Positions 1-64,000 of a stretch of 64,000 bases of DNA are shown one piece after another. Within the stretch, counting starts at the first letter, position 1. Every line of letters begins with the position of its first letter. The stretch comes from Panorpa germanica (Eukaryota > Arthropoda > Insecta > Mecoptera > Panorpidae): the NCBI GenBank assembly GCA_963678705.1, contig CAVMBN010000176.1, forward strand, positions 1 through 64,000, given 5' to 3'. A model generated the notes under the pieces. It worked only from the letters and a program-made list of their open reading frames with translations, made no database searches and had not been told where the DNA came from. Both the position numbers and the translations under genes were made by a program.

Positions 1-1090
1 TACAGTAAGTGCAAGAATATGGTTTTAAACCTAAATGTGTGTTTTTATGTCGCTTTAATTCAGACGATCCGCCAAACGTTTTATTACATTCATTACAAGA
101 AAATGTTTTTATACCTAAATGTATGTTTTTATGACGTTTTAAATCTGACGATCCGCTAAACGTTTTATTACATACGTTACAAGCAAATAATTTTAATCCT
201 AAATGCCTATTAATATGTTGTTTTAAATGAATTTCTTGACTGAATGTTTTATTACATTCATTGCAAGTGATAGGTTTTAAACCTAAATGTGCCTTTTTAT
301 GTCGTTGTAATTGTTGGGATTGACTAAACGCTTTATTACATTCATCGCAAGAAAATGGTTTTAAACCTAAGTGTGTGTTTTTATGTCGTTTTAACTCTGA
401 CGATCTACTAAATGTTTTATTACAGTCAAGAAAATGGTCTTAAACCTAAATGTGTGTTTTTATGTCGTTTCAATTCTGACGATCTGCTAAACATTTTATT
501 ACATTCGTTACAAGGAAATTGTTTTAAACCTAAATGTGTCTTCATATGGTCTTTTAGTTCTGACGATATTTTGAAACCTAAGTCTGTGTTCTTATGTAGA
601 ATAAACTCTTGCGATTGAATAAATGTTTTATTACATTTATCGCAATACAAAGGTTTTAAACCTAAATATGTGTTTTCATGTTGATTCAAGGACGAAGAGT
701 ATTCAAACATTTTATTGCATTCATTACAGGACCGTACTTTTTTTCTTGAATGTACTCTGAAGTGTTTTATGAATTCTGGACTATTGTCGAACGATTTGTT
801 ACATACTTCACAGATATAAGGCTTCAGTGCATTATTTTGTTGTTCGGAAACAGGTAAATCAAAATTTTGCTCTAATTTATTGTCCTGTGGCAAAATTGCA
901 ACCTCCTCTGAACTGTTAATTGGCTCTTCTTTAAAGTTTGTCTTTATTTCATCACACAGCAATGCTACTTTGGTAACTTGTTCTTCCTTTACTTCCAATG
1001 TTAAATCTTCGTTAATATTTTCTGTTTCCATTGATCCATTTGGTCTTATTTCTTTTTCCAATTTTATTTGCTTTGTTTGTAATTCTCCAT
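1..1090 (-). pseudogene. Decayed C2H2 zinc-finger gene, partial
   Basis: Reading leftward from an ATG at 1090 gives MENYKQ, which matches the start of the intact paralogues (MEDYK/MEEYK). A one-base deletion near 1070 then shifts the frame. In the new frame the family N-terminus continues with METENINEDLTLEVKEE and IKTNFKEEPINSSEE. A first finger (YICEVCNKSF) follows. Later fingers are damaged: the last zinc ligand is replaced in HENTY and HKNTD, and an in-frame deletion of about 36 bases near 570 removes the Cys half of one finger. A second frameshift near 426, about five bases missing between the TTTTCTTG and TGTAATAAAAC blocks, ends the frame. About five further fingers are readable in another frame from 425 to base 1, so the locus runs off the window. 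Two frameshifts plus lost ligands make a pseudogene the best call; the true 3' end is not visible. Confidence 0.8.
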
Positions 1091-1612
1091 TTTAATGTAA
1101 AAAGTTCACTAAAAACGAAAACTAATGTTACTAAAAAATTTAAAGAAAATGGTTTGACAGTTGTTAAATAACTACTTGCATACTGACATAAAACATAATA
1201 ATGCAGCATTTTTGTTTTACAATTTTCGTATTCAATAATTGATATGCGTGTACTACACCTATATTAAAAGCACAATAAAACACCAGAAAATTATAGAATT
1301 ATATTATTTTAATTTTAAGAGCCGAAGGTTCACTATATAAATACGAATATAAAAATATGTACTAACCTAAAACTAAGTAACAAAAATATTTACTAAAATC
1401 TCAATTAAAGATTGTCGTTTATTAATCAAAACTTGATACTTCTAGAAATACTTTACAACATTAGAGATTAAATTGAATACAATGAGCAATCTATATTTAA
1501 AAGTTTGACGTATTTAAGTGCTTAGTCAGCAGACATTTTGTGCTCTTAGGCCCTCCGCACACGAGGCGACTGGATGCAAAGCTTAGTTCCGAATACGCCC
1601 AAACTGAATGAG
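1091..1612. other. Intergenic, nothing recognised
   Basis: AT-rich spacer upstream of the decayed minus-strand gene. I see no ORF with family similarity, no RNA gene and no repeat shared with the rest of the window. Confidence 0.5.
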
Positions 1613-2248
1613 AATGGGCTTGTGTCCTATGTCTTAATTTCTATAAAAGTGTACTATATATTGATAAAGTGGGTTACTAGAACCTCAAATGTTCAATTAC
1701 TTTTTAATAACGCCTTATATGTTAGGAGATATTAACAATTAAAAAAGTCATTTTGTCTCTTTAATTATTAAAGGGATTCAACGTTGTACATATTCCAAGT
1801 GCATGTGACATCACAATCCTTGTGTAAGGTTACCAACCTTACAGCTCATAAATCTCTGCTATATGTATTTATATATCAAAATATCATATAATATTTACAC
1901 CTATTTCAAGGAACAACAAACTTTCAATATTCTGTCTGTCTTAGCAGGGTCAAATAAAATAAAAACTTATTTAATTATTTGATTTAATTATTTGACCACC
2001 AACAGCTACAAAACATTACCACAGCACTGACCTACTCAACAAATAACTGACGTTAAAATGCATTTCATGTCATACAAATATGGGCGACCATTTTTAGCGC
2101 TAAAACTACAATTCAAATTTTTAATTGCTGTATCTCCTTCAACATTTAGATATTTAATAAAATAGACACGCCAATACAGATTTATTAACATCAATTTCAA
2201 TCAACAATTGAAAAATCGACCACTAAAAAATGAGGACACAAGCCCATT
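1613..2248. mobile_element. TIR element, copy 1 (AATGGGCTTGTGTCCT ends)
   Basis: The left end AATGGGCTTGTGTCCT and the right end AGGACACAAGCCCATT are perfect reverse complements of 16 bases. The interior matches, in opposite orientation, the element at 21616-22696 and the truncated piece at 18826-19070. No coding capacity is visible, so this is a non-autonomous DNA element. The right end is locally duplicated: a block of about 38 bases containing CGACCACTAAAAAATGAGGA recurs at 2249-2287 with ends AAGCTCATT. No convincing target-site duplication could be assigned. Confidence 0.75.
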
Positions 2249-2287
2249 GAAAATCGACCACTAAAAAATGAGGACATAAGCTCATTA

Positions 2288-2905
2288 AAATAATTTGTAC
2301 GTGATTGTACCTCTATGTTTTCAATGAGCTGTCAAAATAAAATTATATCAGTATGACCAATGAGCAGTGTTAATTCAGTTATGAAATAAAGCTAAGCAGG
2401 AACCGTTAAATTATGATATAGTTTCGAAAAATAAGTACAATCATAAAATTACAATATTAATAAAATTTATTTATTTAAGTGAGTTTGTACTACATATTAT
2501 TATTATTTTATACTATAAATTTTTAAGTATAAAATAAAGGATTTCTTGCAAGAAATACTGCGTACTAACAGTATTTATGTTGACAGCACATAAATTCTTA
2601 CATTTTAACAGTTCTTTTAAGGGATAGCACAAAACTACAACTTAAGTCTTATTTAGTTAAGTTTGTGCGATAAGAAACTGCATCGGATAACTGAGTACAC
2701 TGTGTTATTTGGTACGTAATGACATTTCAAGTTTTTATTATTTGCTGTTTATTCCTTTGTTAATCTTAATTTTTTGTTTCTTAATTTTACTATAATGAAC
2801 CAATAATGTTTATTTAAATCAGCAAATTATTAAAAATTTATTTATTTATTTTCATTATGTTTTACGAAGCATTAATTTATCATAGTAAAGTTTTTCTATT
2901 ATTTT
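2288..2905. other. Intergenic, nothing recognised
   Basis: Very AT-rich spacer between the TIR element and the first intact zinc-finger gene. No supported feature. Confidence 0.5.
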
Positions 2906-2925
2906 GACTTAACCTCACTTATTTT
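2906..2925 (+). promoter_or_regulatory. Shared upstream element CTTAACCTCACTTATT
   Basis: The block around CTTAACCTCACTTATT lies about 128 bases before the ATG at 3034. Near-identical blocks precede the ATGs at 4742 (CATAACCTCATTTATT) and 23369 (CTTAACCTCACTTATT). Conservation among paralogues suggests a shared promoter or 5'UTR segment, but it could simply be undiverged duplicate sequence. Confidence 0.4.
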
Positions 2926-3033
2926 CATTTCGTTTTATTTATTCTTCACTAATGGTTTTTACAGGGTGCTCATTTTCTCGTATAGATAAAATTTATTTTT
3001 ATTTTTAGATAACTTTAAAATTGTTACATTAAA

Positions 3034-4047
3034 ATGGAGGATTATAAACCACAGATTATAAAACTAGAAAATGAGTTGGAGTTGAATGAACCCATGGAAA
3101 CTGGAAATATAAACGAAGATATGAAAATAGAAATAAAAGAAGAAATTATTGTAAAAGAATCAACGCAATGTGCTGAAATAAAATCAGAAATTAAAGAAGA
3201 ACCCGTCGATAGATCAGAGGAAGCTGCAGGTATATCACAGCTGACAGACTACTTTATTAAATTGGAATCCGATGTTGATTCATCCCATTTGCTCAGTGAT
3301 AATAGCAATGATGTGCCCCTAGACTCAACTGAGATTCAGCAACAGTTAGGTGTAGCACCTACTTGCAAAAGACATGCGGATTCTGCAACTGAGAAACTCA
3401 TTGACCCGTTGACTACTGAACAACATCAACAAAGTAAAAAATATAAAACTACGGTGAAGCCTTATATCTGTGATGTATGTAACAAATCGTTTGAGAATAA
3501 GGTAGAAATTATCAAACATTTGTGTATGCATTCAATAAAGAAAATACATTCTTGTAATGAGTGTAACAAAACGTTTAAATACCCATCTGATTTAAAACGG
3601 CATAACAACACACATTTAGCTATAAAACCATTTTCTTGTGATGTCTGTCGTAAAACGTTGAGTCATTCATCACATTTAAAAGAGCATAAGAACACACATT
3701 TAGCTTTAAAGCCATTTTCTTGTAACGAATGTAATAAAACATTTACTACTTCATCTAATTTAAAAGTACATAAAAACCTACATTTAGGTTCATTTTCTTG
3801 TGATGTCTGTCATAAAACGTTTAGTCAGTTATCACATTTAAAAGAGCATAAGAACACACATTTAGCTTTAAAACCATTTTCTTGTAACGAATGTTATAAA
3901 ACATTTACTACTTCATCTAATTTAAAACAACATAAAAACACACATTTAGGTATAAAACCATTTCCTTGCGATAAATGTGATAAACGTTTCACAACGGCTG
4001 GTGCTTTAAAACGGCATCAAAAGAAACATTTAGATAAAACTGTCTAG
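3034..4047 (+). CDS. C2H2 zinc-finger protein, 7 fingers
   Basis: An intact 337-residue single-exon protein, presumably a nuclear DNA-binding regulator. Residues 1-140 form an acidic N-terminus with the family blocks MEDYKPQIIKLE, METGNINEDM, EIKEE, EIKEEPVDRSEEAA and DYFIKLES; the IKLE/IKEE blocks fit the SUMO consensus psi-K-x-E. Seven C2H2 fingers span about residues 144-333. Finger 1 (YICDVCNKSF, ending HLCMH) is distinct from the 28-residue fingers that follow. Fingers 3-4 and 5-6 are near-duplicates of one two-finger module (SHLKEH then TTSSNLK). The linker is HLALKPF rather than the classical TGEKP, and is shortened between fingers 4 and 5 (HLGSFSC). The start is chosen by alignment with the other family starts. 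No targets can be inferred. This is the paralogue in the window closest to the HLALKP fingers of the distal array. Confidence 0.9.
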   Translation: MEDYKPQIIKLENELELNEPMETGNINEDMKIEIKEEIIVKESTQCAEIKSEIKEEPVDRSEEAAGISQLTDYFIKLESDVDSSHLLSDNSNDVPLDSTEIQQQLGVAPTCKRHADSATEKLIDPLTTEQHQQSKKYKTTVKPYICDVCNKSFENKVEIIKHLCMHSIKKIHSCNECNKTFKYPSDLKRHNNTHLAIKPFSCDVCRKTLSHSSHLKEHKNTHLALKPFSCNECNKTFTTSSNLKVHKNLHLGSFSCDVCHKTFSQLSHLKEHKNTHLALKPFSCNECYKTFTTSSNLKQHKNTHLGIKPFPCDKCDKRFTTAGALKRHQKKHLDKTV

Positions 4048-4137
4048 GTGTGTTCGCACGGTTGACTAAATCGTGTTTTGATTTTCTAACCTAATTTTAA
4101 TTTGTCTTCGTTGGAGTTTTACTATAGAGGAATGTTT

Positions 4138-4143
4138 AATAAA
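4138..4143 (+). promoter_or_regulatory. Candidate polyadenylation signal AATAAA
   Basis: AATAAA lies about 90 bases after the stop at 4047. Such hexamers are frequent by chance in DNA this AT-rich, so position is the main support. Confidence 0.35.
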
Positions 4144-4344
4144 TATGACGTCCTTATAATATTAAAAGCAACTTTTTGTTCCCTTTAGTTCGATTTAATA
4201 TAGAAATTTATTTTTAAAATATTGTAAAATATTTCATTTTTAAATATATAACAAATATTGGTAATTATTGGGTATAGTCACACCTGTTATTTTTAATCTT
4301 ATAATTAAACTACTACATTTTTGTATGTTATATAGCGGTTGTAG

Positions 4345-4475
4345 TATACTTAAAACAAGTACAAATCACTACGTAACATTCATTATACCACGTTTTATTT
4401 AGAAGAAGACAATATTAACGGTTAAAGTTGAAATATCCAAATTGAGGTTAGAAATAAAATGACATTTTTTTACAA
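4345..4475. repeat. Partial inverted copy of the foldback element
   Basis: From GTATACTTAAAACAAGTACAAA through TTTTATTTAG, GACAATATTAA and GAGGTTAGAAATAAAATGAC, this stretch aligns with the reverse complement of about 19380-19505, the interior of the foldback element at 19171-19575. The outer arms seen there are not recognisable here. The rest of the 4048-4741 interval holds nothing else I can support. Confidence 0.6.
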
Positions 4476-4583
4476 CATTTTTTACAACATTATTCATAGT
4501 ACCTTGCTTTATACTTGAGGTTTATTTATTTTGTATGAATTTTATAAAATAACAAATTATTACAACAAAGGTTTTACATTAAT

Positions 4584-4605
4584 TCAACATAACCTCATTT
4601 ATTTA
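4584..4605 (+). promoter_or_regulatory. Shared upstream element, second copy
   Basis: TTCAACATAACCTCATTTATTT lies about 158 bases before the ATG at 4742. It matches the blocks upstream of 3034 and 23369 with two or three substitutions. It may be a regulatory or 5'UTR segment, or duplicated sequence that has not yet diverged. Confidence 0.4.
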
Positions 4606-4741
4606 CCAATGCTTCAATCGAATGATTTTGTTTTTCTATTATTTATTTTTTAAATTTTCTATAGACTGGTTCCCCATATTTACTTCGAATAGTAATAAAT
4701 TGCCAATTAGTTTCAGAGAAGGATAAAACTGTTGTAATAAA

Positions 4742-5890
4742 ATGGAGGATTATAAATCACAGAACATAAAACTGGAAATTGACGTAGAGGAAAAACCAAT
4801 GGAAACAGGAAATATAAACGAAGATATAAACATGGAAATAAAGGAAGAACGTGTGGTCAAAGATATAGAGTCATGTGATGAAATTAAGAAAGAACCAGAC
4901 AGTCCAGAGGAAAATGCAATTTTACCACGGGACAATCAGTACTTCATTAAACTTGAGCCCTGTCATGAGCCCTCTGATTATTGCAATGATATGTTCCTGG
5001 ATGGAACTAAATTACAGGAACACCTGGATGCACCACCTAGTTGTGGGGAACATGAGAAGTCCACAGTTGAAAAACTAGCCGATCCTCTGAATAACGAACA
5101 ACTGCAAAGTGGAAAATTAAAATCGAAGCTGAAACATTTTATTTGTGATGTATGTAACAAATCGTTTGTAGACAAGGTGGATATTATAAAACATATGCGG
5201 GTGCATTCAACAAAGAATTGGTATTCTTGTAATGAGTGTACTAAAACATTTAAATATCCATCATTTTTAAAGCAACATAAGAACACACATTTAGGTGTGA
5301 AACCATTTTCTTGCGACGACTGTGATAAAACGTTTAGTTCTTCATCACAACTAAAAGTACATAAAAACACACATTTAGGTGTGAAACCATTTTCTTGCAA
5401 CGAGTGTAATAAAACGTTTAATCGATTATCTAATTTAAAAGTACATAAAAACACACATTTAGATTTGAAACCATTTTCTTGCGATAAATGTAATAAAACT
5501 TTTAGTCATTCGTATAGTTTAAAACAACATAAAAACAGACATTTAGGCTTATTTTGTTGCATAGAATGTAATAAGACGTTAAATAGTTTATCACATTTAA
5601 AAGAGCATAAGAACACACATTTAGGTGTAAAACCATTTTCTTGTGACGTATGTAGTAAAACGTTCAGCCAATCATCACATTTAAAAGAGCATAAGAACAC
5701 ACATTTAGGTGTAAAACCATTTTCTTCTGATGAATGTAGTAAATCGTTTGGTCGATTATCGACTTTAAAGCGACATAAAGACTCGCATTCTGGATTAAAG
5801 CCATTTTGTTGCACTGTATGTAATAAATGTTTCACACAATCTAGTACTTTAAAACAACATCAAAAAGCTCATTTAGTTTCAAGTATCTAG
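4742..5890 (+). CDS. C2H2 zinc-finger protein, 9 fingers
   Basis: An intact 382-residue paralogue of the gene just upstream, same strand, 694 bases apart. It has the same acidic N-terminus: MEDYKSQNIKLE, METGNINEDI, EIKEE, IKKEPDSPEE, YFIKLEP. Residues 48-55 (IKKEPDSP) exactly fit the phosphorylation-dependent SUMO motif psi-K-x-E-x-x-S-P. Fingers run from about residue 133 to 376. Finger 1 is the family-specific YxCDVCNKSF type and eight further fingers follow. Finger 8 reads FSSDEC, having lost its first zinc-binding Cys, so it probably does not fold as a classical finger. Linkers are mostly HLGVKPF, with one short form (HLGLFCC) between fingers 5 and 6. The role is inferred as nuclear, sequence-specific DNA binding; the target is unknown. 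Confidence 0.9.
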   Translation: MEDYKSQNIKLEIDVEEKPMETGNINEDINMEIKEERVVKDIESCDEIKKEPDSPEENAILPRDNQYFIKLEPCHEPSDYCNDMFLDGTKLQEHLDAPPSCGEHEKSTVEKLADPLNNEQLQSGKLKSKLKHFICDVCNKSFVDKVDIIKHMRVHSTKNWYSCNECTKTFKYPSFLKQHKNTHLGVKPFSCDDCDKTFSSSSQLKVHKNTHLGVKPFSCNECNKTFNRLSNLKVHKNTHLDLKPFSCDKCNKTFSHSYSLKQHKNRHLGLFCCIECNKTLNSLSHLKEHKNTHLGVKPFSCDVCSKTFSQSSHLKEHKNTHLGVKPFSSDECSKSFGRLSTLKRHKDSHSGLKPFCCTVCNKCFTQSSTLKQHQKAHLVSSI

Positions 5891-7689
5891 TTGTGTTCTG
5901 ACGCTTGGGAAATTTAGGTTTGCATTTCCTAAACTAACTTTCATTTATATTTTCAGGATTTTTACGATGTAACAGTTCTTTCATAGATAATAAGATTAAT
6001 ATGACGAAAGCAATTTGTTTTACTCTTGTTATATTTCATATTAAAATATGTTCACTTTTAATTTTTTGGTAGTGCTAATTCAAAGATCCTCCGTCAATAG
6101 ACAAACAATTATTTAAGGTACTTGTCAATACGCATTTGCATCACATTTTCATGCATTATTACAAAGATATGCCACAATATTTAGTATATATATATATTTT
6201 TCATTTTATAAACAATTTTCAGATTAAAGTTAAAAGGTACAACAAGAAGTATATAAATTTTTACGTCAATAAGTTAAAACATCTTTCCAAGACAATTTAT
6301 TCGGCATCCTGACTACGCATAACCATTTAACTCAAAACGTCAAGAATTTATTAATATAGATTTGGGTTTAAAGGTAAATACAATTTGATGTTTACTATTG
6401 ATTTTGTGCAATTAACAATTTAAGCTCTTACGAATGTTTGCATTAGAGTCTTCGCACATCTATGTCTTCTCAAAATCTATGTGTTTTTATGAACAGAATT
6501 AAAAATTTACTTAAACCGACAATAACAGCGCACAACATATTCTCTGCCTGACGAAGCAAACACAACAATAAATCGATAGTTTCGCATGTGTGATTTTCTA
6601 GCGTAAAAAACTGTGTACAAAAAGTATAAGAATGAACTATTTGTCATGTAAATTATGTAGCAACTCGTTTTTGAAATAGTAAAATTATGTTTAGAAACAG
6701 TGAAAAAGTAAAACTTGAAATGAAAATATTGTTTATGTCATTGTAAATATCCTTAAATTAAAGAAATAATTCAGATATTATATAAATAGTTTTATTTATA
6801 TTTAAATGTCACTTTTATAATTTCAACAGGAAACTTATTAGTAACATTACTGACCCAAGTAAGGGTTGTTGTTTACACACAAGTTACTTAGTGTTTCTAT
6901 CTGCGAACCTCGGGATTGCAGCCTCTCAAGGTTTATGCAATTGTTGGCCAAGTGGTTACAGGGGGTAGGGGACAAAATTTACCGTTGCTTCATGTTGATA
7001 ACGGTGTGCCTCCATCTCATTAAAAGTAAAATTGTCACAAAATAAATTTAAAGTTCATACAATGTGTAAGTTGATAAAAATTATTTTACTGATTTATTAA
7101 ATACCGCCCTATAAATTAATTAATTAGATATCATTAACCCTCAATGTCAACACTATATTTTTCGAGTCATGGTGTCTTTGAGGGAATAGTTAAGTTTTCT
7201 AAGCTCTCAAAAATTCTGGATTACTTCTTGAAGTGTCTACTATATGTTCCAGAAGTTGCCAAAGTATAAAGTTTAAAACCGTTGTTAAAAAAAATTCACA
7301 AATAGTGAAAAACGCGGAAAAAACGAAATATTGTAAAAAAATTCATAACTTTATAACAAACAAATGTTAAGGAAAACGGTTGTAGGCTTTTGTATCTTAG
7401 ATTATAAGCTGGAAGGAATGTAGTGCCTTTGGTGTGGAGAAGTTGAATTATTTGTGCACCTGAAAGTGGAGAATATGTTATGGATTCAGGCATGTCATAA
7501 TAAACGGAACGGTGATTATTCGGCACAAAATAAGTTTTTATTGATGAAAATACAATAGTTATGAAATAATAATTAATATTAGGTAATAATAATTAGTGTC
7601 AAAAAGAGAATTTACGGTGCGTAACCGCTGAATTATCATCCATCTTCAAAAACTTATTGTAGTAAAAAGTTGAACTATTAAAAAAAAAT
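5891..7689. other. Intergenic, nothing recognised
   Basis: AT-rich spacer between the second zinc-finger gene and the mobile-element nest. There is a short (TA)n run near 6190. A weak tRNA-like patch near 6900-6965 was considered and rejected. No gene is supported. Confidence 0.5.
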
Positions 7690-8276
7690 TCTATATATCC
7701 TAGATTATAATGTTCCAACTGTATGTTTATATTCTTATATGTTTGGTACTGAATTTGGTATGGCAGCGCGAAAACGGCTCCATCAATGTTTTTGGAAATT
7801 TCTTATTTCGTAGAGAAAAAAATTCTTTTTTGGCGTCCCCGGATTTTTCTCTGAATTTCCTGGAAACCCGTAATTATAAAAAAACTGGAAAAAAAGTGAG
7901 CCCTCTTCTGCTGTATTACTTTTAATTCGTAAAAGATAGAAAGTTGAAATTTTGCATGTGTATCAAGGTATTCAATTTGCTGACATTTCTCAAAAATTGA
8001 AAAAGGGAGGGTTGAAGAAATTCGGGGGCCCGGTAGAGAACTTTGGAGAAACTTCATATTCTGGATTCTAGAATAGTTAAGTATATTATTAATAAAAAAA
8101 AATTCAAAATTTTAATTGGGGGCATGGTGGAAGTATTTGCCGAGAGTAAAAATTTTGATAGAAAGTTGAAATTTTGTATATAGGCTAACCTTGGTAACTT
8201 ATTTACGAATCAAAAAAAAATCCCAAATTTTGAAAAAAAATTGGTCAAATAACGCATAAATTGAAAATATTTTTTT

Positions 8277-8445
8277 TGTAGTTTTATTAACTGACAACAA
8301 ATTAACTACTAAATATTTTATATCAATATATAAAATAATAAGAGTAACAAAACCATGTGCTGAAGGCAATTTAATAATTTCAATAATTACACAAAAACAA
8401 AAGCTTATTAATAACAAAGCCTACTGAATATGACAAAATTCAATA
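8277..8445 (-). repeat. Copia 3' LTR
   Basis: This is the left-hand direct repeat, the 3' LTR in the minus-oriented element. It is bounded internally by a purine tract, GAAGGGAAAG on the minus strand (about 8446-8455), the expected polypurine primer. It matches 12582-12745 base for base over its first 148 positions. Confidence 0.85.
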
Positions 8446-8477
8446 CTTTCCCTTCATTTTACAGTTAGGAATTCCTT

Positions 8478-11400
8478 TTATAGGTTATTTTTGATAGCAC
8501 TAAGTCCAAGTTTATTACATAACACTATGTGTCTCGGTCTAGGCAAGGGTTTTGTCAATAAGTCAGCTAATTGATTTTCAGATGAAATTTTCTTCACGTT
8601 GATTTCATCCTCGGTTACAAGTTCCCGAACAAAGAAGTGTCTTACACGTATGTGTTTAGTTCTTTTATGGAACTCCGGGTTTTGTGAAAGTTTCAAAGCT
8701 GCTTCATTATCAATGTAGAGGTCAGGATTACTTTGTAGCTCCACCATATCTGCCATCAGCCTTTTCAGCCACACAGCCTCCTTCGCTGCTTCACTAGCTG
8801 CTACAATCTCAGCTTCTGTGGTTGAGATGGCCACTGATGACTGCCGCTTACTAATCCAGGAAATGCAGCCACCTGCATACATGCTTAACACTCCAGAAGT
8901 GGACCTACCAGTTGTAATGTCTCCTGCATGATCAGCATCACTATAGCATAACAATACTTTTTCACAATTAATTTTATAAATGATTCCACGATCCAAGGTT
9001 CCTTTTATATATCTTAAAATCCTTTTAACCTTCAACCAGTCTTGATAGGTTGGATTTTCTAGTGACCTGGACAATACTCCCACTGCAAAAGCTAAATCAG
9101 GTCTTGATCCAATCATGAGGTACATTAGTGCACCTACAACCTGTCTATATGAATAACCAGCAATGTCATTCATTTCTTTCCCTGCTTCAGTAGTAGTTGA
9201 TGTCTCTAGTGGAGTTAATACAGGTTTGCATTCTTCCATTTTAAGATTTTCTAAAATCCTTTTAGCATAAGAAGATTGACTTAATTTTATTCCATTTTCA
9301 ACATGTTCAATTTCTAATCCCAAATAAAAATCTGCAGGTTTATATGTTATTTTAAATTCATTTTTCAGATTAATTAGAAACTGGTTTAACATTTCTTGAC
9401 TATTTGAAGCCAAAAGTCCGTCATCAACAAATATAGTCAACATAAGTTTTTCATTTCCATTTTTCATTACAAATAAACATGGATCAGCATCACTTTGCTT
9501 AAACCCAAGTTTATACAAAAATTCATTAAAGCGCTGATTCCAGCATCGAGGTGCTTGTTTCAATCCATACAAACTCTTCTGCAGTCTACAAACAAGTGCA
9601 CTACCATCTTTGTAGCCATTAGGTTGCTTCATATAAATATGACTCCCTTCATTATCAATATTTCCATATAGAAATGCAGTAGATATATCAAATTGAGTCA
9701 ATTGCAACTTTTCATCTGCAGCAACACTTATCAGAGCTCTAACTGTACTCATTCTAGCCACTGGGCTGAAGGTTTGATTGTAATCAACATCCTTTTTCTG
9801 CATATACCCTTTTATAACCAATCGGGCTTTAAAACGCTCTATAGATCCATCTGGATTTTTCTTTACTTTGTATACCCATTTACAAGGTATGGGTTTTATA
9901 CCATCAGGCAATTTTTCTAATACCCATGTACGGTTGTCAAATAAGGATTTCATTTCCTGATCCATAGCAAGTTTCCATTCAGAATAGTACTGGCTCTGCA
10001 TAGCCTCTTCATATGTAGTTGGTTCATTATAGTCATTCATTATGGTATCACAAGACATTACAAAATCGGTATATCTTTGAGGTGGTTTCAAAGTACTTCT
10101 GTCACGAAGTCTAGGAACGGTAGATCTTCCAAGATTCTCCAATTCTTCCAATTCATCCTCACCCGATATTTCTTCTTGTGAACTTTTAGAAGACAAATCC
10201 TCATCAGCATCAGGAGGATTTTCACAAATTTCCTTCTGAGGAGGTACAATATTTGCATTTTCTAACAATTTATTTGGTATAACAGTGACTTCACCAACAC
10301 TTGAAGAAAGAGGTCTTTCATTAAATACAACATCACGACTTCGAATGAAAGTACCACTTTTGCACCAAATTCTATAACCATCAGTGTCATAGCCAACAAG
10401 TATACCCTTCAGGGCCTTTTTGTCCATTTTCTTTCTCTTCTGTTTTGGAACATGAGCATAGCAATCTGAACCTATTATTCTCAGATGCTTTATATATGGC
10501 CGTTTCCCATGCCATAACTCGTATGGAGTTTTTTCTAAAATACTAGAAGGTCCAGTTCTATTTAATACATATATGGCAGCATTTACAAATTCTGCCCATA
10601 AGAACTGTGGTAAATTATTCCTTGAATGCATCATGGCTCGGGCAGTCTCCACGACAGTGCGATTCTCCCTCTCACAGGGATTTTGCTGTGGTGTATATGG
10701 CATAGTCAATCTTTGGGTAATCCCCTTCTCTTGTAATATTTTTCTTACCACATTACTATCGTATTCCCCTCCATTGTCACTCAAAATAACTCTTACACGG
10801 TGACCAGCATTTTCCGATGCAGCAAGCATTAATTTTAATTTTTCAGATACTTCAGATTTCTCTCTCATAAAGTATATAAATCTAAATCTAGAGAATTCAT
10901 CTTTAAATATCACATAATATTTAAATCCAGATTTAGATGATTCAAAAGGACCACATACGTCACTAGATATTAGCATACCTGGTTTATCAGGTTTATCTCT
11001 GGTTCCAAATTTTCTTCTATGAGTTTTACCGTATACACAGCCTTCACACAGCTCAGTGTCCAGTTTTACCTCAATCCCAAGTTCTCTTTTAATTGTGGCT
11101 TTCACATGCCGTTTATTTTGATGTCCCATCCTTTCATGGTACAGTTGCAAAATATCATTACTATTCACAGTATTTACAGACACTTGAGGAAAAACAATTC
11201 TCATGTCTAGTTTATATAGACCACCAGGGTGATTTCTACTCCCAAACAGCATAAGCTTCCCATTTATTTTAAATTGGCAACCAGCAACATTGGAAACAAA
11301 TTCACTATTTATTTGTTTGTCATGAGCAGCTAGAGTAGAAAACAGATTTTTCTTAATATCAGGGACGTACCACACATCTGTTAAAGTTAGGTTGTTCCAT

Positions 11401-12476
11401 TGGTTATTAGTCATTGCTTGAACCTGAACAGTCCCTTTACCTACAGCTTTAACACAATCACCATTTGCAGTCATCACATTACGAGTAATATTTTCATCAA
11501 ATGGTGTGTACTCAGAGAACACATCACTACTATTTACTATGTGACTCGTCGCTCCACTGTCAACATAGAAAAAATCATCAGTTTTTTCAGTATTCAGAAC
11601 AAGACTTGACGACGCAAAAAGTATAATTGACTCATTTGTCCTACATGCCTTATCATTTGATTTATTACTTATCTCAGGTTTAGGTCTTCCATCTGCCTTC
11701 CATTTATTACAAAAAATTATTTTATGTGGACCTTTACAATAATTACAAATATATTGCTTTTGGTTAGATTTATATCCTCTATATTTCTCATTCTTACCAC
11801 TGCCAGAGGGTTTATGAGTGAGAAGTGCTTCATGACTAATGTTCTCTTTCCCATTTAACGTCCTCTCATACATACAGAGTTGTGTAGTGAGGTTATCTAA
11901 GGTCCTTTCTTTTTTAGACACAAGCATCCAACTAGATCTAAATGAAAAATAATTTTCAGGCAAAGAATCCAATATTTTACAAGTTAATAATAAATCTGGC
12001 AATTTTGAACTTCCATCCTTTGTAAGTTCAACATTTAAGTCATTCCATATGTTTTTCAATTTAGAGGTATGACTTGCAATGTCATCTAATTCATTCCTCT
12101 TATAACTAAAAAATTGCAAACATAAATCAAAGGCTCGATCCTCAGCAGACCCATCAAAAAGCCGATTCAGTTCACTCCAAACTTCAGCAACACTTGTAAA
12201 TCTCATTACAAGCTTCAGAATGTCCTCAGTCATATTAGTTGTCAGCACTAACAGTGCACAGCTATCAATTTTAAGAAATTCTTCAAGTTTCTTGTCAAAT
12301 TCCGATTTCTCAGTTGTCGTAGCACCTAGCTCAGGCAGCTGAGGAGCTTTTATTTTTCCTTCCACAACATCCAATGCTCCCTTTATACTACGTAATAGAA
12401 TAATTGCTTTGTATTTCCACGTAGTCCAGTTATTTTTACCTTGAAGTAATCCAATTTGTATTCTTAGGGAATCCAT
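8478..12476 (-). CDS. Copia gag-pol polyprotein
   Basis: One frame of 1332 residues with all expected domains in Copia (Ty1) order. The Gag-like region spans residues 1-280 and has a zinc knuckle at C244, C247, H251, C256. The protease has the DSG triad at 306-308. The integrase has an HHCC-type zinc region (around H447 to C477/C480) and the DDE residues D506, D567 and E602, the last two spaced 35 apart. The reverse transcriptase runs from about 850 with catalytic D930 and FVDD at 1016-1019. RNase H has acidic residues near D1180, E1221 and D1256. Integrase before RT separates it from Gypsy. No frameshift or stop is present, so it may encode a working element. The start is the first ATG, 103 bases inside the 5' LTR, preceded by the primer-binding site. 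Confidence 0.95.
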   Translation of the reverse strand: MDSLRIQIGLLQGKNNWTTWKYKAIILLRSIKGALDVVEGKIKAPQLPELGATTTEKSEFDKKLEEFLKIDSCALLVLTTNMTEDILKLVMRFTSVAEVWSELNRLFDGSAEDRAFDLCLQFFSYKRNELDDIASHTSKLKNIWNDLNVELTKDGSSKLPDLLLTCKILDSLPENYFSFRSSWMLVSKKERTLDNLTTQLCMYERTLNGKENISHEALLTHKPSGSGKNEKYRGYKSNQKQYICNYCKGPHKIIFCNKWKADGRPKPEISNKSNDKACRTNESIILFASSSLVLNTEKTDDFFYVDSGATSHIVNSSDVFSEYTPFDENITRNVMTANGDCVKAVGKGTVQVQAMTNNQWNNLTLTDVWYVPDIKKNLFSTLAAHDKQINSEFVSNVAGCQFKINGKLMLFGSRNHPGGLYKLDMRIVFPQVSVNTVNSNDILQLYHERMGHQNKRHVKATIKRELGIEVKLDTELCEGCVYGKTHRRKFGTRDKPDKPGMLISSDVCGPFESSKSGFKYYVIFKDEFSRFRFIYFMREKSEVSEKLKLMLAASENAGHRVRVILSDNGGEYDSNVVRKILQEKGITQRLTMPYTPQQNPCERENRTVVETARAMMHSRNNLPQFLWAEFVNAAIYVLNRTGPSSILEKTPYELWHGKRPYIKHLRIIGSDCYAHVPKQKRKKMDKKALKGILVGYDTDGYRIWCKSGTFIRSRDVVFNERPLSSSVGEVTVIPNKLLENANIVPPQKEICENPPDADEDLSSKSSQEEISGEDELEELENLGRSTVPRLRDRSTLKPPQRYTDFVMSCDTIMNDYNEPTTYEEAMQSQYYSEWKLAMDQEMKSLFDNRTWVLEKLPDGIKPIPCKWVYKVKKNPDGSIERFKARLVIKGYMQKKDVDYNQTFSPVARMSTVRALISVAADEKLQLTQFDISTAFLYGNIDNEGSHIYMKQPNGYKDGSALVCRLQKSLYGLKQAPRCWNQRFNEFLYKLGFKQSDADPCLFVMKNGNEKLMLTIFVDDGLLASNSQEMLNQFLINLKNEFKITYKPADFYLGLEIEHVENGIKLSQSSYAKRILENLKMEECKPVLTPLETSTTTEAGKEMNDIAGYSYRQVVGALMYLMIGSRPDLAFAVGVLSRSLENPTYQDWLKVKRILRYIKGTLDRGIIYKINCEKVLLCYSDADHAGDITTGRSTSGVLSMYAGGCISWISKRQSSVAISTTEAEIVAASEAAKEAVWLKRLMADMVELQSNPDLYIDNEAALKLSQNPEFHKRTKHIRVRHFFVRELVTEDEINVKKISSENQLADLLTKPLPRPRHIVLCNKLGLSAIKNNL

Positions 12477-12560
12477 TGTTCACCATGTGATTATGTAGTT
12501 TAGGTAGCCAAAAAATATAATACGACAGAAACGCAGAACCAATATTTAATCTTTTTTAAA

Positions 12561-12578
12561 CATCTGGGTACCATAACC
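12561..12578 (-). promoter_or_regulatory. Copia primer-binding site
   Basis: Immediately inside the 5' LTR the minus strand reads GGTTATGGTACCCAGATG. This resembles what I recall of the Drosophila copia leader (GGTTATGGGCCCAG), where an internal initiator-tRNA fragment primes synthesis. The assignment rests on position and this resemblance. Confidence 0.5.
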
Positions 12579-12581
12579 TTT

Positions 12582-12745
12582 TGTAGTTTTATTAACTGAC
12601 AACAAATTAACTACTAAATATTTTATATCAATATATAAAATAATAAGAGTAACAAAACCATGTGCTGAAGGCAATTTAATAATTTCAATAATTACACAAA
12701 AACAAAAGCTTATTAATAACAAAGCCTACACGACAAAATTCAATA
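12582..12745 (-). repeat. Copia 5' LTR
   Basis: This is the right-hand direct repeat, the 5' LTR of the minus-strand element. It should carry the promoter, but no TATA box can be singled out in such AT-rich sequence. The edge toward the primer-binding site could be 12579-12582. Confidence 0.85.
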
Positions 12746-12846
12746 ATTTTTTATTTTGATAAAAAAATATATTCTTTTAGTCAATTTATATGTGTCAATG
12801 TATGTGTGCGAGTTTATTTATTATTTCAATTCAAAAATAGAGTTAA

Positions 12847-15052
12847 GGATGTATGAGCGGAAAAATAATTTTCGATTTAAGGGCTTAAAATTTTTTTACG
12901 TGCAGATTTCTTGGCAATGAATTTACTGTTAAAATTTCAGCATAGGTAACCGTTCATATTTCAAAGAAATTAATTGTTGAAAATTGACATAAAATACATT
13001 GTTCTTATGGGGAAATGGGTACATGTGATCATAAATCAATAAATATGAGTATGTTCTGTATTGTGTAGTATAAAAAAAAACTATGCATTAGAAAGGTGAA
13101 TATTGGCGTGACATGTCAATATATTAAAAATACTATGTAACCGTTTATCCTGGAAAGATAATTAGAAATGAAATTCAAATTATGATATTTAAAAAAATAT
13201 TTTTTGCCATATTTGACACTTGGCAACGTTGTACTGCTTTAATAAGCGTCACAGCACGGAAGCGGCAAAAACGGTACATACAAATTTAAATATAACCTCG
13301 TTCAGAGCTGTCAAAATAAATATTACGTGAAAGTAACAGCAAAAATTAAGTACAAAAATTAAGAAAATAGCACTTATGGTATATAGAATTAAAATATTTA
13401 TTAACACTTTAATAATGTAATAACATAACACATTTCAACAAAAAATTATTTTTGTTAATTTTATGAAGGATAAAAATCCTTATGCAGCCAAGTTAATAGA
13501 CACAGTGTCAACTTTAGCAGATTGTACAAATTATTTTCCTCCATTAGTTGTAAGATCATTAACAGCAGACGCACTCTGTGGTATTCCTCTTGTCGGTAAA
13601 ATTTGGTAAACATTATATTCTGGGCACTGAATTGTTTCACTGGCTTTTCCAAAACCGGTGGTTTCTAAATCAAAGAACACAACTGCTGCTGCATTATTAA
13701 TCGTAATTGAACTTTTCGGGACTGGTTCATCAACAAATTCAATCCCAATGTCTAATCCACTCTGCAACTGATAAAAAAAATGTAAACAAATGTAGCATGA
13801 TTCAAATCAGACCATTTTATAATTTGATGATCAGCTTCTCTCCGTAATCTAGCAATGGTACTTGAATCATCTTTTCCAATTAACACCCCAATTTTTACAC
13901 GTTCAGCTGTAAAGTCTTTATTGCGTACAAGCATCTCAACAGACATGTCTGGCTCCATGGCCTTCGAAGTCCTTCTGAAATTTTCACGGCAGTCATGATC
14001 ATTTTTATCATGTCCTCTTTCACATCTCATGCATCGTTTATTTCTCGTACTATATGCAACAACGTAGAATGACCTAAAAAAAACCAATTGTAACAATTCG
14101 AAATAATTAAATTTTACAAATTTTTAATCTTAAATATTTATTACCAGTTAAACTATTATACGTTCTTCCTGTTCCCTTTTTTGCCACCCAGCATCTATAC
14201 TCAATATAACCTCTACTGTATCCTCGTTTGAAAAAACTTTAGGTTATTTTGAATTATATGCTATATTAGTAATAATATAAGTCATTCCTTAGTTTATAAT
14301 AATGTTAATGAATCGTAATACCTTTGATGAGCTATTGGGAAACTTCTTTCTATTTTAATGCTATTCCGGCAACTTATTCGAGCAACATTTTCAATAGCCA
14401 TCCCTACGCAAATCAAATCTGTTAGAATATTGGGGCGATGGGGTGATGTTTTAATCTCGGACATTTTTTTCATCTTCTGACATGCTTTTTTTTACAAATC
14501 GCAAAGACAGGGCATCAGTACACGAATCACACCACATATCATTGGCTCTTTTATTGATTTCAATAATTCGTCGGCCTTCACCAATTGATCCTAAAATGCG
14601 CTAAAATGTTAAACTGCATAATGAGGTTTTATGAAAGATTCAATGCGTATGTTTGATGATTGTGAAAGTACCAAACATACGACAACTTCTAAAAAATTTG
14701 TAAACAATTTACATGTATAAATGGATAATATAAAATATAATATTAAATACAATCATTATACATACCGTAGTTCCAAACACATATTAAATGAATTACTATC
14801 TATTCCTAGTGGTCGTTCTTTAAAAAATAATCCTTTCTTGTCAAGCTTTTGAGATATACCCATTTTTAAATGTCAAAAATTTAAATTTATTCCAATGTCA
14901 CATGGAAAAAAATAAACAAAAATAAGCTGTGTTGCCAAATGTAAAATTCACGTCACGTGATAATTTTGTTCCCTTTACCCCGCAAATGCTCAAGCCTATC
15001 CCCACCCTTCAAAATTCACTATTACCATTACTACGCCCTCGCTCGTACATCC
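12847..15052 (-). mobile_element. TTAA-flanked TIR transposon, 2.2 kb, degenerate
   Basis: TTAA occurs on both sides (12843-12846 and 15053-15056). Just inside, the left end GGATGTATGAGCG and the right end, read in reverse, GGATGTACGAGCG differ at one base of 13. Removing the interval with one TTAA restores the Helitron-like repeat, whose copy at 16391 onward has TTAA at this position, so the insertion boundaries are well supported. Inside are minus-strand coding pieces resembling metazoan Mutator-like transposases plus a DEDDh-type exonuclease fragment. TTAA duplications are typical of piggyBac and Kolobok; the coding pieces are not piggyBac-like. The superfamily is left open. Confidence 0.8.
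13531..14863 (-). pseudogene. Mutator-like transposase with exonuclease remnant
   Basis: Pieces appear in order on the minus strand. A first exon starts at 14863 (MGISQKLDKKG) and ends at a GT donor at 14765. About 14591-14326 encodes GEGRRIIEINKRAND and a CDSC cysteine pair, but meets a TAA after a run of A. About 14215-14155 encodes VEVILSIDAGWQKR. The segment 14096-13752 encodes YSTRNKRCMRCERGHDKNDHDC, SSTIARLRREADHQ and WSDLNHA; this CxxC-GHDxxDHDC pattern, with SKAMEPD after it, is familiar from Mutator-like transposase domains of animals. Then 13767-13531 encodes FFDLETTGFG, the DxE signature of DnaQ-like exonucleases, cut short at LTTNGGK. Some gaps may be introns, but an internal stop and the truncated exonuclease argue that it is dead. 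The family assignment is from memory of the motifs. Confidence 0.55.
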
Positions 15053-15142
15053 TTAAATATGAAATGTAATTACGAATTATTTTATTGGATTCAAATCATA
15101 CACGCCAAAAAGACGTCGCTTTGCGACGGGGGTATACTTTAG

Positions 15143-15764
15143 GCTTTAAAAGAGACTTTAAAGAGAAAAAAGTTCTAAGACTTCTAGCATCCCCTGATTT
15201 TCCCCTGAATTTCCTGGAAACCAGTAATTTTGGAAAAACTGGAAAAAAAGTGAGCCCTTTTTTGCTGTATTACTTTTAATTCGTAAAAGATAGAAAGTTG
15301 AAATTTTGCATTTGTATTAAAGAATTCAATGCTGACATATCTCAAAAATTAGAAATTCAAAAGTTGAAAATGAGGGTGGGGGGGGTTTGAAGAAATTCGG
15401 GGGCCCGGTAGGAAACGTGGAGAAAGTTTATATTCTGGATTCTAGAATAATTAAGTATATTATTAATAAAAGAAAATTCAAAATTTTATTTGGCGGCACG
15501 GGGAACCTTATTTTCCGAGTGTAAAAATTGTGCTAGAAAGTTGCAATTTTGTATATAGGCTAACCTTGGTAACTTATTTACTAATCGAAAAAAAAAATCC
15601 CAAATTTTGAAAAAAAGTTGGTCAAATAATGCATAAATTGAAAATATTTTTTATTTTGATATAAAAAATATATTCTTAGTCAGTTTGTATGAAAAATTAA
15701 TTGTTATTATATGTAAAATTAATATAAGACGAGTTTATTTATTATTTCAATTTAAAAATGGAAT
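15143..15764 (+). repeat. Helitron-like repeat, copy B (partial)
   Basis: It begins directly after the terminus of copy A, lacks the first ~100 bases of the repeat, and stops before the terminal hairpin, where copy C starts. It shares TTTCCTGGAAACC, TTAATTCGTAAAAGATAGAAAG and GGGGGCCCGGTA-like blocks with the other copies. Confidence 0.6.
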
Positions 15765-16467
15765 CTTATATTCTTATATGTTTGGTACTGAATTTTGTAT
15801 GGCAGAGCGAAACCGGCTCCATCAATGTTTTTTAAAATTTCCTATTTCGTAGAGAAAAAAATTCTAAGACTTTTGCCGTCCCCGGATTTTTCTCTGAATT
15901 TCCTGGAAACCCGTAATTTTGAAAAAACTGGAAAAAAGTGACCCCTTTTTTGCTGTATTACTTTTAATTCGAAAAAGATAAACAAGTTGAAATTTTGCAT
16001 GTGTATTAAGGTATTCTATGCTGACATTTCTCAAAAATTAGATATTCAAAAATTGAAAAAGGGGGGTTGAAGAAATTCGGGGGCCCGGTATGAAACTTTG
16101 GAGAAAAATCATATTCTAGAGTAATTAAGTATATTAATAATAAAAAAAAATTCAAAATTTTATTTGGGGGCACGGGGGCAGTATTTGCCGAGAGTAAAAA
16201 TTGTGATAGAAAGTTGAAATTTTGTAATTGGTAACTTATTTAAGAATCGGAAAAAAAAAACAAATTTTGAAAAAAAGTTTTATTTTGATATAAAAAATAT
16301 ATTTTCTTAGTCAGTTTGTTTGAAAAATTAATTGTTATCATATGTAAAATTAATATAGGACGACGAATTTATTTATTATTACAATTTAAAAATGGAATTA
16401 AATTTTGACATGAAATTCAAGCCACACACAAAAAACAGACGTCGCTTGCCACGGGGATAAAAGCTAG
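15765..16467 (+). repeat. Helitron-like repeat, copy C
   Basis: The copy starts near CTTATATTCTTATATG and ends with a decayed hairpin (CGTCGCTTGCCACG) followed by GGGGATAAAAGCTAG, then T. This CTAG-T terminus is the strongest Helitron-type signal. It also preserves the TTAA into which the 2.2-kb element inserted in copy A. A (TA)n run follows. Confidence 0.6.
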
Positions 16468-17093
16468 TATATATATATATATATAATCTAAGAAATAATA
16501 TATTATATTACATAAAACATTTATTTTAACCATTAAAAAACTGTAAAACAACGAGAAAAGCAAAAAAAAATGAATTTACTAACATTGGAAACTAGCTCGC
16601 CCTTGCAATTAAACTGCCACTACCTAGATTTTTTAGGGGGCATAAATTTTTAAGTTACTAAATCCAAGTTTATCAACTTAAGCAAGGAGAATAATATATA
16701 ATCTGTTCTGGTTCAAAATAACAATTTATCAAAAAGACATTATTGAAATTGTTTTTGAGCAATTATGAAAATTAAATAAGAAAAACGCAACCCTAGTTGC
16801 GATTGTACCAAGATGGAAATATAAAAACAAACTCTTACAAAATTAATTTTCAACTTTTATTAAATAAATTCCTCATAAAATAATAATTTTCTTTTAACAT
16901 TGTCAAAAGAGGATTTCAATTCATCATCATTGGCCAGGTAATACTTTTTACTAAAGCTGAACAAGAAAATAAAAAATTCAACTTATAAATATTAAGTTAA
17001 TATTATTTTATATTTAGTTGTAGGTTTACATAATAATTTTTATAGGTTTTAAATGAAATATTTAATAAAATTTAACAATTAATTTCCAATATT
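16468..17093. other. Intergenic, (TA)n then nothing recognised
   Basis: It begins with a short (TA)n tract directly after the CTAG end and is otherwise AT-rich with no supported feature. Confidence 0.5.
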
Positions 17094-17625
17094 ATAATGT
17101 TATGAATTTTGTATGGCAGCTCCAAAACGGATCCGCGCATTTTCTTGAAAAATTTTTAGAAATCCATAAATTTGGAAAAAAAGCTACTTTTTTATAGAAA
17201 GTTATAACTTTGCATGCTAACATATTTCAAAAGTCAAAAATTTATAAAGGGGGCGTCCAGAATACTGGGAACCCGTTTGAAAACTTTGGATAAAGCTCAA
17301 ATTTTCAAAATATTGAATTTTTATTTGGGTGCACGGGGGTAGTTTTCTCAGAGAGTAAAAATTGTGTTAGGAAGCTGAAATTTTATATATAGGCTAACTT
17401 TGGTACCCAATTTACAGCTGATATAAAAAAATTCCAAATGTAAAAAAAAAGTTGGTCAAATTTTTGAATAAAAAAAATATATTTCTTTAGTCAGTTCATA
17501 TGAAAAATTACTTTAGTAATAAACGAGTTAATTGTTTCAATTTGAAAATGAAATTACGAATTATTTTAGTGAATACAAATCATACACACTAAGAATACGT
17601 CGCTTTGCGAAGGGACAAACGATAG
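17094..17625 (+). repeat. Helitron-like repeat, copy D
   Basis: A shorter, more diverged copy, with GTATGGCAGC near the left and the hairpin CGTCGC-TTT-GCGAAG at 17598-17612, followed by GATAG then T. One arm of the hairpin has a substitution, suggesting an older copy. Confidence 0.55.
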
Positions 17626-17788
17626 TTCTAATATTATTATTATTATTTTATTATTAATTGTGTGCCTTTCGGCTTTACAATCTAGCGTATTATATTTCTT
17701 AATACATTTCACTCAAACGTGTTTCAATCTTCATTCCGCACACTTTACACATTCTTTCCTCGCTATTTGCCCAGTATCTATTTCCTTT

Positions 17789-18535
17789 CTAAACTAAATG
17801 CGTCTTTTGATGTTGTTTTAAAATGCTATTCCTTGTAAAACGTTTATCACATTTATCACAAGCATATGGCTTTATAGGTAAATGTGTGGTTTTATGTTCT
17901 TTTAAATTAGATGAATACTTAAATGTTTTATTACAGGCATCGCAAGAAAATGGTTTTATAGTTATATGTGTGTTTTTATGTAGTTTTAACTTAGATAATT
18001 TACTAAATGTTTTATTACACTTATCGCAAGAAAATGGTTTTGTAGGTAAATGTGAGTATTTATGCAGTTTTAATGCAGATGAAGAACTTAATGTTTTATT
18101 ACAGACATCGCAAGAAAATGGTTTATTAGCTAAATGTGTATTTTTATGTTCATTTAAAGCATATAATCGTTTAAACGTTTTATTACACACGTTACAAGAA
18201 TGTATTTTCTTTTTCGAATGCTTCAACAAATGTTTAACGATTTTTATCTTATTGTCAAACGATTTGTTACATACGTTACAGATATAAGGCTCCACCGCCT
18301 TATTAAATGTTTCACTTTGTGGTTGTTGATCACTTTTTAAATGTTCAACGAGTTTTTCAACTGTAGAACCCGCAATAGGTGGTGCGCCTAAGTGTTCTTG
18401 AACTTCAGATGAGTCCAGGGGCACATCATTGCAATTACCACTCAGCAAATGTGATGAATCGACATCAGATTCCAATTTAATATAATAGTCTGTCAGATGT
18501 GATAAACCCGCAGCTTCCTCTGATCTGTCGACGGG
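17789..18535 (-). pseudogene. 5'-truncated C2H2 zinc-finger gene, 6 fingers
   Basis: The frame is open from 18535 to a stop at 17789 (248 residues) but has no usable ATG. It opens in mid-family sequence, PVDRSEEAAGLSHLTDYYIKLES, matching residues 58-79 of the protein at 3034. Directly upstream is an in-frame TGA, and the MEDY..IKLE..IKEE part is absent. A Helitron-like end lies about 90 bases further out. Six good fingers follow: the family finger 1 (YICNVCNKSF), then HSCNVC, FSCDVC, FSCDKC, FSCDAC and YACDKCDKRF, ending HLV-stop. All zinc ligands are intact, so loss is recent or an upstream exon supplies a start. Without that exon it is a 5'-truncated pseudogene. Confidence 0.7.
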
Positions 18536-18626
18536 TCACATTGTTCTCCATGTTTAAGATGATTAACTTGGACTTAGTAAAGTAAGTGAACGGTAATGGG
18601 GTTGGATATTACAGTAACATAATCAA

Positions 18627-18825
18627 CTAGAGTTTACCCCCGTCGCTAGCGACGACTGTCTTTTGTATGTGAATTGAATTTCATTTCAAATTTTCCTTCC
18701 GTTTTTAAATTGAAATATTTAACTCGTTCTATATTAATTTAACATATAAAAACAAATAATTTTTTATATAAGCGGACTGAAAAAATATAATTTTTTCAAC
18801 AAAATATAAAATATTTTTAAATTAC
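18627..18825 (-). repeat. Helitron-like repeat, 3' end only, copy E
   Basis: Read on the minus strand, this ends with the perfect palindrome CGTCGCTAGCGACG (18641-18654), then GGGGTAAACTCTAG, then T. The sequence before it matches the 3' part of copy C. It directly abuts the truncated TIR element on the right and lies just upstream of the truncated zinc-finger gene. Confidence 0.6.
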
Positions 18826-19070
18826 CAACAGCTACAAAACATTACCACAGCACTGACCTACTCAACAAATAATTGACGTTAAAATGCATTTCACGTCATA
18901 CAAACATGGCCGACCATTTCTAGCGCTGAAACAATTAAAATTTTTAATTGCTATATCTCCGTCAACATTTGGATATTTTATAAAATAGACACACCAATAC
19001 ACATTAATTAACATCAATTTCAGTCAACAATTGAAAAATCGACTACTAAAAAATGAGGACACAAGCCCAT
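18826..19070. mobile_element. TIR element, copy 2 (truncated)
   Basis: From ACCAACAGCTACAAAACATT to AGGACACAAGCCCATT this matches the right 40 percent of the element at 1613-2248 in the same orientation. The left part is missing, replaced by the Helitron-like end. Confidence 0.75.
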
Positions 19071-19170
19071 TACACAAACGTGACAAATGTGACACACCTA
19101 GACACTTTAAGCAAAAAAAATTTTTTATGTACCTTTAATGAAAACGTCACCAAAAATATTTTGCTGGTTA

Positions 19171-19575
19171 TTCGATATAGCTACTCCTTTTGTTTTGAAT
19201 CTTATAAAAAAACTGTTGCACTTTCGTATATTTTCTGGCGCTTTTAATATAGTGAAAATATGTACAAATCCTGCGTAATATATATTATACCATATTTTTT
19301 GAAAAATAGACAGGATTTATGTTTAAAGTTGACTAATAAATGTAAAATATGACGCCATTTTCATTTATATATGGAACAATGTCATTTTATTTCTAACCTC
19401 TAATTTGACATTTTATTTTTAACCATTAATATTGTCTTTTCCTAAATAAAATATGATATAATGTATAATACGTAAGATTTGTACATGTTTTTAGTATACG
19501 ACAAATGCCATGAAACATACTAAAATGCAGTAGTTTTTTTACAAGATTCAAAACAAAAGGTGTAGCTATATCGAA
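19171..19575. mobile_element. Foldback (long-TIR) element
   Basis: The arm starting TTCGATATAGCTACTCCTTT at 19171 reappears reverse-complemented, ending at 19575. The arms pair over about 45 bases with few mismatches. There is no coding capacity. The interior is shared with 4345-4475, and a lone arm occurs near 21132. It sits next to the last, decayed finger of the gene at 19673-20641. Confidence 0.75.
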
Positions 19576-19576
19576 T

Positions 19577-19672
19577 GGTTTTAACCTTAAGTATGTGTTT
19601 TTAAGTAGTTATGTAGTTTTAATTGTAATGATCGACTAAACGTGCTATTGCATTTAACGCAAAAAACGGTTT
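19577..19672 (-). pseudogene. Decayed tenth finger beyond the stop
   Basis: Past the stop of the gene that ends at 19673, the minus strand still reads as a finger in a shifted frame: VFCVKCNSTFSRSLQLKLH, then a broken KTHT. The stop itself (HLV-TAG-K-P) replaces a Leu codon in the HLVLKP linker. So the ancestral protein had at least one more finger, and the foldback element marks where its 3' sequence was cut. Confidence 0.7.
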
Positions 19673-20641
19673 CTAAACTAAATGTATGTTTTTATGTCGT
19701 TTCAAATTAAATGCATCGCTAAACGTTTTGTTACATTCATTAAAAGAAAACGGTTTTAAACCTAAATGAGTGTTTTTATGTCGTTTCAAATTAGATGCAT
19801 CGCTAAACGTTTTGTTACATTCATTACAAGAAATCAGTTTTAAACCTAAATGAGTGTTTTTATGTCGTTTTAAATCAGATAAACGACCAAAACTTTTATT
19901 ACACTCTTTACAAGAAATTGGTTCTAAAGCCAAATGTGTGTTCTTATGTCGTTTTAAATCTGACAAACGGCTAAACGTTTTCCTACATTCGTTACAAGAG
20001 AATGGTTTCACACCTAAATGTGTGGTCTCATGTTGTTTTAAGGCGGATGGGTATTCAAACGTTTTATTACATTCATTACAAGGAAATAAATTTAAACCTA
20101 AATGTGTATTCTTATGATGTTTTAATTGTGACGATTGATTAAACGTTTTGTTACATTCGTTGCAAGAAAATGGTTTTAAAACTAAATGTGTGTTTTTATG
20201 TCTTTTTAAATCCGATGAAGAGCTAAATGTTTTATTACATTCATTGCAAGAAAATGGTTTAAAACCTAAGTGTGTGTATTTATGTATGTTTAATTGTGAC
20301 GATCGACTAAACGTCTTATTACATTTAAAGCAAGAAAATGGTTTTAGGTCTAAATGCGTGTATTTATGTTGTTTTAGATAAGATATTCGACTAAATGTTT
20401 TATTACATTTATCGCAAGAAAATGGTTTTAAACCTGAATGTGTCTCTTCATCTAAAACTGCAGCTTCCTCTGAACCATCGTCTGGTTCTTCTTTAATTTC
20501 TATTTTTATTTCATCACATAACACTGCTTCTTTGTCGTCTTGTTCCTTTGTTCTTTTAAATGTCAAATCTTCGTTTACATTTGCTGTTTCAATTGGTTCA
20601 TTTCTTTCCAGTTTTATTTGGTTTGAACTATAATCCTCCAT
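19673..20641 (-). CDS. C2H2 zinc-finger protein, 9 fingers
   Basis: A 322-residue protein from the ATG at 20641, chosen because MEDYSSNQIKLE matches the paralogue starts; an in-frame ATG further upstream (20710) adds hydrophobic sequence not seen in the family. The N-terminus keeps IKLE, NVNEDL and IEIKEEPDDGSEEAA but is short: it jumps straight to ETHSGLKPFSC, so the family's special first finger and the second IKLE block have been lost. Nine 28-residue fingers with HLGLKPF linkers follow. The last reads FSFNEC, with the first Cys changed to Phe, so eight are likely functional. The C-terminus was created by a stop in a linker. It is probably still expressible as a nuclear DNA-binding protein. 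Confidence 0.8.
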   Translation of the reverse strand: MEDYSSNQIKLERNEPIETANVNEDLTFKRTKEQDDKEAVLCDEIKIEIKEEPDDGSEEAAVLDEETHSGLKPFSCDKCNKTFSRISYLKQHKYTHLDLKPFSCFKCNKTFSRSSQLNIHKYTHLGFKPFSCNECNKTFSSSSDLKRHKNTHLVLKPFSCNECNKTFNQSSQLKHHKNTHLGLNLFPCNECNKTFEYPSALKQHETTHLGVKPFSCNECRKTFSRLSDLKRHKNTHLALEPISCKECNKSFGRLSDLKRHKNTHLGLKLISCNECNKTFSDASNLKRHKNTHLGLKPFSFNECNKTFSDAFNLKRHKNIHLV

Positions 20642-21615
20642 TTTGATGTAAAAATAACTAATACGCCTAAGAAAATAAAACAAAATCATGTAAGTAATTC
20701 TGTATAACATTATTACTAAGTTGTCAAACGTGAAACAAAAATAAATTCAAACCATTTATGATAATTAAATTTAATTTTTATTTAATTGGGCTCATTGAAT
20801 CTCAATAAAGTTACAATAAAATGTTAAAATACCGTTATAATCATGTATTAATTTACAAACTCTTCCAAGATATTTTGTGCATTTATTTTGTGAAATATTT
20901 ACTGAGTAAGATACAAATAGAATAATTTGTATTATGATTCTGTCTTAAGGTTTTTAATGTCAAAATATAGTGTTGCCGGGTGACTAAAAATGTTGACATT
21001 AAGGCGGGAATTTGAATCTCTAACTTTGAATAAACAGAACAAGTTGAACTATACAGCAGAAATAATCGAAGTTAAATATTATATATTACTTTGTTTTAAA
21101 ATAAACCAAAATTCGGTTGTGAACTTATTATGGTAATTATTTGATATAGCTACACCTTTTGTTTTTTGTAAAAGGCGGGCTTTTTTATATCAAAATCACC
21201 TTTTCTCTTTCTCTCTTTCAATCAACGGTCTCAAACAAACAGGGATTTAATTTGACTTGTTTGTAAAAAGTAATGCATTGATCTGGCGACACAGTGACCG
21301 AGAGCATTGTAATAATACTAAATAAGTACTGTAATTTATTACAGTGTCAATATATTCTTCGCTGACATTTAGATTGTCGGTAAAAGTAGAAACAGTTAGC
21401 TAACGTGGAATGGAAACTGTATTGTCAAATTTCCTCAAAGCACCTCTATTTTCTTTTTACTATTTATTTTACATTTGTATGCTTCTTTTATATGCTCCAC
21501 CGTCTTTATTCCTTTCTTGCTCATTCTGTATAATCCATTTCCTATTCTGTATATTTGAAATCATATATTTAAACCTTTTGTAAATTTATTTTATCATATA
21601 TTTAAACCTTTCCTA
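20642..21615. other. Intergenic; one lone foldback arm
   Basis: Upstream spacer of the minus-strand zinc-finger gene. A single arm of the foldback element (TTTGATATAGCTACACCTTT) starts near 21132. Nothing else is supported; the CACCTTTTCTCTTTCTCTCTTTC tract near 21190 is only pyrimidine-rich. Confidence 0.5.
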
Positions 21616-22696
21616 AATGGGCTTGTGTCCTATGTCTTAATTTCTATAAAAGTGTACTATATATTGATAAAGTGGGTTACTAGAACCTCAAATGTTCAAT
21701 TATTTTTTAATAACTCATTATATGTTAAAAGATATTAACCACTAAAAAAGTCATTTTGTCTCTTTAATTATTAATGAGATTCAACGTTGTACATATTCCA
21801 AATTTTATTAAATATCTAAATGTTGATGGAGATATAGCAATTAAAAGTTTGAATTGTAGTTTTAGCGATAGAAATGGTCGACCATATTTGTATGACGTAA
21901 AATGCATTTAACGTCTGTTCAATACAGAACATAAAAAATACATTTATTGCCCGGGGATCGAACCCGGGGACAGAGTAGTCAGAGTCAAGCATCATTGCTC
22001 TCGGCCATCTGTGTTGTCATACACATTTTATGTTCTGTATTGAACATGGCCCACGACGGCTCAGGGAAGTCACCCAATGCCATTGATTGGGTGCTTGGTT
22101 GAAAAAGGACGCTGGACCTTATGTTCAATACAGAACATAAAAAATACATTTCTGGCCCGGGGATCGAACCCGGGGACACAGTAGTCAGAGTCAAGCATCA
22201 TTGCTCACGGCCATCTGTGTTGTCATATATTTTTTATGTTCTGTATTGAACAACGTCAGATATTTGTTGAGTAGGTAAGTGCTGTGGTAATGTTTTGTAG
22301 CTGTTGGTAGTCAAATAATCAAGTCAAATCAAAGAATAAAAAGTTTTTATTTTATTTAACCCTGCTAAGGCAGACATAATATTGGAATTTTATTGTTCCT
22401 TGAAATAGCTGTAAATAATATTTGATATTTTGATATATAAATACATATAGCAGAGATTTATGAGCTGTAAGGTTGGTAACCTTACACAAGGATTGTGATG
22501 TCACATGCACTTGGAATGTGTACAACGTTGAATCGCTTTAATAATTAAAGAGACAAAATGACTTTTTTAATTGTTAATATCTCTTAACATATAAGAAGTT
22601 ATTGAAAAGTAATGGAACATTTGAGGTTCTAGTAACTTACTTTATCAATATATAGTACACTTTTATTGAAATTAAGACATAGGACACAAGCCCATT
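21616..22696. mobile_element. TIR element, copy 3, with long arms
   Basis: It begins AATGGGCTTGTGTCCTATGTC and ends with the exact reverse complement. Pairing continues inward for roughly 180 bases on each side with scattered differences, so it is a foldback form of the family seen at 1613-2248. The right part corresponds to the left part of that copy in reverse orientation. It carries a nested insertion at 21916-22252. Confidence 0.75.
21916..22252 (-). mobile_element. Nested double TIR unit with tRNA-like boxes
   Basis: Two 129-bp near-identical units (21917-22045 and 22123-22251) are separated by 77 bp. Each starts GTTCAATACAGAACATAAAA and ends with its reverse complement. On the minus strand each unit contains TGGCCGAGAGC, like a pol III A box, and about 35 bases later CCCGGGTTCGATCCCCGGG, which contains the B-box core GGTTCGAnnCC in a T-arm-like stem. 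The flanks ACGTC/AACGTC look like a 5-6 bp target duplication, and the intact site is seen at about 2050 in copy 1. No intact tRNA can be folded from it. Confidence 0.65.
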
Positions 22697-23270
22697 TAAT
22701 TTTAATGAGCTACATCGACGTCAACTGTTTGTTATTAGAAAAATAGATCGCCTTCTTCTAAAATGATTGGCAATAACTAACAGTTAAAGAATTAGATAAG
22801 AAGGCATCGATTATCTCATTGTCTACATTAAATATTTATTTTCATAAAACCCGCGAAAAATATTTGTAAATCCACAAAGCAATATCCGTCCGGTACATTA
22901 AACATGTTCCCTCCATTATCAAAGGTTCTAACGAGGCTTCATAACTAAAATAAATTCATTTTAGCACTTGTTGAGAGCAGAATCACATTCAAATTATTAT
23001 CCGTACATTTTATTCAGTTAATATTTTAAGAAAAGAAACTGCAGCATCATCTGAGAATAGTGAAAATTAATATACAAAGGTATTTAACATTTTACTTTCA
23101 TTTGTAAATTTTTCGTTGTGTTTAATTTGTTTCTTTATATATCCTATAATTTTAAATTTATTAGAAAGGAAGAATTATTTAGAAAGTCATGTAAGTGGTT
23201 TAAATGATTCTGTTTACTTTAACTCTATTTATTTTAAGAGTTTTTAAAATACAAAATGTGTTGACAATGA
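22697..23270. other. Intergenic, nothing recognised
   Basis: AT-rich spacer between the TIR element and the gene that leads into the giant array. No supported feature apart from the shared upstream element that follows. Confidence 0.5.
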
Positions 23271-23292
23271 TTCAACTTAACCTCACTTATTT
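23271..23292 (+). promoter_or_regulatory. Shared upstream element, third copy
   Basis: TTCAACTTAACCTCACTTATTT lies about 98 bases before the ATG at 23369. It shares the CTTAACCTCACTTATT core exactly with the block upstream of 3034. Confidence 0.4.
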
Positions 23293-23368
23293 AGTTTAAT
23301 TTTATCGTCAAAACTTTTTGTCCTTAATATTATTTTCTTTTCACTAAATACTAATTTTGTTTATTTGA

Positions 23369-25021
23369 ATGGAGGAGTACAAGTCCCAGCAAATAAAACT
23401 GGAAATTGATGAGGGGCTAAACGAACCACAGAATGTAAACGTGGACCTGAAAATGGAAATAAAAGAAGAATGTGTTTTAAGAGAAGTTACGTCATGTGAC
23501 GAAATAAAAGCAGAAATTAAAGATAAACTAGACGGCACTTCAGAGGAATCTGAAGTATTTTCACGGAACAAAGAATATTTCATAAAGTTGGAACCAGATG
23601 TAGGTTCATCCGTATGTGAACAAGAAAAAGATAAAGACCTAATTACTAAGTCGAAGCCTTATGTCTGTGATGTATGTAACAAATCGTTTACCAAGAAGGC
23701 GAAAATCGTAAGACATTTACGGGGACATTCAACAAATTCTAGTCATGAATGTAATAAAGTCTTTAGTGGATCATATAAATTAAAACAATATAAAAAAGAC
23801 AATAATTTACGTTTAAAATCATTTTCTTGTGACGTGTGTAATAAAACGTTTAAACGCCCACATGATTTAAATCGACATAAAAACATTCATTTAGGCCTAA
23901 AGACATTTTCTTGCAATGAATGCAATAAAACATTTACTCAGTCACATCATTTAAAACGACATAAAAACATTCATTTAGGCCTAAAGACATTTTCTTGCAA
24001 TGAATGCAATAAAACATTTACTCAGTCACGACATTTAAAACGACATAAAAACATTCATTTAGGCCTAAAGACATTTTCTTGCAATGAATGCAATAAAACA
24101 TTTACTCAGTCACATCATTTAAAACGACATAAAAACATTCATTTAGGCCTAAAGACATTTTCTTGCAATGAATGCAATAAAACATTTACTCAGTCACGAC
24201 ATTTAAAACGACATAAAAACATTCATTTAGGCCTAAAGACATTTTCTTGCAATGAATGCAATAAAACATTTACTCAGTCACATCATTTAAAACGACATAA
24301 AAACATTCATTTAGGCCTAAAGACATTTTCTTGCAATGAATGCAATAAAACATTTACTCAGTCACGACATTTAAAACGACATAAAAACATTCATTTAGGC
24401 CTAAAGACATTTTCTTGCAATGAATGCAATAAAACATTTACTCAGTCACATCATTTAAAACGACATAAAAACATTCATTTAGGCCTAAAGACATTTTCTT
24501 GCAATGAATGCAATAAAACATTTACTCAGTCACGACATTTAAAACGACATAAAAACATTCATTTAGGCCTAAAGACATTTTCTTGCAATGAATGCAATAA
24601 AACATTTACTCAGTCACATCATTTAAAACGACATAAAAACATTCATTTAGGCCTAAAGACATTTTCTTGCAATGAATGCAATAAAACATTTACTCAGTCA
24701 CGACATTTAAAACGACATAAAAACATTCATTTAGGCCTAAAGACATTTTCTTGCAATGAATGCAATAAAACATTTACTCAGTCACATCATTTAAAACGAC
24801 ATAAAAACATTCATTTAGGCCTAAAGACATTTTCTTGCAATGAATGCAATAAAACATTTACTCAGTCACGACATAAAAACATTCATTTAGGCCTAAAGAC
24901 ATTTTCTTGCAATGAATGCAATAAAACATTTACTCAGTCACATCATTTAAAACGACATAAAAACATTCATTTAGGCCTAAAGACATTTTCTTGCAATGAA
25001 TGCAATAAAACATTTACTTAG
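23369..25021 (+). CDS. C2H2 zinc-finger protein entering the tandem array
   Basis: 550 residues. The family N-terminus is clear (MEEYKSQQIKLE, NVDLKMEIKEE, EYFIKLEP), although the usual IKEEP block has drifted to IKDKLDG. The special finger 1 (YVCDVCNKSF) spans about residues 98-120. Finger 2 (SSHECNKVF..QYKKDN) has lost its first Cys and both His. Finger 3 (residues 152-174) is unique. From about residue 176 the protein is a string of nearly identical 28-residue fingers, alternating TQSHHLKRH and TQSRHLKRH. One of them (24869-24880) is shortened by four residues. The frame ends at TAG 25019-25021, where CAG of the repeat is TAG. About 13 array fingers are included; another 120 family-1 units follow after the stop. 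It could be a real protein truncated by the stop, or the relic head of a longer gene. Confidence 0.75.
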   Translation: MEEYKSQQIKLEIDEGLNEPQNVNVDLKMEIKEECVLREVTSCDEIKAEIKDKLDGTSEESEVFSRNKEYFIKLEPDVGSSVCEQEKDKDLITKSKPYVCDVCNKSFTKKAKIVRHLRGHSTNSSHECNKVFSGSYKLKQYKKDNNLRLKSFSCDVCNKTFKRPHDLNRHKNIHLGLKTFSCNECNKTFTQSHHLKRHKNIHLGLKTFSCNECNKTFTQSRHLKRHKNIHLGLKTFSCNECNKTFTQSHHLKRHKNIHLGLKTFSCNECNKTFTQSRHLKRHKNIHLGLKTFSCNECNKTFTQSHHLKRHKNIHLGLKTFSCNECNKTFTQSRHLKRHKNIHLGLKTFSCNECNKTFTQSHHLKRHKNIHLGLKTFSCNECNKTFTQSRHLKRHKNIHLGLKTFSCNECNKTFTQSHHLKRHKNIHLGLKTFSCNECNKTFTQSRHLKRHKNIHLGLKTFSCNECNKTFTQSHHLKRHKNIHLGLKTFSCNECNKTFTQSRHKNIHLGLKTFSCNECNKTFTQSHHLKRHKNIHLGLKTFSCNECNKTFT

Positions 25022-28000
25022 TCACGACATTTAAAACGACATAAAAACATTCATTTAGGCCTAAAGACATTTTCTTGCAATGAATGCAATAAAACATTTA
25101 CTCAGTCACATCATTTAAAACGACATAAAAACATTCATTTAGGCCTAAAGACATTTTCTTGCAATGAATGCAATAAAACATTTACTCAGTCACGACATTT
25201 AAAACGACATAAAAACATTCATTTAGGCCTAAAGACATTTTCTTGCAATGAATGCAATAAAACATTTACTCAGTCACGACATTTAAAACGACATAAAAAC
25301 ATTCATTTAGGCCTAAAGACATTTTCTTGCAATGAATGCAATAAAACATTTACTCAGTCACATCATTTAAAACGACATAAAAACATTCATTTAGGCCTAA
25401 AGACATTTTCTTGCAATGAATGCAATAAAACATTTACTTAGTCACATCATTTAAAACGACATAAAAACATTCATTTAGGCCTAAAGACATTTTCTTGCAA
25501 TGAATGCAATAAAACATTTACTCAGTCACATCATTTAAAACGACATAAAAACATTCATTTAGGCCTAAAGACATTTTCTTGCAATGAATGCAATAAAACA
25601 TTTACTCAGTCACATCATTTAAAACGACATAAAAACATTCATTTAGGCCTAAAGACATTTTCTTGCAATGAATGCAATAAAACATTTACTTAGTCACGAC
25701 ATTTAAAACGACATAAAAACATTCATTTAGGCCTAAAGACATTTTCTTGCAATGAATGCAATAAAACATTTACTCAGTCACATCATTTAAAACGACATAA
25801 AAACATTCATTTAGGCCTAAAGACATTTTCTTGCAATGAATGCAATAAAACATTTACTCAGTCACATCATTTAAAACGACATAAAAACATTCATTTAGGC
25901 CTAAAGACATTTTCTTGCAATGAATGCAATAAAACATTTACTCAGTCACGACATTTAAAACGACATAAAAACATTCATTTAGGCCTAAAGACATTTTCTT
26001 GCAATGAATGCAATAAAACATTTACTCAGTCATTTTATTTAAAACGACATAAAAACATTCATTTAGGCCTAAAGACATTTTCTTGCAATGAATGCAATAA
26101 AACATTTACTTAGTCACATCATTTAAAACGACATAAAAACATTCATTTAGGCCTAAAGACATTTTCTTGCAATGAATGCAATAAAACATTTACTCAGTCA
26201 CATCATTTCAAACGACATAAAAACATTCATTTAGGCCTAAAGACATTTTCTTGCAATGAATGCAATAAAACATTTACTCAGTCACGACATTTAAAACGAC
26301 ATAAAAACATTCATTTAGGCCTAAAGACATTTTCTTGCAATGAATGCAATAAAACATTTACTCAGTCATTTCATTTAAAACGACATAAAAACATTCATTT
26401 AGGCCTAAAGACATTTTCTTGCAATGAATGCAATAAAACATTTACTTAGTCACGACATTTAAAACGACATAAAAACATTCATTTAGGCCTAAAGACATTT
26501 TCTTGCAATGAATGCAATAAAACATTTACTCAGTCACATCATTTAAAACGACATAAAAACATTCATTTAGGCCTAAAGACATTTTCTTGCAATGAATGCA
26601 ATAAAACATTTACTCAGTCACATCATTTAAAACGACATAAAAACATTCATTTAGGCCTAAAGACATTTTCTTGCAATGAATGCAATAAAACATTTACTCA
26701 GTCAAGACATTTAAAACGACATAAAAACATTCATTTAGGCCTAAAGACATTTTCTTGCAATGAATGCAATAAAACATTTACTCAGTCATTTCATTTAAAA
26801 CGACATAAAAACATTCATTTAGGCCTAAAGACATTTTCTTGCAATGAATGCAATAAAACATTTACTTAGTCACGACATTTAAAACGACATAAAAACATTC
26901 ATTTAGGCCTAAAGACATTTTCTTGCAATGAATGCAATAAAACATTTACTCAGTCACATCATTTAAAACGACATAAAAACATTCATTTAGGCCTAAAGAC
27001 ATTTTCTTGCAATGAATGCAATAAAACATTTACTCAGTCACATCATTTAAAACGACATAAAAACATTCATTTAGGCCTAAAGACATTTTCTTGCAATGAA
27101 TGCAATAAAACATTTACTCAGTCACGACATTTAAAACGACATAAAAACATTCATTTAGGCCTAAAGACATTTTCTTGCAATGAATGCAATAAAACATTTA
27201 CTCAGTCACATCATTTAAAACGACATAAAAACATTCATTTAGGCCTAAAGACATTTTCTTGCAATGAATGCAATAAAACATTTACTCAGTCACATCATTT
27301 AAAACGACATAAAAACATTCATTTAGGCCTAAAGACATTTTCTTGCAATGAATGCAATAAAACATTTACTCAGTCACGACATTTAAAACGACATAAAAAC
27401 ATTCATTTAGGCCTAAAGACATTTTCTTGCAATGAATGCAATAAAACATTTACTCAGTCACGACATTTAAAACGACATAAAAACATTCATTTAGGCCTAA
27501 AGACATTTTCTTGCAATGAATGCAATAAAACATTTACTCAGTCACGACATTTAAAACGACATAAAAACATTCATTTAGGCCTAAAGACATTTTCTTGCAA
27601 TGAATGCAATAAAACATTTACTCAGTCACGACATTTAAAACGACATAAAAACATTCATTTAGGCCTAAAGACATTTTCTTGCAATGAATGCAATAAAACA
27701 TTTACTCAGTCACATCATTTAAAACGACATAAAAACATTCATTTAGGCCTAAAGACATTTTCTTGCAATGAATGCAATAAAACATTTACTCAGTCACGAC
27801 ATTTAAAACGACATAAAAACATTCATTTAGGCCTAAATACATTTTCTTGCAATGAATGCAATAAAACATTTACTCAGTCACGACATTTAAAACGACATAA
27901 AAACATTCATTTAGGCCTAAAGACATTTTCTTGCAATGAATGCAATAAAACATTTACTCAGTCATTTCATTTAAAACGACATAAAAACATTCATTTAGGC

Positions 28001-31000
28001 CTAAAGACATTTTCTTGCAATGAATGCAATAAAACATTTACTCAGTCACATCATTTAAAACGACATAAAAACATTCATTTAGGCCTAAAGACATTTTCTT
28101 GCAATGAATGCAATAAAACATTTACTCAGTCACGACATTTAAAACGACATAAAAACATTCATTTAGGCCTAAAGACATTTTCTTGCAATGAATGCAATAA
28201 AACATTTACTCAGTCACGACATTTAAAACGACATAAAAACATTCATTTAGGCCTAAATACATTTTCTTGCAATGAATGCAATAAAACATTTACTCAGTCA
28301 CGACATTTAAAACGACATAAAAACATTCATTTAGGCCTAAAGACATTTTCTTGCAATGAATGCAATAAAACATTTACTCAGTCATTTCATTTAAAACGAC
28401 ATAAAAACATTCATTTAGGCCTAAAGACATTTTCTTGCAATGAATGCAATAAAACATTTACTCAGTCACATCATTTAAAACGACATAAAAACATTCATTT
28501 AGGCCTAAAGACATTTTCTTGCAATGAATGCAATAAAACATTTACTCAGTCACGACATTTAAAACGACATAAAAACATTCATTTAGGCCTAAAGACATTT
28601 TCTTGCAATGAATGCAATAAAACATTTACTCAGCCACGACATTTAAAACGACATAAAAACATTCATTTAGGCCTAAAGACATTTTCTTGCAATGAATGCA
28701 ATAAAACATTTACTTAGTCACGACATTTAAAACGACATAAAAACATTCATTTAGGCCTAAAGACATTTTCTTGCAATGAATGCAATAAAACATTTACTCA
28801 GTCACGACATTTAAAACGACATAAAAACATTCATTTAGGCCTAAAGACATTTTCTTGCAATGAATGCAATAAAACATTTACTCAGTCACATCATTTAAAA
28901 CGACATAAAAACATTCATTTAGGCCTAAAGACATTTTCTTGCAATGAATGCAATAAAACATTTACTCAGTTACGACATTTAAAACGACATAAAAACATTC
29001 ATTTAGGCCTAAAGACATTTTCTTGCAATGAATGCAATAAAACATTTACTTAGTCACGACATTTAAAACGACATAAAAACATTCATTTAGGCCTAAAGAC
29101 ATTTTCTTGCAATGAATGCAATAAAACATTTACTCAGTCATTTCATTTAAAACGACATAAAAACATTCATTTAGGCCTAAAGACATTTTCTTGCAATGAA
29201 TGCAATAAAACATTTACTTAGTCACGACATTTAAAACGACATAAAAACATTCATTTAGGCCTAAAGACATTTTCTTGCAATGAATGCAATAAAACATTTA
29301 CTCAGTCATTTCATTTAAAACGACATAAAAACATTCATTTAGGCCTAAAGACATTTTCTTGCAATGAATGCAATAAAACATTTACTCAGTCACATCATTT
29401 AAAACGACATAAAAACATTCATTTAGGCCTATAGACATTTTCTTGCAATGAATGCAATAAAACATTTACTCAGTCACGACATTTAAAACGACATAAAAAC
29501 ATTCATTTAGGCCTAAAGACATTTTCTTGCAATGAATGCAATAAAACATTTACTTAGTCACGACATTTAAAACGACATAAAAACATTCATTTAGGCCTAA
29601 AGACATTTTCTTGCAATGAATGCAATAAAACATTTACTCAGTCATTTCATTTAAAACGACATAAAAACATTCATTTAGGCCTAAAGACATTTTCTTGCAA
29701 TGAATGCAATAAAACATTTACTCAGTCACATCATTTAAAACGACATAAAAACATTCATTTAGGCCTAAAGACATTTTCTTGCAATGAATGCAATAAAACA
29801 TTTACTCAGTCACGACATTTAAAACGACATAAAAACATTCATTTAGGCCTAAAGACATTTTCTTGCAATGAATGCAATAAAACATTTACTCAGTCACGAC
29901 ATTTAAAACGACATAAAAACATTCATTTAGGCCTAAAGACATTTTCTTGCAATGAATGCAATAAAACATTTACTCAGTCACATCATTTAAAACGACATAA
30001 AAACATTCATTTAGGCCTAAAGACATTTTCTTGCAATGAATGCAATAAAACATTTACTCAGTCACATCATTTAAAACGACATAAAAACATTCATTTAGGC
30101 CTAAAGACATTTTCTTGCAATGAATGCAATAAAACATTTACTCAGTCACATCATTTAAAACGACATAAAAACATTCATTTAGGCCTAAAGACATTTTCTT
30201 GCAATGAATGCAATAAAACATTTACTCAGTCACGACATTTAAAACGACATAAAAACATTCATTTAGGCCTAAAGACATTTTCTTGCAATGAATGCAATAA
30301 AACATTTACTCAGTCACGACATTTAAAACGACATAAAAACATTCATTTAGGCCTAAAGACATTTTCTTGCAATGAATGCAATAAAACATTTACTCAGTCA
30401 CATCATTTAAAACGACATAAAAACATTCATTTATTCCTAAAGACATTTTCTTGCAATGAATGCAATAAAACATTTACTAAGTCACATCATTTAAAACGAC
30501 ATAAAAACATTCATTTAGGCCTAAAGACATTTTCTTGCAATGAATGCAATAAAACATTTACTCAGTCACATCATTTAAAACGACATAAAAACATTCATTT
30601 AGGCCTAAAGACATTTTCTTGCAATGAATGCAATAAAACATTTACTCAGTCACGACATTTAAAACGACATAAAAACATTCATTTAGGCCTAAAGACATTT
30701 TCTTGCAATGAATGCAATAAAACATTTACTCAGTCACGATCATTTAAAACGACATAAAAACATTCATTTAGGCCTAAAGACATTTTCTTGCAATGAATGC
30801 AATAAAACATTTACTCAGTCACATCATTTAAAACGACATAAAAACATTCATTTAGGCCTAAAGACATTTTCTTGCAATGAATGCAATAAAACATTTACTC
30901 AGTCACGACATTTAAAACGACATAAAAACATTCATTTAGGCCTAAAGACATTTTCTTGCAATGAATGCAATAAAACATTTACTCAGTCACGACATTTAAA

Positions 31001-34000
31001 ACGACATAAAAACATTCATTTAGGCCTAAAGACATTTTCTTGCAATGAATGCAATAAAACATTTACTCAGTCACGACATTTAAAACGACATAAAAACATT
31101 CATTTAGGCCTAAAGACATTTTCTTGCAATGAATGCAATAAAACATTTACTCAGTCACTATCATTTAAAACGACATAAAAACATTCATTTAGGCCTAAAG
31201 ACATTTTCTTGCAATGAATGCAATAAAACATTTACTCAGTCACATCATTTAAAACGACATAAAAACATTCATTTAGGCCTAAAGACATTTTCTTGCAATG
31301 AATGCAATAAAACATTTACTCAGTCACATCATTTAAAACGACATAAAAACATTCATTTAGGCCTAAAGACATTTTCTTGCAATGAATGCAATAAAACATT
31401 TACTCAGTCACGACATTTAAAACGACATAAAAACATTCATTTAGGCCTAAAGACATTTTCTTGCAATGAATGCAATAAAACATTTACTCAGTCACATCAT
31501 TTAAAACGACATAAAAACATTCATTTAGGCCTAAAGACATTTTCTTGCAATGAATGCAATAAAACATTTACTCAGTCACGACATTTAAAACGACATAAAA
31601 ACATTCATTTAGGCCTAAAGACATTTTCTTGCAATGAATGCAATAAAACATTTACTCAGTCACGACATTTAAAACGACATAAAAACATTCATTTAGGCCT
31701 AAAGACATTTTCTTGCAATGAATGCAATAAAACATTTACTCAGTCACATCATTTAAAACGACATAAAAACATTCATTTAGGCCTAAAGACATTTTCTTGC
31801 AATGAATGCAATAAAACATTTACTCAGTCACGACATTTAAAACGACATAAAAACATTCATTTAGGCCTAAAGACATTTTCTTGCAATGAATGCAATAAAA
31901 CATTTACTCAGTCACATCATTAAAACGACATAAAAACATTCATTTAGGCCTAAAGACATTTTCTTGCAATGAATGCAATAAAACATTTACTCAGTCACGA
32001 CATTTAAAACGACATAAAAACATTCATTTAGGCCTAAAGACATTTTCTTGCAATGAATGCAATAAAACATTTACTCAGTCACGACATTTAAAACGACATA
32101 AAAACATTCATTTAGGCCTAAAGACATTTTCTTGCAATGAATGCAATAAAACATTTACTCAGTCACGACATTTAAAACGACATAAAAACATTCATTTAGG
32201 CCTAAAGACATTTTCTTGCAATGAATGCAATAAAACATTTACTCAGTCACATCATTTAAAACGACATAAAAACATTCATTTAGGCCTAAAGACATTTTCT
32301 TGCAATGAATGCAATAAAACATTTACTCAGTCACGACATTTAAAACGACATAAAAACATTCATTTAGGCCTAAAGACATTTTCTTGCAATGAATGCAATA
32401 AAACATTTACTCAGTCACGACATTTAAAACGACATAAAAACATTCATTTAGGCCTAAAGACATTTTCTTGCAATGAATGCAATAAAACATTTACTCAGTC
32501 ACATCATTTAAAACGACATAAAAACATTCATTTAGGCCTAAAGACATTTTCTTGCAATGAATGCAATAAAACATTTACTCAGTCACATCATTTAAAACGA
32601 CATAAAAACATTCATTTAGGCCTAAAGACATTTTCTTGCAATGAATGCAATAAAACATTTACTCAGTCACGACATTTAAAACGACATAAAAACATTCATT
32701 TAGGCCTAAAGACATTTTCTTGCAATGAATGCAATAAAACATTTACTCAGTCACGACATTTAAAACGACATAAAAACATTCATTTAGGCCTAAAGACATT
32801 TTCTTGCAATGAATGCAATAAAACATTTACTCAGTCACATCATTTAAAACGACATAAAAACATTCATTTAGGCCTAAAGACATTTTCTTGCAATGAATGC
32901 AATAAAACATTTACTCAGTCACGACATTTAAAACGACATAAAAACATTCATTTAGGCCTAAAGACATTTTCTTGCAATGAATGCAATAAAACATTTACTC
33001 AGTCACGACATTTAAAACGACATAAAAACATTCATTTAGGCCTAAAGACATTTTCTTGCAATGAATGCAATAAAACATTTACTCAGTCACGACATTTAAA
33101 ACGACATAAAAACATTCATTTAGGCCTAAAGACATTTTCTTGCAATGAATGCAATAAAACATTTACTCAGTCACATCATTTAAAACGACATAAAAACATT
33201 CATTTAGGCCTAAAGACATTTTCTTGCAATGAATGCAATAAAACATTTACTCAGTCACGACATTTAAAACGACATAAAAACATTCATTTAGGCCTAAAGA
33301 CATTTTCTTGCAATGAATGCAATAAAACATTTACTCAGTCACGACATTTAAAACGACATAAAAACATTCATTTAGGCCTAAAGACATTTTCTTGCGATGA
33401 ATGCAATAAAACATTTACTCAGTCACATCATTTAAAACGACATAAAAACATTCATTTAGGCCTAAAGACATTTTCTTGCAATGAATGCAATAAAACATTT
33501 ACTCAGTCACGACATTTAAAACGACATAAAAACATTCATTTAGGCCTAAAGACATTTTCTTGCAATGAATGCAATAAAACATTTACTCAGTCACGACATT
33601 TAAAACGACATAAAAACATTCATTTAGGCCTAAAGACATTTTCTTGCAATGAATGCAATAAAACATTTACTCAGTCACGACATTTAAAACGACATAAAAA
33701 CATTCATTTAGGCCTAAAGACATTTTCTTGCAATGAATGCAATAAAACATTTACTCAGTCACGACATTTAAAACGACATAAAAACATTCATTTAGGCCTA
33801 AAGACATTTTCTTGCAATGAATGCAATAAAACATTTACTCAGTCACATCATTTAAAACGACATAAAAACATTCATTTAGGCCTAAAGACATTTTCTTGCA
33901 ATGAATGCAATAAAACATTTACTCAGTCACGACATTTAAAACGACATAAAAACATTCATTTAGGCCTAAAGACATTTTCTTGCAATGAATGCAATAAAAC

Positions 34001-35139
34001 ATTTACTCAGTCACATCATTTAAAACGACATAAAAACATTCATTTAGGCCTAAAGACATTTTCTTGCAATGAATGCAATAAAACATTTACTCAGTCACGA
34101 CATTTAAAACGACATAAAAACATTCATTTAGGCCTAAAGACATTTTCTTGCAATGAATGCAATAAAACATTTACTCAGTCACGACATTTAAAACGACATA
34201 AAAACATTCATTTAGGCCTAAAGACATTTTCTTGCAATGAATGCAATAAAACATTTACTCAGTCACGACATTTAAAACGACATAAAAACATTCATTTAGG
34301 CCTAAAGACATTTTCTTGCAATGAATGCAATAAAACATTTACTCAGTCACGACATTTAAAACGACATAAAAACATTCATTTAGGCCTAAAGACATTTTCT
34401 TGCAATGAATGCAATAAAACATTTACTCAGTCACATCATTTAAAACGACATAAAAACATTCATTTAGGCCTAAAGACATTTTCTTGCAATGAATGCAATA
34501 AAACATTTACTCAGTCACGACATTTAAAACGACATAAAAACATTCATTTAGGCCTAAAGACATTTTCTTGCAATGAATGCAATAAAACATTTACTCAGTC
34601 ACGACATTTAAAACGACATAAAAACATTCATTTAGGCCTAAAGACATTTTCTTGCAATGAATGCAATAAAACATTTACTCAGTCACGACATTTAAAACGA
34701 CATAAAAACATTCATTTAGGCCTAAAGACATTTTCTTGCAATGAATGCAATAAAACATTTACTCAGTCACGACATTTAAAACGACATAAAAACATTCATT
34801 TAGGCCTAAAGACATTTTCTTGCGATGAATGCAATAAAACATTTACTCAGTCACGACATTTAAAACGACATAAAAACATTCATTTAGGCCTAAAGACATT
34901 TTCTTGCAATGAATGCAATAAAACATTTACTCAGTCACGACATTTAAAACGACATAAAAACATTCATTTAGGCCTAAAGACATTTTCTTGCAATGAATGC
35001 AATAAAACATTTACTCAGTCACATCATTTAAAACGACATAAAAACATTCATTTAGGCCTAAAGACATTTTCTTGCAATGAATGCAATAAAACATTTACTC
35101 AGTCACGACATTTAAAACGACATAAAAACATTCATTTAC
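23884..35139 (+). repeat. 84-bp finger-derived tandem array, family 1
   Basis: About 134 head-to-tail 84-bp units, each encoding CNECNKTFTQSxHLKRHKNI plus HLGLKTFS. Units are almost identical, including at third codon positions. The main variation is one codon of the recognition helix: CAT (His), CGA (Arg) or TTT (Phe). Near the left the His and Arg forms alternate strictly (168-bp period). Between 25000 and 29600 a five-unit (420-bp) period is visible. In-frame TAG codons start at 25019, 25439, 25691, 26111, 26447, 26867, 28715, 29051, 29219 and 29555 (all the same CAG-to-TAG change), and one AAG-to-TAG lies at 29432. Single-base indels lie near 30740, 31160 and 31921. Confidence 0.97.
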
Positions 35140-35160
35140 ATTTAGCTTTAAAACACACAT
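35140..35160 (+). other. Junction between the two array families
   Basis: After CATAAAAACATTCATTTA of family 1, the sequence switches to CATTTAGCTTTAAAA and then repeats CACATTTAGCTTTAAAACC of family 2. The join duplicates part of the family-2 linker. It contains TAG (35143-35145) and TAA (35149-35151) in the family-2 frame, so the two families are not one continuous frame here. Confidence 0.85.
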
Positions 35161-38100
35161 TTAGCTTTAAAACCATTCTCTTGCAACAAATGTAATAAAT
35201 CGTTTAGTTATTTATCAAATTTAAAACGACATAAAAACACGCATTTAGCTTTAAAACCATTCTCTCTTAACGACTGTAATAAATCGTTTAGTCAATTATC
35301 AAATTTAAAAGTACATAAAAACACACATTTAGCTTTAAAACCATTCTCTTGCAACGAATGTAATAAAACGTTTAGTCATTTATCAAATTTAAAACGACAT
35401 AAAAACACACATTTAGCTTTAAAACCATTCTCTTGCAACGAATGTAATAAAACGTTTAGTCATTTATCAAATTTAAAACGACATAAAAACACACATTTAG
35501 CTTTAAAACCATTCTCTTGCAACAAATGTAATAAAACGTTTAGTCATTTATCAAATTTAAAAGTACATAAAAACACACATTTAGCTTTAAAACCATTCTC
35601 TTGCAACAAATGTAATAAAACGTTTAGTCATTTATCAAATTTAAAAGTACATAAAAACACACATTTAGCTTTAAAACCATTCTCTTGCAACGAATGTAAT
35701 AAATCGTTTAGTCAATCATCAAATTTAAAACGACATAAAAACACACATTTACCTTTAAAACCATTCTCTTGCAACAAATGTAATAAAACGTTTAGTCAAT
35801 CATCAAATTTAAAAGTACATAAAAACACACATTTAGCTTTAAAACCATTCTCTTGCAACAAATGTAATAAATCGTTTAGTTATTTATCAAATTTAAAACG
35901 ACATAAAAACACGCATTTAGCTTTAAAACCATTCTCTCTTAACGACTGTAATAAATCGTTTAGTCAATTATCAAATTTAAAAGTACATAAAAACACACAT
36001 TTAGCTTTAAAACCATTCTCTTGCAACGAATGTAATAAAACGTTTAGTCATTTATCAAATTTAAAACGACATAAAAACACACATTTAGCTTTAAAACCAT
36101 TCTCTTGCAACAAATGTAATAAAACGTTTAGTCATTTATCAAATTTAAAAGTACATAAAAACACACATTTAGCTTTAAAACCATTCTCTTGCAACAAATG
36201 TAATAAAACGTTTAGTCATTTATCAAATTTAAAAGTACATAAAAACACACATTTAGCTTTAAAACCATTCTCTTGCAACGAATGTAATAAATCGTTTAGT
36301 CAATCATCAAATTTAAAACGACATAAAAACACACATTTACCTTTAAAACCATTCTCTTGCAACAAATGTAATAAAACGTTTAGTCAATCATCAAATTTAA
36401 AAGTACATAAAAACACACATTTAGCTTTAAAACCATTCTCTTGCAACAAATGTAATAAAACGTTTAGTCATTTATCAAATTTAAAAGTACATAAAAACAC
36501 ACATTTAGCTTTAAAACCATTCTCTCTTAACGACTGTAATAAATCGTTTAGTCAATTATCAAATTTAAAAGTACATAAAAACACACATTTAGCTTTAAAA
36601 CCATTCTCTTGCAACGATTGTAATAAATCGTTTAGTTATTTATCAAATTTAAAACGACATAAAAACACGCATTTAGCTTTAAAACCAATCTCTCTTAACG
36701 ACTGTAATAAATCGTTTAGTCAATTATCAAATTTAAAAGTACATAAAAACACACATTTAGCTTTAAAACCATTCTCTTGCAACGATTGTAATAAAACGTT
36801 TAGTCATTTATCAAATTTAAAACGACATAAAAACACGCATTTAGCTTTAAAACCATTCTCTCTTAACGACTGTAATAAATCGTTTAGTCAATTATCAAAT
36901 TTAAAAGTACATAAAAACACACATTTAGCTTTAAAACCATTCTCTTGCAACAAATGTAATAAAACGTTTAGTCATTTATCAAATTTAAAAGTACATAAAA
37001 ACACACATTTAGCTTTAAAACCATTCTCTTGCAACAAATGTAATAAAACGTTTAGTCATTTATCAAATTTAAAAGTACATAAAAACACACATTTAGCTTT
37101 AAAACCATTCTCTTGCAACAAATGTAATAAATCGTTTAGTCAATCATCAAATTTAAAACGACATAAAAACACACATTTAGCTTTAAAACCATTCTCTTGC
37201 AACAAATGTAATAAATCGTTTAGTTATTTATCAAATTTAAAACGACATAAAAACACGCATTTAGCTTTAAAACCATTCTCTCTTAACGACTGTAATAAAT
37301 CGTTTAGTCAATTATCAAATTTAAAAGTACATAAAAACACACATTTAGCTTTAAAACCATTCTCTTGCAACAAATGTAATAAATCGTTTAGTCAATCATC
37401 AAATTTAAAACGACATAAAAACACACATTTAGCTTTAAAACCATTCTCTTGCAACAAATGTAATAAATCGTTTAGTTATTTATCAAATTTAAAACGACAT
37501 AAAAACACGCATTTAGCTTTAAAACCATTCTCTCTTAACGACTGTAATAAATCGTTTAGTCAATTATCAAATTTAAAAGTACATAAAAACACACATTTAG
37601 CTTTAAAACCATTCTCTTGCAACGAATGTAATAAAACGTTTAGTCATTTATCAAATTTAAAACGACATAAAAACACACATTTAGCTTTAAAACCATTCTC
37701 TTGCAACAAATGTAATAAAACGTTTAGTCATTTATCAAATTTAAAAGTACATAAAAACACACATTTAGCTTTAAAACCATTCTCTTGCAACGAATGTAAT
37801 AAATCGTTTAGTCAATCATCAAATTTAAAACGACATAAAAACACACATTTACCTTTAAAACCATTCTCTTGCAACAAATGTAATAAAACGTTTAGTCATT
37901 TATCAAATTTAAAAGTACATAAAAACACACATTTAGCTTTAAAACCATTCTCTTGCAACAAATGTAATAAAACGTTTAGTCATTTATCAAATTTAAAAGT
38001 ACATAAAAACACACATTTAGCTTTAAAACCATTCTCTTGCAACAAATGTAATAAAACGTTTAGTCATTTATCAAATTTAAAAGTACATAAAAACACACAT

Positions 38101-41100
38101 TTAGCTTTAAAACCATTCTCTTGCAACAAATGTAATAAAACGTTTAGTCATTTATCAAATTTAAAAGTACATAAAAACACACATTTAGCTTTAAAACCAT
38201 TCTCTTGCAACGAATGTAATAAATCGTTTAGTCAATCATCAAATTTAAAACGACATAAAAACACACATTTACCTTTAAAACCATTCTCTTGCAACAAATG
38301 TAATAAAACGTTTAGTCAATCATCAAATTTAAAAGTACATAAAAACACACATTTAGCTTTAAAACCATTCTCTTGCAACGAATGTAATAAATCGTTTAGT
38401 CAATCATCAAATTTAAAACGACATAAAAACACACATTTACCTTTAAAACCATTCTCTTGCAACAAATGTAATAAAACGTTTAGTCAATCATCAAATTTAA
38501 AAGTACATAAAAACACACATTTAGCTTTAAAACCATTCTCTTGCAACGAATGTAATAAATCGTTTAGTCAATCATCAAATTTAAAACGACATAAAAACAC
38601 ACATTTACCTTTAAAACCATTCTCTTGCAACAAATGTAATAAAACGTTTAGTCAATCATCAAATTTAAAAGTACATAAAAACACACATTTAGCTTTAAAA
38701 CCATTCTCTTGCAACAAATGTAATAAAACGTTTAGTCATTTATCAAATTTAAAAGTACATAAAAACACACATTTAGCTTTAAAACCATTCTCTTGCAACA
38801 AATGTAATAAAACGTTTAGTCAATTATCAAATTTAAAAGTACATAAAAACACACATTTAGCTTTAAAACCATTCTCTTGCAACGATTGTAATAAATCGTT
38901 TAGTTATTTATCAAATTTAAAACGACATAAAAACACGCATTTAGCTTTAAAACCAATCTCTCTTAACGACTGTAATAAATCGTTTAGTCAATTATCAAAT
39001 TTAAAAGTACATAAAAACACACATTTAGCTTTAAAACCATTCTCTTGCAACAAATGTAATAAAACGTTTAGTCATTTATCAAATTTAAAAGTACATAAAA
39101 ACACACATTTAGCTTTAAAACCATTCTCTTGCAACAAATGTAATAAAACGTTTAGTCATTTATCAAATTTAAAAGTACATAAAAACACACATTTAGCTTT
39201 AAAACCATTCTCTTGCAACAAATGTAATAAAACGTTTAGTCATTTATCAAATTTAAAAGTACATAAAAACACACATTTAGCTTTAAAACCATTCTCTTGC
39301 AACGAATGTAATAAATCGTTTAGTCAATCATCAAATTTAAAACGACATAAAAACACACATTTACCTTTAAAACCATTCTCTTGCAACAAATGTAATAAAA
39401 CGTTTAGTCAATCATCAAATTTAAAAGTACATAAAAACACACATTTAGCTTTAAAACCATTCTCTTGCAACGAATGTAATAAATCGTTTAGTCAATCATC
39501 AAATTTAAAACGACATAAAAACACACATTTACCTTTAAAACCATTCTCTTGCAACAAATGTAATAAAACGTTTAGTCAATCATCAAATTTAAAAGTACAT
39601 AAAAACACACATTTAGCTTTAAAACCATTCTCTTGCAACGAATGTAATAAATCGTTTAGTCAATCATCAAATTTAAAACGACATAAAAACACACATTTAC
39701 CTTTAAAACCATTCTCTTGCAACAAATGTAATAAAACGTTTAGTCAATCATCAAATTTAAAAGTACATAAAAACACACATTTAGCTTTAAAACCATTCTC
39801 TTGCAACGAATGTAATAAATCGTTTAGTCAATCATCAAATTTAAAACGACATAAAAACACACATTTACCTTTAAAACCATTCTCTTGCAACAAATGTAAT
39901 AAAACGTTTAGTCAATCATCAAATTTAAAAGTACATAAAAACACACATTTAGCTTTAAAACCATTCTCTTGCAACGAATGTAATAAATCGTTTAGTCAAT
40001 CATCAAATTTAAAACGACATAAAAACACACATTTACCTTTAAAACCATTCTCTTGCAACAAATGTAATAAAACGTTTAGTCAATCATCAAATTTAAAAGT
40101 ACATAAAAACACACATTTAGCTTTAAAACCATTCTCTTGCAACGAATGTAATAAATCGTTTAGTCAATCATCAAATTTAAAACGACATAAAAACACACAT
40201 TTACCTTTAAAACCATTCTCTTGCAACAAATGTAATAAAACGTTTAGTCAATCATCAAATTTAAAAGTACATAAAAACACACATTTAGCTTTAAAACCAT
40301 TCTCTTGCAACGAATGTAATAAATCGTTTAGTCAATCATCAAATTTAAAACGACATAAAAACACACATTTACCTTTAAAACCATTCTCTTGCAACAAATG
40401 TAATAAAACGTTTAGTCAATCATCAAATTTAAAAGTACATAAAAACACACATTTAGCTTTAAAACCATTCTCTTGCAACGAATGTAATAAATCGTTTAGT
40501 CAATCATCAAATTTAAAACGACATAAAAACACACATTTACCTTTAAAACCATTCTCTTGCAACAAATGTAATAAAACGTTTAGTCAATCATCAAATTTAA
40601 AAGTACATAAAAACACACATTTAGCTTTAAAACCATTCTCTTGCAACGAATGTAATAAATCGTTTAGTCAATCATCAAATTTAAAACGACATAAAAACAC
40701 ACATTTACCTTTAAAACCATTCTCTTGCAACAAATGTAATAAAACGTTTAGTCAATCATCAAATTTAAAAGTACATAAAAACACACATTTAGCTTTAAAA
40801 CCATTCTCTTGCAACGAATGTAATAAATCGTTTAGTCAATCATCAAATTTAAAACGACATAAAAACACACATTTACCTTTAAAACCATTCTCTTGCAACA
40901 AATGTAATAAAACGTTTAGTCAATCATCAAATTTAAAAGTACATAAAAACACACATTTAGCTTTAAAACCATTCTCTTGCAACGAATGTAATAAATCGTT
41001 TAGTCAATCATCAAATTTAAAACGACATAAAAACACACATTTACCTTTAAAACCATTCTCTTGCAACAAATGTAATAAAACGTTTAGTCAATCATCAAAT

Positions 41101-44100
41101 TTAAAAGTACATAAAAACACACATTTAGCTTTAAAACCATTCTCTTGCAACAAATGTAATAAAACGTTTAGTCATTTATCAAATTTAAAAGTACATAAAA
41201 ACACACATTTAGCTTTAAAACCATTCTCTTGCAACAAATGTAATAAAACGTTTAGTCAATTATCAAATTTAAAAGTACATAAAAACACACATTTAGCTTT
41301 AAAACCATTCTCTTGCAACGATTGTAATAAATCGTTTAGTTATTTATCAAATTTAAAACGACATAAAAACACGCATTTAGCTTTAAAACCAATCTCTCTT
41401 AACGACTGTAATAAATCGTTTAGTCAATTATCAAATTTAAAAGTACATAAAAACACACATTTAGCTTTAAAACCATTCTCTTGCAACAAATGTAATAAAA
41501 CGTTTAGTCATTTATCAAATTTAAAAGTACATAAAAACACACATTTAGCTTTAAAACCATTCTCTTGCAACAAATGTAATAAAACGTTTAGTCATTTATC
41601 AAATTTAAAAGTACATAAAAACACACATTTAGCTTTAAAACCATTCTCTTGCAACAAATGTAATAAAACGTTTAGTCATTTATCAAATTTAAAAGTACAT
41701 AAAAACACACATTTAGCTTTAAAACCATTCTCTTGCAACGAATGTAATAAATCGTTTAGTCAATCATCAAATTTAAAACGACATAAAAACACACATTTAC
41801 CTTTAAAACCATTCTCTTGCAACAAATGTAATAAAACGTTTAGTCAATCATCAAATTTAAAAGTACATAAAAACACACATTTAGCTTTAAAACCATTCTC
41901 TTGCAACGAATGTAATAAATCGTTTAGTCAATCATCAAATTTAAAACGACATAAAAACACACATTTACCTTTAAAACCATTCTCTTGCAACAAATGTAAT
42001 AAAACGTTTAGTCAATCATCAAATTTAAAAGTACATAAAAACACACATTTAGCTTTAAAACCATTCTCTTGCAACGAATGTAATAAATCGTTTAGTCAAT
42101 CATCAAATTTAAAACGACATAAAAACACACATTTACCTTTAAAACCATTCTCTTGCAACAAATGTAATAAAACGTTTAGTCAATCATCAAATTTAAAAGT
42201 ACATAAAAACACACATTTAGCTTTAAAACCATTCTCTTGCAACAAATGTAATAAAACGTTTAGTCATTTATCAAATTTAAAAGTACATAAAAACACACAT
42301 TTAGCTTTAAAACCATTCTCTTGCAACAAATGTAATAAAACGTTTAGTCAATTATCAAATTTAAAAGTACATAAAAACACACATTTAGCTTTAAAACCAT
42401 TCTCTTGCAACGATTGTAATAAATCGTTTAGTTATTTATCAAATTTAAAACGACATAAAAACACGCATTTAGCTTTAAAACCAATCTCTCTTAACGACTG
42501 TAATAAATCGTTTAGTCAATTATCAAATTTAAAAGTACATAAAAACACACATTTAGCTTTAAAACCATTCTCTTGCAACGATTGTAATAAATCGTTTAGT
42601 TATTTATCAAATTTAAAAGTACATAAAAACACACATTTACCTTTAAAACCATTCTCTTGCAACGATTGTAATAAATCGTTTAGTTATTTATCAAATTTAA
42701 AAGTACATAAAAACACACATTTACCTTTAAAACCATTCTCTTGCAACAAATGTAATAAAACGTTTAGTCATTTATCAAATTTAAAAGTACATAAAAACAC
42801 ACATTTAGCTTTAAAACCATTCTCTTGCAACAAATGTAATAAAACGTTTAGTCATTTATCAAATTTAAAAGTACATAAAAACACACATTTAGCTTTAAAA
42901 CCATTCTCTTGCAACAAATGTAATAAATCGTTTAGTCAATCATCAAATTTAAAACGACATAAAAACACACATTTAGCTTTAAAACCATTCTCTTGCAACA
43001 AATGTAATAAATCGTTTAGTTATTTATCAAATTTAAAACGACATAAAAACACGCATTTAGCTTTAAAACCATTCTCTCTTAACGACTGTAATAAATCGTT
43101 TAGTCAATTATCAAATTTAAAAGTACATAAAAACACACATTTAGCTTTAAAACCATTCTCTTGCAACGATTGTAATAAATCGTTTAGTTATTTATCAAAT
43201 TTAAAAGTACATAAAAACACACATTTACCTTTAAAACCATTCTCTTGCAACGATTGTAATAAATCGTTTAGTTATTTATCAAATTTAAAAGTACATAAAA
43301 ACACACATTTACCTTTAAAACCATTCTCTTGCAACAAATGTAATAAAACGTTTAGTCATTTATCAAATTTAAAAGTACATAAAAACACACATTTAGCTTT
43401 AAAACCATTCTCTTGCAACAAATGTAATAAATCGTTTAGTCAATCATCAAATTTAAAACGACATAAAAACACACATTTAGCTTTAAAACCATTCTCTTGC
43501 AACAAATGTAATAAATCGTTTAGTTATTTATCAAATTTAAAAGTACATAAAAACACACATTTAGCTTTAAAACCATTCTCTTGCAACAAATGTAATAAAT
43601 CGTTTAGTCAATCATCAAATTTAAAACGACATAAAAACACACATTTAGCTTTAAAACCATTCTCTTGCAACAAATGTAATAAATCGTTTAGTTATTTATC
43701 AAATTTAAAAGTACATAAAAACACACATTTAGCTTTAAAACCATTCTCTTGCAACAAATGTAATAAATCGTTTAGTCAATCATCAAATTTAAAACGACAT
43801 AAAAACACACATTTAGCTTTAAAACCATTCTCTTGCAACAAATGTAATAAATCGTTTAGTTATTTATCAAATTTAAAAGTACATAAAAACACACATTTAG
43901 CTTTAAAACCATTCTCTTGCAACAAATGTAATAAATCGTTTAGTTATTTATCAAATTTAAAACGACATAAAAACACGCATTTAGCTTTAAAACCATTCTC
44001 TCTTAACGACTGTAATAAATCGTTTAGTCAATTATCAAATTTAAAAGTACATAAAAACACACATTTAGCTTTAAAACCATTCTCTTGCAACGATTGTAAT

Positions 44101-47100
44101 AAATCGTTTAGTTATTTATCAAATTTAAAAGTACATAAAAACACACATTTACCTTTAAAACCATTCTCTTGCAACGATTGTAATAAATCGTTTAGTTATT
44201 TATCAAATTTAAAAGTACATAAAAACACACATTTACCTTTAAAACCATTCTCTTGCAACAAATGTAATAAAACGTTTAGTCATTTATCAAATTTAAAAGT
44301 ACATAAAAACACACATTTAGCTTTAAAACCATTCTCTTGCAACAAATGTAATAAATCGTTTAGTTATTTATCAAATTTAAAAGTACATAAAAACACACAT
44401 TTAGCTTTAAAACCATTCTCTTGCAACAAATGTAATAAATCGTTTAGTCAATCATCAAATTTAAAACGACATAAAAACACACATTTAGCTTTAAAACCAT
44501 TCTCTTGCAACAAATGTAATAAATCGTTTAGTTATTTATCAAATTTAAAAGTACATAAAAACACACATTTAGCTTTAAAACCATTCTCTTGCAACAAATG
44601 TAATAAATCGTTTAGTCAATCATCAAATTTAAAACGACATAAAAACACACATTTAGCTTTAAAACCATTCTCTTGCAACAAATGTAATAAATCGTTTAGT
44701 TATTTATCAAATTTAAAAGTACATAAAAACACACATTTAGCTTTAAAACCATTCTCTTGCAACAAATGTAATAAAACGTTTAGTCATTTATCAAATTTAA
44801 AAGTACATAAAAACACACATTTAGCTTTAAAACCATTCTCTTGCAACAAATGTAATAAATCGTTTAGTCAATCATCAAATTTAAAACGACATAAAAACAC
44901 ACATTTACCTTTAAAACCATTCTCTTGCAACAAATGTAATAAATCGTTTAGTCAATCATCAAATTTAAAACGACATAAAAACACACATTTAGCTTTAAAA
45001 CCATTCTCTTGCAACAAATGTAATAAATCGTTTAGTCAATCATCAAATTTAAAACGACATAAAAACACACATTTAGCTTTAAAACCATTCTCTTGCAACA
45101 AATGTAATAAATCGTTTAGTTATTTATCAAATTTAAAAGTACATAAAAACACACATTTAGCTTTAAAACCATTCTCTTGCAACAAATGTAATAAATCGTT
45201 TAGTCAATCATCAAATTTAAAACGACATAAAAACACACATTTAGCTTTAAAACCATTCTCTTGCAACAAATGTAATAAATCGTTTAGTTATTTATCAAAT
45301 TTAAAAGTACATAAAAACACACATTTAGCTTTAAAACCATTCTCTTGCAACAAATGTAATAAAACGTTTAGTCATTTATCAAATTTAAAAGTACATAAAA
45401 ACACACATTTAGCTTTAAAACCATTCTCTTGCAACAAATGTAATAAATCGTTTAGTCAATCATCAAATTTAAAACGACATAAAAACACACATTTACCTTT
45501 AAAACCATTCTCTTGCAACAAATGTAATAAATCGTTTAGTCAATCATCAAATTTAAAACGACATAAAAACACACATTTAGCTTTAAAACCATTCTCTTGC
45601 AACAAATGTAATAAATCGTTTAGTTATTTATCAAATTTAAAAGTACATAAAAACACACATTTAGCTTTAAAACCATTCTCTTGCAACAAATGTAATAAAA
45701 CGTTTAGTCATTTATCAAATTTAAAAGTACATAAAAACACACATTTAGCTTTAAAACCATTCTCTTGCAACAAATGTAATAAATCGTTTAGTCAATCATC
45801 AAATTTAAAACGACATAAAAACACACATTTAGCTTTAAAACCATTCTCTTGCAACAAATGTAATAAATCGTTTAGTTATTTATCAAATTTAAAAGTACAT
45901 AAAAACACACATTTAGCTTTAAAACCATTCTCTTGCAACAAATGTAATAAAACGTTTAGTCATTTATCAAATTTAAAAGTACATAAAAACACACATTTAG
46001 CTTTAAAACCATTCTCTTGCAACAAATGTAATAAATCGTTTAGTCAATCATCAAATTTAAAACGACATAAAAACACACATTTACCTTTAAAACCATTCTC
46101 TTGCAACAAATGTAATAAATCGTTTAGTCAATCATCAAATTTAAAACGACATAAAAACACACATTTAGCTTTAAAACCATTCTCTTGCAACAAATGTAAT
46201 AAATCGTTTAGTCAATCATCAAATTTAAAACGACATAAAAACACACATTTAGCTTTAAAACCATTCTCTTGCAACAAATGTAATAAATCGTTTAGTTATT
46301 TATCAAATTTAAAAGTACATAAAAACACACATTTAGCTTTAAAACCATTCTCTTGCAACAAATGTAATAAATCGTTTAGTCATTTATCAAATTTAAAAGT
46401 ACATAAAAACACACATTTAGCTTTAAAACCATTCTCTTGCAACAAATGTAATAAATCGTTTAGTCAATCATCAAATTTAAAACGACATAAAAACACACAT
46501 TTAGCTTTAAAACCATTCTCTTGCAACAAATGTAATAAATCGTTTAGTTATTTATCAAATTTAAAAGTACATAAAAACACACATTTAGCTTTAAAACCAT
46601 TCTCTTGCAACAAATGTAATAAATCGTTTAGTCATTTATCAAATTTAAAAGTACATAAAAACACACATTTAGCTTTAAAACCATTCTCTTGCAACAAATG
46701 TAATAAATCGTTTAGTCATTTATCAAATTTAAAAGTACATAAAAACACACATTTAGCTTTAAAACCATTCTCTTGCAACAAATGTAATAAATCGTTTAGT
46801 CAATCATCAAATTTAAAACGACATAAAAACACACATTTAGCTTTAAAACCATTCTCTTGCAACAAATGTAATAAATCGTTTAGTTATTTATCAAATTTAA
46901 AAGTACATAAAAACACACATTTAGCTTTAAAACCATTCTCTTGCAACAAATGTAATAAATCGTTTAGTCATTTATCAAATTTAAAAGTACATAAAAACAC
47001 ACATTTAGCTTTAAAACCATTCTCTTGCAACAAATGTAATAAATCGTTTAGTCATTTATCAAATTTAAAAGTACATAAAAACACACATTTAGCTTTAAAA

Positions 47101-50100
47101 CCATTCTCTTGCAACAAATGTAATAAATCGTTTAGTCAATCATCAAATTTAAAACGACATAAAAACACACATTTAGCTTTAAAACCATTCTCTTGCAACA
47201 AATGTAATAAATCGTTTAGTTATTTATCAAATTTAAAAGTACATAAAAACACACATTTAGCTTTAAAACCATTCTCTTGCAACAAATGTAATAAATCGTT
47301 TAGTCAATCATCAAATTTAAAACGACATAAAAACACACATTTAGCTTTAAAACCATTCTCTTGCAACAAATGTAATAAATCGTTTAGTCATTTATCAAAT
47401 TTAAAAGTACATAAAAACACACATTTAGCTTTAAAACCATTCTCTTGCAACAAATGTAATAAATCGTTTAGTCAATCATCAAATTTAAAACGACATAAAA
47501 ACACACATTTAGCTTTAAAACCATTCTCTTGCAACAAATGTAATAAATCGTTTAGTTATTTATCAAATTTAAAAGTACATAAAAACACACATTTAGCTTT
47601 AAAACCATTCTCTTGCAACAAATGTAATAAAACGTTTAGTCATTTATCAAATTTAAAAGTACATAAAAACACACATTTAGCTTTAAAACCATTCTCTTGC
47701 AACAAATGTAATAAATCGTTTAGTCAATCATCAAATTTAAAACGACATAAAAACACACATTTAGCTTTAAAACCATTCTCTTGCAACAAATGTAATAAAT
47801 CGTTTAGTTATTTATCAAATTTAAAAGTACATAAAAACACACATTTAGCTTTAAAACCATTCTCTTGCAACAAATGTAATAAAACGTTTAGTCATTTATC
47901 AAATTTAAAAGTACATAAAAACACACATTTAGCTTTAAAACCATTCTCTTGCAACAAATGTAATAAATCGTTTAGTCAATCATCAAATTTAAAACGACAT
48001 AAAAACACACATTTACCTTTAAAACCATTCTCTTGCAACAAATGTAATAAATCGTTTAGTCAATCATCAAATTTAAAACGACATAAAAACACACATTTAG
48101 CTTTAAAACCATTCTCTTGCAACAAATGTAATAAATCGTTTAGTCAATCATCAAATTTAAAACGACATAAAAACACACATTTAGCTTTAAAACCATTCTC
48201 TTGCAACAAATGTAATAAATCGTTTAGTTATTTATCAAATTTAAAAGTACATAAAAACACACATTTAGCTTTAAAACCATTCTCTTGCAACAAATGTAAT
48301 AAATCGTTTAGTCATTTATCAAATTTAAAAGTACATAAAAACACACATTTAGCTTTAAAACCATTCTCTTGCAACAAATGTAATAAATCGTTTAGTCAAT
48401 CATCAAATTTAAAACGACATAAAAACACACATTTAGCTTTAAAACCATTCTCTTGCAACAAATGTAATAAATCGTTTAGTTATTTATCAAATTTAAAAGT
48501 ACATAAAAACACACATTTAGCTTTAAAACCATTCTCTTGCAACAAATGTAATAAAACGTTTAGTCATTTATCAAATTTAAAAGTACATAAAAACACACAT
48601 TTAGCTTTAAAACCATTCTCTTGCAACAAATGTAATAAATCGTTTAGTCAATCATCAAATTTAAAACGACATAAAAACACACATTTAGCTTTAAAACCAT
48701 TCTCTTGCAACAAATGTAATAAATCGTTTAGTTATTTATCAAATTTAAAAGTACATAAAAACACACATTTAGCTTTAAAACCATTCTCTTGCAACAAATG
48801 TAATAAAACGTTTAGTCATTTATCAAATTTAAAAGTACATAAAAACACACATTTAGCTTTAAAACCATTCTCTTGCAACAAATGTAATAAATCGTTTAGT
48901 CAATCATCAAATTTAAAACGACATAAAAACACACATTTAGCTTTAAAACCATTCTCTTGCAACAAATGTAATAAATCGTTTAGTTATTTATCAAATTTAA
49001 AAGTACATAAAAACACACATTTAGCTTTAAAACCATTCTCTTGCAACAAATGTAATAAATCGTTTAGTCATTTATCAAATTTAAAAGTACATAAAAACAC
49101 ACATTTAGCTTTAAAACCATTCTCTTGCAACAAATGTAATAAATCGTTTAGTCAATCATCAAATTTAAAACGACATAAAAACACACATTTAGCTTTAAAA
49201 CCATTCTCTTGCAACAAATGTAATAAATCGTTTAGTTATTTATCAAATTTAAAAGTACATAAAAACACACATTTAGCTTTAAAACCATTCTCTTGCAACA
49301 AATGTAATAAAACGTTTAGTCATTTATCAAATTTAAAAGTACATAAAAACACACATTTAGCTTTAAAACCATTCTCTTGCAACAAATGTAATAAATCGTT
49401 TAGTCAATCATCAAATTTAAAACGACATAAAAACACACATTTAGCTTTAAAACCATTCTCTTGCAACAAATGTAATAAATCGTTTAGTTATTTATCAAAT
49501 TTAAAAGTACATAAAAACACACATTTAGCTTTAAAACCATTCTCTTGCAACAAATGTAATAAAACGTTTAGTCATTTATCAAATTTAAAAGTACATAAAA
49601 ACACACATTTAGCTTTAAAACCATTCTCTTGCAACAAATGTAATAAATCGTTTAGTCAATCATCAAATTTAAAACGACATAAAAACACACATTTAGCTTT
49701 AAAACCATTCTCTTGCAACAAATGTAATAAATCGTTTAGTTATTTATCAAATTTAAAAGTACATAAAAACACACATTTAGCTTTAAAACCATTCTCTTGC
49801 AACAAATGTAATAAAACGTTTAGTCATTTATCAAATTTAAAAGTACATAAAAACACACATTTAGCTTTAAAACCATTCTCTTGCAACAAATGTAATAAAT
49901 CGTTTAGTCAATCATCAAATTTAAAACGACATAAAAACACACATTTAGCTTTAAAACCATTCTCTTGCAACAAATGTAATAAATCGTTTAGTTATTTATC
50001 AAATTTAAAAGTACATAAAAACACACATTTAGCTTTAAAACCATTCTCTTGCAACAAATGTAATAAAACGTTTAGTCATTTATCAAATTTAAAAGTACAT

Positions 50101-53100
50101 AAAAACACACATTTAGCTTTAAAACCATTCTCTTGCAACAAATGTAATAAATCGTTTAGTCAATCATCAAATTTAAAACGACATAAAAACACACATTTAG
50201 CTTTAAAACCATTCTCTTGCAACAAATGTAATAAATCGTTTAGTTATTTATCAAATTTAAAAGTACATAAAAACACACATTTAGCTTTAAAACCATTCTC
50301 TTGCAACAAATGTAATAAAACGTTTAGTCATTTATCAAATTTAAAAGTACATAAAAACACACATTTAGCTTTAAAACCATTCTCTTGCAACAAATGTAAT
50401 AAATCGTTTAGTCAATCATCAAATTTAAAACGACATAAAAACACACATTTAGCTTTAAAACCATTCTCTTGCAACGAATGTAATAAATCGTTTAGTCAAT
50501 CATCAAATTTAAAACGACATAAAAACACACATTTACCTTTAAAACCATTCTCTTGCAACGAATGTAATAAATCGTTTACTTATTTATCAAATTTAAAACG
50601 ACATAAAAACACACATTTACCTTTAAAACCATTCTCTTGCAACGAATGTAATAAATCGTTTACTTATTTATCAAATTTAAAACGACATAAAAACACACAT
50701 TTACCTTTAAAACCATTCTCTTGCAACGAATGTAATAAATCGTTTAGTCAATCATCAAATTTAAAACGACATAAAAACACACATTTAGCTTTAAAACCAT
50801 TCTCTTGCAACGAATGTAATAAATCGTTTAGTCAATCATCAAATTTAAAACGACATAAAAACACACATTTACCTTTAAAACCATTCTCTTGCAACGAATG
50901 TAATAAATCGTTTACTTATTTATCAAATTTAAAACGACATAAAAACACACATTTACCTTTAAAACCATTCTCTTGCAACGAATGTAATAAAACGTTTAGT
51001 CATTTATCAAATTTAAAAGTACATAAAAACACACATTTAGCTTTAAAACCATTCTCTTGCAACGAATGTAATAAATCGTTTAGTCAATCATCAAATTTAA
51101 AACGACATAAAAACACACATTTAGCTTTAAAACCATTCTCTTGCAACGAATGTAATAAATCGTTTAGTCAATCATCAAATTTAAAACGACATAAAAACAC
51201 ACATTTACCTTTAAAACCATTCTCTTGCAACGAATGTAATAAATCGTTTACTTATTTATCAAATTTAAAACGACATAAAAACACACATTTAGCTTTAAAA
51301 CCATTCTCTTGCAACGAATGTAATAAATCGTTTAGTCAGTTATCAAATTTAAAACGACATAAAAACACGCATTTAGCTTTAAAACCAATCTCTCTTAACG
51401 ACTGTAATAAATCGTTTAGTCAATTATCAAATTTAAAAGTACATAAAAACACACATTTAGCTTTAAAACCATTCTCTTGCAACAAATGTAATAAAACGTT
51501 TAGTCATTTATCAAATTTAAAAGTACATAAAAACACACATTTAGCTTTAAAACCATTCTCTTGCAACGAATGTAATAAATCGTTTAGTCAATCATCAAAT
51601 TTAAAACGACATAAAAACACACATTTAGCTTTAAAACCATTCTCTTGCAACGAATGTAATAAATCGTTTAGTCAATCATCAAATTTAAAACGACATAAAA
51701 ACACACATTTACCTTTAAAACCATTCTCTTGCAACGAATGTAATAAATCGTTTACTTATTTATCAAATTTAAAACGACATAAAAACACACATTTACCTTT
51801 AAAACCATTCTCTTGCAACGAATGTAATAAAACGTTTAGTCATTTATCAAATTTAAAAGTACATAAAAACACACATTTACCTTTAAAACCATTCTCTTGC
51901 AACGAATGTAATAAAACGTTTAGTCATTTATCAAATTTAAAAGTACATAAAAACACACATTTAGCTTTAAAACCATTCTCTTGCAACGAATGTAATAAAT
52001 CGTTTAGTCAATCATCAAATTTAAAACGACATAAAAACACACATTTACCTTTAAAACCATTCTCTTGCAACGAATGTAATAAATCGTTTACTTATTTATC
52101 AAATTTAAAACGACATAAAAACACACATTTACCTTTAAAACCATTCTCTTGCAACGAATGTAATAAAACGTTTAGTCATTTATCAAATTTAAAAGTACAT
52201 AAAAACACACATTTACCTTTAAAACCATTCTCTTGCAACGAATGTAATAAAACGTTTAGTCATTTATCAAATTTAAAAGTACATAAAAACACACATTTAG
52301 CTTTAAAACCATTCTCTTGCAACGAATGTAATAAATCGTTTAGTCAATCATCAAATTTAAAACGACATAAAAACACACATTTACCTTTAAAACCATTCTC
52401 TTGCAACGAATGTAATAAATCGTTTACTTATTTATCAAATTTAAAACGACATAAAAACACACATTTACCTTTAAAACCATTCTCTTGCAACGAATGTAAT
52501 AAAACGTTTAGTCATTTATCAAATTTAAAAGTACATAAAAACACACATTTACCTTTAAAACCATTCTCTTGCAACGAATGTAATAAAACGTTTAGTCATT
52601 TATCAAATTTAAAAGTACATAAAAACACACATTTAGCTTTAAAACCATTCTCTTGCAACGAATGTAATAAAACGTTTAGTCATTTATCAAATTTAAAAGT
52701 ACATAAAAACACACATTTACCTTTAAAACCATTCTCTTGCAACGAATGTAATAAAACGTTTAGTCATTTATCAAATTTAAAAGTACATAAAAACACACAT
52801 TTAGCTTTAAAACCATTCTCTTGCAACGAATGTAATAAAACGTTTAGTCATTTATCAAATTTAAAAGTACATAAAAACACACATTTAGCTTTAAAACCAT
52901 TCTCTTGCAACGAATGTAATAAAACGTTTAGTCATTTATCAAATTTAAAAGTACATAAAAACACACATTTAGCTTTAAAACCATTCTCTTGCAACGAATG
53001 TAATAAAACGTTTAGTCATTTATCAAATTTAAAAGTACATAAAAACACACATTTACCTTTAAAACCATTCTCTTGCAACGAATGTAATAAATCGTTTAGT

Positions 53101-55644
53101 CATTTATCAAATTTAAAAGTACATAAAAACACACATTTAGCTTTAAAACCATTCTCTTGCAACGAATGTAATAAAACGTTTAGTCATTTATCAAATTTAA
53201 AACGACATAAAAACACACATTTAGCTTTAAAACCATTCTCTTGCAACGAATGTAATAAATCGTTTACTTATTTATCAAATTTAAAAGTACATAAAAACAC
53301 ACATTTACCTTTAAAACCATTCTCTTGCAACGAATGTAATAAAACGTTTAGTCATTTATCAAATTTAAAAGTACATAAAAACACACATTTACCTTTAAAA
53401 CCATTCTCTTGCAACGAATGTAATAAAACGTTTAGTCATTTATCAAATTTAAAAGTACATAAAAACACACATTTAGCTTTAAAACCATTCTCTTGCAACA
53501 AATGTAATAAAACGTTTAGTCATTTATCAAATTTAAAAGTACATAAAAACACACATTTAGCTTTAAAACCATTCTCTTGCAACGAATGTAATAAAACGTT
53601 TAGTCATTTATCAAATTTAAAAGTACATAAAAACACACATTTAGCTTTAAAACCATTCTCTTGCAACGAATGTAATAAATCGTTTAGTCAATCATCAAAT
53701 TTAAAACGACATAAAAACACACATTTAGCTTTAAAACCATTCTCTTGCAACGAATGTAATAAATCGTTTAGTCAATCATCAAATTTAAAACGACATAAAA
53801 ACACACATTTACCTTTAAAACCATTCTCTTGCAACGAATGTAATAAATCGTTTACTTATTTATCAAATTTAAAACGACATAAAAACACACATTTACCTTT
53901 AAAACCATTCTCTTGCAACGAATGTAATAAAACGTTTAGTCATTTATCAAATTTAAAAGTACATAAAAACACACATTTACCTTTAAAACCATTCTCTTGC
54001 AACGAATGTAATAAAACGTTTACTTATTTATCAAATTTAAAAGTACATAAAAACACACATTTAGCTTTAAAACCATTCTCTTGCAACGAATGTAATAAAT
54101 CGTTTAGTCAATCATCAAATTTAAAACGACATAAAAACACACATTTAGCTTTAAAACCATTCTCTTGCAACGAATGTAATAAATCGTTTAGTCAATCATC
54201 AAATTTAAAACGACATAAAAACACACATTTAGCTTTAAAACCATTCTCTTGCAACGAATGTAATAAATCGTTTAGTCAATCATCAAATTTAAAACGACAT
54301 AAAAACACACATTTACCTTTAAAACCATTCTCTTGCAACGAATGTAATAAATCGTTTACTTATTTATCAAATTTAAAACGACATAAAAACACACATTTAC
54401 CTTTAAAACCATTCTCTTGCAACGAATGTAATAAAACGTTTAGTCATTTATCAAATTTAAAAGTACATAAAAACACACATTTACCTTTAAAACCATTCTC
54501 TTGCAACGAATGTAATAAAACGTTTAGTCATTTATCAAATTTAAAAGTACATAAAAACACACATTTAGCTTTAAAACCATTCTCTTGCAACGAATGTAAT
54601 AAATCGTTTACTTATTTATCAAATTTAAAAGTACATAAAAACACACATTTACCTTTAAAACCATTCTCTTGCAACGAATGTAATAAAACGTTTAGTCATT
54701 TATCAAATTTAAAAGTACATAAAAACACACATTTACCTTTAAAACCATTCTCTTGCAACGAATGTAATAAAACGTTTAGTCATTTATCAAATTTAAAAGT
54801 ACATAAAAACACACATTTAGCTTTAAAACCATTCTCTTGCAACAAATGTAATAAAACGTTTAGTCATTTATCAAATTTAAAAGTACATAAAAACACACAT
54901 TTAGCTTTAAAACCATTCTCTTGCAACGAATGTAATAAAACGTTTAGTCATTTATCAAATTTAAAAGTACATAAAAACACACATTTAGCTTTAAAACCAT
55001 TCTCTTGCAACGAATGTAATAAATCGTTTAGTCAATCATCAAATTTAAAACGACATAAAAACACACATTTAGCTTTAAAACCATTCTCTTGCAACGAATG
55101 TAATAAATCGTTTAGTCAATCATCAAATTTAAAACGACATAAAAACACACATTTACCTTTAAAACCATTCTCTTGCAACGAATGTAATAAATCGTTTACT
55201 TATTTATCAAATTTAAAACGACATAAAAACACACATTTACCTTTAAAACCATTCTCTTGCAACGAATGTAATAAAACGTTTAGTCATTTATCAAATTTAA
55301 AAGTACATAAAAACACACATTTACCTTTAAAACCATTCTCTTGCAACGAATGTAATAAAACGTTTACTTATTTATCAAATTTAAAAGTACATAAAAACAC
55401 ACATTTAGCTTTAAAACCATTCTCTTGCAACGAATGTAATAAATCGTTTAGTCAATCATCAAATTTAAAACGACATAAAAACACACATTTAGCTTTAAAA
55501 CCATTCTCTTGCAACGAATGTAATAAATCGTTTAGTCAATCATCAAATTTAAAACGACATAAAAACACACATTTAGCTTTAAAACCATTCTCTTGCAACG
55601 AATGTAATAAATCGTTTAGTCAATCATCAAATTTAAAAACGACA
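35152..55644 (+). other. 20.5-kb stop-free zinc-finger frame without ATG
   Basis: From the codon after TAA 35149-35151 to the codon before TAA 55645-55647, I find no stop and no net indel: 20,493 bases, 6,831 codons, about 244 fingers. Unit phase is kept exactly; for example the positions 35161 and 55321 are 240 units apart. No in-frame ATG occurs because none exists in the unit. The frame closes because of one extra A near 55637. It may be a coding exon of a giant protein that starts elsewhere by splicing, or non-coding satellite that is stop-free only because units were recently homogenised. By eye I could miss a rare substitution. Confidence 0.75.
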
Positions 55645-55731
55645 TAAAAACACACATTTACCTTTAAAACCATTCTCTTGCAACGAATGTAATAAATCGT
55701 TTACTTATTTATCAAATTTAAAACGACATAA

Positions 55732-58700
55732 AAACCACATTTAGCTTTAAAACCATTCTCTTGCAACGAATGTAATAAATCGTTTACTTATTTATCAAAT
55801 TTAAAAGTACATAAAAACACACATTTACCTTTAAAACCATTCTCTTGCAACGAATGTAATAAAACGTTTAGTCATTTATCAAATTTAAAAGTACATAAAA
55901 ACACACATTTAGCTTTAAAACCATTCTCTTGCAACGAATGTAATAAATCGTTTACTTATTTATCAAATTTAAAAGTACATAAAAACACACATTTACCTTT
56001 AAAACCATTCTCTTGCAACGAATGTAATAAAACGTTTAGTCATTTATCAAATTTAAAAGTACATAAAAACACACATTTAGCTTTAAAACCATTCTCTTGC
56101 AACGAATGTAATAAATCGTTTACTTATTTATCAAATTTAAAAGTACATAAAAACACACATTTACCTTTAAAACCATTCTCTTGCAACGAATGTAATAAAA
56201 CGTTTAGTCATTTATCAAATTTAAAAGTACATAAAAACACACATTTAGCTTTAAAACCATTCTCTTGCAACGAATGTAATAAATCGTTTACTTATTTATC
56301 AAATTTAAAAGTACATAAAAACACACATTTACCTTTAAAACCATTCTCTTGCAACGAATGTAATAAAACGTTTAGTCATTTATCAAATTTAAAAGTACAT
56401 AAAAACACACATTTAGCTTTAAAACCATTCTCTTGCAACGAATGTAATAAATCGTTTACTTATTTATCAAATTTAAAAGTACATAAAAACACACATTTAC
56501 CTTTAAAACCATTCTCTTGCAACGAATGTAATAAAACGTTTAGTCATTTATCAAATTTAAAAGTACATAAAAACACACATTTAGCTTTAAAACCATTCTC
56601 TTGCAACGAATGTAATAAATCGTTTACTTATTTATCAAATTTAAAAGTACATAAAAACACACATTTACCTTTAAAACCATTCTCTTGCAACGAATGTAAT
56701 AAAACGTTTAGTCATTTATCAAATTTAAAAGTACATAAAAACACACATTTACCTTTAAAACCATTCTCTTGCAACGAATGTAATAAATCGTTTACTTATT
56801 TATCAAATTTAAAAGTACATAAAAACACACATTTACCTTTAAAACCATTCTCTTGCAACGAATGTAATAAAACGTTTAGTCATTTATCAAATTTAAAAGT
56901 ACATAAAAACACACATTTAGCTTTAAAACCATTCTCTTGCAACGAATGTAATAAATCGTTTACTTATTTATCAAATTTAAAAGTACATAAAAACACACAT
57001 TTACCTTTAAAACCATTCTCTTGCAACGAATGTAATAAAACGTTTAGTCATTTATCAAATTTAAAAGTACATAAAAACACACATTTAGCTTTAAAACCAT
57101 TCTCTTGCAACGAATGTAATAAATCGTTTACTTATTTATCAAATTTAAAAGTACATAAAAACACACATTTACCTTTAAAACCATTCTCTTGCAACGAATG
57201 TAATAAAACGTTTAGTCATTTATCAAATTTAAAAGTACATAAAAACACACATTTAGCTTTAAAACCATTCTCTTGCAACGAATGTAATAAATCGTTTACT
57301 TATTTATCAAATTTAAAAGTACATAAAAACACACATTTAGCTTTAAAACCATTCTCTTGCAACGAATGTAATAAATCGTTTACTTATTTATCAAATTTAA
57401 AAGTACATAAAAACACACATTTACCTTTAAAACCATTCTCTTGCAACGAATGTAATAAAACGTTTAGTCATTTATCAAATTTAAAAGTACATAAAAACAC
57501 ACATTTAGCTTTAAAACCATTCTCTTGCAACGAATGTAATAAATCGTTTACTTATTTATCAAATTTAAAAGTACATAAAAACACACATTTAGCTTTAAAA
57601 CCATTCTCTTGCAACGAATGTAATAAATCGTTTACTTATTTATCAAATTTAAAAGTACATAAAAACACACATTTACCTTTAAAACCATTCTCTTGCAACG
57701 AATGTAATAAAACGTTTAGTCATTTATCAAATTTAAAAGTACATAAAAACACACATTTAGCTTTAAAACCATTCTCTTGCAACGAATGTAATAAATCGTT
57801 TACTTATTTATCAAATTTAAAAGTACATAAAAACACACATTTAGCTTTAAAACCATTCTCTTGCAACGAATGTAATAAATCGTTTAGTCAATCATCAAAT
57901 TTAAAACGACATAAAAACACACATTTACCTTTAAAACCATTCTCTTGCAACGAATGTAATAAATCGTTTACTTATTTATCAAATTTAAAACGACATAAAA
58001 ACACACATTTACCTTTAAAACCATTCTCTTGCAACGAATGTAATAAAACGTTTAGTCATTTATCAAATTTAAAAGTACATAAAAACACACATTTACCTTT
58101 AAAACCATTCTCTTGCAACGAATGTAATAAAACGTTTAGTCATTTATCAAATTTAAAAGTACATAAAAACACACATTTAGCTTTAAAACCATTCTCTTGC
58201 AACGAATGTAATAAAACGTTTAGTCATTTATCAAATTTAAAAGTACATAAAAACACACATTTAGCTTTAAAACCATTCTCTTGCAACGAATGTAATAAAT
58301 CGTTTACTTATTTATCAAATTTAAAAGTACATAAAAACACACATTTACCTTTAAAACCATTCTCTTGCAACGAATGTAATAAAACGTTTAGTCATTTATC
58401 AAATTTAAAAGTACATAAAAACACACATTTACCTTTAAAACCATTCTCTTGCAACGAATGTAATAAAACGTTTAGTCATTTATCAAATTTAAAAGTACAT
58501 AAAAACACACATTTAGCTTTAAAACCATTCTCTTGCAACGAATGTAATAAATCGTTTACTTATTTATCAAATTTAAAAGTACATAAAAACACACATTTAC
58601 CTTTAAAACCATTCTCTTGCAACGAATGTAATAAAACGTTTAGTCATTTATCAAATTTAAAAGTACATAAAAACACACATTTAGCTTTAAAACCATTCTC

Positions 58701-61700
58701 TTGCAACGAATGTAATAAATCGTTTACTTATTTATCAAATTTAAAAGTACATAAAAACACACATTTACCTTTAAAACCATTCTCTTGCAACGAATGTAAT
58801 AAAACGTTTAGTCATTTATCAAATTTAAAAGTACATAAAAACACACATTTAGCTTTAAAACCATTCTCTTGCAACGAATGTAATAAATCGTTTACTTATT
58901 TATCAAATTTAAAAGTACATAAAAACACACATTTACCTTTAAAACCATTCTCTTGCAACGAATGTAATAAAACGTTTAGTCATTTATCAAATTTAAAAGT
59001 ACATAAAAACACACATTTAGCTTTAAAACCATTCTCTTGCAACGAATGTAATAAATCGTTTACTTATTTATCAAATTTAAAAGTACATAAAAACACACAT
59101 TTACCTTTAAAACCATTCTCTTGCAACGAATGTAATAAAACGTTTAGTCATTTATCAAATTTAAAAGTACATAAAAACACACATTTAGCTTTAAAACCAT
59201 TCTCTTGCAACGAATGTAATAAATCGTTTACTTATTTATCAAATTTAAAAGTACATAAAAACACACATTTACCTTTAAAACCATTCTCTTGCAACGAATG
59301 TAATAAAACGTTTAGTCATTTATCAAATTTAAAAGTACATAAAAACACACATTTAGCTTTAAAACCATTCTCTTGCAACGAATGTAATAAATCGTTTACT
59401 TATTTATCAAATTTAAAAGTACATAAAAACACACATTTACCTTTAAAACCATTCTCTTGCAACGAATGTAATAAAACGTTTAGTCATTTATCAAATTTAA
59501 AAGTACATAAAAACACACATTTAGCTTTAAAACCATTCTCTTGCAACGAATGTAATAAATCGTTTACTTATTTATCAAATTTAAAAGTACATAAAAACAC
59601 ACATTTAGCTTTAAAACCATTCTCTTGCAACGAATGTAATAAATCGTTTACTTATTTATCAAATTTAAAAGTACATAAAAACACACATTTACCTTTAAAA
59701 CCATTCTCTTGCAACGAATGTAATAAATCGTTTAGTCAATCATCAAATTTAAAACGACATAAAAACACACATTTAGCTTTAAAACCATTCTCTTGCAACA
59801 AATGTAATAAATCGTTTAGTTATTTATCAAATTTAAAAGTACATAAAAACACACATTTAGCTTTAAAACCATTCTCTTGCAACAAATGTAATAAAACGTT
59901 TAGTCATTTATCAAATTTAAAAGTACATAAAAACACACATTTAGCTTTAAAACCATTCTCTTGCAACAAATGTAATAAAACGTTTAGTCATTTATCAAAT
60001 TTAAAAGTACATAAAAACACACATTTAGCTTTAAAACCATTCTCTTGCAACAAATGTAATAAAACGTTTAGTCATTTATCAAATTTAAAAGTACATAAAA
60101 ACACACATTTAGCTTTAAAACCATTCTCTTGCAACAAATGTAATAAAACGTTTAGTCATTTATCAAATTTAAAAGTACATAAAAACACACATTTAGCTTT
60201 AAAACCATTCTCTTGCAACAAATGTAATAAATCGTTTAGTCAATCATCAAATTTAAAACGACATAAAAACACACATTTAGCTTTAAAACCATTCTCTTGC
60301 AACAAATGTAATAAATCGTTTAGTTATTTATCAAATTTAAAACGACATAAAAACACGCATTTAGCTTTAAAACCATTCTCTCTTAACGACTGTAATAAAT
60401 CGTTTAGTCAATTATCAAATTTAAAAGTACATAAAAACACACATTTAGCTTTAAAACCATTCTCTTGCAACGATTGTAATAAATCGTTTAGTTATTTATC
60501 AAATTTAAAACGACATAAAAACACGCATTTAGCTTTAAAACCAATCTCTCTTAACGACTGTAATAAATCGTTTAGTCAATTATCAAATTTAAAAGTACAT
60601 AAAAACACACATTTAGCTTTAAAACCATTCTCTTGCAACAAATGTAATAAAACGTTTAGTCATTTATCAAATTTAAAAGTACATAAAAACACACATTTAG
60701 CTTTAAAACCATTCTCTTGCAACAAATGTAATAAATCGTTTAGTTATTTATCAAATTTAAAAGTACATAAAAACACACATTTAGCTTTAAAACCATTCTC
60801 TTGCAACGATTGTAATAAATCGTTTAGTTATTTATCAAATTTAAAACGACATAAAAACACGCATTTAGCTTTAAAACCAATCTCTCTTAACGACTGTAAT
60901 AAATCGTTTAGTCAATTATCAAATTTAAAAGTACATAAAAACACACATTTAGCTTTAAAACCATTCTCTTGCAACAAATGTAATAAAACGTTTAGTCATT
61001 TATCAAATTTAAAAGTACATAAAAACACACATTTAGCTTTAAAACCATTCTCTTGCAACAAATGTAATAAATCGTTTAGTTATTTATCAAATTTAAAAGT
61101 ACATAAAAACACACATTTAGCTTTAAAACCATTCTCTTGCAATGATTGTAATAAATCGTTTAGTTATTTATCAAATTTAAAACGACATAAAAACACACAT
61201 TTACCTTTAAAACCATTCTCTTGCAACGATTGTAATAAATCGTTTACTTATTTATCAAATTTAAAAGTACATAAAAACACACATTTAGCTTTAAAACCAT
61301 TCTCTTGCAACAAATGTAATAAAACGTTTAGTTATTTATCAAATTTAAAACGACATAAAAACACACATTTACCTTTAAAACCATTCTCTTGCAACGATTG
61401 TAATAAATCGTTTAGTTATTTATCAAATTTAAAAGTACATAAAAACACACATTTACCTTTAAAACCATTCTCTTGCAACAAATGTAATAAAACGTTTAGT
61501 CATTTATCAAATTTAAAAGTACATAAAAACACACATTTAGCTTTAAAACCATTCTCTTGCAACAAATGTAATAAAACGTTTAGTCAATCATCAAATTTAA
61601 AACGACATAAAAACACACATTTAGCTTTAAAACCATTCTCTTGCAACAAATGTAATAAATCGTTTAGTTATTTATCAAATTTAAAACGACATAAAAACAC

Positions 61701-62172
61701 GCATTTAGCTTTAAAACCATTCTCTCTTAACGACTGTAATAAATCGTTTAGTCAATTATCAAATTTAAAAGTACATAAAAACACACATTTAGCTTTAAAA
61801 CCATTCTCTTGCAACGATTGTAATAAATCGTTTAGTTATTTATCAAATTTAAAACGACATAAAAACACGCATTTAGCTTTAAAACCAATCTCTCTTAACG
61901 ACTGTAATAAATCGTTTAGTCAATTATCAAATTTAAAAGTACATAAAAACACACATTTAGCTTTAAAACCATTCTCTTGCAACAAATGTAATAAAACGTT
62001 TAGTCATTTATCAAATTTAAAAGTACATAAAAACACACATTTACCTTTAAAACCATTCTCTTGCAACGAATGTAATAAATCGTTTAGTCAATCATCAAAT
62101 TTAAAACGACATAAAAACACACATTTACCTTTAAAACCATTCTCTTGCAACGATTGTAATAAATCGTTTAGT
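55732..62172 (+). other. Second stop-free zinc-finger frame, 6.4 kb
   Basis: The extra A near 55637 is compensated by one missing base near 55735 (AAAACCACATT instead of AAAACACACATT). The same frame is then open for 6,441 bases (2,147 codons) until TAG 62173-62175. A second TAG follows at 62257-62259; both are TAT-to-TAG changes in the FSYLSNL unit. If the two indels at 55637/55735 are sequencing errors, this joins the preceding frame into about 27 kb. Confidence 0.7.
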
Positions 62173-62849
62173 TAGTTATCAAATTTAAAAGTACATAAAA
62201 ACACACATTTACCTTTAAAACCATTCTCTTGCAACGACTGTAATAAATCGTTTAGTTAGTTATCAAATTTAAAACGACATAAAAACACACATTTACCTTT
62301 AAAACCATTCTCTTGCAACGAATGTAATAAATCGTTTAGTTATTTATCAAATTTAAAACGACATAAAAACACACATTTAGCTTTAAAACCATTCTCTTGC
62401 AACGAATGTAATAAATCGTTTAGTCAGTTATCAAATTTAAAAGTACATAAAAACACACATTTAGCTTTAAAACCATTCTCTTGCAACGATTGTAATAAAT
62501 CGTTTAGTCAGTTATCAAATTTAAAACGACATAAAAACACGCATTTAGCTTTAAAACCAATCTCTCTTAACGACTGTAATAAATCGTTTAGTCAATTATC
62601 AAATTTAAAAGTACATAAAAACACACATTTAGCTTTAAAACCATTCTCTTGCAACAAATGTAATAAAACGTTTAGTCATTTATCAAATTTAAAAGTACAT
62701 AAAAACACACATTTAGCTTTAAAACCATTCTCTTGCAACGAATGTAATAAATCGTTTAGTCAATCATCAAATTTAAAACGACATAAAAACACACATTTAG
62801 CTTTAAAACCATTCTCTTGCAACGAATGTAATAAATCGTTTAGTCAATC

Positions 62850-63810
62850 ATCAAATTTTAAAACGACATAAAAACACACATTTACCTTTAAAACCATTCT
62901 CTTGCAACGAATGTAATAAATCGTTTACTTATTTATCAAATTTAAAACGACATAAAAACACACATTTACCTTTAAAACCATTCTCTTGCAACGAATGTAA
63001 TAATCGTTTACTTATTTATCAAATTTAAAACGACATAAAAAACACACATTTACCTTTAAAACCATTCTCTTGCAACGAATGTAATAAATCGTTTAGTCAA
63101 TCATCAAATTTAAAACGACATAAAAACACACATTTAGCTTTAAAACCATTCTCTTGCAACGAATGTAATAAATCGTTTAGTCAATCATCAAATTTAAAAC
63201 GACATAAAAACACACATTTACCTTTAAAACCATTCTCTTGCAACGAATGTAATAAATCGTTTACTTATTTATCAAATTTAAAACGACATAAAAACACACA
63301 TTTACCTTTAAAACCATTCTCTTGCAACGAATGTAATAAAACGTTTAGTCATTTATCAAATTTAAAAGTACATAAAAACACACATTTAGCTTTAAAACCA
63401 TTCTCTTGCAACGAATGTAATAAATCGTTTAGTCAATCATCAAATTTAAAACGACATAAAAAACACACATTTAGCTTTAAAACCATTCTCTTGCAACGAA
63501 TGTAATAAATCGTTTAGTCAATCATCAAATTTAAAACGACATAAAAACACACATTTACCTTTAAAACCATTCTCTTGCAACGAATGTAATAAATCGTTTA
63601 CTTATTTATCAAATTTAAAACGACATAAAAACACACATTTAGCTTTAAAACCATTCTCTTGCAACGAATGTAATAAATCGTTTAGTCAGTTATCAAATTT
63701 AAAACGACATAAAAACACGCATTTAGCTTTAAAACCAATCTCTCTTAACGACTGTAATAAATCGTTTAGTCAATTATCAAATTTAAAAGTACATAAAAAA
63801 CACTTTAGCT
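62850..63810 (+). other. Indel-rich segment of family-2 array
   Basis: Five small indels fall within 1 kb: an extra T near 62858, a missing A near 63002, extra A near 63041 and near 63460, and two bases missing near 63800 (AAAAAACACTTTAGC). Most lie in or next to A or T runs. This contrasts with about 20 kb of perfect phase to the left. It suggests poor consensus here or true decay at the array margin. Confidence 0.8.
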
Positions 63811-64000
63811 TTAAAACCATTCTCTTGCAACAAATGTAATAAAACGTTTAGTCATTTATCAAATTTAAAAGTACATAAAAACACACATTTAGCTTTAAAA
63901 CCATTCTCTTGCAACGAATGTAATAAATCGTTTAGTCAATCATCAAATTTAAAACGACATAAAAACACACATTTAGCTTTAAAACCATTCTCTTGCAACG

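Follow-up and report, generated by a model that had tools for sequence, protein, structure and literature searches.

Finger-coding repeats of a C2H2 gene family reach satellite scale at several loci in Panorpa germanica

The window, i.e. the whole 64,000-base stretch analysed here, forms the first part of a 73,000-bp contig (C191; assembly 464 Mb, 249 contigs) and holds 477 consecutive 84-bp units, each the length of one C2H2 finger, running from position 23,906 to the window end. Very long arrays are present at no fewer than four loci of the same family, which does not support the view that this locus is an isolated freak. We favour, at a probability of roughly 0.8, an explanation in which finger exons underwent runaway out-of-register recombination. 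A large young C2H2 gene family would carry its fingers as in-frame 84-bp tandem repeats, and in a few members recombination between units out of register, by unequal sister-chromatid or homologue exchange together with gene conversion, would have run away to leave hundreds of units in the finger exon. At the window locus array A would derive from a gene of the MEEYKSQQ subfamily, array B, which matches an array beside a MEDYKSQN-subfamily head on contig C130, would have been fused behind it, and the gene frame would have been shut, probably in this order of events, by a stop itself copied among units. Because the copied stop closes the frame, most of the array would escape coding constraint and act as a satellite private to the locus. 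The 84-bp logic is already known from Prdm9; new here is that several loci of one family carry a coding minisatellite grown to the size of a satellite, with the passage from coding repeat to satellite seemingly caught in progress.

The window contains 479 finger-start anchors, 467 of the 478 spacings between them being exactly 84 bp, and as those at 23,735 and 23,822 belong to ordinary divergent fingers the array itself counts 477 units. TRF reports 84-bp arrays at 23,865-35,138 and 35,150-64,000. The C..C-12-H-3-H pattern is kept in 449 of the 479 units and an in-phase stop is present in 20, while lag-84 identity in 2-kb bins is 0.84-0.99 inside the array against 0.28-0.44 upstream, a contrast that leaves no room for chance. 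C191 as a whole has 586 anchors, with 84 bp between neighbours in 573 of 585 cases, the array continuing to base 73,000 so that the contig end falls within it and the repeated stretch measures 49 kb. A sequence-only reading of this DNA had described an array of one-finger units that begins inside a recognisable zinc-finger gene (ATG 23,369), runs off the window and represents a finger-coding minisatellite grown to satellite scale, and all of this is borne out: a head is followed by divergent fingers and then by the array (Table 1), the unit structure holds, and the array does not stop at the window's edge. Its interpretation is, overall, partly supported. Exchange between misaligned units, which it proposed for ‘one such minisatellite’, fits the structure, but there are two minisatellites, associated with different gene subfamilies, fused head to tail.

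Table 1. Coordinates of the gene, arrays and related features in the window.
Feature	Position	Strand	Description
Zinc-finger gene reading frame	23369..25021	+	N-terminal head and 14 C2H2 fingers; 550 aa; TAG at 25,019-25,021 in array A
Finger-free N-terminal head, MEEYKSQQ subfamily	23369..23655	+	Five psi-K-x-E motifs; copies at 93-97% DNA identity in C220, C226 and C5
Two leading divergent fingers, one degenerate	23735..23905	+	Unexpanded part of the gene; like fingers in paralogs L031-L035
Array A	23906..35138	+	84-bp units; translation is 13 protein letters not shown, then [R/H/F]HLKRHKNIHLGLKT
A/B junction	35139..35175	+	Partial local duplication (CATTTAGCTTTAAAAC twice), frame shifted; 109-bp unit at 35,067
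Array B	35176..64000	+	84-bp units of the type FSCNECNK[S/T]FS[H/Q/Y][L/S]SNLK[V/R]HKNTHL[A/P]LKP, on to contig base 73,000
Open frame in array B	35152..55644	+	6,831 codons; no methionine codon, hence no ATG start of its own
Recurring stretch	51455..59644	+	Recurs in pieces 12,347-12,515 bp downstream (~147-149 units out of register); longest exact match 3,830 bp

The gene in which the array starts is a C2H2 gene by profile search, its 550-aa product matching Pfam zf-C2H2 with E 7.5e-76 and scoring 246.8 bits against PF00096 (cut-off 25.2 bits); one segment of array B scores 201.5 bits. Residues 1-114 of this frame have no Pfam match of any kind, ZAD included, and no PR/SET domain is found in the 550-aa product, which on this frame sets the gene apart from the PRDM9 family, with its PR/SET and KRAB domains ahead of the fingers, and from the ZAD zinc-finger proteins of insects. 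The psi-K-x-E motifs of the head exceed the number in shuffled sequence, 5 against a mean of 0.88. The head is not private to the window, and together with its upstream DNA is found in the six copies whose identities and contigs Table 1 gives. The five of them that were read carry 6, 7, 8, 9 and 18 fingers (regex-matched); in the one with 18 a stop separates the head from the fingers, and in two other head copies the frame ends at an inserted element, with decayed fingers beyond.

The window does not hold a single satellite, as 20 of 84 bases distinguish the A consensus from the B consensus and each is associated with a different head. Genome-wide word counts, in which the satellite could have turned up far from its source gene, favour the sequence-only reading. 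A 68-base A word has 126 exact copies in the genome, as many as C191 contains; a 38-base B word has 255 forward copies, again as many as in C191, and its 51 reverse copies lie without exception at C130:295-8,820, on a contig with its own gene head. Elsewhere the best B matches reach 93% identity, and the first of them falls in a MEDYKSQN gene on C5. Array B thus goes with MEDYKSQN-type genes, and the window unites two arrays of different origin at a junction observed once, which we take as probably real. The arrays resemble a satellite in being long, homogeneous and head-to-tail, mean divergence from the consensus being 1.3% for A (129 full units) and 4.1% for B (338 full units in the window), and differ from one in their few chromosomal sites, exact words placing A only in C191 and B only in C191 and C130.

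The array is not one reading frame, and we reject the reading of the window as one giant gene: translation from ATG 23,369 would end at 25,019, and the long frame in array B lacks methionine. Disabling changes recur within both arrays. A CAG>TAG nonsense variant is carried by 10 units of array A, units at 30,698, 31,119 and 31,876 shift the frame, and in array B the first Cys is lost in 19 full-length units and one frameshifted unit, the Cys-less units evidently having been copied among units. Of the 11 rare changes in array A one is synonymous, nine are missense, a single change appearing twice in that tally because two units carry it, and one is nonsense, where 25%, 70% and 6% are expected without selection, and in this small sample there is no sign of coding constraint. 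Such tolerance and copying of stops and frameshifts indicate that the rest of the array behaves as a non-coding satellite tail. Judged by its sequence, the window array beyond the first 14 fingers would thus be a tail without function, a conclusion confined to the window array and not extended to those on C210 or C5.

The arrays look young. In array B 6 rare events were counted in 443 units, with one divergent unit left out and eight unit types set aside as recombinants, and such scarcity points to recent growth or to strong homogenisation, for which we claim no date. Other loci of the family give a view of the step from gene to array. A third subfamily is represented at C5:16,669,963-16,700,054 by a gene with 352 anchors and 351 units (296 of 84 bp, 51 of 87 and 4 of 86), of which the first several have diverged like the fingers of any ordinary gene. 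Against these 351 units, the paralog at C5:15.59 Mb counts 24 fingers. Where the outer parts of both loci align, a few fingers among them, identity is 93.8% across 4,701 bp and 94.4% across 7,960 bp. The two form a before-and-after pair with both ends assembled. One genome thus holds matched short paralogs as well as open and closed frames, making the origin of satellites from coding DNA, and what keeps finger arrays short, directly testable. A further array lies on C130, where a MEDYKSQN head (13,066-13,536) has an open frame of 1,309 codons and a 500-base sample of the array consists of units of B type; the words there change register several times, and the array is therefore not one frame. 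C130 is not the continuation of C191, as both have a 5' head and both are without the 3' side.

Zinc-finger genes usually carry from a handful to a few dozen units. In the sources we cite, consulted in part, the closest counterpart is the finger array of Prdm9, described as 84-bp units of one finger each with turnover in copy number and variation at DNA-contact residues, 7-17 repeats being given for mouse apart from one 2-repeat allele (PMC3890296). The in-frame unit of one finger (467 of 478 spacings), the turnover in copy number and the variation at DNA-contact residues are common to both, but the arrays counted here have 351 to 586 units, occur at several loci and have no PR domain found with them. 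Prdm9-type arrays are read as protein, whereas the window frame shuts early, after 14 fingers; the frames on C210 and C5 stay open. The ZF271/APEZ-type expansions of the milkweed bug and pea aphid are portrayed, in likeness to the family here, as lineage-specific, clustered, high-turnover poly-finger genes accompanied by pseudogenes, and on a comparison by description their proteins have 3-45 repeats each against hundreds here (PMC6444547, as far as consulted). A passage from genic sequence to satellite DNA has been suggested for CapA, the origin given, as cited in the part of PMC8210747 consulted, being an intron of NOS1AP rather than, as here, a protein-coding domain repeat. Repeated copying of a zinc-finger exon, put down to unequal crossover, is reported for teleost piccolo in the part of PMC3484663 consulted, with 8-16 copies; there the copies are whole exons, of another protein and another finger type. 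The view of the sequence-only reading that no finger-exon array of such size is known to have been described agrees with our search of the open-access literature, in which neither a finger-derived satellite nor a protein with at least 100 fingers was found among the matches listed. The present case shows that a coding repeat can run away into satellite DNA.

The internal structure of the arrays bears on how they grew. Exact repeats within the C191 array are displaced by whole units, to within a base, mostly by 2, 4 and 6 units and also by 29, ~147 and ~149, the longest measuring 3,830 bp. At the variable sites of array B all four combinations occur in 33 of 66 independent pairs within the 84-bp unit, i.e. 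units are mosaic. These displacements, the recurring blocks and the four-combination pairs fit repeated out-of-register exchange and conversion. If, instead of unequal exchange, replication slippage or extrachromosomal circles that reinserted had amplified the units, this would agree with the predominance of shifts of 2, 4 and 6 units among the long exact repeats and with the tendency of array B to alternate in twos (TRF period 168; units two apart have an identity of 0.248, adjacent units one of 0.087). We nevertheless regard it as rather unlikely, as displacements of 29 to ~149 units and mosaic units also need long-range exchange or conversion. The short steps may still stem from slippage, and the large recurring block from a join made in assembly. 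In array A the resemblance of adjacent units does not exceed expectation (0.256 at lag 1, expected 0.293), and local duplication is thus invisible there. Out-of-register exchange is nonetheless the mechanism we prefer.

A different reading of the open frames is that some arrays are functional, encoding giant proteins of more than 100 fingers selected for their length. The strongest case is C210, on which a MEDYKSQN head (18,799-19,275) lies within an open frame of 6,430 codons, long enough to extend to the contig start or very close to it. The unit word has 88 copies in the genome, every one of them on this contig and in one 84-bp register over 215 unit lengths, a register read from words between which compensating indels are possible, in an array sampled over 340 bases. 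The C5 gene at 16.67 Mb keeps the C2H2 pattern in 350 of its 351 units; its ATG frame encodes 129 fingers in 3,750 aa, and the four places where the frame breaks fall within a single A-run. Against this stand the window frame, shut after 14 fingers, the copying of its stop-bearing and Cys-less units, the lack of an ATG in the long B frame and the several register shifts on C130; moreover, arrays as young as these appear may hold open frames that have simply not decayed yet. We therefore consider selection for length doubtful. Equally improbable, in our estimate, is its boldest form, in which some of the arrays, that on C210 above all, would yield zinc-finger proteins longer than any known, their more than 200 near-identical fingers reading a tandem repeat of simple DNA sequence, new proteins of this sort would go on arising in the family, and the window locus would be a case that has lost its frame and is turning into satellite. 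Among the matches listed, open frames of more than 1,000 codons number two in the search with the MEDYKSQN head (best 150 of 1,808 candidates), none in that with the MEEYKSQQ head (best 150 of 5,275) and 12 of 150 in the general finger search (best 150 of 16,071), each of these 12 belonging to the C5 locus. Lengths such as those of the C210 and C5 frames are uncommon among the scored candidates, and there may be more giant arrays elsewhere in the genome.

All array lengths are as assembled, C191 and C210 ending inside their arrays and C130 less than 300 bases from its own, and the exact 73,000 bp of C191 suggests a break made during scaffolding or curation. An assembly artefact, in which a real but short array was expanded or two haplotypes or loci were joined, could draw on this round length, on three of the four very long arrays reaching or nearly reaching contig ends, and on the recurrence of pieces of 51,455-59,644 at offsets of 12.3-12.5 kb with 3-5 mismatches each (piecewise comparison, 54,857-55,734 uncovered), which a haplotype join could mimic, but we judge it very unlikely: the C5 array, internal to a 24.8-Mb contig and bordered at both ends by assembled non-array sequence, makes expansion in assembly less likely, the order of unit variants in C191 is aperiodic with exact repeats shorter than a typical long read, and the A/B junction has its own partial duplication, not a clean shared overlap. 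The case is also a warning that assemblies and gene models may break at zinc-finger clusters. The view that C191 is an allele of an assembled locus is not supported: its flank at 5,900-8,400 has no match elsewhere longer than 1 kb above 94%, short repeat fragments reaching 96%, and its head region matches at 97% over 1.2 kb at C220:41,871, a locus with 6 fingers.

The window is a zinc-finger gene cluster, as it carries, besides the MEEYKSQQ-subfamily gene whose ATG lies at 23,369, five further frames of the same extended family (see table). Contig C5 (24.8 Mb) accounts for the majority of the heads and of the best-scoring fingers among the matches listed, over a span of ~1 to 23 Mb, and judged by these matches it is a chromosome in which one zinc-finger family is abundant.

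In the genome assembly (G000), a copy of the DNA upstream of the window gene, 95% identical, is present at C130:19043-19778 (+), on the contig that also carries a B-type array and ~5.5 kb from the MEDYKSQN head. This upstream copy beside a B-type array may be relevant to how the two finger arrays, A and B, came together behind the window gene head.

The C5 array (351 finger units, in a gene of a third subfamily) loses its frame at four points, each within the same A-run of the unit, which has 7 A at the breaks vs 8 or 5 in other units, and slippage or homopolymer sequencing error is therefore their likely origin. The heads themselves, in the window gene (23369-23655), L009, the window gene paralog L033 and the C5 array gene (C5:16669963), each contain five psi-K-x-E motifs, a count exceeding that of shuffles in each of these four heads, from three subfamilies. 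Psi-K-x-E is the SUMO-attachment consensus, and the motifs may point to a repressor.

Two paralogs on contig C220, L031 (~3320-3580) and L032 (~3080-3330), have a short, transposon-like insert with inverted ends at the identical position of the finger exon, followed in both by decayed fingers. In the window, the Copia-type frame runs for 1,332 aa uninterrupted. Copies of the ~300-bp repeat, which ends ~670 bp upstream of the window gene ATG, are mostly 96-98% identical. Those of the second repeat are ~84-91% identical for most of their length and at times several lie consecutively.

Features of the window and frame breaks of the C5 array
Feature	Position	Strand	Remark
Zinc-finger frame, extended family of window gene	window 426-1061	-	
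Zinc-finger frame, extended family of window gene	window 3034-4047	+	
Zinc-finger frame, extended family of window gene	window 4742-5890	+	
Zinc-finger frame, extended family of window gene	window 17789-18475	-	
Zinc-finger frame, extended family of window gene	window 19673-20710	-	
Copia-type retrotransposon	window 8478-12476	-	gag, integrase, RVT_2 domains
~300-bp dispersed repeat	window 22400-22700; inverted copy 1613-1870		many contigs
Second dispersed repeat	window 7690-8275		many contigs
Frame breaks, C5 array (L018-L019)	C5:16,681,141; 16,681,479; 16,682,405; 16,690,180
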